Part shown: positions 1 through 64,000 of the stretch, in pieces
Numbering within the stretch: the first letter of the stretch is position 1
Layout: every line of letters starts with the position of its first letter
Assembly: GCA_037974665.1 (NCBI GenBank)
Contig: CM075773.1
Coordinates: 64,324,763-64,388,762, forward strand
Source: Ehretia macrophylla
Taxonomy: Eukaryota; Streptophyta; Magnoliopsida; Boraginales; Ehretiaceae
Reading direction: 5' to 3'
Length of the DNA stretch: 64,000 nt
Position numbers and translations under genes: made by a program
The notes under the pieces: generated by a model
What the model was told of the DNA's origin: nothing
Database searches by the model: none
What the model saw: only the letters and a program-made list of their open reading frames with translations

Positions 1-286
1 CTTAAAAGCTGAACTTCCATTACAATTAGTTCATTTTGACATATATGGTCCAATGAATGTTAGAGCAAAGCATGAGGCCTTATATTTCATCGCTTTTATA
101 GGTGATTTTACTAAGTTTGGTCACATCTATCTAATATCACATAAGTCTGAAGCATTAGATTGCTTTAAACACTATGTGAATTTAGTAGAGAATCCACTAG
201 ACAAGAAAGTAAAATCACTAAGAACCGACCGTGGTCGAGAATACCTTCTAATCAGTTCAAAACTATTTGTGATGAAAAATGTATAT
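1..286 (+). pseudogene. copia integrase core fragment
   Basis: The translation holds the copia integrase core signature, with the residues KSLRTDRGREY (the second catalytic Asp in the usual S/RTDRGGEY setting) preceded by a block of the kind FIGDFTKFGHIYLI. Integrase inserts the cDNA copy into host DNA. The reading ends where the inserted gypsy LTR begins at 287. The fragment is part of a broken element and is not expected to be functional. Confidence 0.85.
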
Positions 287-3200
287 TGTAACAACTCGGA
301 CCCAGCATATAGCTTAACATACTTAAATGCATATAAATTGATGTATGTTTAAGTGTTATATGTATTTATGTGCTTATTTTAGTATTTAGATTTATATAAT
401 AGATTTATTATCTTATACTTTTCTTATTTTTCTTTAATGGGGACACTAGCATATATTAAATCAAATAAAAATGTTTTAACTATCATTTTGTCATTTTTAT
501 TTAACGAGATTATTCTTAGAACCTAATAGACTTATTTTCATCTTTTTAAAACGAGCACTGAGCCCAGGGTAAAAATTAAACTATTTAATTTTGCAAATCT
601 TGTATTTTTCCCTTAATATATATATGATTTTGGGCATATGTTCTTAATTTTTAATTGTATAGCACGTTGGGAGAGTGTGTTAGGAAAATGATTTTCATAC
701 CGTATGAATAGTAAAAATAATATTTTGGACTAGTTAGTTTGTAATTGATTTTGGGCTTTGAAATTTATATGCTTGCATTGTTATTCTTGGGCCAACTACA
801 TAATACATATTATATATACACGTTATAGCATACATATATACATATAACTTAGAAAAAAAAACAACAATCACCAAAACACCACCGCCAACCCGTCGGCTCC
901 TAGGGCCAAAGAAGAAGAAAGTCCACCTTGTATTTTACTCTTGTGTGCTCATCCAAGGCCCTTACAAGTTCATTCAAGTAATCCAAAGCCTTGTACAAGT
1001 AATTGTGGTGAAGGAGATTGCATATTTGTATTGTTTTTAATTAGGGTTCACTTTGAGATTTTTGCAATTATTGTGAAATGGTTTATCTATACTTAAATAT
1101 GCTTAAATTTCTCCTTATTGTATGTGTAGAGTACTCTTTTGAAGTTAGATGGTAGTTTTTATTGGTTAAAAATGGTGAATGATGTTTTGAGAAGATGATG
1201 AATAGTAAAAATTAGGGCTTTGCAAATGTTTTTGTTCTAGAAGTGATCAAACCTAGATTAGTGCCATTAATGGCTTAAAATTACTAGAGTTACAAAGAAT
1301 TAATTCAAAGTAGGTTTAAGGGCACTATTCACTCAGGACCATTGAATTAGGACCTGATGCTCGATTTAATAATTTATATGGACTCTAGGGATACTAAAAT
1401 TTTTGTACGATAAAAATTATTGAATTCCGATAATGTTGAATTTTGAGGACTTAATTGCGTATAAAATAGTGGCCTATTGATGTAGTGATCCGGGGTGAGA
1501 TTAAAGTGCTAATTAGTCTTATATATGTAGGATAGAGTCTAGAATACTTTTATGGCATTGAATTAATCATCAGTTTTGGTAGTTGTAGTTCAAAGTAACC
1601 ACGGGGCTTTTGGGACTTTTGTAATAGAAAGGTTAGATGTGGGTTTTCTTGGTTCTAGAAGGGGTCATAAAGTGTACTTGAAAGTATAGGATAATTGTTC
1701 GTGGATTAGGAGTCTTGTATTTTATATGTGCATTGAATTGAATTAATGATCTAAGGGGGGACTAGTTATAAACAAAGGTTATGGTTGTTGGAAATGGACT
1801 TCTAATTGAACAAATAGGTGTTTGAATGTATTTGTGTAATGAACTTACTTGTTTCGTGAAATGTCATGAAGTGAATTGTGTGGCTACTTGGTTAAAGTAT
1901 GCTTGTATCTTGTTATATTGCTAAATTGTTATATAATGTGAACTTTATTGCATTGGCTTTGAATGACAACTATGAGATTACTTGTGATAAGTATGTGTTC
2001 TACTACATGCTAGGGTTTGATTCATTGAGCCAATCCAAGGTGTTTAAGAGTGGATTCCAAGGTGAGGGAGTTTGCATTCTCTTGTGCATTTTAGTTTGAT
2101 TATTGCTTATAAATTGTATAGTTTAATGTAATTGCTTATATTTGTGTGTACTTTGTTATAATTAGTATGAATATATATACTTGTTCCTTGTTTATATTAT
2201 TATATTGCTTATAAAATTGTCTCGTAAAAATTATCTTGAACGGTTATTGAATCAGTTTTTCTTGGAAATTATAGATATCATTGAGTGAAAACTCTTATCG
2301 TTTGTTATTGTATTGTTATCGTGGTTGCGCAACCATTCGTATGGATGTGGTGGCCACTTACTGGGCGGCATCGGGCTTGCCAGTGGATGCCCATCATTCG
2401 TAGCTACTCCTTCTCTCGCTAGGGATGCCACCCTAGGGGAGCTGGGTCGTAGGATTTGGGGTACATCCTGAGTACACCGACTGGAGTTATAAGGGATGTC
2501 GGCTTATCATTATCGTTATCATTTCATCAATATATCTTGTTCATGGTTCATGGATCATGGATCGTGGTTCGTGGATCGAGGTTCGTGGTTTGTGCTCGTG
2601 ATCAACATCGTATCCTTTTGAGTAACTCTCGTTTGGGCCCCTGTTCCTTGAAGAGTTACCTTAATTGTATTATCGTGGTTGTTATATTTCTTTAATGTGT
2701 ATTATTTAGCTTGCTTGGTTGTATAAGTGTACTAGTTTTGTATTGTTAATTTACTTTATTGATAGTTATTCGCATTGCACGAAAGATTTTCAAAACTCTC
2801 CAGATATCTATTTTCCCTCCCTCACTGAGTAACTGTGTTGCTCACTCCCTATTTCTAACCATTTCAGGTTCGGTGTCTTCAGAGTCTAAGGAAAATAAAG
2901 TTCGAGAGTCTCCGTGATTGGACGCTTAGCTTTTATTGATTGATATATGTGGATTTATGTAAAGTGTTTGAGTAGCTTAGCTTATGATCTACTATATGAT
3001 TATAGAAGTTTTGTATGTAAATGTATTGATTCAGTGGGTTGTACTAAAGTCTTGTAAGATTTAGTAGTTAATGGCTGGCCTGTAATAACTTTAGTGATTT
3101 TCTTTAATTGATTGGATAGTTCGCTTGCTTGTGTGGGATGATTGACTTAAAATATAATAAAGTTAAGTAGATAAGATTAGAGTGGTATGATAATCGGTTT

Positions 3201-4000
3201 TAACACATGGAATTTCAATAGTTTATGTCAATGCATGCTTGTATATTTATTTTGCCATAATTAAGGCTCGGATGGCCTTAAGGTTTGAAGGGAGTTAAGA
3301 TATTGAAGGATGGGGTTATTCTGGAAGTTGTTTTATTGTCTTTGTGGCTATTTCTTCTGTTTGCAGGTAACCGGTTAGTCCTATAAACAGGGAAAACTCC
3401 GTCCATTTTTCTTTATTTTTTTGTCTTCGGGTTTTGGATCGAGGCTCCGATCTCATGAGGGATCGGGGTGTTACAGATGGTATCAGAGTATAGTTAGCTC
3501 TCAGCCAGGACAAGGTTCTTGGTCTGTTGGGTAGTAACACTTGAGTAGGTGCTTGTAAAGTGTGCCTTGAAAGAATGCGTGTGCCTGTATGAGACTTGTG
3601 TGTTTTGAAATGAATGTGTGCACCTGTGTGTTATGATTGCGTGATAAGTGCTAAATGTGTGTTATGTGTAGTGAAGTGGTCAATCGTGAATCGAAGTGAC
3701 TCCGTGACCAAATACTTGCTTGAATAGTTGATTATAGATGTGTGTATTTAAGTTCTATGAGATAGATTGTGTTGTTAATTGTATTTGAACTATCTTGTTG
3801 AACAAACTGAATTTCATACTCTTGTATATCCATAGTTGTATACTAGTTAAAGAGTATTTGTATATATGCCATATTTTCATAGTATGTGAACATTGCATCA
3901 AATATATTATGAATGTATTAGAGAGTATACATCTTATGTGAAACCCACTGTATACATGCATTACCCTTAAACATGGTAAGTAAACACTTTCCCCTATAAG
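287..4000 (+). mobile_element. Ty3/gypsy (Tekay-like) LTR plus leader inserted in copia
   Basis: The insertion starts with TGTAACAACTCGGACC at 287 and the LTR ends with GGGGTGTTACA at 3475, giving a 3.19-kb LTR. Two bases later lies TGGTATCAGAG (3478-3488), the initiator-Met tRNA primer-binding site used by many plant gypsy elements. About 500 bp of untranslated leader follow before copia sequence resumes near 4000. The LTR shares blocks with the other Tekay-like LTRs in this window: a TGTGTTAGGAAAATGATTT block, an ATCGTGGTTCGTGGATC block, a GCATTGCACGAAA block, TTTCAGG, and ATTAGAGTGGTATGATAA. No gag-pol or second LTR is present here, so only the 5' end of the element survives. The right boundary is approximate. 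Confidence 0.75.
3478..3489 (+). other. tRNA-Met primer-binding site of the inserted gypsy LTR
   Basis: TGGTATCAGAGT sits two bases after the LTR end. This is the standard initiator-methionine tRNA complement used to prime minus-strand synthesis in plant chromoviruses, and it shows that the preceding 3.2 kb is a 5' LTR on the plus strand. Confidence 0.8.
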
Positions 4001-4289
4001 GAGATGGTTAGTGGTGGACTAATCGCAAGAGGGAGCAGCTGACTAGATGCTTGCTAGGATTCATAATGGGCATGCTCTTTGGTATTCCTACATGATATTC
4101 TTATTAGTCTTCTTCTTCAGCTATTATAATTGGAATAGAAATAGAGCTTCCATTTAGTGATCCAAGTGGGAAAGAAACACCAGTTAATCATTTCAAATAT
4201 GAATCAATTTTAAAGCCAATTATTGAGTTCACTTTAAACCCCTACATAAAGAAGTAGTCGTAAAAGCATTACTCTTCATTTTGAGATTG

Positions 4290-5805
4290 AAAGAGAATAT
4301 TTTATGGTCACTACTCAAGATGATGATGAGCCCAAGAATGCGTCTCAAGCTCTATCATCCTCCACATGGCAAAGTTGGATTAAAGCAATGGAAGAATAAA
4401 TAGATTCCATGAAGAAAAACCAAGTGTAGGCATTGGTTGATCTTCCGCCTAAGAGGAAAGAAATTATAAACAAGTGGGTTCTTAAAATTAAATGGAAGAC
4501 AAGTGGATCCATTGAGAGATATAAAGATCGCCTAGTGGCTAAGGGTTTTACCCAAATAGAAGGTATATATTATGAGAAAACTTTTTCTCTAGTGGTTAGG
4601 TTTGTCTCAATCCACTAGATTTTAGTAATTGTCGCTCATTTAGACCTGGAATTATATCAGATGGATTAAAAATGGTATTTCTCAATGGAGAACTGGATAA
4701 AGAGATCTATATGGAGTAACTTGTAAGATTCATAGAAAAAAGTCAGGAAAACAAAGTATACAAGCTCCAAAGATCTATCTATTAATTGAAGCAATTATCT
4801 AGACAGTGGTATCTAAGGTTCCATCGATAAATTATTTCGTATGATTTTACAATGGTTCAAGAAGACCACTGTGTATATATCAAACAGTCTAAGAATAGAT
4901 ATATGATTCTATCACTCTATGTTGATGATATTTTGTTGGTTGGAAATAGTAAGGAGTATATAATCACTGTCAAGAAGTGGTTATACTCAATCTGGAAATG
5001 AAGGATATGGGTAAAACAGCACATGTACTAGGAGTCAAGACCCAAAGGGATCAATCGAAGGGACTTCTTGCTTTGTCGCATAAATCCAACATCAAGAAAG
5101 TCCTTCAACGATTCCAAATACAAGACAACAAACCCATTGAAACTCTATAGTCAAGGGTAAAATCCTGAACCAAATGATATGTCCCAAAACTCAAAAGAGA
5201 TAGATGATATAAAAATTGTTCCTCATGCGAGTGTTGCAGATAGTTTGATGTATGACATGATGTGTACAAGGCCAGATATTTGTTTTGCCATAGGATTGGT
5301 AAGTCGTTATCAATCAAATCCTGGATGAGCTTATTGGAAGGCTATCAAGAGGATCCTAAGATATTTGAAAGGCACTTTGGACTATTGTCTATGTTACCAA
5401 GCAGTTGATCTAAATCTGAAGGGATTTACAGATGCTGATTGGGAATATGACCCAGATAAGCATAAATCAACTATTGAATATGCTTTCTTGCTAAATAGTA
5501 GGACTATTTCTTAGTGTAACAATAAGAAAATATGCATATCATTATCAACTATGGAGGTTGAGTTTGTGGCTTGCTCAGCAATTGTGAAAGAAGCAATGTG
5601 GCTTAAGAGGTTCTTGTTGGACTTGAGAGTAGTCACAAATGCTGAGAAACGAGTGATATTCTATTGTGATAGTCAAGTAGTCATTGCCTATACCAAAGAT
5701 TCAAAATACCATGGCAAGAAAAAACACATAGACATTAAGTATAATTTTGTAAAAGGCATGGTGACAAAGAAAGAAGTGATTATTGAACATATTTCTACGC
5801 AATAG
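4290..5805 (+). pseudogene. copia reverse transcriptase and RNase H region
   Basis: RVT_2-type blocks can be read in order: a segment with NKWVLKIKW and [15 protein letters not shown] near 4460-4560, the catalytic YVDDILL motif near 4918-4940, and the copia RNase H end with MEVEFVACSAIVKEAMWLKR at 5551-5610 and HIDIKYNFVKG near 5730. The protein would copy element RNA into DNA in the virus-like particle. The region is broken in many places and cannot be expressed as one protein. Copia identity rests on domain order (integrase before RT) and on the KARLVAKGF-type motif. Confidence 0.9.
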
Positions 5806-7068
5806 ATGGTTGCTAAACCTCCCCACTAAGCCAATCCCTAGAAATGTATATTTGTCACATGTAAAATCTCTAGGATTACGTTGAATCTGGCGTATATGTT
5901 CTGTGTGTTGTTAAATGATTATTTATATACTTATACAATTGTATATTTTAGTTGCCAATTCGATGAATAAAATATTTTCATGCATTTGAGTAGTGTTTAA
6001 TCTTTGTGATATATATGAATGAAACAAGGTATGAGTATGTTAGCACATATTATTGGAATCGAAAAGTATGTTTGTAGGTATTTGAGATTGGCTCTTTATA
6101 CGAGCAATCGCCTCTGGCATAGTGGGTGTGTACGGAGATGAGACGATGTGAGTTAGTTTGTATTTGTCAAAAAATATTATACTCATACAAGGACGGTCAT
6201 CTTAAGAATTAGTTAGTAATTAGTTCCTATGACGGTTGTTAAGATGAGACTTTTTAGTTGTATATGTTACAACTAAACATTGATATAAAGTCGATATGGA
6301 TTTTCACAATCCATTTGACCTGTTTATAGCTAGATGAGCAACCTTCATTACTCTATGTATTAAGTTCGAGGAATTAGGTTAGTTACTAAGTGATAACTAA
6401 ACTAAAATCTGTATGGTGTTTGATTTGAATAAATACATATGCCCATTTTTTTAAGGAAGTCACACCATAACACATGTTTCATACCAGGCCCCCGCTTGAA
6501 AGCTCGAGCGCGATCGCTCGTCTGAATAAGATCTGTGCTCTAACAACTATATAATGGAGTACATGAATGAATCCCTACTTCACCACTGTATGAGACCTTG
6601 AAGCAGTAAATTCTTCTTTGGATACCCTTAGTGACCTACGCTCATATTCTGATGAATAAAGTTTAATGTTAGCTACCTTGGTACTGTGTCACCTAAAGAT
6701 CACGTAAGATTCGGTCATATGGGACACAACCAAGAAAACGGTTGACTTGACTTAAAAGGATATTAGAGTGAAGGGAAGATTGTTCACATCTAGCGCTTCA
6801 TGTGTTCATAGGTCGACTAGTTATATAATCTTTGAGATCTACCATAACTATGGATACATGGTTGAGATTTTAAAGGTCAAGCATAGTCTCAGAGGGATTA
6901 GGTGTGCATTGACTGATGTGAATTTAAATTGGTCCAGGGTATAGCCCCATTTGTTGTGTATTTGCGAGTCGCATGACTTATTTGCCTATAGGGTTTGATT
7001 AATCTTCGCGATTGGTTAGTAGAGAGATAACGGTGGATATGGTTTTGTCCATCTTTTACGAGTAGGAG
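5806..7068 (+). other. copia 3' noncoding region
   Basis: There is about 1.26 kb between the end of RNase H and the 3' LTR with no long open frame in either direction. Its right edge is a short purine-rich tract (GAGTAGGAGA), a plausible polypurine tract, directly before the LTR. A long 3' noncoding tail is common in some plant copia lineages. No other gene is visible. Confidence 0.5.
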
Positions 7069-7450
7069 ATGTTAGAAATAGGGTCATGGGTCGCCCAAAA
7101 TATGCTGACCCAACCCAAATAAAATAATTTTGTGGGAAGTCTATATGATATATAAGCCAAGAAACAGAATGATACGTTCAATTCTGATTCCAGGCGAAAA
7201 CTTAAAACTCTCTCTACTCTCTCATCTCTTAAAAACACCAAGCATAACCCAAGGCACTTAGATTGTGAAGCAGAAAGGCTACAATCTCGTATTGTAGACT
7301 CTGATACTGTGCATACCGCAATGGAACAAGCAAAATCTCTTGCAGATTATTCTTCCATAAAAAATGTGTCTTCTTTTAATATTTTCAGTTTTATAAAGAT
7401 TGTACGATTATTCTTAAAAATCTCATTTTCGATATTTATGTGTTTGATAT
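7069..7450 (+). repeat. copia 3' LTR (right end uncertain)
   Basis: The LTR begins TGTTAGAAATAGGGTCATGG at 7069, right after the purine tract. A TATA-like stretch (ATATGATATATAAG, about 7142-7156) is followed by a CT-rich leader with ACTCTCTCTACTCTCTC (about 7207-7223), the layout of a pol II promoter in an LTR. The other LTR is outside the window, so the right end is only an estimate. Confidence 0.6.
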
Positions 7451-8336
7451 GTGGTGAGAAAATTAAATGGAAAGTTGCATGACACTTTTGAGCTTTTTCG
7501 TTGTCGAAAACTTGCAACCACCCACTACACATTTTTCTTTTAAAACAAACATCTAATAATAGAAGAAGATTGTTTTTTTTTTTTTTATTACTTAACCTCA
7601 CTTTTCTTAAGAAATACTTTTTGCCTAACTTTACAAGGTTAAATGTTCAATTTTAAAAAATTTAGAGGGCTATGGCCCCATTATTCCATGAGGGTTCGTC
7701 AATGAGTATCTAGAGTAACCAAAGGAGACTCTGAGTGAGGGGAAAAAATATTATTAACGTGTAGTTCAAGATGAGGTTGATGTGCTATATAATTCTTATC
7801 ATTTTTTAGTTTAATTTTGTTATCTATATCTTGTCTCTTAGATGGTTATCATATGATCCAGTACTTAATAAAAATTTCCCACAAATACTTTTCTTTGGGA
7901 TATATATTTGTTTCACAATATTGGCGGTGAAGGCTTGCAAGGTTGGCTTCCAAGGTGATCCTATGAATGCTTCAATGATGTTCAGAATTATATTACATAA
8001 GGCTAGCTTTGTGTTCATGACTATTGTTTCCTTCTTCATTTTTTATTCTTTCGTTCGGCTAAATTTTAGAGATCATCTTTAACAATGTAAAATAATGGCA
8101 TTTATTTCCAAATATTTTCGTTCTAATTCATGCACGTTTTAGCTTGAGAGGTGTTTGGCTTTGTTCAAGTTAATAGAGATAAGTAAGGAAAAATATGTCA
8201 GCTAGTTATGTACATTTGTTGCTTAAATTAGTCTAATTCTAGAGTATCAACTTATCAAAGGAAAAAGAAAAAAGGAGGGTGAGATACTTCTAAAATAATC
8301 TCTAATTCGTAAATTCTTTTGCCAAACACACTTAAT
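7451..8336. other. AT-rich DNA, no recognisable gene
   Basis: I see nothing that can be assigned here. One open frame on the plus strand (7831-8082, 83 codons) encodes a hydrophobic peptide with two likely membrane spans, around FFGIYICFTILAVKA and VFMTIVSFFIFYSF. It has no family signature that I recognise and may be chance or part of a decayed exon. A poly(T) run at 7570-7586 may be the tail of a minus-strand retroposon. Confidence 0.4.
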
Positions 8337-8519
8337 GAACCTTTATGGACATCTATGGTTTTCTCATGTTACATTTTGTTTGTTTGTTGCAATTCGTTCT
8401 TTGCTAAATTCTGTTACTTGATGTTTTTATCAAATGAACATTTTGTATTCTTTGACTTTTATTTAATGAAATCTCACATGAGAAAAAGAAAAAAAAAAAG
8501 AGAGAACCTTTATGGACAT
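8337..8519 (+). mobile_element. Short poly(A) retroposon with 16-bp target duplication
   Basis: The 16-mer GAACCTTTATGGACAT occurs exactly at 8337-8352 and 8504-8519. Between the copies lie 151 bp ending in an A-rich tail (AAAAAGAAAAAAAAAAAG), with an AATGAAA polyadenylation-like signal about 25 bp before it. An exact direct repeat plus an A tail is the hallmark of target-primed reverse transcription. The body has no pol III boxes that I can see, so it is either a severely 5'-truncated LINE or a retrocopy of an mRNA 3' end. Confidence 0.75.
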
Positions 8520-8756
8520 GATTAAATGGGTCAAAATAAGCCAAATTACATCATGTAGCTGCCACTCAATGTTGAAGTTGGGAATATTAGAGGGTATTTG
8601 AATTATTTTATTAAATTGAAAAAAAAAGAGGGCTGCTTAGCTTTTTAAGTGCTTCCTCTTAAGTGTAAAGAAATCTATTTTTAAAAAAAATAAAAAATAA
8701 AGGCATCTCATAAATTTGATGGCAAAACAATTGAGTTTAAGATCTCATAAATCTCT

Positions 8757-8985
8757 TCCCTACACACACAAAATATCTTCACTACACAGACATACACGAC
8801 ACATACAGAGTTTTTATACAACGCAGACATATATGCACACATAGAGTTCACACATAACACACACGCATCACAGACACACAACCCACCCGTCCACGCACAC
8901 ATATCACGCACATACACAAATGCATACCGCATATCACATGCACATACACAAACAGACTATCATACGCACACAAACACATGCATAG
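8757..8985. repeat. Degenerate CA-rich microsatellite
   Basis: About 230 bp rich in ACAC, CATAC and CACAGAC units, for example TACACACACAAA near 8760 and ACACAAACACATGC near 8970. It is imperfect throughout. The open frames that cross it encode low-complexity Cys/Val peptides and are not genes. Confidence 0.75.
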
Positions 8986-8987
8986 AG

Positions 8988-9175
8988 GGTGGGGTGGGTC
9001 GCTTGTTAGGGGCTTTTCGGGGGTCGTAGGGTGGGAAGTCGCGGGGTGGGAGGCATTTGCTAGAGGGGTTTGTAGCAGTGGGGAGAGGTGGATGCTGGCT
9101 GCAGGGTGGGATGGGGCTACTGTCTAGGGTGAAGGTGGGTGGGGACTGCGGCGAGGGGGTGTGAGTGGGTTGATG
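8988..9175 (+). repeat. G-rich block with potential G-quadruplex tracts
   Basis: The plus strand carries many runs of three or more G in a short space, such as GGGTGGGGTGGG near 8988 and GGTGGGTGGGGACTGCGGCG near 9130, giving several candidate G-quadruplex sets. It directly follows the CA-rich block and is far more GC-rich than its surroundings. The opposite strand gives a proline-rich open frame (8960-9247) that I attribute to composition only. Confidence 0.6.
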
Positions 9176-10447
9176 GACTGATGCTAAGTATTGGTTATTG
9201 GGTTCGGTCAGTGGCAGGCCCAAACACTCAAAGTGAGAAAAATACATTCGTGTAGTAAAAGAAGTTAGAGTATGTTATCATACAATGAAAATGTTCAATA
9301 TACTAATTTTTTTTTATAAAAAAAAAACCAATAAAAAAGAAAAAATTATTTTTTTTTCAAAAATAAGTCCGCCACAAGGTACGGTCAAGTCGGATTTCTA
9401 GTGTTAGAATGAGTAAATGGAACTTTATGTTTTTTTTTTCAAGTTATTTCATATTATATATTATGGAAGGATGATAACTTCTCAACATAAAGATTTTGTT
9501 GAATATTTCTATCAAGTTAAATTTGTTTATAGACAAGAAATTTTATTTATTTATTTTTAATCCATTGCGATTTGTCATTATTTTAGAACTTCTTTTCATT
9601 TCTTTTAAAAACCTTTTAAGTTTTCTTTTAAAAAACTATTATTTTTTATTCATTAACGGGTCAGGTCAGGTACCTGCAAGTTTTTAAATATTTAACGAGT
9701 TCGGGTTTGATAAGCAAAATCTAAACCCGACGGATTTCCTTCATGGGTTTAGTTTTATAAAATTTTAACGGGTATCCGACCCATTTTTATTCATATTTAT
9801 GTTACCTTTTAACGGCAAACTAACGATAAAAACTAATCTGGTGACTTTTTGCAAATAGTAATTATTTGCGTTACTTGTTTGAACAATGAAAATTAAATTA
9901 AAACTCCAAATAAACATGAGAAAATTTTGGTGAAAGTTTCGCTTTACCATTCCAGAACACAAGGAATGTATTATTTACCTGCTTTGTGAAATTCTACCTA
10001 TTTTCACATTAATTAAACTTGTCCTTATTTTCTAAGTTGCATGCCCATTTGGGCTCATATAAAATCTTTCACAAATCATTCACTAAAAATTAAACTATTC
10101 AGCCCATTTTTTTAATATTCTCAGTCGGTATGCCTATGTCTGCTAGGACCTAGGAAAGTGGTCCTCCATCTTTCTCTAGAGTTCATGCTTAACATTAGGT
10201 CCTATATGGACCCAACTATCCAACTTTTGAACCTTTTATATGTTCAATTCCGCTATCCAAAAGAAGAAAAAGGAAAAGATAGTTTTGTTGATGCAGAGCC
10301 GCAAGCATGTGAGTCTTACACGAGCATTAACCCATTTTAAGAAAAGCTTTTGAAAGTGTAAAAGATGGACCACTGATTCTCTAATAAAACTGCATGTGAA
10401 CTTAATCCTCTTAGTCAAATTGTTCAAAAGCTATCAACCAAACTACC
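9176..10447. other. AT-rich DNA with degenerate CGGGT motifs, no gene
   Basis: No family-bearing open frame is present. Around 9655-9780 there is a cluster of GGTCAGGTCAGGTACC, TTCGGGTTTG, AAACCCGACGG and GGGTATCCGACCC. This type of sequence recurs in dispersed plant repeats, but I cannot name the family or its ends here. Poly(A)/poly(T) runs are frequent (for example 9308-9360). Confidence 0.4.
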
Positions 10448-10582
10448 GGGCCTTTGGTCTAGTAATATACTTCTCGTTATGATTGTGAGAGATTGCGAGA
10501 TTGTGAGATCAATTTTCGTGGATAACATCTTTTAATATGTATTGTATAACTTAAACCTCCTTTTAATTAATCAAAAAAAAAA
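10448..10582 (+). mobile_element. tRNA-derived SINE with tRNA-Pro-like head
   Basis: The head begins GGGCCTTTGGTCTAGTAATA, which closely follows a plant tRNA-Pro 5' half. It includes a pol III A box (TGGTCTAGTAA, about 10455) and continues TTCTCG as in the tRNA anticodon arm. A B-box-like GATCAATTT lies about 50 bp on. The body ends in an A10 tail at 10573-10582. A short repeat AAAAGCTAT on both sides (about 10425 and 10579) could be a target duplication, but it would put the start about 15 bp further upstream. SINEs are moved by LINE enzymes. Confidence 0.6.
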
Positions 10583-11045
10583 GCTATTTAAACATGTGTA
10601 TATATACATATACATATACATTCTAAAACATTGATACGATAAATTATAATACAACGCATAAAGCAATAATTAAAAAGTATTTTTATTATACTTAAATGTT
10701 AAAAGATTAAGTCTTAGATAAATAGTCTCGAGTTTTCAATTCATATATATAAATGCATATGCCATTTGAAAAATATTCATCACTCTATAAGTATTTTTTC
10801 ATTTTCATTGGTATAGTAACTTGCATAGACTAAATGTCTTATTAGATACTAATACCATTCGAAAGAGTTCAAGAAAAACTTGTATGCAATAAAATTAGCA
10901 TTGTGTGTTCAGAAAATATTAAGTATTAAACAAGTGTTGAAAAATGAAAAACAATTCTTTTAATCCAACATGTATGAAGGAGTACTTGAACATTTATCAA
11001 GTGTCGAACAAGTGGTGAAAGATTGCAAACGGGTGCGAGCTCAAC

Positions 11046-11275
11046 AGAATTTCTGCATGAGCTATGGCAAGTTGAAGCTAATTCAGAAGTGAAACTATGG
11101 CAAGTGAAACTATAAGATAATTTCTGCATGAACTATGGCAAGTAGTGTAGTTATTTTCTTTATACTATAGGATTATTAGTGAAACTATGGCAAGTGAAAC
11201 TATAAGATAATTTCTGCATGAGCTACGGCAAGCAATTATTTTCTTTGTGCTATAGGATAATTAGTGAAACTTTGG
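11046..11275 (+). repeat. Tandem repeat of about 85-90 bp
   Basis: The unit contains GTGAAACTATGGCAAGTG, TAATTTCTGCATGA, CTATGGCAAG and TTATTTTCTTTATACTATAG. Unit starts are visible at 11089, 11179 and 11264, with a partial unit before 11089. Copies are nearly identical, which points to recent local duplication. It is not coding. Confidence 0.7.
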
Positions 11276-11349
11276 GTCACATAATTAATATTGAAACAAT
11301 CGGTACGTAGTCTTTTGACATTTCGAGAAAAGGTGATTACTGTTTGTTT

Positions 11350-11820
11350 ATTTTTGGAAAAAATGCCACTTACCATCTGAAACATTGACAAAATCTTAAT
11401 TTACCATCTTGATAATTCCTTTCTCAATTTGCCATCTATTTTTCTAAAATTTGTATTAAAACCCTAGCCCTGTCTCGATCCACTGATAATTGCTCAATAG
11501 GATATGTCATCTTATGCTTTAATTTCAATTATAAGAAAACCAAGAAAATATTATAATGCAAATTCAAATTTAAAAATTTTAGTGTCATCAAGATTTGTGG
11601 CTTAATCTAACCAAGCTCGTATGGTGAAAAACACCCAAATACCCTTGAAAATAATCATATGAGTGATACTGACAAATATCCATAAGTAATTGGAGACAGA
11701 CGTTGATAGAATATAAAAATTGGGACAACTTCAAATAATTACTTAGATGGCGAATTGGAAAAAGATGTTTCATGACTAATGGTAAATTGAGATTCAACAA
11801 TCTTTTCGATGACATACCCC
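11350..11820. mobile_element. Degenerate MITE-like element with long inverted ends
   Basis: The left part carries CTTACCATCTGAAACA, AATTTACCATC and CAATTTGCCATCTA. The right part, read in reverse complement, gives CTCAATTTACCATTAG, ATGAAACATC and CAATTCGCCATCTA in the same order, so the ends are inverted repeats of about 75 bp. The layout resembles Mutator-like MITEs. I could not find a clear target duplication, so the limits are approximate. Confidence 0.45.
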
Positions 11821-11863
11821 AAATAATATCATTTTAATCAAGATATTATAGATTATTAATATA

Positions 11864-12556
11864 ACTACAAGAAAAACTGTCATTAGCGACAAAAAATTAA
11901 CGACGAAATTTTTTTGTCGCCAATAGAGGCGATAGTGCAACGACTTGAGACATAAGTAAATTGGTGCAAACTTTGAGATGAATTTGCTACGAGTTAGCGA
12001 CGTAGACGAAATTTTGTCGCTAATACGTCACAAATAGCAACGCATTCACAACAAAGTTTGAGAAAAAAATATTCGTCGAAAGTTCATTTCTAATTGGTTT
12101 CAATTAGAGATAACTTAGCGACAAAAAATTTTAAATTAACGTGCGCCGCTAATTTCATCGCTAATACATCTCAAATAGTGACAAGTTAGTGACGAAATTT
12201 TAGAAAAAAATATTCGTCGAAATGTCGTCCCTAATTGGTTTCAAATAGAGACAATTTAGCGACAAAAAGTTTTAAAATAACTTGCATCACTAATTTCGTT
12301 GCTAATACGTATCAAATAGCAATAAGTTAGCGACAAAGTTTGAGAAAAAATATTCGTCAAAATTTTATCGCTAATTGGTTTCAAATAGAGACAACTTAGT
12401 GACAAAAGGGTTCAAATTAACATGCGTCGCTAATTTCGTTGCTAATACGTCTCAAATAGCAACGAGTTAGCTACGATGATTTTTTTAAAAAAATATTTGT
12501 CAAAATTTCATCCCTAATTAGTTTCAAATAGAGACAACTTAGTGACAAAAAGTTGA
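11864..12556. repeat. CACTA 5' terminus and 141-bp subterminal tandem repeats
   Basis: After the terminus come GCGAC/GTCGC-type motifs and then a tandem array. The block AGCGACAAAAA...GTGCGTCGCTAATTTCGT...CTAATACGTCTCAAATAG recurs with starts near 12117, 12258, 12398 and 12541, a period of about 141 bp. Such arrays in CACTA elements are binding sites for the element's own DNA-binding protein and are needed in cis for transposition (known for En/Spm and inferred here). Confidence 0.8.
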
Positions 12557-13002
12557 ATCTTTTCACAAGATTTGAAATTCATCATTTCATAATAAAATAC
12601 CATTTTAGATTGGTGAGTTTTCAATAATTATAAGGGTTTATAACCTATCAGGTCCCTTATCTTTGTGGCTATTGACTAGTTGGTCCCTCATTTTCAAAAC
12701 GACTATATGTCAGTCCCTTATCTTTTAAAGTTGTGTCACCGTCGGTCCTACCGTCTATTTTTTAACAGATTGAACATGTGCCATACATGTTAGTCATTTT
12801 ATTGAGGGCATAATCATCATTTGAGGGCAAAATCGTCTTTTAGCTATAATAATATCTATTATCAGACCCGATTCTACCCCAAATCCCTAACTACCCATTT
12901 ACTCAAAATCCCTAATCGAGCTGCCTCTGCTGATTCTGTTCAAATGTTGGAGTCCAGCAACATTATTCAAAATACAAGTTATAACATCAGAGAAGTGATT
13001 CA

Positions 13003-13239
13003 TGTGGTGAACCCATCCCACATCGGAAGCTTACGAGCTGGGACCATTGAATATATAGTGGGAAGTGTCCCCATATATTCGAGTTGAGGCCTTTTCACGT
13101 GGTAACACTTGGGGAACAAAACCGTGAGGGCACGCTCGTACGTTAAGTGCGGGGTGTTCCAAAGCGGACAATATCAGCTTATGTGACGTCACTGGTGTGC
13201 CTCTACCCTGCAGGGTATTCGCTTAGCCGGGTTGTTATA
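13003..13239 (+). repeat. TRIM 5' LTR
   Basis: The sequence is the same length as the downstream copy and differs from it at a modest number of positions. It holds the PCCCACATCGG-type start block and the CAAAGCGGACAATATCAGCT block. Confidence 0.9.
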
Positions 13240-13243
13240 GAAG

Positions 13244-13255
13244 TGGTATCAGAGC
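13244..13255 (+). other. TRIM primer-binding site (tRNA-Met)
   Basis: TGGTATCAGAGC lies four bases after the LTR and is complementary to the 3' end of initiator-Met tRNA. Confidence 0.85.
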
Positions 13256-13314
13256 GGACCTTCCTTTGTATCAGTATCCCGCGAGGGTGCTAGGCCTCCT
13301 TAAGGGGGGGTGGA

Positions 13315-13551
13315 TGTGGTAAACCCATCCCACATCGGAAGGTTACGAGCTGGGACCATTGAATATATAGTGGGAAGTGTCCCCTTATATTCAAGTTTAG
13401 GCATTTTCACGTGGTAACACGTGGGGAACAAAACCGTGAAGGCACGCTCGTACGTTAAGTACGGGGTGTTCCAAAGCGGACAATATCAGCTTATGGGACA
13501 TCGCTGGTGTGCCTCTGCCCTGCGGGGTATTCGCTTAGCCGGGTCGTTACA
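13315..13551 (+). repeat. TRIM 3' LTR
   Basis: This is the second 237-bp copy, preceded by the run of seven G that serves as polypurine tract and followed by the ATCCA half of the target duplication. Confidence 0.9.
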
Positions 13552-14836
13552 ATCCAGCTATTTCTTTTCTTTTGCAAAGGTTAAAGGGAATGAAAGATTA
13601 CTTGAATGACAAAAGCAGGGGAAAGAACAAGAAGGAAGAGACAAAGAGAATGGATATCTTTAGCAAGGGGGAGAAATTCGAAGAGGAAGCTCAACAAGGA
13701 ATAACATGCAAATTCGGTATTTACAAAACAATGCCTTTGTCTTTCACCAAAGGAAAGAGGAAAAACAAGGTTAAGAAAAAAAAAGGTTGAAGACAAGTCA
13801 AGCTGCATTGTGTAACAGTTTGTATATAATTTGCAGAAGAAAGAACAAAAAAAATCGAAATCAATAGAGAACAAAGAAAGAATTGAAGGCAGAATTTTAA
13901 TTTTTCTCACTGAAAGAAAGAAAATACAATAGAGGTTATGAAGGAACCACCTCTAAAAACTTAACAGAAAAATTAAGCTAAGAACTCTCCTTCCTATTCT
14001 TCTCTGCGACTCTCCTTCTTATAGTTGTTCCTTCTTGCTTTTCACGTGTTCTGCTCATGTGCTTCCCTTATATTCCACACCTTTTCTGTTACAACATAAT
14101 TCTTCATACTTGAAATGATACTGCTAAAGACCATAAAATCCACAAATTTTTTCCTTTTCATTTTTAGCATAGATTTTTTTTTTTTGAATAATTGTTGATG
14201 GAGAAAATTCAAATTCTTTTCAGTTTCCACCAACATCCCTGTCTACCATAACAGTCCCTAATCCAAGGCTTAAACTTCCAAAATCCTCATTGTCATTTAC
14301 ATCAACTATTATAACCTCCTCAACATCACTCTTATCAGATGCAATATCAATAATTTCTACTCTCTTCTCATAAATCATTTCAATGCCACACGCAGACCCC
14401 AAAGCTCACTTGTCTTCAAATCGGGTATGCAAGAGCAAAAGTGAAATCCTTGACGACAAGCAAGAGATAAGAGATTATGGGAAGAAAGAGAAGAGGGATT
14501 TGGGGGATTTGGGGGATTCGGAGCTATATGCACAATTTAGGGATTTGGGGCTATAGGAATGATTTAGGGATTTGGTTAGTGGGTTTTCAATCGGGTAAGG
14601 GTTGGGTATAAAATAGGAGAAAATATGCTGATTAAGCTAAAATGACGATTATGCCCTCAATAAAATGACTCACATGCATGGCACATGTTCAATTTGTTAA
14701 AAATAGATGGAAGGACTGACGGTGACACAATTTTAAAAGATAAAGGATTGACATATGGTCGTTTTGAAAATAAGGGACCAATTAGTCAATAGCCACAAAG
14801 ATAAGAGACCTGATAAGTTATAAACCCTAATTATAA

Positions 14837-15660
14837 TTTACATAAACCAAATAAGAAGACTACATTTAAGAAGTAAATTACATACAATGACTTTACGACA
14901 ACATGAAAATCCAAATAATCAAATTTTAAAATGGTCAAACTTAAATTTGTGAATTACAAATAAGTGATTTATAATACATAATCTAAAAAGTTGGGCTCCG
15001 CTAGTTAGGTTCCTTCATCGTCAAAATAAACAAATAACTAAAATAGAGTTACCAAAAGAATTAAGATGTAATACAAAAATGTTAAAGTTGATTAATTCAT
15101 TAGTAGACTTATAATACATAAATTTTGGGATATAATACACATTTTTATTTAATTCAATAATTCAGTTGCTTTGAATCTCATTTATCTTATTAAACTTCTA
15201 GTGAAGAACAAGTTCTTCAGAAAATCATTACTAGAGTTGGAAATAAGGAGTCGAGACACTTTGTTGAGACTAACAATAATCAAGAGTCACAGTTTGCCTT
15301 ACTAAAAGCCAAAAATGAATTTGACCCAATAAACTAACTGTAAATAAGGATCTTATGTCTTAATTGGTAAGTTGGGAACATTCTTGTTTAGTTTGATCTA
15401 TTGACTCCAATTATATCTTTTGTGAATTTAGAGTTGAATGAAATCTTTCTATTTGCTTAACTAAAGCAAAAGAAAAGTTCAAACTTTTGCAAACGAACTT
15501 CTCATTTAGTTTCTATCAATTCTAATGTTTAGAATATTTTTTTGGTGTCACATATACTATTAAATTGAAAAATTAAATTTCCTTTAAGGCAATAATCTTG
15601 TTTAAATGTCACTGATGTGTTGGTGTTTTCCAAATTATAGCTCAAGATTTAAACATACAT
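14837..15660. other. CACTA interior, AT-rich, no gene seen
   Basis: The stretch lies between the MULE and the first GTCGACC island. Only short open frames are present and none shows a family signature. It probably belongs to the CACTA element as noncoding DNA. Confidence 0.4.
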
Positions 15661-15689
15661 ACAAAAGTGTTAACAGAAGCTCTTTCAAG

Positions 15690-15945
15690 ATGTTTTTCTC
15701 TATTTTTAAATTTCTCAGATTCTCAAAAAGAGATGTTTTTCTCTGTTTTTCACGTTCTCACATTCTCAAAATTAGGTAAACTGTTGCAACAGCTAGTTAA
15801 AGGATCGGTCGACGTTGCTAGGCGATCCCCTTGGCTGGTTGTATCACCCGACAAAGGTGAAACAACCGGTCGACTTTGCCGATCGATCCCATCGACAAGC
15901 AACCTCGTCCGGCAGCTTCTGTCTTTGTCAGGTGAGGCATTGAGG
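15690..15945 (+). repeat. GTCGACC island A, direct copy of island E
   Basis: An AT-rich lead (TTTTTCTCTATTTTT, CTCAGATTCTCAAAA) is followed by a CpG-rich core with GGATCGGTCGACGTTGC, CCCTTGGCTGGTTG, ATCACCCGACAAAGG, AACCGGTCGAC, GATCCCATCGAC and TCAGGTGAGGCATTGAG. The same order of blocks is found at about 43870-44120 in the same orientation. The core has several CCGGTCGAC half-palindromes. No coding role is apparent. Confidence 0.75.
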
Positions 15946-16442
15946 TTGAGGCATTCAAAGTCTCATTAGACATTTCCATATAGTATAATTTATAACATAC
16001 AAAGAGATTCACATATCAGTTGAATAGATTCACATTGACATTATTAGAATGAGTAGCATTACAGTGGGAGGTCACCAAAATAGTATCTCAAGGTATTTTC
16101 GACATTTGTATCAATCAAGAGATATTGATTTTCCTGAGTTAGTATATTAATGAACAATTGAACATATAGCAGTACTACAGGTCATGATGTAATCTCATAA
16201 AAGATACAAAAAGTAAGCAATTATGGACTAACCATGCAACAGAACAAATAAAAAGTCATCACCAATTCAATTGTCATATTTTGCAAAGTAAGAAACTGGG
16301 ATCCATGAATTTTTGAAAGCTTAAGTAATCAACAAGTTAATATATATATTTAAAAACAGGATTGGCACAGACAAGAGGTCTAGGCAGTTGTGTCTTCATC
16401 AGAACTATCCTCATTTTGCTAAAGACTTCTTTTATCATGTTC

Positions 16443-17745
16443 CTATGTGTTTGGCATTAGAGGAAAATCATATCCTTTCTCAGTAATCCAATGATTGTAC
16501 AAATCCACCCATGAACTGATATTTGACACTTGTTGTTTAAGAGGCTTTATTTCCTTGTGAAAGATGTATTTGACTCTCCTTTCCATTTCGTTCATGCAAT
16601 CTTCAAGGGCAGAGATTAGGAGATTCATGTCAAATGGTGACTGGGTGTTTAATTGAGAAACACTGTTACTTGACCTAGCACATTTCATTCGTTCCCTCTC
16701 AACCGCATCGGTTCTTAAAGATTCTCTTAGGGTTGCTCGAACATCTCTTTCTTTTTCATCTTCATCATCAGAATCGACATCCATCCGATCATATTCATTG
16801 TTTGTGTTAGATTCTTCTTCGACAACTATTTTTTTTCCTTTTCCTTTGACATTTTTCCTCGATTGTTTTCCTGGTTCCCCAATTATAGCAATTTGTTTAG
16901 CTTCAGATAATTTCTCAACTTCACTAAGCTTATATATTCTGCCTTCATAGATAAATAAGCCCATGCGTTTCATAGCCTCTTTATTAAACCTCCAGCTAGG
17001 AAAAAATCTACAAATAGTAGGAAGTGGAACTTCATAGTCCTCAAATATCCGAGTTAGTACCATTCCATATGTTAGGCTCATGATTTTGGTCTTAATGTGC
17101 CACATGTGAGATAGCATCATATATGAAAAATGAATTTTCTTTCTTGTATTGATCATATACATAGTATAGGCGTCATAGTACTGTAATCGACCATCATGAC
17201 CATCTCTAGGCATAACTAAGTTAGTGACAATGTGCAATAATAGCCTATTTCGACCAGTCATATCACGATCATAAAAGGGTATCATCATCATCGTTCAAAG
17301 CTTTATCAATCCCTTCCCATACCATCGACATCATAACATCATTATCATTTACATGCATGTTTGGCCATCCTTTAGCATTATAGTACTTCTGGCCAGTTAG
17401 AGAAAAATCAAACAGATTTGCTAAATAGTCTTCAGTTAAACGAATTTCTTTTCCTTTAACAATTGAAATCAAACTGTGATTAGGACCTTCTTTAAGTAAG
17501 AAATAGAATTCTCTAATTAACTCATTATGCACATGACATTCTACATGTATAAAAGCTTTACAGCCTTGAAATTCTAAGCATTCAATAATATCAGTACCTT
17601 CAAAAGATGAATCCACAATTGGCTTGCCAGCAATCACATTGCACTTTTTGAATTTTTCGCGTATTCTTTGAGTAGAAGTCCCACTTGAAGATGACTCTGC
17701 TTGATTCTTCTTAGATGCTGAACCTCTGCCCATTGTGCGAACCAT
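16443..17745 (-). pseudogene. Putative plant transposon protein (Transposase_32-like) carried by CACTA
   Basis: Two open frames on the minus strand overlap by 23 bp. The upstream one (17745-17269, 158 aa) has a Ser-rich basic N-terminus (SSSSGTSTQRIREKFKK) and an IRLTEDYLANLFDFSLTG segment. The downstream one (17291-16443, 282 aa) has NRLLLHIVTNLVMPRDG, then a basic KNVKGKGKKIVV patch, an acidic DSDDEDEKERD stretch and a C-terminal heptad-like helix (ALEDCMNEMERRVKYIF). The first part of the downstream frame fits what I know of the PF20167 'putative plant transposon protein' family: R-LLHI-T---MPR, a short conserved core, then a divergent charged tail. The two frames probably come from one gene with a single slip in a GAT-repeat tract, or one gene with an unseen splice. 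It runs opposite to the CACTA transposases and lies between islands A and B. The function of the family is unknown. Family assignment is by eye. Confidence 0.65.
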
Positions 17746-17914
17746 GTTGAAAGTCTTTAAAAAATCAGTGAAAACTAGGTTTTTGATGTGTAAGAAGTGT
17801 GTTTATAGAGTTAAAAATAAGTTTAATCGGTAAAATTTGATGTTTGGCAAAAGGGATTTTTAGACTTTGAGAGAGGTTTTTGGCAACAGAGTGTTTGAAA
17901 AGAAATAAAACTGG

Positions 17915-18120
17915 CCAACGAGCGGTTTTAAGTAATGCCCGTCGTGATTTTCTAGCTGCCGATCAATGGCCTTGACTGGTTAGGTTGTCCGGTTCCTTAT
18001 GTTGGGGACGGTCGATATTAACGATCGATGACTTCGACCGGATGGGTTGGCCGGTTAAATATTTTTTTGCCAGTAGATGGTGTCGACTGACCCCATCGTC
18101 CGGATTGGTTGGCCGGCTCT
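17915..18120. repeat. GTCGACC island B upstream of the minus-strand gene
   Basis: A CpG-rich block with TAATGCCCGTCGTG, GGTTGTCCGGTTCC, GACGGTCGAT, CGATCGATGACTTCGACCGG and GGGTTGGCCGGTT. It lies just 5' of the minus-strand gene start (17745), so it is in the position of its promoter or first intron. It ends with GGGTTGGCCGG, the same block that ends the hairpin at 29180-29279. Confidence 0.65.
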
Positions 18121-18519
18121 AATGCATTTTTAAAAAATTGATATTCTTAATTAGTACAACTAAGAATTAACAACTACACTAAATATGTATCTTTTCATTG
18201 TTAGTAGAATATGTAGCCTATAGTAACACACAGACTATTGCTTAAAATCCAAAATTTATAAGTTGTAAAAAGAGATTGAAGTATCTTAAGCATAAAAAAT
18301 GGGACAATGGTAGATATAATACAATTTTCGAAAGTAGCCTATAATTTGTATGAATTCTCTTATCTTGAGCATAAAACAAATAAAATTAAAGTATTAATAA
18401 TTATGTAAACCTTTTACGAAACAACTACGTGATAAACAAATTTTGTAGAACAACTATATGTATTATTTTAAAGAAGTATATTTAACCACTTTTTTCTAGT
18501 CCATTGTTATAAAAAGTAC
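18121..18519. other. AT-rich CACTA interior, nothing seen
   Basis: No open frame with a signature, no repeat of note. It contains ACAACTACACTAAA, a weak resemblance to a CACTA end that I do not consider real. Confidence 0.35.
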
Positions 18520-18685
18520 ATATGGTTTGCATGCTTGTATGGGCTAAGTTATGTTGGTTGGATGACTTAATATATAAGAAATATGAGTAGAAAAGATTAG
18601 AGTGGTATGATAAGTAAAATTATAATCATAGTATATTAGTAGCTAATAGGAAATGTATGCTTGTATGTTTTATAGTTAAACAAAT
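18520..18685 (+). repeat. Fragment of a Tekay-like LTR
   Basis: The blocks GCATGCTTGTATG, GACTTAATATATAAG, GATTAGAGTGGTATGATAAG and TGTATGCTTGTATG occur in the same order and spacing as near 33660-33790 in the gypsy 5' LTR and near 3120-3250. Only this portion is present, with no LTR ends, so it is a truncated relic. Confidence 0.65.
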
Positions 18686-18781
18686 AAAATTTTAATATTT
18701 AGCTTTCAATTTCAAATTAATTCTCTACTAATCTCAATCCTCTTAATTTATTCTTTCGTGAATTAATATTGAGTGGTGAGG

Positions 18782-18843
18782 TTTAGGTTTAGGGTTTAGG
18801 GGTTAGGGGTTAAGTTTAGGGTTTAGGGTTTATGGTTTAGGTA
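18782..18843 (+). repeat. Interstitial telomere-type repeat (TTTAGGG)n
   Basis: About 60 bp contain roughly eight imperfect copies of TTTAGGG (for example GGTTTAGGGTTTAGGGG and AGTTTAGGGTTTAGGGTT), the plant telomere repeat. It is flanked by unrelated AT-rich DNA and lies about 100 bp after the Tekay-like LTR fragment. Confidence 0.8.
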
Positions 18844-19485
18844 AAAAAATTATAATGAAATAAAATAAGAATAAATAGAAAAAGAAAAGAAAAATAGAAT
18901 GAAAATAAAAGTAAAATAAAATGAAATAAATAATTTTTAATTTTACTTTCAGGCAGTTTACTTTATAAGTAGGTTGACATTGGGTGTACTCTCCATTATC
19001 ACAGTTTTACCATTTTGTTATTTAATTTTGTCTAATCTAATTGGATTTTATTTGGTAATATACTTGTCTTTCTAAATAAGACTCAACTTTAATTAAATGC
19101 AAAGACAGTGTTTAGAATATTTCTTGACTTTGTATATATGTCATTAATGGACATGTACAACGTAAAAGCCTCTGATAGCTCATGTTATCAAAATAAATTT
19201 ATATGATAACATACCTAGTTCTTATTGATAGTTAAAAGGTCGAATACTTGGATTTGAACTCTCGTACCATTATAGTATTGTGTGAAAGATTTAATAGTCG
19301 TGAATTATTTCATCATTATTGGAGAACTATAAGTTGGTCCAAGTTGTATTATATTTTTAATTTTAATTTATTTTTGTTATTGATATAACGTTAAATACTT
19401 TTTACTCTTATATTAATAAAAATATACAAAATGTATCATTATTTGTACACTTTATTTTAAATTTTTGTTTTTTTAATTAAGATAT

Positions 19486-21012
19486 TGTTGTCCCTTAATT
19501 AAACCTAAGAGGGGGGGGGGGGGGGTGAATTAGACAATATAGACAATAATACAACTTTTTCGATTAAGCAATTTACTTGCAATGATTATTCAAAAACAAT
19601 CTTAAGCTAATGTGCACTTTAACAATATAGAATGTAAGTGAAGTAATTTATCAAACACTTAGTGTGCAGAAAATAATGCAAATAGAGAGTTGAGAGTAAG
19701 AGATTGCAAATCGCGATTGTAGTGTGGTTCGGCCCCTGCCTATGTCCACGACCTAAGCTCCCCGCTTAGGATTTCAACAATCTTCGTTATGGTGGCTCTT
19801 CAAATGTTGGTGAGTTCACAAACCAACTACAACGGTAGTTCAAGCTTTTACAATAATAATAAAAAAAAAATCTTTTTCAATACAAAGCTTTAACACCCAA
19901 CACTTTTGATAAGGAAATCCTTCTTTTCAAAGCGTTACTCTCTCTTTTGATAAGTGTTTGAGATTCACAATAAAAACCCTCTTTTAGGGTAGATGAATAC
20001 AATGAATGCTTCTCTCTCAATATTGCTCACAGATTCTTACTCAAGTATAGCTCAAAGATGATTCAATGATAAGATTTAATGAAAGAACTCAAGAGTAATT
20101 GCTTTGACTCAATATCTTGAAATTTTGCAGTTGAGAGGCATTAATAGAAGCTGAAATGGGTGTAATAAATGCACCCCAACGTTCATAAAATAGCTATATT
20201 TTGAATTAGCATTTTGGCCCGACCGGTCGACCCTTGTGTCGCCGGTCGACCGGTCGAGAGACCCTCGTCCGGTGGACGGGTCTCGGGTGGACGACCCTTT
20301 GGCCACCGGTCAACCAGTCGCCATGGGATCGTCCGATGGGATCAAAACTGCCAGGGTTAGGTTTTAAAAGTGTTTCTTTTGAGCATCTTTTGTAAGACAT
20401 TTTTCAAATATTTTAAAACAATATTTGAAAATTATTATTGAGCATATAGCATTTGCAATACCCAAAACCCCAGTCAAGTCCCAACCGGTACCCCTTATGT
20501 CGCCACGTCTCCTCTTATAACTCATTCTTCATCTACAAAGATCTTCACTTGAATCTTTACAACTTGAGCTTGTAAAGATCTTGACAAAAAGACACTTGAG
20601 TTTGATCATGTTGAGCTATTCATTTTATCTTCATGATTAGATCATTTGAGCTTTATCAACATAATTCTTCATGAACTTGCTCTTGAGCTTGTATAACATT
20701 GATATTCACAAAGTGCTTTGATCATCTCTTCAATCTTCCTTCTTTAGGACAAGATCTTAGCTAGGATGATCACATCTTGAATCTTCATAGATCTTGACCA
20801 TTAAAGTACTTTGATCTTCTCGTTGGGGGATGCCTTTTACTTGATTATTACTTCAATCTTTATGAGCTTACTTAATATGTTGAATATCCTTCAAGCTTTG
20901 ACTAATTCTCAAACAATAAACTCATTACAAGATATAATTAGTCAATAGATCAATTTTATAATTAAGATTTAGTTATCATCAAAATATAAGATTTAAAGTA
21001 TTTAGGCTAACA
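19486..21012 (-). repeat. 3' LTR of the minus-strand LARD-like element
   Basis: It runs from TGTTGTCCCTTAATTAAACC to TTTAGGCTAACA (plus-strand reading). A G15 run at 19511-19525 is only six G long in the partner LTR. A CpG-rich GTCGACC island lies at about 20215-20345, and blocks of GATCTT/CTTGAGCTTG fill the other half. Confidence 0.88.
20215..20345. repeat. GTCGACC island C in LTR
   Basis: The plus strand reads GGCCCGACCGGTCGACCC, then GCCGGTCGACCGGTCGAG, CCCTCGTCCGGTGGACGGG, TGGACGACCC and GCCACCGGTCAACC. It is packed with overlapping palindromes and CpGs within otherwise AT-rich DNA, and can fold into several hairpins. The partner is at 27722-27855, and a related version is in the LTR at 49432-49555. 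Confidence 0.8.
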
Positions 21013-21027
21013 ATCTCCCCCTTTTTT
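21013..21027 (-). other. Polypurine tract of the minus-strand LTR element
   Basis: On the minus strand it reads AAAAAAGGGGGAGAT directly before the 3' LTR, the normal place for priming of plus-strand DNA. A similar CTCCCCCTTTCGCATCATC block recurs near 21220 in the interior. Confidence 0.75.
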
Positions 21028-24000
21028 ATGATGACAAAATCTTATACAATGAAGCACAATAAAATACCATAATTTGATATCAAGGCATAAGTAAGATTTT
21101 CAAGTAGACGTACACAAAACTCCCCCTTACTATATGCATATCAAATTCAAATTTTCATGTTCAAGGTTTCTCCCATAATCTCCCTATATGTTTTCTCATT
21201 CTTATGTTCTTTCATTCTTCTCCCCCTTTCGCATCATCAAAGAGATTTAAGCATATGAGGGGTAAGATAACATCAGAATAAGACAATGCATAGATAAGCT
21301 CAATAAGATTTTTTCAAAATATCATCTCAATGGGATTTTGAACATTTATCCTTTATGAAAAATAGCACTACAAGGCAAAGCTTCCCCTTGCTAAGTGCAT
21401 ATCATAAAAAACATTTTAACTTAGAGCATATGATCCAAGCACAAACTAAAATATGCAAATGATATCACTATGTCACCTCTTCATTTGATATCAAGTTCAC
21501 AAAGTATGTAAGCTCTCTTTGAGAATATGTATAGGTAAGGAAATAGTAAACACATAAAATCCTCATTCATTATATTGTATAACTCTCCATATCTTATATT
21601 GTTTCTTGGTCATACAATAACATTTCTATGTGATCTTATCTAAAAATAGCACTATAGTGGGATTTTTGGGAAATAGTACAACAATGGAATTTCCATGAAA
21701 ATAGCATCACAATGGTCATTTTTACCAAGGCTCCCCCATACTAAGTGCATAATAAGAACAAATACTTCTCTTTTAGATCATGTATCAATCACATCTCTCT
21801 CTCCCCGTTTGTAATCAACAAAGAAACAATTTTTCACACTAAGGAGGTGTAAGATATAATATATATGCTTGTAAGATAGCATTTAGGTACATGAGTTTAC
21901 CTTTCTTGAAGCATGCATTTGCTTTCTCCAAAACTTTTATTCTTTGATACATTGTTATCATTTCATTATTGTTTCTCCTCCTTTGGTACTCAACCAAAGC
22001 ATATGACAATTTTATAGCATAACAATTGATATATCTCTTTTCAAGAGCAATGCATAAGGATGATTTCATTTAGACATGTAAGCTCCCGCTTTGTTGCATG
22101 CATATCTTAATCATATTATCATTGCACACTATGAGCATTAAAATCATTCACATATAGCATAAGTCATAGCATACAAAATGATTTATATTTCTCTCTTTTT
22201 TAGAAAAGGATACCACTGTTATATCTCCCACTTTGGTGTTCAACTAAACATATAGCAAATTTAACACTATAAGAAACGAATAGTATTCAAGGCATTCATC
22301 ATAAATTCCAATTCTTTTAAAATTTTCTTATATTCCTCATTTGGCATGATATTTAATTTCTCAAATTCATTTGACATTTCATTCATGTTGATATCATGCA
22401 CACTTCTCCTTTATGATCATTATGAACAAGTAATAAGAACACTAAGGAGCAAGTAGTAAAAATACTTAAGAAGATATGATAAAAGCCAATTCATGGAGGA
22501 ACACGAGTTTTAGTTCAAGAGTTTAATCAAAATCCATGGAAGATAATCTAGAGATGGTAATGGTATGTATGTTCAACAATATTTTTCTCCTCAAAAGTAC
22601 ACATCTTTATATAAGCACATGCCATATACAATCAAGGCTTTCGGATATACTTTTCTTCAAAATATTCATCTCAATGCATGTCTATGTTATTCTCATATGA
22701 GTATAGAATACATGCTAGAACCAAGTATCTCAATGTATTATAATGATTTGTTAAGCACAATAGTCATTTCATATTGAGATAAAGACAAGTATGGTCAATA
22801 GTATACTCCATCAAAGGTTATGATAATATTTTGTATTGTGATAGAGTGACACTTGAAATTTCCTTTTGTAATACTCTTAATGAGAAGATTGGAACAATAT
22901 TGCAAGTAAGCACATAAGAGCATAACCATGATTACATTGGTTTTAGAGGCAATTGGATATAGAATATTATAGATCATACCTCTATACTTCTTTTCCATCA
23001 ACCAATATTACCTTATCTCAACTTTGTAGAGCTTGGTTGATGTTTTCATTTGAATCTTAGTTCATTTCCTTCACTAAGCCCAATCTTCTTGATTTGTACT
23101 ATTGTGTGCTAGACTTGATTGATGAATACTTCTCCTTGTTTTTCTTAATTGAGAGTCCAAGAAGGAACTTATAATTCTTCCCTCATGCTCATATTTGAAT
23201 AATCTATGCATGCTTTTAAGGAAATCTCACAAAGTCAAGGATTAGTTGCTCCAGCAAGATCAAATAGTCCAACAAGGTCCTTAAATCAATTCTAGAAAAA
23301 ACTTTAAGTGTGTTGACCTTAGTTGAATCAAATCGATATTTACCAACCATATATGGCATTATTATCAAGTATCTATGCTTGTAACAATGTAAATTTAAGA
23401 ATTGAAATCAAGTAAACATGTCTTCCTACTAAACATTTACATCATATGCACTCAATCAATGATACTTCAACAGTTATCTTTTTCTCTTGTATATGCTAAT
23501 GAGATGAACATACTACTTTATCAATATCAAGAGACAAGTATAACAAGTATGTTTATTGCTATAACACATCATTTTCAACAATTTGTTCAATTTGATAAAG
23601 AAACCCATTACGTTCACAAAAGATATTTGAATCTGAGAGAGTTCTTATACCTTTCGGTGAATTACCTAGAATCCTATCGTTTGGATGATCTTTCATATTC
23701 TTTTAAAATCTTAGGGATTTTGATCAATGCTTTGTTTGTTGTTCATCTTGTTTTGATCTTTGTTGCTTTTCCTCCTATAAGATTGGTTGAACTCTTTGAT
23801 TTTATTAGTCCTTTGAAGCACTAGGAGATCTATCTTTTTGAGTGCCTACATCATCATTAATCTTTCTTGATGCAAAGAGATTAGCATCATCAAAGTTCTT
23901 ATGCATTTTATATGTTCATGATGTCAAATATGATCAAGAGCACAATCCATCAAGAAGTTATGATAACGTTTTAGTATGGTGATGGAAAGACAATTCAAGT

Positions 24001-25952
24001 TTCCTTTTACAATGATCTAATGAGTGAGCAATATCGCAATTAAGCACACAAGAGCATTGTTATGACATATTAGAGGTAATTGATTGAAATACATTATTAA
24101 GCATACCTCTATACTTCTTTTTGTCAACCAATGTACCTTTTCTTAACTTTTGTGGAGCTTTGGTATATTCATTTGAGTTCTTGACCATTTGGACTGTTGA
24201 TATACTCACTTGAGTTTTTGACCACTTTGACATGAATAAGTACAAGCTTATTCATTTGATTCCTTTGTGATCTTGGTTTGACTTGTAAATACTCCTTCTT
24301 GATTTACTTGATTGGGAATTTATGGAAGAATTTTGAATCTCCTTTCATTGCTAAATTCCATTTCACTTTGCAAGCTCTTAGAAAATGTTTCTCAAGGAGA
24401 TGGATTAGTTTTACCAATCAACAATCAAATGCCCAACAAAGTTTTTGTATAATAATTTCAAGTAGAGATATAATGCTTCGTTGAATGAATCTCTCATTTA
24501 TCAATTTTGGTCCTTTAATTCATCAAGAAGTTTGACACTACATCCAATCATACAAGATCAATCAAAGATTTTCACTTCATTATGTACTATCAACACATTA
24601 TATCATCATTGAGAGCCAAGTGCCTAACTTTGAATTACAATATATACCAAATTCTTGACTTTCAACATTTCAATCACATCAATTTTCTCTTTAAAGCTAT
24701 CATCATTATAAACGATAAGACATTTCATTTTTCTTTCAAGATGTTGTGAAATTATGCATTTCAACTAATCACAAGGCAATCATGAAAATAACATTCCTTG
24801 TTATGACATTTTGAATGCTATGATCAATATTTTTTTTTACTGTTTATGAGTGTGGTTAGTATTCCATAAGGACTTTTACTTTATCTCTTTAATACTCTAT
24901 GTCTTCTCTAAGTATAGACATGACATTCAAATCAAGAAAAAAACTTGTTATGACATTTATTCTTTTGGACATCAAAAGATCATATTCACTTATTTATTCA
25001 ATCCATTTCCATTAATTAAAACTATCATTTTAAACAAGTATAGAATCAAGCTCATAAGTTGCATCCCATTTCATCATGCATATCATTCAACCATTTATTT
25101 TGCACTTGTAATAATTATCACATTCAACATTTGATAATATCAAACTTAAGTATATATGGTTCACTTCATATGACATTCATACATGAGTATTCATTCATTC
25201 AATTTAATTTTATACCACAAAATTTAAACAAAAGAAATTGATTCATGGGTCACATGGGTGATAAGGTTCCTTTAGCTTCTATCTTCCACCACTAGAAGTT
25301 AGTTCATCTTTTTCAAATGAGAACCTTAATTTTCTCAATATAACCTTTTAACATTCTTTAGAAGCACCTCAAATTCATTTTCACTAAAGTGACTTCCATT
25401 GTACCAATGTATTCCTATCCTATTGGATATATGTTGTATCTCATATTCAAACACCAAGTATGGCTTAGCTCATCCAATTTAAAGGAATTCTTAAGACAAT
25501 AAAGATTATAACCATGATTATTTCACAAATCAACAAATCATCATCACAAAGAATTACCTTTTCTCATTTGACCTTTCTTGGCACGATTATCAAATTTATC
25601 ATAATACAATTCTTTTCTAGCATTCAAGCCATTAAGTTTACCATGTTCATACAACACATGTATATTCAAAATCACATGACATAACAATGCATATAACATC
25701 TCATGCATAGATTCATCAAACTTATTGGCATGATCATTTTCACTTTCAATCACATATAATATCATATAGTTGATTAAGCAAGTTGAATTTTAAAACATTC
25801 TCAAGAAGCACATATACAAAATAAGTTCAATATTACCCATGCTTCCTCATCTCAAAGATCTTGCCTCTTTCATGAGTTGCATCACCATCATCTTTGGTAT
25901 TGGTTGACATTCCTACAACAAAGCAAGATCTAGGTACCCATCTTTAATTGGG
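21028..25952 (-). other. Noncoding interior of the LARD-like element
   Basis: Nearly 5 kb of AT-rich DNA without polymerase or integrase motifs on either strand. Its open frames (for example 23402-23824 and 24850-25134 on plus) are hydrophobic or low in complexity and run against the element's direction, so I do not call genes. Short CTCCCCCTT-type tracts recur around 21015, 21120, 21220 and 21360. A 220-bp segment is duplicated within it (see separate entry). Confidence 0.6.
22785..24150. repeat. Internal direct duplication, about 22785-23035 and 23920-24150
   Basis: Both segments contain, in order, a TCCATCAA(A/G)...GTTATGATAA block, TTTCCTTTT, AATATTGCAA/AATATCGCAA, TAAGCACA, AAGAGCAT, TTAGAGG(C/T)AATTG, and CATACCTCTATACTTCTTTT followed by CAACCAAT. 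They are diverged, so the duplication is older than the insertion or ancestral to the family. Confidence 0.65.
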
Positions 25953-26672
25953 TCATCGGGGGTTAGTCACATTTGTTGTAGCTTTAACAATCCATTTGTG
26001 TTTTAGCCACCACAAAACTTTTGTTCCACATTCAAGTAGTTTGTTATCATAAAACAATACAGCAAGTTGTTCTATTTCATCACAATAAGCATGTTGATTT
26101 ACTTTAGAGAAAGATGACACATTAGCATTTGAATATTTGAAGAAACATTTCTTCAAGAGATTTTGAGTGAGACATGGTTTACATCCTAACAAATTTAATT
26201 TACATGCTATGTATTGCAAACCATGCACAATATCCCATTTTTCTTTTTCCTTGCAAGATTTAGTGATTCTTTCATTCAACTCATGATACATTTTCTTCAA
26301 ACAATAAATCTCATCTTTTAAGACTTTGTCAAACAAGAAAGTGTTTTCTATTTCAAACTTATAGTTGGTTTTAATAACATGAGCATTCTTCTTTTCAAAA
26401 TCTTTTAAATCAAGTATGACACCTTTCACTTTTTCAAGAATGCTCACATTTCTAGGTATAGCAAACGTTAGTTCATAATGAATACTAGAAAGGGATGCCT
26501 CCAAATTATCCATTGTACGATCATTGTTACTAGATGAGGAACAATAAGATTCATAAGATAGGTTTACCTCTTCATCTATTATAACGAAGCATACACCATT
26601 TTCTTCTTCTCTTGATTCTCCTCTATTATCTCCTTTTTGCTCTTGATATAGTTCTTCAAGGAGATTCCACAT
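25953..26672 (-). pseudogene. copia-type gag-like frame of the LARD-like element
   Basis: A 239-codon frame on the minus strand starts MWNLLEELYQEQKGDNRG. This fits the 'E-W--L---Y' end of a copia-type (UBN2-like) gag domain. The rest is rich in Lys, Asn and Glu and includes CLKKMYHELNERITKS, probably a coiled coil. More gag-like sequence lies upstream towards the primer site (to about 26930). Gag would form the virus-like particle. The gene is a fossil with a few breaks. Confidence 0.6.
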
Positions 26673-26992
26673 CTCATGGGTGGATGAACATTCTCGAATT
26701 TTTTCAAACTATTGATCATTGAAAGCACAATAGAGAATATGTATAGCTTGAGCATTTTTGGTCAATTTGGCAATGTTTTGCTCGGTTGACTCATCTTCAA
26801 CTTCGTATGGCCCATGCTCAACAATATGCCACAATGTGTAGTCCACGGATTGAATATATGTTGCCATATGATTCCTCAACCTCATGAAAACAAATGAGGT
26901 CTATCAATTGAATATCCTTCAATGTGAGGAGATGTAATAGTATATGCCATGATCATGACCTTACTAGACGTTAAGCTATATGTAAAGCCCTA

Positions 26993-27005
26993 GCTCTTGA
27001 TACCA
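26993..27005 (-). other. Primer-binding site of the minus-strand LTR element
   Basis: The minus strand reads TGGTATCAAGAGC two bases from the LTR end, matching the Met-tRNA primer site TGGTATCAGAGC with one extra A. Confidence 0.7.
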
Positions 27006-27007
27006 CT

Positions 27008-28521
27008 TGTTGTCCCTTAATTAAAACTAAAAGGGGGGTGAATTAGGTTATATAGGCAATAATACAACTTTTTCGATTAAGCAATATACTAGTAATGATT
27101 ATTCAAAAACAGTCTTAAGCTAATGTGCACTTTAATAATATAGAATGTAAGTGAGGCAATTTATCAAACACTTAGTGTGCAGAAAATAATGCAAATAAAG
27201 AGTTGAGATAAAGAGATTGCAAATTGCGATTTTAGCATGGTTCGGCCCCCGCCTAAGTCCACGACCTAAGCTCCCCGTTTAGGATTTCAACAATCTTCAT
27301 TATAGTGGCTCTTCAAATGTTGGTGAGTCCACAAAACAACTATAACGGTAGTTCAAGCTTTTACAATTAAAAAAAAAATCCTTTTCAATATAAAGTTTTA
27401 ACACCGAACACTTTTGACAAGGAAATCCTTCATTTCAAAGTGTTCAACTCTCTCTTTTGATAAATGTTTGTGATTCACAATAAAAACCCTTTTTTAGGTT
27501 GATAAATACAATGAATGTTTCTCTCTCAATATTGCTTACAAATTCTTGCTCAAGTATAGCTCAAAAATGATTCAAAGATGAGATTTAATGAAAGAACTCA
27601 AGAGTAATTGCTTTGAATCAATATCTTGAAATTTTACAGTTGAGAGGCATTAATAGAAGCTGAAATGGGTATAATAAATGCACCCCAACGTTCATAAAAT
27701 GACTATATTTTGAATCAGCATTTTGGCCCGATCGGTAGACCCTTTTGTCGCCGGTCGACCGGTCGAGAGACTCTCATCTGGTGGACAAGTCTCAGGTGGA
27801 CGACCCTTTGGCCACCGGTTGACCGGTCGCCATGAGGTCATCCGGTGGGATCAAAACTGCCATGGTTGGGTTTTAAAAGTGTTTCTTTTGATCATCTTTT
27901 GCAAGACATTTTTTAAATATTTTAAAACAATATTTGAGAATTATTATTGAGCATATACTATTTGCAATATCCAAAACCCCAGTCAAGTCCCAACCGGTAC
28001 CCTTTATGTCACCACGTCTCCTCTTATAACTCTTTCTTCATCTAGAAAGATTTTCACTTGAATCTTTACAACTTGAGCTTGTAAAGATCTTGACAAAAAA
28101 ATACTTGAGCTTGATCATGTTGAGCTCTTCGTTTTATCTTCATGATTAGATCATTTCAGCTTGATCAACATTATTCTTCATGAACTTGCTCTTGAGCTTG
28201 TATTACATTGATACTCACAAAGTGCTTTGATCATCTCTTCAATCTTCCTTCTTTAGGATAAGATCTTAGCTAGGATGATCACATGTTGAATCTTCATAGA
28301 TCTTGACCATTAAAGTATTTTGATCTTCTCGTTGGAAGATGCCTTTTGCTTGATCATTACTTCAATCTTTATGAGCTTACTTAATATGTTGAATATCATT
28401 CAAGCTTTGACTAATTCTCAAACAATAAACTCATTACAAGATATGATTAGTCAATAGATCAATTTCAAAATCAATATTTAGTTATCATCAAAATATAGGA
28501 TTTAAAGTCTCTAGGCTAACA
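27008..28521 (-). repeat. 5' LTR of the minus-strand LARD-like element
   Basis: It has the same end sequences as the left LTR (TGTTGTCCC to GGCTAACA on plus) and is collinear with it, with scattered substitutions and a shorter G run (six). Its GTCGACC island is at about 27722-27855. Confidence 0.88.
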
Positions 28522-28526
28522 GATAT

Positions 28527-29170
28527 TATTAAAAACTGGTTCAAATTTCTATAAATATTGAGTGTAAATTAAACATAATAAAATAACATTTCTATGAACT
28601 TATCAAATTATTCCCAACAATAATTTTACCAAAGTAGACACTTTTAACCACATCCACGATGAAAAATAAAACCAAACTCCCACTTAAGTTTAACCCTAAA
28701 ACCCACCTAAAAATAAAATCAAAGTCACTTCTCCATATGCCAAAGTCACTTCTCCCACTTAAGTTGAACTTTCTTCAGATGCTGTAAGCCAATTCTCCAT
28801 GTGCCAAAGTCATCCACTTCTCTATCTGAAGGTACAAATTTGAACTACTTCATCTCTTTTATGTTTCTTGCTCGTATGTTTGACATAAATCAGGAAGTTG
28901 TTTTCCTATTTTTACCTCTACTCACTGCAACCCACCCTTTTTTTTTTACCAGGTATGATGCATTTATGAGTTGATGCCTTCGGGATTTTGACCACTTTCG
29001 AAGCCACAGACAACTATCTTCTACTCAATACTACGGGTTTAGCTTTCAGTGAGATATTTGCAACATATTACAACACTATTTTAGTTCTTATTACATTTTA
29101 TGATATTTGGCAAGGACGAAACCGTAATGATTTTACTGTAAGAACCACACAGTACTTGAAAATTGTGTAT
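28527..29170 (+). other. CACTA DNA 5' of the transposase, no coding signal
   Basis: The stretch is AT-rich with short repeats of AAAGTCACTTCTCC and CCCACTTAAGTT (28640-28830). It would hold the promoter and leader of the transposase gene. No open frame with a signature is seen. Confidence 0.4.
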
Positions 29171-29288
29171 AAGAACTACAACCAGCCAACCCAGCCAGAT
29201 GATAGGGTCGACCGGTAGATTTTGTTTGAGACGATCGATGGAACCGGTCGACCCCATCATCTAGCTGGGTTGGCCGGTTCTTATTCTT
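29171..29288. repeat. Long near-perfect hairpin, GTCGACC island D
   Basis: The left arm (29180-29217) starts AACCAGCCAACCCAGC and runs to GGGTCGACCGGTA. The right arm (29242-29279) is its reverse complement with about four mismatches, ending GGGTTGGCCGGTT. The arms are 38 bp with a 24-bp spacer, and weaker pairing extends a further 8-9 bp outward. The centre holds CGATCGATGG. It lies about 350 bp upstream of the transposase start. Confidence 0.85.
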
Positions 29289-29626
29289 AACAGAATTTTC
29301 ATGTTTAGTGTCATGACTAACATCAAGTTTAGATATGAAATCAAACACTTATAATTAATGACACATTGCCAATTTAATATGTGTGTTTTCCCATCTATAA
29401 TTTGCTAAAAACTAATGTGTTTTATATTTAGATGTTACTACACAGGCAGATTGCTTTTATGAATAAATGCATATATATTCGGGCACAGTTATGTATAGGA
29501 TTTCAATCAGACTATCTATGTTGATCGTACACTTAATTATCCAAACTTCGAATATCAACTTAAGTTATATTTTTTTGATGTGTTTATTAGATTTTAAATA
29601 TTTGATGTACTACAGAAGTTACCAAT

Positions 29627-31507
29627 ATGGAACACAATCATCAATGGATGGATGACCCTTGGCTACCTGATGGACAACTTAGTGATTCTTTTATTAGCGG
29701 TGTACATGACTTTGTTGCATTTGCAAGTAGTCAACAACATTACATGGACGATGATAATATAAGATGTCCTTGTGCCAAATGTAGAAATCGTAAGTTTTTA
29801 GATATTCACTCTGTGAAGATCCATCTTTACAAGTGGGGCTTATGGCTTATTACTACAAATGGACTTCACATAGGGAATAGATTCCGTCATACGCTAATAC
29901 TTTCGAGCATAATTTTGTGAATAATAATTATAATGGATTTGTTGAAGAAAATAATTACAAGTCAATAATATATGAAGCTGCTGGTCTGAAATTTTAAATG
30001 CATTATAATGACTCGTGTGATGCACCTAATATGGAAGCATAAAAAATTTATGATCTATTGAATGCAGCCCATCGACCATTGTGGGAAGCTTGTAAGAACC
30101 TCACTCATTTGTCTGTTGTGTCTCGTTTTATGAATATCAAATGTGAAGAAAATATGAGTAACGTATGCTTCAATAGAATAATCAAGACGACGAGATAAGT
30201 ATTGCCGGATGCTCATAATTTACCTGAAACCTTTTATAGGTTCAAGCATTAAATGAGACATTTGGGATTGGGATACAAAAAGATAGATGTATGTATAAAT
30301 GGATGCACATTATTTTACAATGATAGAAAAAATTTGGATTCCTATCCCGCTTGTCATGAGTCACGTTTCAAGCCATCAAGACGGGGTAAGCTTATTGCGA
30401 ATAAAAAGTTGAGTTTCTTTCCACTAACTCCAAGGTTGAAAAGGTTATACTTGTCAAAAGCTACCGCTGAACATATGCAGTGGCATAAGACACACCAAGT
30501 TGAGGATGGAAAGATATGTCATCCATCCGACGGTGGGGTATGGAAACATTTTGACAGAGTTTATCCAGATTTTACTGGTGAACCAAAAAATATTCGGCTT
30601 GGTTTATGGTCAAATGGGTTTAATCCTCATAGCTCAAATTCTTAACCTTATTCTTGTTGACCGGTTATAATCACACCATACAATCTACCACCTTCGATGT
30701 GTATGAAGAATGCTTTCATATTCTTGACTCTTCTTATTCCTCATCCGAAGAACCCTGGTAAAAATATTGATATATACTTAGAGCCTTTGATTGAAGAATT
30801 AAATGAACTATGGGAAGAAGGTACATTTTCTTATGATGTGGCGACACAAGAAAATTTTCAATTGGGGGCAACATTACTGTGGACAATCAATGACTTTCCA
30901 GCTTACAATATGTTATCTGGTTGAAGTACACACGGGAGGTTGTCGTGCCCATATTGCATGGAATTTTCAAAGGTTTTCAATTGATTGCAGGGAGGAAGAA
31001 TTGTTTCTTTGATTGGCATCGCTAGTTTTTACCACAGAGTAGTTTGTTATGACGGGACAAGAAGAATTTTCTCAAAAATAAAGAAGAAAGATCTGATCCA
31101 TTGCCTAGGTTAGACAGTGAACAGATATAGGAATGTGTCAAAGACTACCCTAAAATCACTAAATTATCTGGAAATAAGATAGATGGTTTCAGAGAATGGC
31201 ATAATTGGACCCAAAAAAACATTTTTTGGGACTTACCTTATTAGCGATCACATCTTTTACGCCATAATTTGGATGTGATGCATATTGAGAAGAATGTATT
31301 TGATAATGTTTTCAACACTGTGATGGTCGTCAAGGGTAAGATAAAAGACAATTTGAAAGCAAGAATTGATACGTCCAACCCTTGTGACTGTCCTGAATTA
31401 TGTGTCTAGGGTGACCAACGCAATGGTCGTGGGTTGAAGCTGGGTATCTACACACTTCCCGTTTCAAGTAAAATGTCTTTCAATGGGGCCAAGTAAGAGA
31501 GTACGTA
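29627..31507 (+). pseudogene. CACTA TNPD-type transposase, 5' part
   Basis: The first segment (29627-29920) begins MEHNHQWMDDPW and has the transposase-associated domain with the zinc-binding pattern IRCPCAKCRNRKF and VKIHLYKWGL. The tnp2 domain (PF02992) follows: YKKIDVCINGCTLFYNDRK and CHESRFKPSRRG at 30253-30400, YNLPPSMCMKNAFIFLTLLI with PGKNIDIYLEPLIEEL near 30680-30800, WTINDFPAYNMLSG near 30880, a CPYCMEF block near 30950, and HNLDVMHIEKNVFDN near 31265. The enzyme cuts the CACTA ends. Several in-frame stops and frame changes lie between these blocks. The gene is cut at 31508 by the gypsy insertion and resumes at 41328. From the HNLDVMHIEKN block to the DUF4216 block only about 230 bp of CACTA DNA remain, so the DUF4218 region was already lost before the gypsy came in. 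Confidence 0.88.
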
Positions 31508-34017
31508 TGTAACACTCGAGAAATTGCATCATATTCATAAATAATTGTAGCCTATCTTTTGTGCATTTTAATGTTTTTTATTTCTAATTTAACTATGTTT
31601 ATTTGATGGTCACTATTCATAAGAAAATCAATAGTCTACTTTGCTCAAATTAGATTTTTTCCTAGATAGTATAATTTATAAAAGGGATCGGAAACTTGTA
31701 GTTTTAAACTTTGGAAGTTGAGAACACGCGTTAGGAAAATAATTCGTGCTTTGTTTGAATAGTATAACTTTAGTATAACATTAGTTTTAACTATTTAGCG
31801 TTTAATTAGAGTTTTAACTTAGTTTGACTAAGATATACTAGCATTTGACTTATTATACTAACACATACACATGCATATATCACCTAGCAACACACATATA
31901 TGCAAATGCTCAAAAAACAAAAGAATTAATACCCAAAATTCCTCCCCCCCCCCAACCCGATAGCCCAAAGAAGAAAAAATGAGAAGAAAAAATTGTTCAA
32001 TCCTTGTATCTTGGCCTCCTAGCTTGACCTTGGAAGGTTGTTTGAGCACCTAAGAGCATCACCAACTTGTCTACACCTATAAATTGTGAGGGAGTTTGTA
32101 TTCGTAGCATGTTAAAGTTTATGTCAACTTTTGAGATTTTGTGATTTGATGATTTTGGCTATTTAAATGCTTAAATATTGTGATATACATGCTATACATG
32201 ATATATAGACCATGCTTGAGAAGTTTGGTAGCTATTTCCATGGTTGAATTCTTGAGTTCTTGAAAGAGAAGATGAATAGTGCTTGATTTTAGGGTCTTGC
32301 TATAACTTGTTATTTAGAATGAATTGATGCTACCTATAGGTGCTCTAGATGATATTGAAACTAGTTAAATGTTCACGTGTAGTTAAATTGCCCGGAATTG
32401 AGTTAAAATGCGAATTAGCTGAAATTTCAAAAGGGGTTTTTTCATGAAATGTAATCCCGACACATTTGGACCTTAGATTAAGTATCCATGTGTCATGGAA
32501 GCACTTTTGGTGCTTCCGTTGCGTTAAATTGAGGGCCGGATAGGGTAGTTGTAATTAAAATCCACTCGGGCCATTCCCGAGCTTTTGTCTCCAAAGCGAA
32601 TTTTCAGAGCGTAGATAAATGTCTTTTGGTATTCCTAGGAATGTAGTATGATTGATTTATAGATTTGGGTCCTTGAATTTCAAATAGAAGAAGAATTGTA
32701 TAGTTGTCAAAGGGGAAAATGTGAGAAATGGATACCTTTATGCTTGTATGAGCTTGTAGATCCTTGTTATGTGTTTAAATAAATGTCTAAGGTATAATCA
32801 AGCTAGTTGAAGAGTTTGTGACCTTTTGTGTTTATATAGTTATTTCATGTCTAATGTCTTATATTGTAAATAACTGCGAGGGTGGCCTACTTTGTTGTCT
32901 CTCTTACCTGATTATTGATATCCTTGGCTCTCGTGACCCTGACTTGGAATTGTGCAACCTTTTTGGACATGGTAGCGTCAAGAAATTCCTAGCAGCATCA
33001 GGCTGTAGGTCTCCCTCGACTACCATGGTGCCTATTCCCTTTCTCACCGAGTATACTCTACTACCCCAGAGGCGTGTTTTACCTCATTGAGGCATATGGA
33101 CCTACCTTGGGAAGAATGGGTAGTAGGATTAGGGTACATCCGGAGTACCCTATTTGGAGGAATAAGAGGTCTGTCGGCATTTGCTTGAAGATCTTGGCTC
33201 ATGGATCGTGACTGAAGACAAGAAAATGAACTGTATCCTTTTTATATATGTTTAAATATTTGTTTGAATAACTTGTTATATTGTGTTGGTTATGTGATTA
33301 TCCTTCTTGCATTGCACGAAACCATTTTCGAAAACACCCCCGGTTACCTGTATCCCCTCCCTTGCTGGGCAACTTTGTTGTTCACTCATCTTTTAACATG
33401 TTTCAGGAGAAGCTGAGGTGAATCCCTAGCTGGTAACTGTAGAGGAAGATGAAGAAGTTCAAGTAGAGCAACTTCCATGATTACGTGTGTGTTGAGGTTG
33501 GATGTTCTATGTAGACTATGTGAAGATGTTGTTTGTTGTTCATTTTGAGACCTTAAGGTCTTGTATATAAATGTGTTGAAACTTAAAGCTTGTAATTAAC
33601 TTGTAGTCTTGAATGTTGTTGGTGTAGTTGGCATGTAATAGTTAACAGTGGACTTACTGTTTTGGTTGCATGCTTGTATGAAAAAGGCTTGTTAAAGGGA
33701 GGACTTAATATATAAGTAAAGCTTATGAATAAGATTAGAGTGGTAAGACAAGTAAGTTATGTTTTAAGGTTGTTATAACCACGTTTTGCATGCTTGTATG
33801 ATATGCTTTTCTTGAGTTCCAAGGCTCAGATGGCCTTGAGGAGTTTGTTGGTTATGTTGAATTTGAAGGATGGGATTGTATGAGAAGTTTGGTTGTAGAA
33901 AGGTAGTTGAATGTGATTATTTGCAGGTACTAGTTAGTCTACGGTACAGAGGAGACTCTGTCCGTGTACCAGGTCTGGACTTAGCCTTTGGTATGGGGTT
34001 GGGTTCGAGGCGTTACA
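31508..34017 (+). repeat. Gypsy 5' LTR
   Basis: It runs from TGTAACACTCGAG to GAGGCGTTACA. It carries the blocks shared by all Tekay-like LTRs here: GCACGAAACCATTTTCG, CTCCCTTGCTGGGCAAC, ACATGTTTCAGGAGA, GGCATGTAATA, GATTAGAGTGGTAAGAC and GGAGACTCTGTCCG. Confidence 0.92.
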
Positions 34018-34023
34018 TTTAGA

Positions 34024-34035
34024 TGGTATCAGAGC
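34024..34035 (+). other. Gypsy primer-binding site (tRNA-Met)
   Basis: TGGTATCAGAGC lies six bases after the 5' LTR, a perfect match to the initiator-Met tRNA complement. Confidence 0.9.
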
Positions 34036-34344
34036 TATTTGAATGCATGAAGTCGGGTTAAGTTCCTCTGGGGTAGAGGTCCTTATGTGAAAGTTGAATT
34101 GCGCGACTATGCGATTGTTTAATTGTCTAAGTGAATAATTGTTTAAATGAAAACATGCTAGCTTGAAAATGAATAAAAGAAGTGTCTATTGTATGACATT
34201 GTGTGAATATGAAAGGTTTAGTGTTTGATGCATGTTAAGTGTTTTATATGTTGCCTTATGTGCACAAGGTGTTTGGTATATGAATAAGTTACCTTTTGTG
34301 TCATTTATTTGCCCATTATAACACTGGATTCTTCTAGTATTAAG

Positions 34345-35500
34345 ATGAGGAGGGGAAGGCGAGAAGGCAGCGGAGGAAGCTCCTAGACAGGATATCCTAG
34401 GCAGGATGCGGGTGTAGCCGGGAATGTTCTGCTAGGGCAGGAACCAATCAATGCACAGGTTATGGCCTCAATGGCCACTGCCATTAACACTATCGCTCAG
34501 TTTGTGACTCAACCGGGTCAGGTTGGAGTTGGTAGAGGTAATTCGGCCGCTAGAGCCGAGGGTAGTGGAACTGCAGGGGGTAATTTGCTTGATAAGTTTA
34601 TTCATCACAAGGCATTTAGTTTCTATGGAGAACCGGATGATATGAAGGCCAAAATGTGGTTGAATAAATTTGAGAAAGTAGCGGTTGTACTTGAGTGTAA
34701 TGACAAGAGAAAGATCACCAATGCTGTATTCTTGCTTGAGGGTGATACCGAGGAATGGTGGTGAACTGTTAGGGAGAAATGGGATGCCGAGAAGGTATAT
34801 CATTCATGGGCTGACTTTGTACAGGAACTTAGGGACAAGTATGTATCAGTGGTAGCTCGTGAAAGACATCAGGAAGAATTCATATCTTTAAGGCAAGGGA
34901 ATATGACAGTTGATCAGTACGAGGCTACATTTACTAGACTCTTCCGCTATGTGCCAGCTTTAGTACAGCCTGAGGACATGTGGATTCAGAGATTTATCAG
35001 GGGCCTGAGAGGTGACATTCAGCTTAACTTGTATTCGCAGGATTATCCTAATTACGCTGCAGCAGTTAGGGCCGCATCGAGATTTGAGAAACGCAAGGCA
35101 GATTTGTTAGCAGAGTCCAGTCAGCCGAGTAAACGATAATATCAGTCTCAGAGTCAGGGCTATCAGAGACAATATCAGCAGCTTGTTCAGGTTTAGTAGC
35201 AGAGACAAACTCAGAGCTACTTGGGCCCAGTTCAGACACAGTCTCAGGCAAGACCAATTCAGAGTCAGACACAGAGTCAGACACAACCTATTGCCACTAG
35301 ATCTCAACAAGGTAGCACCGCTACATCCACTTACAGAGCTTCTACTGGAGGCACTATTGCCAAGAAAAACTAGCAGTGTAGTCACTGGAATCGCAAGGGC
35401 CATACGGAGGCAGAATGTTGGAGAAAGTTGGGCCAATGTGTTGGTTGTGGTAGTAATCAGCAAAGAGCTAAAGATTGCCCCAGATTTAAGTAGGGACATG
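34345..35500 (+). pseudogene. Gypsy gag region
   Basis: The capsid-type Retrotrans_gag domain is clear (about 34600-35070): FSFYGEPDDMKAKMWLNKFE, ARERHQEEFISLRQG, FTRLFRYVPALV and RFIRGLRGDIQLNL. A Gln/Ser-rich linker and a decayed zinc-knuckle region follow to about 35500. Gag packages element RNA. A fossil with several breaks. Confidence 0.88.
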
Positions 35501-35629
35501 GCCAGAGTGCTCAGACCAAAGCTTCAGGTGCAGCTCTAGTTCCACGAGGCCAGGCACGAGTATTTGCTTTAGACAAAGAGGAGCTCCCCAATACGACGAT
35601 GGTGGTAGAAGGTACTTTTCTTATTAATA

Positions 35630-35910
35630 ATTAGCCAGTAGTAGTTTTGATTGACACCGGGGCTATGCATTCTTTTATCACACCTATGTGTGCACAATCT
35701 ACTGCTTTAAAAGTTGATAAATTGCCATATAAAATTGAAGTAGGTAACCCTATGGGTACGAAATTCATTACGGAGTCTGTGTGTAAAAATTGTGACATTT
35801 GCATTGAGGGGCACATGTATCCTGTTGACTTGATTATCTTACCCTTCCAAGACTTTGAAGTTATTTTGGAGATGGACTGGTTGGGGCAGTATTATGCTTA
35901 CCTGGATTGT
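35630..35910 (+). pseudogene. Gypsy aspartic protease
   Basis: The retropepsin motif is present as VVLIDTGAMHSFI near 35643-35680, followed by the second conserved part IILPFQDFEVILEMDWL near 35832-35882. The enzyme cuts the gag-pol polyprotein. Confidence 0.88.
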
Positions 35911-36109
35911 AGAATAAAAATTGTGACTTTAGAAATACCTGAACAACCTACCATTAAAATTGTTGGAAGTCGAAAATGTACGGGGACTCGTATAATTTCT
36001 TCCATTAAAGCTACAAAAATGTTGAGTAAAGGTTGTGAAGCATATCTAGCATATTTAATTAATCAGCCTGGGGATAAACTGAAATTGAATGAGGTGCCTG
36101 TTGTAAAAG

Positions 36110-36790
36110 ACTTTCAGGGGGTATTTCCTGAAGAATTGCCTAGGTTACCACCTGACCAAGAAATAGAATTTGTGATTGATCTATTGCCAGGAACTAATCT
36201 TATATCTAGAACCCCATATAAAATGGCTCCCCCTGAGTTGCAGGAGTTGAAAATTCAGCTACAGGGTTTACTTGAAAAATGTTTTATACAGCCTAGCTCT
36301 TCACTATAGGGTGCTCCTGTTTTATTTGTAAAGAAGAAAGATGACACTTTACGGTTGTGTATTGATTATTAGGGTCTTAATCACGTGACTGTGAAAAATT
36401 AAATATCATTTGCCACTAATTGAGGAATTGTTTGATCAGTTGTAAGGTGCTGTAGTGTATTTGAAATTTGATTTGAGGCATGGTTATTACTAGTTGAGAA
36501 TCAGAAAAAAAGATGTACCCAAGTCTGGTTTCAGAACCAGGTCCACCCACTATGAATTTGTTGTACTGCCATTTGGGTTGACAAATACTCCAACCGCCTT
36601 TATAGACTTGATGCAGAGAGTATTTAGACTGTACCTTGACCAGTTTGTTGTGATTTTTATTGATGATAGATTGGTATACTCGAAGTCTGATGCAGAGCAT
36701 AAGGAATATTTGAGAATTGTGTTGCGAACCTTGCAGGAACATAAATTATTTGTTAAATTTAGCAAATGCGAATTCTAATTGAAGTAGGTT
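36110..36790 (+). pseudogene. Gypsy reverse transcriptase
   Basis: Blocks in order: [54 protein letters not shown], and the catalytic FIDD region near 36654-36666, then [10 protein letters not shown]-type [18 protein letters not shown] and KFSKCEF. Order and wording match gypsy RT. The region is broken. Confidence 0.9.
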
Positions 36791-37079
36791 GCCTTTTTAG
36801 GCCATATAATATCACAAGAAGGGATATCTGTTGATCCTACAAAAATTGAGGTGGTGATGTCATGGAAAAGACCTGAAACTGTTACGAAGGTTCGTAGTTT
36901 CCTAGGGTTGGTTGGTTATTACCGGAGATTTGTTAAGGACTTTTCTAAAATTGCTGGACCATTGACTTCCTTAACTCAAAAGAAAACTGTGTATAATTGG
37001 GATGACAAATGTGAAACAAGATTTTAGGAACTGAAGAAGAGGCTTACCACTGCTTCTATTCTTACACTACCTGAGGGGA

Positions 37080-37450
37080 CAAATAATCTGGTGATTTATA
37101 GTGATGCTTCAAAAGAAGGTTTGGGCTGTGTTCTTATGCAAAATGGTAAGGTAATACCTTATGTCTCGAGGAAATTGAAGCCCTATGAACTTAATTATCC
37201 TACACATGATCTTGAGCTTGCTACTGTTGTCTTTGCTTTAAAGAAATGGCGACATTACTTGTGGGGTAATAGGTTTGAGATATTTACTGATCATAAAAGT
37301 TTGAAATATTTATTTTCTCATAAAGATTTAAACATGAGGCAAAGGCGTTAGCTAGAGTTGTTGAATGACTATAATTGTACCATTAGCTACTTGCCAGACA
37401 AAGCTAACACTGTTGCAGATGCATTGAGTCGGAAAGCTACTGTGGCCAGT
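37080..37450 (+). pseudogene. Gypsy RNase H
   Basis: [19 protein letters not shown], then [34 protein letters not shown], and CTISYLPDKANTVADALSRK, the standard gypsy RNase H series with acidic residues in TD and DAS positions. It removes the RNA template. Confidence 0.9.
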
Positions 37451-37599
37451 CTGATTATAAAGAACTGGGAAACTATGGAGGAATTGTGTTTGTGGAAACC
37501 GAAGGTTACAGAAACAGGTACTCAGTTTGTAGGATTATAAATTCAGTATTTACTGTTGTCTAGAATCAGGGAAGCACAACAATCTGATCCTTAACTATT

Positions 37600-38160
37600 G
37601 AAGATTCTAGAGAAGTCTAAAGGGAGAGAGTCCGATTTCAAGCTGCATGATGATAGACTACTCAAGTATAAGAATATAATTTGCATTCCTAGTGGTTCAG
37701 CTGTGAAAGATGAAATTCTTGTTGAGGCTCACAGTACTAAGTACACTATTCACCCTAGTAGCATCAAGATGTACAGGGACTTGAAACAAAGCTTATGGTG
37801 GAATAATACGAAGAGGGAAATAGCTGATTATGTGGCTAAATGTCTAACTTGTCAGAAAGTTAAAGCTGAACACTAGAGACTTGCAGGATTATTGCAACCA
37901 TTAGAGATTCATGTGTGGAAATGGGATCAAGTTACTATAGACTTTGTGTCTGATTTGTCAAGGTCACCGCGAGGAAATGATTCTGTTTGGGTTGTGGTTG
38001 ATAGATTGACGAAAACCTCACATTTCATTGCTACAAAGAAGACCGACAACCTTGATAAATTAGCTAAGCTGTATATTGAGAACATTGTGAGACTGCAGGG
38101 GGCTCTAAATAGTATAATGTCAGACAGAGATCCCAGGTTCACATCACAATAACAATTACC
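37600..38160 (+). pseudogene. Gypsy integrase, zinc and catalytic parts
   Basis: The zinc-binding part shows the Cys pair in VAKCLTCQKVKAEH near 37834-37876 after the histidine segment. The catalytic core shows WDQVTIDFVSDLSRS, VWVVVDRLTKTSHFI and SDRDPRFTSQ. It is incomplete compared with the family. Confidence 0.88.
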
Positions 38161-38790
38161 AGGGTACCATTGGTATGGCGCCGTACGAGACATTTTACGG
38201 GCGTAAATATAAATCCCCATTGTATTGGGAAGACGTAGAAGAAATGAAAACTATTGACCCAGGTATTCTACCTGAGATAATAAAGATAGTTGACAATGTG
38301 AAACTTATTAAGAAAAGAATTCTTACAGCTCAAAGCCGACAGAAGAGTTATGTTGATAGACACCGATGTGACTTGGAGTTTGTTGTAGGCGATTATGTGT
38401 TCTTGAAAGTCTCACCGCGTAAAGGTTTGATTCGACATGAAACGGGAGGTCAACTCAGTCCTCGATATGTGGGGCCGTTTAAGATAACTGAGAAAGTTGA
38501 TGATTTGGCTTACAGATTGATACTACCTCCGAGTTTGAAAAAATGCATAACGTGTTCCATGTGTCGATGTTGAGGAAGTATCAGCCAAATCCTTCACATA
38601 TTCTGAAGCCGGAACCGTTGGAGATCGGTGAGACACTGACCTATGTGGAGAAACCTCTTCGGGTTGTTGACAGGAAGATTCAGGAACTCAGAACTCAAAG
38701 TATTCCAATGGTAATGGTTCTTTAGGATCATCACAAAGTTGAAGATGCCACTTGGGAGCAGGAAGAGTAGATGAGATATCGTATTCCAGA
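38160..38790 (+). pseudogene. Gypsy integrase C-terminal and chromodomain-like end
   Basis: MAPYETFYGRKYKSPLYW, VGDYVFLKVSPRKGL (GPY/F-type region with GPFKITEKV), MHNVFHVSMLRKYQPNPSHI, and a tail resembling the chromovirus end with DHHKVEDATWEQE near 38730. In Tekay elements this tail directs insertion to heterochromatin (known for the lineage, inferred here). Confidence 0.85.
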
Positions 38791-38832
38791 GTTGTTTCCT
38801 AAATCATGTAAGAATTGCGTGGAAGCAATTAG

Positions 38833-38850
38833 TTTAAGGGGGAGAGGATA
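38833..38850 (+). other. Gypsy polypurine tract
   Basis: TTAAGGGGGAGAGGATA directly precedes the 3' LTR. Confidence 0.88.
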
Positions 38851-41322
38851 TGATGCCCAGGAAATTGTATCATATTCATAAATAATTGTAGCCTATCTTT
38901 TGTGCATTTTAATGTATTTTATTTCTAATTTAACTATGTTTATTTGATGGTCACTATTTATAAGAAAATCAACTGTCTACTTTGCTCAAATTAGAATTTT
39001 TCCTAGATAGTATAACTTATAAAAAGAATCAAGAACTTGTAATTTTGAGCTTTGGAGGTCAGGAACACGCGTTAGGAAAATAATTCGTGCTTTGTTTGAA
39101 TAGTGTAACATTAGTTTTAACTAGTTAGCATTTAATTGGAGTTTTAACTTAGTTTGACTAAGATATACTAGCATTTGACTTATTATACTAACATATACAT
39201 ATGCATATATCACCTAGCAATACACATATATGCAAAATGTTCAAAAAAACAAAAGAATTAATACCCAAAATACCTCTCCCAAACCTGACAGCCCAAAGAA
39301 GGAAATAGGAGAATAAAAAATTGTTCAATCCTTGCATCTTAGCCTCCTAGCTTGACTTTGGAAGGTTTTTGGAGCACCTAGGAGCATTACCAACTTGTCT
39401 ACAACTATAAATTGTGAGGGAGTTTGCATTTGTAGCATGTTAAAGTTTATGTCATCTTTTGAGATTTTGTGATTTGATGATTTTGGCTATTGAAATGCTT
39501 AAATATTATGATATACATGCTATACATGATATATAGACCATGCTTGAGTAGTTTGATAGCTATTTCCATGGTTGAATGCTTGAGTTCTTGAAAGAGATGA
39601 TGAATAGTGCTTGATTTTAGGGTTTTCCTATAACTTGTTATTTAGAATGAATTGATGCCACCTATAGGTGCTCTAGATGATATTGAAACTAGTTAAATGC
39701 TCACGTATAGTTAAATTGCCCGAAATTGAGTTAAAATGCGAATTAGCTAAAATTTCAAAAGGGGGTTTTTCATGAAATGTAATCCCGGCACATTTGGACC
39801 TTAGATTAGGTATCCATGGGGCAAGGAAGCACTTCCGTTGCGTTAAATTGAGGGCCGGATGGGGTAGTTGTAGTTAAAATCCACTCAGGGCCTTCCCGAG
39901 CTTTTGTCGGGTTTTCAGGGCGTAGATAGGTGTCTTTTGGTATTTCCTATAAATGTAGTATGATTGATTTATAGATTTGGGTCCTCAAATTTTGAATAGA
40001 AGAAGAATTATATAGTTATCAAAAGGTAAAATGTGAGAAATGGATACCTTTGTGCTTGTATGAGCTTGTAGATACTTGTTATGTGTTTAAATGCATGTCT
40101 AAGGTATAATCAAGCTAGTTGAAGAGTTTGTGGAAAAATATGATATTTGTCCCTTTTGTGTTTATATAGTTATTTCATGTCTAATGGCTTATATTGTGAA
40201 TAACTGCGAGGGCGGCCTATTTTGTCGTCCCTCTTACGTGATTATTGATATCCTTGGCTCTCGTGATCTTGACTTGGGATTGCGCAACCTTTCGGACATG
40301 GTAGCGTCGTGACAATCTCCCTCGACTACTATGGTGCCTATTCCTTTTCTCACCGAGTATACTCCACTACCCCAAAGGCGTGGTTCACCTCATTGGGACA
40401 TATGGATCTACCTCGGGAGGAATGGGTTGTAGGATCAGGGTAAATCCGGAGTACCCTATTTGGAGGAATAAAGGGTTTGCCGACATTCGCTTGAAGTTCT
40501 TGGCTCGTGGATCGTGACTGAAGACAAGAAGATGAACCGTATCCTTTTTATACATGTTTAAATATTTGTTTGAATAGCTTGTTATATTGTGTTGCTTATG
40601 TGATTATCCTTGTTGCATTGCACGAAACCATTTGCGAAAACACCCCCGATTACCTGTATCCCCTCCCTCGCTGGGCAACTTTGTTGCTTACTCCTCTTTT
40701 AACATGTTTCAGGAGAGGCTGAGGTGAATCCCCAGCTGGTAGCTGTAGAGGAAGAAGAGGAAGTTCAAGTAGAGCAACTTCCATGATTACTTGTGTGTTG
40801 AGGTTGGATGTTCTGCGCAGACTATGTGAAAATGTTGTGTGTTCTTCATTTTGAGACCTTAAGGTCTTATATGTAGATGTGTTGAAACTTAAAGCTTGTA
40901 ATTAACTTGTAGTCTTGAATGTTGTTGGAGTAGTTGGCATGTAATAGTTAATGGTAGACTTACTGCTTTGGTTGCATGCTTGTGTGAAAAGGCTTGTTAA
41001 AGGGAGGACCTAATATATAAGTAAAGCTTGTGAATATAATTAGAGTGGTAAGACAAGTAAGTTATGTTTTAAAGTTGTTATAACCACATTTTGCATGCTT
41101 GTATGATATGCTTTTATTGAGTTCCAATGCTCGGATGGCCTTGAGGAGTTTGTTGGTTATGTTGAATTTGAAGGATGGGATTGTATGAGAAGTTTGGTTG
41201 TAGAAAGGGGGTTGAATGTGATTATTTGCAGGTACTAGTTAGTCCACAGTACAGAGGAGACTCTGTCCGTGTACCGGGTCCGGACTTAACCTTTGGTGTA
41301 GGGTTGGGTTCGGGGCGTTACA
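38851..41322 (+). repeat. Gypsy 3' LTR
   Basis: The start is TGATGCCCAGGAAATTG and the end is TCGGGGCGTTACA. It is collinear with the 5' LTR over 2.47 kb. Its first dozen bases differ from the 5' LTR start more than the rest does. Confidence 0.92.
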
Positions 41323-41327
41323 ACGTA

Positions 41328-42051
41328 GATGGTCAAGGTACTAAGTCAACGGCTACAAGTTTCACACACTAAAATATAGGTCATCCAAGTCTATAATGAA
41401 CAGTGGAGTGTTTATGAAAGGGACGTATAATGATAGTACCGATGAGGGTGACTATTATGGAATGCTAAATGACATTGTTGAATTAGAATACCATAACCTA
41501 ACAGTGAACCATACAAGAGTAGTCTTATTCAAGTGTGACTGGTTTGATTCAACAAAAAATAGAGGCGTTAAGGAGCATTCTTAGTATCGACTTGTTGATG
41601 TCAATGTGAAAATGAAGTATCAGAAATATGACCCATTTGTGTTAGCAGATTAAGCACATCAGTGTATTATTGTAAATATCCGGAGGCCAAGAAAGATCGA
41701 GATGACTGATGTGTTGTATGCAAAATTAGACCAAGAAATCACTATGATCTACCTTTAGTGGATTCTGCAATTGAAGATGAATCAGCTTGTCAGTTAGATG
41801 AAATAGATGTACCTATTGTACTACTAAATGATGCAGAGATGCCTCCACATTGTCATGAAAGTGGTGAAAATATTGAAGTATTGGAAGAAGAGCTCAATCA
41901 ACTTAATGATGTCATTGATGTCAATTATGAAGTTAATGTTAAAGTAGTTGAAGATGAAGATGAAGATGATGATTTAGATGAAGAAGATGAGAATGATGGG
42001 GAAGGAGATGATGATAAAGATGTAGATAAAGACGAAGATGATGAAGATTAG
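41328..42051 (+). pseudogene. CACTA TNPD-type transposase, 3' part (DUF4216 and acidic tail)
   Basis: After the gypsy duplication the transposase resumes. The DUF4216 block reads MNSGVFMKGTYN, DYYGMLNDIVELEY and VVLFKCDWFD (41396-41560). A YQKYDPFVLAD segment follows and then a strongly acidic C-terminal tail (41930-42051) of Asp and Glu, ending at a TAG at 42049-42051. An acidic tail is usual for CACTA transposases. In-frame stops near 41582 and 41651 mark decay. It ends 186 bp before the second gene. Confidence 0.85.
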
Positions 42052-42393
42052 TGCCAACAATCAATTGTCTAGATGTGTATACACTATATTCGTGCGATAT
42101 CTTCTTGCACCAATTGATTATGTATATTGTACTACCTTCATGTGATATCTTCTTGCACTAACATTAATCTATATAAGTATTCAAACTATAAATATAGATA
42201 TGTTTACATCAATATTTGTTTGTGGTCCAATGCAGCCATGGCGCTAGGTAAAGGTAGAGGCACCGGCGATAGATGATATGTGCCTCCTGGAGCAGTACAG
42301 CGTGTTGGAAGAGCAAGCATTAGACGTGGATTAGGTAGTAGAAGTAGATCAAGAATTGGATGTGGATCAGGCACTCGAAGTAAATCAGGAATA

Positions 42394-42609
42394 GGACGTG
42401 GAGCAAGCACTGGACGTGGATCAGCCACTGAATATGGATCAGGCAATGGACGTGGATCAAGCATTGGACGTGGATCAGGCACTGCACGTGGATCAGGCAC
42501 TGCTTGTGGATCAGGCACTGAATGTGGATCAGGCACTGGACGTGGATCAGGCACCGGACATGGATCAGGCACTGGATATGGATCAGAGACTGTACGTGGA
42601 TCAGGCATT
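42394..42609 (+). repeat. 18-bp coding minisatellite, 12 units
   Basis: The unit GGACGTGGATCAGGCACT repeats exactly every 18 bp from 42394 to 42609, with degenerate units before. In the gene's frame it encodes G-R-G-S-G-T. Because 18 is a multiple of three and the unit has no stop in several frames, a second plus frame gives D-V-D-Q-A-L and the minus strand gives V-P-D-P-R-P, producing long shadow frames. Confidence 0.92.
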
Positions 42610-43869
42610 AGACATGTATCATCTACATCTTCAAGACTGTCAGCTGAAGAGCGTGCATCCATCGTATCATTTACGATACCACCACACCAGGGGACAACAC
42701 ATGTTCCTCCTGTGGCACCGAGACCTTCGTAAAATGAGTCTGGACCATCGACTTCATCTCAGAGCTTGTCGTAACACTTACAGGATATGCACATGGATAG
42801 TAGCGCTCATAGGTCTGACCTTAGTGTATCTACTGATCATGTCAAGTCATCAACTGCTACTGAACGACGGGCTACAATATCCTCAAGCACCTTACAAGAT
42901 TGGCAGCTTCATGGGTTCTTATCCTTAGAGGCCTACACTGTATGGCAAATTGATCGACGCACATACCTAGAATTGTATGGTAGTGGGTAAGTGTTCAATT
43001 ATTACAATTTCAAATTAGCTATTGGTTATTTTTTATGTACACATTTGTATAAGTATAATTTTTCTTATTGCAAATGGGTACCGTGTCAAGCTAGTCAGGA
43101 GATAGCTAATATATTATCTGGAGGGTATACCGAGCCTTGGCCGACGTGGGGTACAGTTCCGATTGAGGTTAGACAGAGATGGTTCATGGCTTTTCAAGTA
43201 ATAATTATATTTTTTGCTAGTAGTATATTTATCTTACTTCTCTACCTATTGCATCATATTATTTGTATTTCATTACTAATTATTTTATTTATTGTAAAGA
43301 GAATATACAATTGGTGGTTGTGTGATGAATCTGCCATTCAGAAACTATTCTTTGAAAAAGTAAGTCATAGGATACGAGACCTCTTCAGCAAGAGTCGTAA
43401 GGACAAAAATAAGAAACGGCCAGTCTGGGTGAAAATCGACATATAAGACCAGCTTTATGACCATTGGGCATTAGATACGTGGCAAAAAAAGGTGGCCACC
43501 AACTCAAACAATCGAAAAAAAGGTTCTTCGACTTATTATGCAGGTTCTATCCATTTCCACGAGGTTAAAAGAAGAATGGTAAGTTTCGAAGTACTATAGA
43601 CTTATAAATATAAGTTATTAATTACTTAATATATTTTTCTTTGAACGAATGTATAATGCAGGAAGAAGAGGAGGGATGACTAGTGACCACTGCAGAGGTC
43701 TTTGAGAGGGTCCATCACAAAAAAAACTGATGGTCCCTACTCTAACCCTAGGGCTGCTGAGACTATGGTATGTATATGAACTTTTTGGATTCTATCTACA
43801 TTGTAATGATATACAGAAGGTGACTAGTTTTCTAAATCAGGTTGTTTATCTTGTTGCATGTCTTGCCTA

Positions 43870-44120
43870 GATGTTCTCAGATTCTTTCTCTATTTTTCAA
43901 CTTTTCACATCCTCAAAAGTTCTGTCAAAGTTATATCATTTTATAGAAAACTGGCTTGCTTAACAGATTGGTCAACTTTGCCGGTCGACGCCCTTGGTCG
44001 GTTGGATCACCCGACAAAGGCATAACTTGTCGGTCGACCCCATCGACCGGCATTGTCGACGGACAAGTTATACTTTTGTCGGGTGAGGCATTCAGCCGGT
44101 TGTGCTAGTGTTGTGTGCAA
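43870..44120 (+). repeat. GTCGACC island E, inside a transposase intron
   Basis: The order of blocks matches island A: TTTCTCTATTTTTCAAC, CACATCCTCAAAAG, then TTTGCCGGTCGAC, CCCTTGGTCGGTTGGATCAC, CCGACAAAGG, TGTCGGTCGACCCCATCGAC and TCGGGTGAGGCATTCAG. It lies within the 915-bp intron 43768-44682 of the second CACTA gene. Confidence 0.8.
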
Positions 44121-45119
44121 TGGTGTTGGTTATGTGGTATTATTTATCTAAAATTGTTAGTATGTCAAAAGGCCAGTACTTTTTCATTTGCATAATCTAA
44201 TCTTTGATGTCATAAAATTGGCCTTTGTTCATTACTTTCCTAATACATGCAATATGTCTTCACCAAGTGCTCATTGTAGTCCTCAGTGTATGTGAAAGTT
44301 ACATATATACTTAAATGAGTTCAATTACATACTTAACAAAAAGTTTTCTTTTCTCATGACATGCATTATCTATGTTCTCTAGAGAAAAACAGGGCTATTA
44401 ATATCAGATATAGGATACTGGACATCTCTATAGAAGAAGTGGCTATACATTTGTTATTGGTATGAATTATCCGAAGATTATTATATAATAACCAAAATAC
44501 TAAAGAAGGAAGTTATTTTTGGCTTAAAATGCTTTACATTGATAAAAAAAAACTTGCGATATACATCGTTAGCATTAACCATCATATGTCTTTGGCTGTA
44601 GTAAATGATGACTGAATTCACTAATTATTTTAGATGTATTTCTATTTTTTGGTGTTTGACTGAATTTTTATTTTTATTGTAGGCCAAGTATAATGAACTG
44701 GTCCAGCAAGCCACACAGGCCTCGCAGGAGGATCCTACGGCACCGCCTATCAACTACGATGCACTATTTTATGAGGCGGCTAATGGCTCGCATAAAGGAC
44801 AAGTGTACGGACTTGGATCCCTCGATGTTCGTGTTAGAGGTCATTTTACTTGCCATCGGATTACTGAGCAAGATATACAAGAAGTCGTAACTCACGTGAC
44901 ATCGGATTTGCGAGAAGAGGTGACGCAACAACGAGAACAATTGTATTTGTTCGAGGAACGGATTGCCGCCTTAACCCAGATGTTGCCGCATCTACCTCCT
45001 TCGCATGATCAAGATCAATCGCAGCTGCCATCTGATGACCTTGCCGATGATGGAACTCAGGGTGGAGAAAATCAGTAGACTACTTTTATAAAACGTTTTG
45101 GACTTGTTCGAATTTTATT

Positions 45120-45984
45120 TTAAATATTGTAAATATTATTAGGGACAATTTCGGGGATGAATTTTGCGATAACTATTAGCGATGATATTGCAGGATAAAA
45201 TTACCAACAAAATTCAATATGCTTTTAGTTACGAGTTTTTGCCATGACTTTAGCGACAACATATAGCGACAAAATGTGCGACTATATTTGTGATACCTTT
45301 TTGTCACGACATTTGCTATGAAAAATTTACAACTATTTTTTCGACGAGTTCTTGCCACAACATTAGGTACGACGTCTACAACAAAATTTTTAACTAATTT
45401 TGTGACAAATATTTGCGACGAGTATTTACAACGACATTAGTTACAACATTTATGACAAAAGTTGCGACTATTTTGCGATGAGTATTTGTCACGATATTAA
45501 CTACAAAATTTATGACAAAATTTGCGACTATTTTGCAACAGATATTTGCAACGAGTATTTGCCACGATATTAACTATGATGTTAATGACAAAATTTTATG
45601 ACTATTTTGCGACAACTACTTGCGATGAGTATTTGCCACGATATTAACTACAACATTTAAGACAAAAATTGTGACTATTTTTGCGACAAATATTTGCGAC
45701 GAAGTTTTGCCACGACATTAGCTATGACATTTATGACAAAAGTTGCGACACTTTTTGCCACAAAATGAATATTGTGACGGTTAACAAAACTTATTGCAAA
45801 TTAGTGGCTTTTTGCGACGAAAATATATTCGTCAATATTAGCGACATATTTGCGACTATATAGACATTAACGACGGAGGGTTTAGAGACGCAGTCATTTT
45901 TGTCTCTAATTCGTCTCTAAATCAAATTAGCGACGAATTAGAGACTAAAATCCACCGTTACAAAACAACTAATTTCTTGTAGTG
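45120..45984. repeat. CACTA 3' subterminal repeats and terminus
   Basis: About 750 bp of GCGAC/GTCGC-rich units of about 65-80 bp (TATTTGCCACGATATTAACT, CATTTATGACAAAA, TTGCGACTATTTTGCGAC) are followed by TCTCTAATTCGTCTCTAA and the terminus, whose inverted reading is CACTACAAGAAATTAG. The motif type matches the left end. ATA follows at 45985. Confidence 0.85.
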
Positions 45985-45987
45985 ATA

Positions 45988-47009
45988 TATATACCAATAA
46001 AAATTACTTATATAACCGATTTGTAACTTTTATAGCAATAACCATACAATTGAAGTAATCTATATTAGGGAAGGAATGACTAATATTCCTCTACTTTTAC
46101 AAGTAATAGCTAAAAAATGTAAAATATATATATTGGGTTAAATTTCACTAATGTCACTAATTTTATTCAAATTTTGAAGTAAATCCTCAAAAAGTCATAT
46201 TGAGTTTCTAATATTCTACAAAAATTGTTAAATTGATCCCTTACACTATCTTATCTTAAAATTTAGACAAAAAATCATGAAATTACTTATGTTCCCCCGT
46301 AAAATTATATTTTGAATTTTTAAATTGATCCCAAATATTACTTGACTTTCAAGCAGTTCCACTATTTTACTCAAATTTTCAAGTTAGTCCCTCTAAAAAG
46401 GAGACATGTATGGTTACATGGACATTTTATGTCATACTTTAGAAAAAGATAATGGTAAGGGAAAATTTGAACTCTTATGGTAAACATTGATGAATTGTAT
46501 AATATGACTTTTGTAACTTTAAAGATTATTTTAAAAATTTTAGTAAACATTGAGACAAGTGAAGAATTTTTTATTACCATTGTCAAGGAACGACGTGGAC
46601 TTAATCATAAGGATAGCTTTGACGCCCAAACCAGTAATCTATTAACTGAAAGGGTTTAATATATAAGCAGAGAGTGTTAAGGATTGAATGAATCACCTTT
46701 CACCATTGATTGAAGGGGCTATTCATACTGAACGACCTCCCGACTTTTACGGAATTAGAGAGACAATTCATGACTTGAACGCTAAGGATCATTACTTTCC
46801 TAGATAGACTTCCACTCATTATGGAGCTTCCTTTGGTGGTCCTTCATCAAGGGACCTCGGGACATCCAACAAATGTGCGAGGCTGACTAAGGGCATCTAG
46901 TCTTGGGTTTGTGAGGTGTAAATCTGAGCTTAGGCTTGAATGCTCGACCTAAATTACTAGACTCGATGATAGCTTCTATAGGTCGAAAAGTCCTGACCCT
47001 GACTCATTT
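45988..47009. other. AT-rich DNA with one-sided MULE-like end, no gene
   Basis: From about 46135 the sequence GGGTTAAATTTCACTAATGT with later GTTAAATTGATCCC and CAAGTTAGTCCC repeats looks like one end of a Mutator-like MITE, but I cannot find the inverted partner. The remainder has no recognisable open frame. Confidence 0.4.
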
Positions 47010-47321
47010 TTGCAAGATTGGGGAATACCCACTTTGATCAAGTTTAACATTGGTCCTGACCCTGACTTTGAGACGTCATATCTCTCATTCAGCCATTGTG
47101 TTCTTGATCACCGTCTAGATGAGTTTACCCTAGTCTTGGAGCTTAATCCTATGATCTTTTATGCTTTGCATTCTGATTTAAGGTCAGACCACACTCCTCT
47201 AGTGCCACAAACTTTTGATTTTTTACCTAATGATGAGGAAGAGGTATTTGTGGTCCTTCATGACGTTGAGAAACCTATGGGATGGATGATTGTGCAGAAA
47301 ATATCCTTCAAAGGGCACTAA
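47010..47321 (+). pseudogene. Unrecognised frame, possible retroelement relic
   Basis: The 103-codon frame begins MQDWGIPTLIKFNIGPDPDF and includes LDEFTLVLELNPMIF and NDEEEVFVVLHDVEKPMGW. Its composition is protein-like and not low in complexity. I do not recognise the family. It lies upstream of Athila/Tat-type 3' signals, so a decayed gypsy interior is the likeliest context. Confidence 0.35.
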
Positions 47322-48317
47322 TGAGGCTTAGTAGGCAACTTAGAAGGATGAGTTTTTGTGACATTATCATATTATTCGATCTAGGTATTATAGACCTTAT
47401 GGTTGTTATTCTATGTACTGACCACGTATAGGTAGAGCAGGCCGAGTTGAGTATAGCTATAGGTTTTGACATAGTAGACCTTGTTCCTTGACTAGCCGCA
47501 AGGACAAACAAAGAAAACTGCCATAATGGGATGAGATTAAGAAAAAGCCAAAAATAGGGTCAAAATCAACCTAAGTGCTTCAAATAGGGTGATCTTGGGT
47601 AGTTGATAACTAACTCTTCTTTTTGTATCTTCTAGACTCTCTATAAAAGGGAGAATAAGTACTATTTTCTATCAAAAGAGGATCAGCAGAAGCTAGTCGA
47701 TTAATAACAAAATGAATTTTTCCAATGTACAAAACAAAAATTTCAAATGGCTTTGACTACATATGACATGCCCCTTGAGATGGAAGTTTCAGACCCTTTG
47801 GGATAGATTTGAGATGAATTTTATCCCGATCCTGGCGATGCAGTATACTTTTGTAAGATTTTTCTACTATTGTGTTGATTTGATTTTTTGGACTTTTGTG
47901 CTGAAAGAGTTTAAGCATATCTTGCTCTAACATTAGTGCCTGACTAAGAGCGTTAAACTCAATGTTCCTAGAAGGCACCCTAGGCATGATATGTCTTTTT
48001 ATTTTTACTGCTTTTATTTTATTTTTCTGAATTATAGATAGCTTCTTGTTTTTGTGAGTTTTCCCATTTTGATCATCCATTAAATTTGATCATGTCTCTT
48101 GTATTGCTATTGCACTCTATTGTTATATATACTTATTTTTTCTATGTCTTTTTAGGTTCTTTTCCACTTTGTTGAGAAGAGATTTGAGGAAGTCAATGAT
48201 AGCATCATCCATGTCATAGCCATTGGACACTGGGTAATATATTTCCTAATTTTCCCCTCCACGGTGCCTTTTTTTATATTTTCATTAGATATTTGCTTAT
48301 TGTACTTTGGTGATATT
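47322..48317. other. Probable decayed gypsy interior
   Basis: No clear domain can be read. The minus-strand frame 47757-48080 is lysine-rich and unrecognised. The stretch leads into an Athila/Tat-like polypurine/LTR start near 48318. Confidence 0.35.
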
Positions 48318-48571
48318 TGCTTGGGGACAAACAAACTTTAGGTTTGGGGATATTATGCATGTTCATTTGTGCTTATTATTGTTTTCGGTGAAAATTTTGA
48401 AAATTTTGTGTTCATATGCTTTATATTATGTTCAATTGTGTTGGTTTTTTCAATTTTTATGTTTTTATATGGTCTTGTGGTGAATTTTCTTGTAATTGAG
48501 AAGTTGTGATGATGTTGTTGATTAGCTTTCATGAGGTAATTCAGGAGAATAAAAAGTTTTGATTTTATGAA
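48318..48571 (+). mobile_element. Athila/Tat-like polypurine tract and LTR start
   Basis: TTGCTTGGGGACAAACAAAC followed by TTTAGGTTTGGGGATATTATG is the characteristic end of the internal region and start of the 3' LTR in Athila/Tat-type gypsy elements. The same type of tract recurs at 53831-53862. The LTR is cut at 48572 by another LTR. A fossil. Confidence 0.55.
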
Positions 48572-49431
48572 TGTTAGTGCCAAATAATCTTAAGAAGGGG
48601 GGAGGGGGGGGGGGGAGGGGTGAATTAAGGTTATAGCAAAGTATTGCTATTTAAAAATTACTACAATTCACAAAAACCTCTTTGAGACAATTTATCAAAC
48701 ACCTTGTGTGAATAACTAGATAAGAGTTAATATGATGAATAATAATCACACACAAGAGCAAGATAACTACTCTAAACAATATATATGACAATGAATGTAA
48801 ATATAGTAGGAAGAGAAAAATCAAACTCAGTATTTTCAAGTGGTTCGCACTCCCAAAGGCCTAGTCCACCACCTAAGGTCTTCCTCCTTAAGATTTTCTA
48901 AACTCCACTAAATCAATGCCTCTTCAAATGTTGGTGAAGCACAAACCAACTTACAAGTCCACTCTTGAATCCACAAAAGCAAATACAACAATCTCTTGAA
49001 CCCACAAGAGATCAACCAAGCTTCTTCACAAGTAAGTGAAGCTCAAACCTACTATTCCTCTTCCTTTGAGTCCATAAAAGATTTTTCCACACTCTTCTCT
49101 TTACAAGGATTCTCTCAATCTTAATCTAGAGCCCAAGAGTGTATACAATACAAAGATTTGAGTATTTGAATGATAGTAGAATGAAGAACAATCAAAACTC
49201 CTCAATGAGTAGATAATACAATTCAAATATTTGAATGCTCAATAGATTTGCAAGTTATAGCTCAAGCTTGGTGTATATTGATTGAAATCTATGAAATTTG
49301 AAGCTTAGAATCAGTATATGATGCTTTGGAGTTGTTGGAAGAGTTTTTTGATGAAATGGATTGGTTTAGTATTTAAAGAAAATGTTGCAACGACTTTTTA
49401 ACAGCTTTATTTTTAAAACAGCGTTTTGGCA

Positions 49432-49555
49432 TGACCGGTCGACCCCTGCTCCACCGGTCGACCGGTGAAGAGACCCTCGTCTGATGGAGAGGTCTCAGGC
49501 AGACGACCCCTTGAGCATCAGTCGACTGGTTGCCATAGGGTCGTCAGGTTTGATA
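49432..49555. repeat. GTCGACC island F in solo LTR
   Basis: TGACCGGTCGACCCC, CACCGGTCGACCGGTG, GAGACCCTCGTCTGATGG, CAGACGACCCCTTG and CAGTCGACTGG occur in the same order as in island C, with substitutions. Confidence 0.8.
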
Positions 49556-50258
49556 AAAAAATGCAATCTTGAGCCTGAAATCCATTTTTTCGAAGGCTAA
49601 ACACTTAGGCACTTAAAAGACACTTCTTCTAAAGTGTTTCCAACCTTTTTGACACTTCAAAACATTTTCCAAACTCTTGTAGAAATATTAAAACCGATTT
49701 TTATAATCAAGAGTTTAAAATACATTTTCAACCAAAATTTCAATCTTTTGAAGATAAATTGTTTTAAACCTTTTAAGAACGTTTCTTCAAAAGATGTTCC
49801 AATCCAATTAACCTTTTGAAATCTTTTCAAAACTTTTGAGGAAGTATTTAAAGACATTTTTGAAAGATTACTATGAGCTTGAACCATAAAAATGCATACC
49901 TAAGGCAAACGACATTTTTAAGCCGCTACCCCTTATGTCGCCACGTCTCTATCCTTATAATACTACTTCGTCTTCATGTTTTCAAGTTTTGAATCTTGAA
50001 ATATAATCTTTATTTCTTCAACTCTTCAAGACTTCATTTCTTCATGCTTGTAGTGATCTTGATTATGTATTCTTCTATGGCATATATAAGTTTGCATCTT
50101 TTCTATCTTGCATTCCTTAATCAAAACCATTTACCTCTTCATGCAAGATTCTCTTCCTCCTTTAATCACCAAGCATCCACAATATATTTTGGCTTACAAA
50201 ATCATTAGTACAGTATAATCCACACAAGCCAAAACATTAAAGTACAATTTGGCTTATA

Positions 50259-50897
50259 CACTACAAAAAAAAAAGTTGTTTTGTGACAAAATTTTGTGAC
50301 GAACATAAAAATGTCGCAAAATTGGGACAAAATATCCATGAAATATGTTGGGGCTCAAATTATGTGGATCTTATGAAGAATATGTGACGGCAACAACAAT
50401 TCGTCACAAATTTGTCACAATTTGCCACAATTTTGCCACGACAAGCTATACTTCTACGCGGCACATTCATATCGTCGCAGTTTTGACACAATATTTGTGA
50501 CGAACTTATGATGCATTTTAAAAATGTGACATTTTTGCGACGATTATCATATTTATATAGGTGAAAAAGGGACCAATTAACCTAGCCCCTTTTTCACCCA
50601 TACCTTATTTTTCACCCCACTCACACTACCATCACCACAGCCACCTAGCACCACCACCATTACACGCCACCGCCACTAAAAGAAAAAACCACAACAATTA
50701 TAAAAATAAACAAAATCTTTGGTTTTCTTTCTCTAAACCCCTTTCTATATCTCTTTGTGTCTCTCTCTCTCAAATCAATCGCTGAAGATTCGAAATAATC
50801 GTTGAAGCTTCGAATTCTCTTTGATTCAAAACAATCATTGAAGCTTCCAATTCTCTATGAAATCAATCGCTCAAGGTTCGAACCTATCTCTCTCTAC

Positions 50898-50950
<53 letters not shown>

Positions 50951-52926
50951 TCTTGTGTTGTTTGTTGTTTGATGCAATTTAACATTATTGCTATAATTAG
51001 GGTGAGCTCAATTAAGGTTTAATTTTCCCCCAATTAATTCAACTAGGTTAGGGTTCTAATTTTTCTCCAATTTTAATTTCTCTTTAATTTTTGCATGTTT
51101 AATTATTTGATTGCAATTTTCCGTCACTGCTATTGAACCTCTTAGATCACATCTTAATTTCAATTTGATGTTGAGTCTCACAAGCAGTAGTTAGTTTTAG
51201 TCTAGTGGTAAATGAATTCAATTGTATCCAATCAACTAAAATTAGAACGATGAGTGAGTACACTTGATCAATTCTCCTAGTGATGCTATGGAGAGATGGG
51301 ATGTCTCTTAAGTCGTTGCCCCTCTCTATGCATGAATGATTTTCACCAAATGAGAAATAAATAAACAAATAAACTGTTCTTTTGCATTCATTGAGCATCT
51401 TCTTCATCCCTACCACCACCTATTTTACTTAACAATTCAGAATTTGAAATTCATGCCATTCAATCAATTAATCACTCTTTATGCACCCTAAACAAGGCTA
51501 CAATGATGTGTTTTCCCGAGTCAATTGAGCATGCAGCTTTGCTGACCCATAGCTTGGTGGGGCAACCCAGAGTCTCTGTTAGAAAAGATTTATGTCTGTA
51601 GTCTATCTTACAAATGATTGAGGTTGCAGCCATGACAGTGTCTTTTGCCTGATCAAGTGATAGGTCTGAGCCTTATCCTCTTTGGAAAACATATCACCCC
51701 GTATCTATATATAGATACAAGGTGACGTGCATATGAGCTTTGTATATACAATTTTCATTCTACTTATTGTCGCTACTCTTGTTGCTACTGCTACTAGTTT
51801 TGTTGCTCTATGAAGGCTGTGTCAATGAGTATTTGAGTTGATTTCATTTTGCCCCTATGAGTTTCTTTCAGCCTAATCACAGGCTAAAAAGTTTATAATC
51901 TTTTGGTATGTGAAATGGTTGTGATGATGTTTTTCTTTTGAGCAGAAAATGAACCAGACATTGAGGTTAAAGTGACCCGTATCTTGGCGGGGCAACCCGG
52001 ATGGTAAGTGGGTTGGGACCTGATCTTTGTGACCTTCCTCCCACATGCAAACTATAAATGGTTTATACCATGATACTTAGTTATTTTGTCCGCTTTCATT
52101 CTCAATTTTATGTACTTAGTTGTTTTTGTTGAGTAAAGGCTTTATGTTTGTTTATTTTCCTATTTGCAGATACAAGACATGGATTGTCTCAAGATGGTGA
52201 GAATAATAAGCTTGATATGGATTGTCTTCTATGCAAGGATGGTGTGCCACAATGGAGGATGTTAACTTTTTGCCTACAATTTTCTTTTGTCCCTTATCAT
52301 AGCACGACAAACAAACTAAATGATGTTATGATATATATGTACATTTGGTATTCCTTTTTGAATGTATGTTTGAAGATATGGCTATTATGTATATTTAGTT
52401 AATTTGGTTTAGAATTGTTGAATGGTGACTATTTTGTAATACTTATTTGATTTGGTGTAGAATTGTGTTCTTATGAATGGATGTGTGGTGTTTAATTATT
52501 GAGATTCAATTATGGATGTTCTTTCATAATTTAGCAGGACAAATAACATTAGAAGAGTGGATTTAAAAATTACCACGAATTTGTGAAAAAAATTTGCCAT
52601 TATTTTGCTATGAAAACACGATGTGACGAATCTGTGACGAAACATGTAGTCACCAATTTGTGACAATATTTGGCCACAATTCTGCGATGAACGTTTTGTG
52701 ACGAAAACGTGACGAAACATGTAGCCACGAATTTGTGACAAAATATTCCAGCTTGACATAGCATCGCAAATTCGTCACTGTGTGACGAAAATACGACGAT
52801 TGTCGATTTTGCCACGCAGTGTTAGGCGACTACTTGAATTTCGTCGTAATTTCATCACAAATGTTTATTTGTGACGAAAATGTGACCTTTACTGGCCATC
52901 ACAAAACAACTTATTTTTTTGTAGTG
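50259..52926. mobile_element. Small non-autonomous CACTA element
   Basis: The left end is CACTACAAAAAAAAAAGTTG, continuing TTTTGTGAC. The right end is the inverted form ending CTTATTTTTTTGTAGTG. The 3-bp duplication ATA lies on both sides (50256-50258 and 52927-52929). Subterminal GTGACGAA/TTGTGAC-type motifs fill both ends (50280-50540 and 52570-52910). The 2-kb middle has no transposase. It holds a leader-like CT-rich stretch (50740-50780), an AT microsatellite and short open frames (50561-50785, 52148-52402) that I cannot assign and that could be captured exons. Size 2668 bp. Confidence 0.88.
50899..50949. repeat. (AT)n microsatellite
   Basis: An uninterrupted run of about 23 TA units, within the non-autonomous CACTA. 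Confidence 0.95.
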
Positions 52927-53073
52927 ATAATGATACATACATTTAATGCACATAAGCGAACAAGTGTGTGTTTTAAGCATGTAAACATATTTGCACAAAC
53001 ACACTTACAAATTCAATTATCCTTGATTTGTTGTCATCAAAATAATATCTTTTGGCATAAGGCCAATAATGAG

Positions 53074-53862
53074 GTAGTCATGAATTAAACTTTTAAGGTT
53101 GATCTTGTTGAGGCCATGGTAGGGTGACTTCAAATTTATGCTTACACTGTTTCTACAAGGCTAGGTAGTGAGACTATAAGATATACGATATGGTTGTGAA
53201 ATGAGTGCCCTCGATTCAGTAGTCCTATTTATATGCCTTAGCCCTTATAGTAGTTGAGGAAAAAAAGTTTTGTTCCTTGTTTTTATCTCTTAGCACCACT
53301 ATCTTTATATTTATTGTTCATCTTTTGGGATTTATGCTTAAGGTGTGCATAGCTCAAGTACTTAACACCTCAAAAGAGTAAGGTACGTACGGGGCCTTTC
53401 AAAGTCTATCAACATAAACCTTTATTGGTTGGGATTGATGACCCCAAAATCGCGTTATATTGGGTGTTGAGTTGACCGTTTGGGACCAATCATCGAATAT
53501 AAAGAGATGAAGTTTGTTTATTTTTTATGTTTTAGGTTGAATATAAGGAGCGAAAGGTATGTTTGGAGGATTACAATGGCAATGGGGGTGCGAGTAGCGT
53601 GACTTAGTTGTATTGAGTTGTCTTACTACCCAATAATGTAGTGACTTAATAGTACTTATTGTGATCTTGAGGTAAACACAATATGATTTCAAAGAGAAAA
53701 ATCCGAATGAGTTTGATTCACTACTACACCATGAGATCAACTTTCTATGATCTTTTGTCATTTACTGAGAGTCGATTGATTTGTTGGAACATTCCCTTCA
53801 GAACTTAGAGATTTGCTTTATTTCTATTCTTGATTGGGGACAAGCAAGTGTAGGTTTAGAGA
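53074..53862 (+). mobile_element. 3' internal end of an Athila/Tat-like gypsy
   Basis: The stretch leads into TGATTGGGGACAAGCAAGTG and TAGGTTTAGAGA (53831-53862), the tract that closes the internal region in Athila/Tat elements. Upstream are typical 3' noncoding signals (CTTATTGTGATCTTGAGG near 53656). No domain is readable, and it is a fossil. Confidence 0.55.
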
Positions 53863-54298
53863 TGTTGATGTATTTGTGATTGAGGTTAATTATATACAAT
53901 TTTTAGAGGTGTTCATGCTTATTTGAGTCTTAGTTGGCCATTTTAGTATTTTTGGATAGAATGATCTTGACAATTATAATGCTTAAAAGTGACTAATTAA
54001 TGTTAATTTTACAATGTAGTTATGTTTGGGATGAAGAATGAGGCCAGAGTGAAGAAAAGAATAAGAACTTGGGCCAGGATAGTGCGTTGAATAAATAAAA
54101 GTGTTGAGCCTTATTTATTAAATAACATTTTTATTATTTTTTCAGACATACTTCACATCTATCACATTTTCTTTTCATTCACGATTTTCTTTTTCCTTAT
54201 TATTTCATTTTACAAGCCTGTCACAATTTTTTTTTTTTTTTACGTCAAAATTCACAATCACTGATCTCTAATTTTGCAACTCGCACGGTTTTATTTTA

Positions 54299-54760
54299 AG
54301 GTGAAGTGTACCAGACTCCCTTATACTTTAGCGAAAGTGTACAACACCCCCCTATAGTTTAAAAACTCCCTGAACTAGTCCATATATTTTTTAAAAGTGC
54401 ACAACACCCCCTACAGTTATAAAATCTGTCATATTTAACAGATTTTGTAAAAAAAATCTAAATACCCTCATTTTTTTTTCATTTCTCTCTTTTGCCATTT
54501 CTTCTTTTGTTTAGGCCAAAAAAAATGGTAATTTGGTCAATTCATATAATTATTTAATGAATAAATTTGTTAAAAATTAAAAAAAATCTCACTTAACGCG
54601 TGTGAAGTACACTCTCTGTTAAATTTAACGGATTTTTTAACGGTAAGGGGGTGTTGTGCACTTTTGAAAAACTACAAGGACTAACTCAGGGGGGTTTTAA
54701 ACTATAAAAGGATGTTGTGCACTTTTACTAAAATACAAGGGGGTTTGATGCACTTCACCC
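54299..54760. mobile_element. MULE-type MITE
   Basis: Inverted ends AGGTGAAGTG and CACTTCACCC extend for about 150 bp (blocks AAGTGCACAACACCCCC and AACAGATTTT on both sides). The flanking 9-bp duplication TTTATTTTA is exact (54290-54298 and 54761-54769). It is 462 bp long and encodes no protein. Confidence 0.88.
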
Positions 54761-55072
54761 TTTATTTTATTCACTTTGACACTAATTTTCACAATCACCG
54801 AAAATTCTCACGCACACGGCTAAGCACCTCATGAAACAGCAAATCATGATTTCAATTTTTTAATAAATACAACCTCTCTTCATTCATCACCGACCTCATT
54901 ATCATACACAATACCAAGCACCAATCGACTCAACACCAATTGAGAAACAATGAACCATCATACTCGGCTTAACAATACATAGCATCACACACTTTGCACT
55001 TTTTAATTTTGACACAAACCAGTACCTCAAGTCAGCACCAACATTCACTATACTCATTGTACCAGCACCACT

Positions 55073-55363
55073 GGTATTGTGTGAGATTATGTATGCGGTT
55101 TGGAGGGAGAGAAACCACAAAATTCATCATGATGCTTATGATAAGTGGAAAATATAATTGCTAGCATTATACAGTCGATTAGATTGAAAAAAATTTACTT
55201 GTAAAAAGTTTAAAGATAGCGAGATTAATAAGGTTCTTTGTAGAAATTGAAGGTTAGAAAACATACTTTGTTATTATGATCAGAACTGCCTTTACAGTTA
55301 TAACTCGTCATTTATTTTGTTGAGTTTAATAAGATATTTTTACTTTCTCAACGAAAAAAAAGA
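55073..55363 (+). mobile_element. 5'-truncated L1-type LINE
   Basis: The 12-mer ACCAGCACCACT flanks the element exactly (55061-55072 and 55364-55375). The body starts inside the C-terminal zf-RVT region, read as MYAVWRERNHKIHHDAYDKW, followed by a 3' UTR, TTTAATAAGATATTTTTAC and an A-rich tail. The protein part would come from the end of the LINE ORF2 (endonuclease plus reverse transcriptase). Only about 290 bp were copied, the usual result of incomplete reverse transcription. Confidence 0.85.
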
Positions 55364-55375
55364 ACCAGCACCACT

Positions 55376-56463
55376 CGGCCACTTACTAGACCAGCATTCA
55401 CCATATATACCTCACCGATCACACACAAGCACAATTTTAATTGACACCTCACGCCATACAATTGAGGATCAACATAACCTCACCAGCACACTTGCACAAT
55501 TTTTCACAACCGCATTCACTCAAATTCCACGGACTTCACTATTTTTTTTTTACACTAGATACCAATTCGGCACACATATCGATATTTTTTTTCATACAAG
55601 ACTTCACATTCTTCATTTTCTGAACACACTTTCACAAACTAATTCACACACACTCACTAATTTCACACATATTAACACACACTTCTTTTAGACACTTTCA
55701 CACACACTACACCCACTTCACATACACTCACATCCACTCCTACCTACACCGTTTCGGCTTCAACTCAAGGCTCGAATTCAATTTTGAAGCAAGGATTCAA
55801 GGCTATTTTGAATGCAATTTTAAAATCATCAAACGAGAAAGCTCTTTTGGCTTTATTTCCTTTTTGTTGATTTTGATTCCGTTATGAGTTAGACACTTTT
55901 TTGGTTGAGGAAAACTTGTTTGTGTACTGGTTTATGGGATATTTTTTATATTTAGAATTGGGTATTTTGATGAAGTATTCATGTGTATGTCTTTGATTCA
56001 CTTGAAATTGCTTTATATTCGTTTATGATTCTCAAGTTTCAGCTTTAAATATATGCTTGTAGCTAGCCTTTATTTGTGTTATCAACCCGATTTGGTTACT
56101 AATTTCAAGCGGGTCCGAGCTTAATGCTAACATGTTTCATTTTTAGATCTTCCAAATTTCTTGTAGTTGATTTATTTTTGATGCATGTCTAAAGACTTCA
56201 TATGAATGGTTTAGAATGTTGATAATGATCATTGGTTGTACCACGGTTAACCTACTAGTTTAGTTGACTAGGCCTAGGATTATTTGGACAAACCTATACC
56301 TGGCTATTAGAGCATCTAAAGGACGGAGTTGCACCTAAATTTAAGCTTGTTGACTTAGACTACTTAGGTGACCTCATCAAATCGGACATGTAGTGTGGTC
56401 AATTTTTGTTGACTACTCGAACCTAGACTTCAAAAATACCCTATAGGCAATGCACGAGCTAGC
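55376..56463. other. Athila/Tat-like LTR interior, no gene
   Basis: CACA/TTCACA-rich sequence at 55380-55740 gives a low-complexity open frame (55317-55691) that I reject as a gene. The remainder is AT-rich, and both are parts of the surrounding LTR. Confidence 0.5.
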
Positions 56464-56468
56464 TAGAC

Positions 56469-58994
56469 TGTGACGCCCGAGATTTGTTTGTATTTCTAGA
56501 TTACTGTTGCATCATCTAATTGCGCATTTCTTCTGTGCTTTATTTACTGTATTTCTTAGTTGCTATTTTAAACTACATAATATTAATGAATTAGCATTTT
56601 TATTAAATCATATTAAATGTTTTAGGAGTGAGAAAAATGTGCGATTGAGCTAAGAGCGATAGGAGCCTTCGTTTAGAAAATGGTTTAGTGAACTAATAAA
56701 TAGTGTTACGTAACTTAACTTAGTGTTTTAATTAGCTAGCACTCATTTTGCACCTTATACTCGTTTTAAAGCTTATTAGACTCATTTTAGAAGACCATAT
56801 ATGCCCCAACTTAAACCCAACTTAATATATATTCAATCAAACACAACACAAGTCATAACTTAGCAAAAACAAAAACAAAAAAGAAGCAGAAATTACTGTA
56901 GCAAATCCGAACAGCTTTGTGCAGCCAAGGAGGAGAGTTTTTCTTCACCAATTCACCATTCCAAGCCAAGCCAAGCTAGGTACAAGTACTTTAATGTGTT
57001 TGCTAGCCTTTGTCGAGCTCCTACGCGCTTTAGGTGAGGGTTTTGCATACTATTTTTGCATTTGAAAAATATGTCAACTTTCTTGAATTCTTAGATTTGT
57101 TGTCAAATGCTATTGCAATGCCTAAAAATGCTTATGTATGTTGTATATAAGTGGTAGAGACCTAATTTACGCTATTGTTTCATAGTTTAAACGGTTAAAA
57201 TTGCTCGTTGATTATTTGACATGAATAGTCACGGGATTGTTAGGGTTTTGTGTAAGCGGACTTTATAGCTTGAATTAATGGTTCTAATAGGTGCTTTAGA
57301 TATTAATGAAAGTAGTGTAAAGGCCCTGTAGGGTTTAATTGCTCATAACCTAACGAAAGAAGGAAATAGCCGACTTTTAAAAAGGGGTTTCGGGGTTATC
57401 GCGAATTTCGGTTGAATTGGCCTCCACATTTAGTAATCCTAGGCTATTTAGGACCTAACTAAGCTTTGCTAGCTCCCAATTGAGTCCCGGTTGAGGTACG
57501 TGTAGTACAAAGTCAAAAGAGAGAATTTGGGGCTTTCGGGCTAAATGCGGGTGTTTGCGTAATTTCGAGGATCCTAAAGGTGCCTAAGGGGTTAATTAGA
57601 AGCATGGTATAGGCCGCTTGCTAATCTAGAACCATAACATGAGTTTGGAAAGAAAACGGGTTGAGTTACAAAGGAATTTAAGTACAAATTCGATTGTCTC
57701 ACGCTTCTAAGACCTTGGCATGACTCCTTGTGTGTTTAAATGTAGTTTCAAGATATTTTGGAGCTTTTGGTACAGTTCTATGTGAATCTTGAATATGCCT
57801 CTTTGTAATTGGCTTAATTGCTTATATAAAATGCTTATATTCTAACTGTTTCGAGATCAACCTACTTTGTTGATCCTCCCACGTGTTATTGCTTATATTA
57901 TTGATATTGACTTGTCATGATTAAGTGCATTGCATATTGGTTGTGCAACCATAGTGCTAGGGGCGGATGTGTTGAATATCGGTTGGACGGCAGAGGCCTT
58001 GCCAGTGGATATTCAAACTCTGTATCCTAGTCCCTCATTCGCCTAGTCCGGAGATTGCCAAGGGATATTGGGTCGTAGGATTATCGGGGTACATCCGGAG
58101 TATACCACTGGGTGATTGGGAATTTGCCGGCACATTGATCGTGGTTCGTGGATAGTGGTTCGTGGCCAAAGATAAGAGAATCATGGAGTTTGGGGTTAAG
58201 TGTATCGTATCATTTGATATGTGTGGTTATTTACTGTTTCAAATGTACTTTACTTGCTTTTCTTGTTAACTGTTATAATTGTTGCATTGCACGTCCCGTT
58301 TGGCCTTTATCCCTCACTGGGCAATAGTGTTTGCTCATACCTCGCTAACATGTTTCAGGAGACGCTGTGGTTGATCCCCAGCTAGATTTGGTTGAGGGAG
58401 AATAACAGGAGGTTCAGACTGATCCATTGCCTTAGTTGTTGTGTCTAGTTGCCGGAGGTGGACTATGTTCTTGTTGATGAGAGTAGAACTTGTTTGCTTT
58501 ACTTTATGTTCTATTTTGTAACCTAAGTGCTATGTGTATATTATGTAGTTTGCAAATTGAAGGATAGATGTTGTAGTAATAGATTTGGAACCATGGCATG
58601 TAATAACTTATGTTTCTACTTCTAGCTAGTTTGCATGCTTGGGAGTGAATGCTCTGATGTATGTTAGTTTTTCAACTTCCAAGAATGTTTCAATGCTATT
58701 ATGGAGTGGCATGATAAGCGATTTTTGTAAAGAAATTAAGTTGGATGCATGCTTGTGTGATTTTGAACGATTGTATGTCTCAAGGCTCAGATGGCCTTGA
58801 AGCTTTGAACTTTAGTTATAAAGGCATGTCTTGTTATGTTGTGGCTTTATTGAATGCTTTCAGGTTTTCAGAATATCCACGGTACAGGGGAGATTCTGTC
58901 CGTTTTTCCTAAAACCCTGAGATTGGGTTGGATTTGAGTTAAGAATAGCTTGGTTAGTAGAGCCTCCGGTCCCGTGAAGGATCGGGGCGTTACA
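56469..58994 (+). mobile_element. Solo Tekay-like LTR
   Basis: It runs from TGTGACGCCCGAGATTTG to GGATCGGGGCGTTACA. The duplication TAGAC is exact (56464-56468 and 58995-58999). With no internal region it is a solo LTR, the product of recombination between the two LTRs of one element. It shares the Tekay-like block series (CCGGAGTATACC, TGGATAGTGGTTCG, GCATTGCACG, CATGTTTCAGGAGA, GGCATGTAATA). Length 2526 bp. Confidence 0.9.
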
Positions 58995-59322
58995 TAGACC
59001 TAACTCATTCCAAATTTGATCCACCCTTTGATTTGAACCCATTTTTAGATTAGATTAATTAGTTTTCTTATTTTTTTAGTTTAATTCTAGTTTAAAGTAG
59101 AGTTGCCTCAGTCCAGATTTAATTCATTTTCTTATTCACGACTTTTAGATCACTTTTCACACGAGCACATATTAGATCTACTTAGGAGCTTCCCTATAGA
59201 GATTGACCTCGCTAGTAGAACACAACTGCAACAGACCTCGTGTACTTGTGATAATTTAACTTGAAACAAGTAGTTGCATTTTTTGACATATTTTTAGGCA
59301 TGCCTCGATTTCAACATCAACA

Positions 59323-59788
59323 TTAGTCATATACATGTGTGTATATGAAGATTAATTGAACACGAAGTACATAATCTTCATAAACCAATAAGTAGAACAC
59401 TAACCTTGTGGTATATGTAGGATAATTTTTCCTTGAACTTGCCAAGTTTGTTCTATAGTTTGTTTGTTGTGAAAAAATTCAAGATACCAGATCATGATCA
59501 AATGACAACAACTTAACTGTCCTTTATTTGATATTTGTACACACACACATAGATATATATATATATATATATATATAGTAAGTAGAGAGAGAATTCTTGA
59601 GAACTTGAGAGAAAGAGAAACAGTTCTTTAAACACTGTTTTCCGATCTAAGAAAAAAAATCGTCTTTTTTTTTCTTTCTATATATTATAGGAGAGGTGGG
59701 AAGTTAAGTAACTTTCTAGAACTCTCCGCTAACCACACAAATAGGTCAAATCAAATCAATCCATATTAGGTGACCCAACTTTAATATC
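59323..59788. other. AT-rich DNA, no gene; (CA)/(TA) microsatellite
   Basis: A microsatellite ACACACACACATAG then (AT)n lies at about 59538-59577. On the minus strand a CT-rich leader-like stretch (CTCTTTCTCTCAAG) resembles an LTR leader, but no ends are found. Confidence 0.45.
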
Positions 59789-60499
59789 CACTACAAGAAA
59801 AAATGCAGTGGTTGACAAAAAATGCCCTTCCGTTGCCCCAAAGCGACGGGCTACGGAAGGGCAATGAAAAACTGTCCATCACCTTAAGGCTCATTGAAAA
59901 ACTCAAATTTCATCATCTTATCGTCACCAACTTTGCAAATTAATAAATATTTATTTTTCAAAATTCATTGCCAAATTAATTTTTACTTATCTTATTACTA
60001 TTTGTCACTAATCTATTGCCCAATTAATTTTTGTATTTATTTATTTCTATTGACCATCTGTCATAAAATTAATTTTTTTTTTTTATTTTTAAATAATTTA
60101 TTAATGTTCGTCACCATTTCCTCACCCTATGAAGTTTTTATTGTAGATAATTTAATTAGTGTCTGTCCCCATTCCATTGCCTATTTTTCATCATTAATCC
60201 ATCGTCCAATATCTTTCGCTAATTCATAGCCTATCTTTCATAGCTATTCTATTGTCCGATATCTTACGCTAATTTGTTGCCCATATTTCGTAGCTATTTC
60301 ATCGCTACTCCGTCACTCTTTTTCAATCGCCAATTAATTATTTATTTTTTCAAAGAAATATAAAATTTCATAAATAAAAATATAAAATATACAAACATAT
60401 TAATATTTACAAGAAAAATTAAAATTAAATACACATACTAATATTTACAAAAAATCCAAGATACTGTAAAAAAATTAATATTTAAAAAAAAAACCTAAA

Positions 60500-60755
60500 A
60501 TCTTCTAATCATTTTCTTAGTGATCTCGCTCACGTGGTGGGTGATTGCCTTTTAGTTGGGAGATTTCTTCCTGCATTTTCATCACGAGGGCTATCACTTA
60601 CTACACTTGATGCTGCATCGTCTTTTACACTTGTCGTTGTTCCTCAAGCTATTGGCTCATGGCCTCCGTCGCTTGATTGATTGCAGCATCGACATCCCGC
60701 TACATAAGTACAAGGGCATTAATGGTGGGGACATGTGCTTCCCTAAAAATGTTTA
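60500..60755 (-). pseudogene. CACTA transposase C-terminal tail (coiled coil)
   Basis: On the minus strand the segment reads as a heptad-rich tail with INALV, DVDAAINQATEAMSQ, a LEEQRQ block and MKMQEEISQLKG, like the end of Transposase_24-type second genes. In-frame stops are present (for example in the DVDAA and LEEQRQ flanks). The N-terminal part would lie beyond the inserted LTR. Confidence 0.6.
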
Positions 60756-63700
60756 TGTGACGCCCGAGAACTTCAACGTACATTTATTTACTGTTGCATC
60801 TACTATTTGCGCATTTCTTCTGTGCTTTACTTGTTACTTTAAGTGACTACTATTCATTTCATTTTTCAACTACTTAATTATTTTGAATTAGCATTTTTCT
60901 TAAATCATATTAATTATTTTAGGATTGAGAAAAATATGCTTTTGAGCTAAGAGCGATAGGAGCACTCGTTTAGAAAATGTTTTGTCAATCTAATGAATAG
61001 TGTTACGTAACTTAACTTAGTGTTTTAATTAGCTAGCACTCATCTTGCACCTTAGACTCGTTTTAAAGCTTATTAGACTCATTTTAGAAGACCATATATG
61101 CCCAACTTAAACCCAACTTAATATATATCCAACCAAACACAACATAAGCTCATAACTTAGCAAAAACAAAAAAAAAAAAGTGCAGGAATTACTGTTCAAA
61201 ATCCGAACATCCCTTAGCAGCCAAGAGGGAGATCTTTTGCTCATCAAATCCTCATTCCAAGCCAAGCCAAGCTAGGTGCAAGTGGTTTATGGTGTTTACT
61301 AGCCTCCTAGAAGCTCCTACGCGCAATAGGTGAGGGATTTCATACCTATTTTTACATTTAAAAAATGTGACAATTTTCTTGAATTTCTTGTTTTGCTCTT
61401 AAATGCTAATGCAATGCTCAAATATGCTTATGTATGTTATATATAAGTAGTAGAGACCTAATTTATGCTATTGTTTCGTAGTTTAATCGGTTGAAATTGC
61501 TCGTTGAATATTTGGCATGAATAGTGACGGGAATGTTAGGGTTTTGTGAAATTGGACTTTATAGCTTGAATCAATTATCCTAATAGGTGCTTTAGATGTT
61601 AATGAAAGTATTGTAAAGGCCCCATAACATTTAATTGCTCATAACCTAGCAAAAGAATAAAATAGCCGACTTTTAGAAAGGGGTTTCGGGGTTATCGTGA
61701 ATCCGGGTTGAATTGGCATCCACATTTAGTAATCCTAGGCTATTTAGGACTTAACTAAGCTTTGCTAGCTCCCATTTGAGTCCCGGTTTAGGTACGTGTA
61801 GTACAAAGTCAAATTAGAAAATTTGGGGCTTTCGGGCTAAATGCGGGTAATTGCGTGACTTCGATAGTCCTAAGGGTGCCTAAGGGATTAACTAGAAGTT
61901 TAGAATAGGCTGCTTGCTAATCTAGAACCATAACATGAGTTTGGAAGGAAAAAACGGGTTGAGTTACAAACGGGTTTAAGTGCAAATTCGATTGTCTCAC
62001 GCTTCTAAGACCTTGTCACGACTCCTTGTGTGTTTAAATAGTTTCGAGATGTTTTGGAGCTTTTGGTATAGTTCTATGAGAATTTTGTAAATACCCTTTG
62101 TAATTTTCTTAATTGTTATATGAAATTGCTTTTATTGTTATTGTTATATTTGTTGTTGTTGTTAATTTGCTATCTTTGGACATGTGTAGGCTAGATGTTT
62201 GATAAAAATGCTTAATGAAGTGTGCAACAGTTATATATACTTGAATAATGTTCAAAACTAGCTAGGAATATAAGGGAACCAAGCAAAATTCACGCGTGCA
62301 CATATGTGTGTTCAACCGTGGCTGTCCAAATTTTCTTTCAGCAAAACTAAGGCAATTTTGAGCTTAAAACTGTATTAATTGGAGAAGGATTAGGGGTTGA
62401 ATTATATACCGTTAGAAAGCCTTACGAGTCTAGTTTCTAATACTTTTTACGGTGCATTAATCGGAGTTTTCTAGAATAAGTTATGATCATTTTGGTGAGA
62501 TGTGTCAGAACTGTCCTATTGCGTGAGAATCTGAATTTCATTGTTATTTTGCTAGAAGTGATGATATATTTCAACTCTAATTGAATTTCTTCAATCAAGA
62601 CTTTATTGTGTAGTGTTCTTGGATGATTAGTAGCGTAATGGAGCTCTTATAATTATGTAAATTGTGATATAATTGAGATTGAATGAGTAAATAGAAATCA
62701 TGAGTTAGTATGGAATGCAGCTACCTTTTCCCTTGCCCTTTTACCCATCTTGCTAAAATGTGAACTCATTTATTAAGTCATGTAGAGGTAAACTATAGCT
62801 TGAATGTCATACTACCTACATGAAAATAATTGTTTAGTTATAAATAAATGTGATTTAGATCTATTGTTTATCTTGAATGCTAATTTGATTGGAAATGAAG
62901 ACAAGTGTTTTGGTGTAGCATCTATTCTTTAAGCTTATGATTTAATTTCAAATTGAAGAGTTAGTTTAATTGTGTAGGAGTTTAGTTAGAATGTAAGTTA
63001 ATTGTGAAGTAGTTATTTATTGGCTTGTTAAATGTTATCTTTAATTTGAGTTTGCTATGAAAGTGGGATAAAATTGTTCTTATTTTCAATTGCTATCAAG
63101 TTAATGTTGAAGTTATGGATAGATAGGCTCCCTATCCCGTGTCTTACTTGTGAAATAATGAGTTATAAGTTATATTAAAGTTTGCTGAGCTAGATAATGA
63201 TATGATTAAGACGGTTTGTTATCAGTTATAAAGTCTTAAATGAAACACTTATTTCTTGAATAGTTAGCTAACTAAGAACTGGAATGTTGGTTGAGTTAAA
63301 TATTATGCACCTAACTTTAATATTCTAGTTGAAACACTCCCTTCTTGAGTTGTTAAGTCATCCTTTTACTTTTAACCCTATGTCTGCTAATGAGAAGCTT
63401 CTAACTTAGATTACTTATTTTAGGATCATGCTATGTAATATTTCCACTTGTTTAACTCATAAAATTAATGAATTGAAATTGTGAGTTTAATTGCCTACAA
63501 GTAAATTTCTATTTATATGTGAATTATTGGATTATTAGTGGTTGTTACAAAAAAAAAAGTATTTGATTGAGCTTGTTATAAAGGTTACTTTGTAAAATAT
63601 TAATATAGTTAATACCATCTAGGAGGTTATGAAATGTTTTATAGCCACAAGAATGCTTCGGTTGACTATCCAAAATGTTTGGGAGTGAAGCCAATTCTTG

Positions 63701-64000
63701 CATCTTGGAGCTTGGTAAAGGTGAGGGATTTTCATCCTTTTGTGCATTTTGATTCATCTTCTCTTTAATAAATTGTATGACTTAAGATAATTGCTTGAGT
63801 TATATTCTTTTAATATCTTAATTGTTTTCGAGGGCAACCTACTTTGTTGACCCTCCTATGTGTTATTGCCCTATATTTGGTTATACTGTCATTGGATTTA
63901 AGTGTATTGCATAGTGATTGCGCAACCATAGTGTCAGGGGCAGTTGTATTGAATATCGGTTGGGCGGCGGCGGGCTTGCCAGTAGATATTCGATCTCCGT
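60756..64000 (+). repeat. Tekay-like LTR, long form, continues past window
   Basis: It starts TGTGACGCCCGAGAACTT and stays collinear with the solo LTR at 56469-58994, apart from about 1.7 kb (about 62120-63810) that is missing from the solo copy. The extra part holds a stretch with CCGTTAGAAAGCCTTACGAG and another with AGGTGAGGGATTTTCATCC and TTTTGTGCATTTTGATTC, which resembles 2060-2100 of the 287-3475 LTR. Whether an internal region follows cannot be seen. Confidence 0.82.

Follow-up and report, generated by a model that had tools for sequence, protein, structure and literature searches.

The closest described counterparts of the islands treated here are those of the Sireviruses: in their LTRs, palindromic boxes built around a CGG-CCG core make up CpG islands a short way upstream of a conserved TATA box (Bousios et al. 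2010, PMC2829016). In the portions of that paper drawn on here, the box consensus listed for the Vitis Sirevirus is CGGTCGACCG, elements with boxes carry at least eight copies each, the islands start at 200-400 bp, and the motif is called Sirevirus-specific among the Copia elements compared (PMC2829016). According to excerpts of the published criteria, Sireviruses are also recognized by a polypurine tract (PPT), AGGGGGAG, which begins 10 bp ahead of the 3' LTR, is followed by AT/TG and occurs in several identical clustered copies; by an inverted repeat bordering the PPT, with the right arm averaging 28 bp inside the LTR; by a poly-C signal for integrase close to the LTR end; and by a 5' LTR/PBS junction of ATTGG (or AGTGG) plus TATCAGAGC.

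Structured palindromes are also common to the Copia and Helitron elements of maize, and passages of the paper describing them link structured regions to small RNA and methylation (PMC10760457). In rice, miR820 arises from CACTA transcripts, and its proposed effect, in the part of the source used here, is a lower level of the methyltransferase DRM2 (PMC4211545). Among the titles, abstract openings and passages covered by a literature search, there was no report of the CGGTCGACCG box in a CACTA element; the passages of two CACTA papers describe subterminal stem-loops and repeats and no islands of the present sort. Among the titles listed for papers that contain the box sequence, the one on plant transposons is PMC2829016.

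Seven CpG islands and their box content

A first-pass annotation had placed CpG-rich islands at seven sites in the window, that is, the whole 64,000-nt stretch of DNA analysed, to which all sequence comparison was confined. All seven are present (A1, B1, C1, C2, B2, A2 and C3; Table 1), with a GC content of 0.51-0.67 and a CpG observed/expected ratio (o/e) of 0.82-1.30, compared to 0.29-0.34 and 0.14-0.45 in the 1-kb flanks. The density of CpG is not unusual by itself. Segments of 130 bp with at least nine CpG occur at 14 places, six of them islands and eight of them not (e.g., 13334-13578 and 52600-52915), while B2, with 7 CpG, falls below this set. Because of the eight non-island places, and because Markov sequences attain 11-12 CpG, density was dropped as the remarkable feature. 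The unusual part is instead the motif combined with the fold.

Counted in both orientations, CGGTCGA occurs 19 times in the window, and all 19 copies are inside the islands, which make up 1.5% of it. Simulated windows contained means of 0.8 (order-1 Markov, n = 300) and 1.0 (order-2, n = 150), with a maximum of 4. Likewise, all 19 sites within 2 mismatches of CGGTCGACCG are inside islands (mean 2.2 and maximum 7 in order-2 simulations, n = 60), and the other CpG-dense patches of the window lack the box. The islands had been described as built from palindromes. Six of them contain boxes within 2 mismatches and B1 has none; the 10-mer CCGGTCGACC in exact form, read on either strand, has 10 sites, all of them in C1, C2, C3 and B2, and A1 and A2 contain only box forms shorter than this 10-mer.

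Table 1. Positions of the islands and of their host elements and genes in the window
Feature	Position	Strand	Remarks
CACTA (En/Spm) element hosting A1, B1, B2 and A2	11864..45984	+	probably a single element
CACTA minus-strand gene	16446..17802	-	two overlapping stop-free pieces; first ATG 17745
Nested Gypsy element	31508..41322	+	TSD ACGTA
Copia LTR retrotransposon, Sirevirus type	19486..28521	-	inserted in the CACTA; 5-bp TSD GATAT; LTR pair 91.8% alike
3' LTR of Copia element	19486..21012	-	
Polypurine tract AGGGGGAG	21015..21022	-	then AT, then the LTR's TG; 3' LTR adjoins
5' LTR of Copia element	27008..28521	-	
Island A1	15806..15944		12 CpG, o/e 1.10; fold z -3.5 and -4.3
Island B1	17915..18120		170-375 bp upstream of ATG 17745 (minus-strand gene); 17 CpG, o/e 1.30
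Island C1, in 3' LTR	20215..20345	-	5 boxes at <=2 mismatches of CGGTCGACCG
Island C2, in 5' LTR, same site as C1	27722..27855	-	4 boxes at <=2 mismatches of CGGTCGACCG
Island B2	29147..29311		165-bp palindrome; GC core 29180-29279
Island A2	43968..44102		predicted hairpin 44007-44086 between two stop-free pieces, TNPA-like region; apparent intron
Island C3, in an LTR piece (about 48.6-50.0 kb) related to the Copia LTRs and apparently truncated	49432..49555	-	3 boxes at <=2 mismatches

The seven islands had also been taken as common to unrelated elements. They do occur in two superfamilies of transposable elements (TEs) rather than in a single TE lineage, but seven independent islands are rejected: C1 and C2 lie at one position in the LTR pair of one insertion, and A1, B1, B2 and A2 read as sharing one CACTA. 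The islands fall into three distinct families, A, B and C. A1 and A2 are 65% alike over 231 columns, and B1 and B2 align with a score of 28, the shuffled maximum being 19. B1, with its weak fold (z -2.1 and -1.1) and no box within 2 mismatches, is the weakest of the seven.

The CACTA element and its predicted hairpins

The hosts named by the first-pass annotation, a CACTA and the LTRs of minus-strand elements, with islands upstream of genes and in an intron, were read correctly. The left end of the CACTA is (C)ACTACAAGAAAAA, with the first C missing, the right end CTTGTAGTG is intact, and ATA stands at both sides. The subterminal repeats form tandem arrays (12010-12554 and 45399-45764) with weak inverted similarity between left and right (58%, E 9e-5). 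The element contains a tnp2-type transposase (Transposase_21, PF02992, E 8.3e-13 and 3.9e-35, above the curated cut-off) and matches above the curated cut-off to PF13963 and PF13952 (Transpos_assoc and DUF4216, also in CACTA), as well as a weak match to Transposase_24. The minus-strand gene matches PF20167, a putative plant transposon protein, weakly (E 9e-8 and 1e-3, both under the curated cut-off). Searches with a transposase piece gave 5 pattern matches in viral_contigs and 89 in genome_contigs, with no confirmed relatives in either set. In the same public collections, DNA patterns for the box and for the PPT junction typical of Sireviruses matched 2 stretches in genome_contigs, titled as bacterial MAGs, and 6 in IMG/VR contigs. 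The first transposase ATG is preceded by the B2 core at a distance of 348-447 bp. The CACTA appears to have two island families of its own around the same box, with B upstream of its two genes and A2 in an apparent intron. No box was found within the nested Gypsy element by the scan of the window at up to 2 mismatches. The nested insertions supply a relative order of events.

Six of the seven islands have a predicted fold with z <= -3.5 on at least one strand, and strong folds are predicted outside the islands too: four of the nine lowest-z fold windows (n = 983) are non-island (45826, 45891, 13391 and 59736). In B2, 100 nt of the minus strand have a minimum free energy (MFE) of -75.7 kcal/mol (z -14.7) and are predicted to form a 37-bp stem without a bulge and a 26-nt loop; its self-inverse match is 74.6%. 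The A and B islands are predicted to be mainly single long hairpins, as in B2 and A2 and, in a less clean form, A1, and the C islands to form several short hairpins. These predictions favor the suggestion of the first-pass annotation that the islands are a shared structure-forming module.

The LTR islands of the Copia element

The Copia element has non-coding hallmarks of a Sirevirus. Three exact copies of AGGGGGAG precede the 3' LTR (21015, 21120 and 21220), one further copy on the minus strand of the window being within the Gypsy element (36227). The inverted repeat bordering the PPT is a 22-column local alignment with 19 matches, in which the left arm ends beside the PPT and the right arm is about 29-50 bp into the LTR. 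The 5' LTR/PBS junction reads AGTGG plus TATCAAGAGC, with one extra A in the PBS relative to the Sirevirus TATCAGAGC. By eye, C runs precede the end of each of the two LTRs and also that of the related LTR piece. TATA-like stretches are also visible by eye in the sequence of the element. The interior is decayed: its five small pieces gave no Pfam match, so that a pol domain was not recovered, and a copia-type gag match is weak (E 0.0095, below the cut-off). Boxes, counted here as sites within 2 mismatches of CGGTCGACCG, number five in one LTR, four in the other and zero in the interior. The island begins 667 bp into the LTR, compared to the published 200-400 bp.

Because CpG islands made of CGG-CCG boxes are already published for Sirevirus LTRs, the islands in the LTRs here represent a known feature, and C1-C3 would correspond to the repeated-motif (RM) islands of Copia elements of Sirevirus type. 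Most likely, they bind a host factor that drives the promoter of the element. The first-pass annotation had been unaware of the LTR version as a published feature, as described in passages of PMC2829016.

The LTR piece that contains C3 is 64-68% alike with both Copia LTRs, in three blocks. Between these LTR families, the three 60-column windows that fall wholly inside the island show an identity of 0.73-0.82, the values elsewhere being mostly 0.33-0.58, so the islands are better conserved than their flanks, contrary to one way in which the first-pass annotation could have failed. Within the LTR pair of the single copy, the island has decayed faster than the rest (16 differences in 134 positions vs 93 in 1374; Fisher P 0.035). 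This is explained by composition, because the difference rates of island and rest are alike both for CpG positions (7/36 and 7/34) and for non-CpG G/C transitions (8/56 and 57/442). A site of methylation, as had also been proposed, is plausible only, the excess of transitions among the island differences (14/16 vs 63/93) being not significant (P 0.14). As to base pairing in the C islands, with three sequences only, 3 double changes in 43 pairs were counted, a number reached by 21 of 500 shuffles, and further pair types were no more numerous than after shuffling (433 of 500 shuffles gave at least as many).

One box in two TE superfamilies

The islands are probably TE-borne cis-regulatory clusters of CGG-CCG palindromes, possibly also hairpin or methylation targets, that are inherited within each lineage. 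A transcript running through an island, in the CACTA or in an LTR, would pair with itself, and dense CG and CHG sites would be available in the island DNA. For these reasons, the host could make the module a target of siRNA and of methylation.

By comparison of the sequences, the sharing of the box between CACTA and LTR islands exceeds that in composition-matched shuffles. CGGTCGA has 9 copies in the CACTA islands and is present in all four, although 0.19 were expected and 0 of 2000 dinucleotide-preserving shuffles reached 9. The box in the CACTA may be convergent or captured between lineages. Capture, in which an island passed from one element to the other and then diverged, leaving A, B and C as remote homologues, is somewhat unlikely. 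In its favor, 13 distinct 8-mers are common to the CACTA and LTR islands even when the core box is masked (null mean 3.5, maximum 12 in 1000 shuffles), B2 has exact 13-mers in common with C1 and C3 (at least 13 reached by 7 of 500 shuffles), and 3 of the 12 CACTA-LTR pairs (A1-C1, B1-C1 and B2-C3) align with scores that no more than 1 of 300 shuffles attains. There is also a precedent in maize, where the palindrome found most often in Copia elements also tops the motifs of structured Helitron regions according to passages of PMC10760457, and frequent pick-up of host DNA fragments is ascribed to CACTA elements in the published excerpts. However, the shared 8-mers overlap one another, all 12 local alignments score only 9-20, and several pairs are matched by many shuffles (B1-C3 by 279/300, A1-C2 by 163/300). 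Moreover, the single long hairpins of A and B differ from the several short ones of C. The printed alignments end within 54 columns, and no CACTA-LTR block is longer than about that; together with the separateness of A, B and C, this leaves a single repeat unit copied into several elements, one option of the first-pass annotation, unsupported in that form.

A more far-reaching reading is unlikely: that two unrelated superfamilies, the DNA transposon and the retrotransposon nested in it, share one regulatory and hairpin module, either through capture or because both converged on a single host factor, with small RNAs or a factor from one family able to act in trans on the other. That the CACTA hairpins, above all B2, are miRNA-like loci akin to rice miR820 seems quite unlikely. 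The long, regular stem of B2 and its low MFE would suit such a locus, and miR820 offers the precedent of a small RNA from CACTA transcripts that targets DRM2 (in the part of PMC4211545 used here), but the remaining CACTA islands are less regular and no Rfam family reached the gathering score anywhere in the window. Binding of the boxes by an element-encoded protein, either TNPA-like or the PF20167 product, is very unlikely: the islands are in non-coding DNA adjoining both CACTA genes, and excerpts describe TNPA on subterminal repeats and VANC on short motifs of VANDAL non-coding DNA, yet the CACTA subterminal repeats, the usual TNPA targets, contain a GCGAC-type motif without the box, and such binding would not account for the presence of the box in a retrotransposon as well. 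Finally, the eight further CpG-dense places notwithstanding, it is extremely improbable that GC-rich patches of an AT-rich genome share these words by chance, given the excess of CGGTCGA over shuffles and the other dense patches without the box.

Overall, the interpretation offered by the first-pass annotation is partly supported, and regulatory palindrome clusters inherited within each lineage remain the preferred reading. The LTR islands are already published as a Sirevirus feature, and the same palindrome in a CACTA would extend this feature to a second TE superfamily. It would make a case for asking why elements keep silencing-prone hairpins, with a shared host factor or regulatory DNA exchanged between families as candidate answers. 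The locus could illustrate how one and the same signal is taken up by different transposons or becomes the route to their silencing.

In maize En/Spm, a GC-rich, methylation-prone first exon, the downstream control region, is near the CACTA gene start. The present CACTA also has a GC-rich region near a gene start, a likeness by description only. The predicted hairpin resembles miR820, a small-RNA source borne by CACTA elements (passages of PMC4211545), in being likewise carried by a CACTA, a likeness of location only. With the maize palindromes, the locus has in common one palindrome in two TE superfamilies; there, in the passages at hand, these are Copia and Helitron with CACCGGACNNNGTCCGGTG, and here Copia and CACTA with CGGTCGACCG (PMC10760457). 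The likeness to the Sirevirus islands, as described in the portions used, includes the same CGG-CCG palindrome in the LTR, with a core identical to the Vitis CGGTCGACCG. In contrast, the boxes that can be recognized here are fewer (3-5 per LTR) and the island starts later in the LTR, and whereas that paper compares Copia elements, the box is here in a CACTA also (PMC2829016).

The CpG-rich islands and their common box

The first-pass annotation described CpG-rich islands amid AT-rich DNA, and composition bears this out. The window is AT-rich (GC 0.344), with 1071 CpG observed versus 1888 expected. The seven islands reach GC 0.51-0.67 and CpG o/e 0.82-1.30, whereas their 1-kb flanks have GC 0.29-0.34 and CpG o/e 0.14-0.45. 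CpG density by itself is ordinary, since at least 9 CpG per 130 bp also occur at eight places outside the islands and simulations reach 11-12. The palindromic box CGGTCGACCG, at no more than two mismatches, occurs 19 times in the window, as does CGGTCGA, counted in both orientations. All 19 copies of each lie in islands, and simulated sequences give means of 2.2 and ~1, respectively. At the same threshold, neither the Gypsy element nor the small CACTA contains CGGTCGACCG, and the repeat pair at 56.5-62.1 kb lacks it too.

The islands fall into three families. C1 and C2 occupy equivalent positions, one in each LTR of the Copia element, and C3 belongs to a related LTR that appears truncated. Families A and B all lie within the CACTA. 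A1 and A2 are 65% alike across 231 columns, and the B1-B2 alignment scores 28, where shuffles reach no more than 19. B1 lies upstream of the minus-strand gene, 170-375 bp from its first ATG; B2 lies upstream of the transposase frame, 348-447 bp from its first ATG. A2 occupies the gap that separates two stop-free pieces in the TNPA-like region, and this gap is read as an intron.

Islands and other features, with boxes (CGGTCGACCG at no more than two mismatches) and fold z on the two strands
Feature	Position	Strand	Boxes	Fold z	Remarks
A1	15806-15944		2	-3.5/-4.3	CACTA
A2	43968-44102		3	-6.6/-6.3	CACTA
B1	17915-18120		0	-2.1/-1.1	CACTA
B2	29147-29311		2	-11.8/-14.7	CACTA; GC core 29180-29279
C1	20215-20345		5	-3.5/-5.5	3' LTR
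C2	27722-27855		4	-2.8/-3.9	5' LTR
C3	49432-49555		3	-5.3/-4.5	related LTR piece
CACTA left end	starts at 11864				ACTACAAGAAAAA without first C; ATA directly before
CACTA right end	ends at 45984				CTTGTAGTG, then ATA
Minus-strand gene	16446-17802	-			weak PF20167 (putative plant transposon protein) matches; transposase points other way
Copia element	19486-28521	-			nested in CACTA; TSD GATAT
Gypsy element	31508-41322				nested in CACTA; TSD ACGTA
Inverted-repeat element	12623-14838				repeats of ~300 bp (80% alike) around ~1.6 kb; inside, CpG-dense patches and 236-bp direct duplication (13002 and 13314)
Telomere-like repeats	18780-18841				short GGTTTAG run within CACTA
Duplication in Copia interior	22765-23346, 23904-24504				direct, 600 bp (65%)
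Minisatellite in CACTA	42323-42607				18-bp unit, 15.8 copies; open frames on both strands
Small CACTA	50259-52926				ends CACTACAAAA ... TTTTGTAGTG; ATA at both sides; GTGACGAAA-type subterminal repeats
Palindrome	54300-54759				self-complementary, 460 bp (69%)
Repeat pair	56469-57850, 60756-62145				direct, 86% alike, spaced ~4.3 kb; weakly alike (57-58%) to Gypsy LTRs

The nested host elements

The middle of the window consists of nested elements, of which the CACTA is the outermost. We infer that its two ends belong to one element. Its subterminal regions show weak inverted similarity to each other (58%, E 9e-5), and matches to Transpos_assoc, Transposase_21 (tnp2) and DUF4216, with a weak one to Transposase_24, come from its stop-free pieces. 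Scanning viral and genome contig collections with the transposase piece, the box and the polypurine-tract junction yielded no usable match. A literature search joining the PF20167 description with CACTA found no paper. The inverted-repeat element is probably a further inserted TIR element, around which no clear TSD was found, and the repeat pair perhaps represents LTRs belonging to a relative that is short or non-autonomous.

Predicted folding of the islands, and conservation and decay in the LTRs

Fold energies were compared with 200 dinucleotide shuffles per island on each strand. B2 is predicted to form a 37-bp stem, and B1 departs only slightly from its shuffles. The four lowest-energy windows among 983 plus-strand windows of 130 bp fall in C1, A2, B2 and C1 again; by z, four of the nine lowest are non-island (45826, 45891, 13391 and 59736). 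Strong non-island folds (z -5.5 to -6.6, 130-bp windows) lie at 45826-46020 in the right subterminal region of the CACTA and at 13391-13520 inside the inverted-repeat element. Across three sequences, 93% of cells in the C1 fold stay paired. Double changes affect 3 of 43 pairs, a count equalled by 21 of 500 shuffles, and further pair types show no excess in these three sequences (433 of 500 shuffles reach the count). These comparisons weakly suggest base-pair conservation of the modelled C fold.

When the Copia LTRs are compared with the related piece, identity is 0.73-0.82 in the three 60-column windows wholly inside the island and 0.33-0.58 in most non-island windows. Identity rises a second time, less strongly (0.52-0.70), around 27.2-27.4 kb, and it reaches 0.61-0.75 in a few short windows (31-49 columns) elsewhere. 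Because identity between LTR families is higher in the island, selection probably kept it while the family was active. Between the two LTRs of one copy, which hold C1 and C2, 16 of 134 island positions differ versus 93 of 1374 elsewhere in the LTR (P 0.035). This faster decay is as composition predicts, since rates in the island and the rest of the LTR are similar both at CpG positions (7/36 and 7/34) and for non-CpG G/C transitions (8/56 and 57/442). The transition share does not differ significantly (14/16 versus 63/93; P 0.14). Such a pattern would fit cytosine methylation of the entire dead LTR, without proving it.

Origin of the box and comparison with known elements

The new part of the finding is that the CACTA islands carry the same box as the LTR islands: CGGTCGA occurs nine times, in all four CACTA islands, versus 0.19 in shuffles of those islands (0 of 2000 reach nine). 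The two groups may share descent. Once the box is masked, both groups continue to share 13 distinct 8-mers (null mean 3.5, maximum 12 in 1000 shuffles), and 3 of the 12 CACTA-LTR alignments have scores that no more than 1 of 300 shuffles attains. However, the 12 score just 9-20, some being equalled by up to 279 of 300 shuffles, those printed end within 54 columns, and island architecture differs between CACTA and LTR. Common descent is therefore a possibility rather than an established fact, and we judge it likelier that the two groups converged on one host factor. Precedents are a palindrome that maize Copia elements have in common with a second superfamily, Helitron (PMC10760457), CACTA-derived small RNAs in rice, miR820 (PMC4211545), and the non-coding motif arrays of VANDAL elements, targeted by silencing and anti-silencing alike (PMC10398659).

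The LTR islands C1-C3 are concluded to be a feature of an already known kind. Bousios et al. (2010; PMC2829016) describe CGG-CCG palindromes that make up CpG islands in Sirevirus LTRs, and the consensus they list for a Vitis element agrees with the core of the box in this window, a match that serves as a lead rather than an identification. The Copia element carries further non-coding marks from that paper, namely the AGGGGGAG tract ahead of the 3' LTR, with AT/TG, two more AGGGGGAG copies upstream, an inverted repeat at the tract/3' LTR junction and a poly-C signal. Compared with the Sireviruses described there, the PBS-like site has one additional A. Unlike them, the element has five and four boxes per LTR, versus at least eight per element, and differs in where its island begins, 667 bp from the LTR start.
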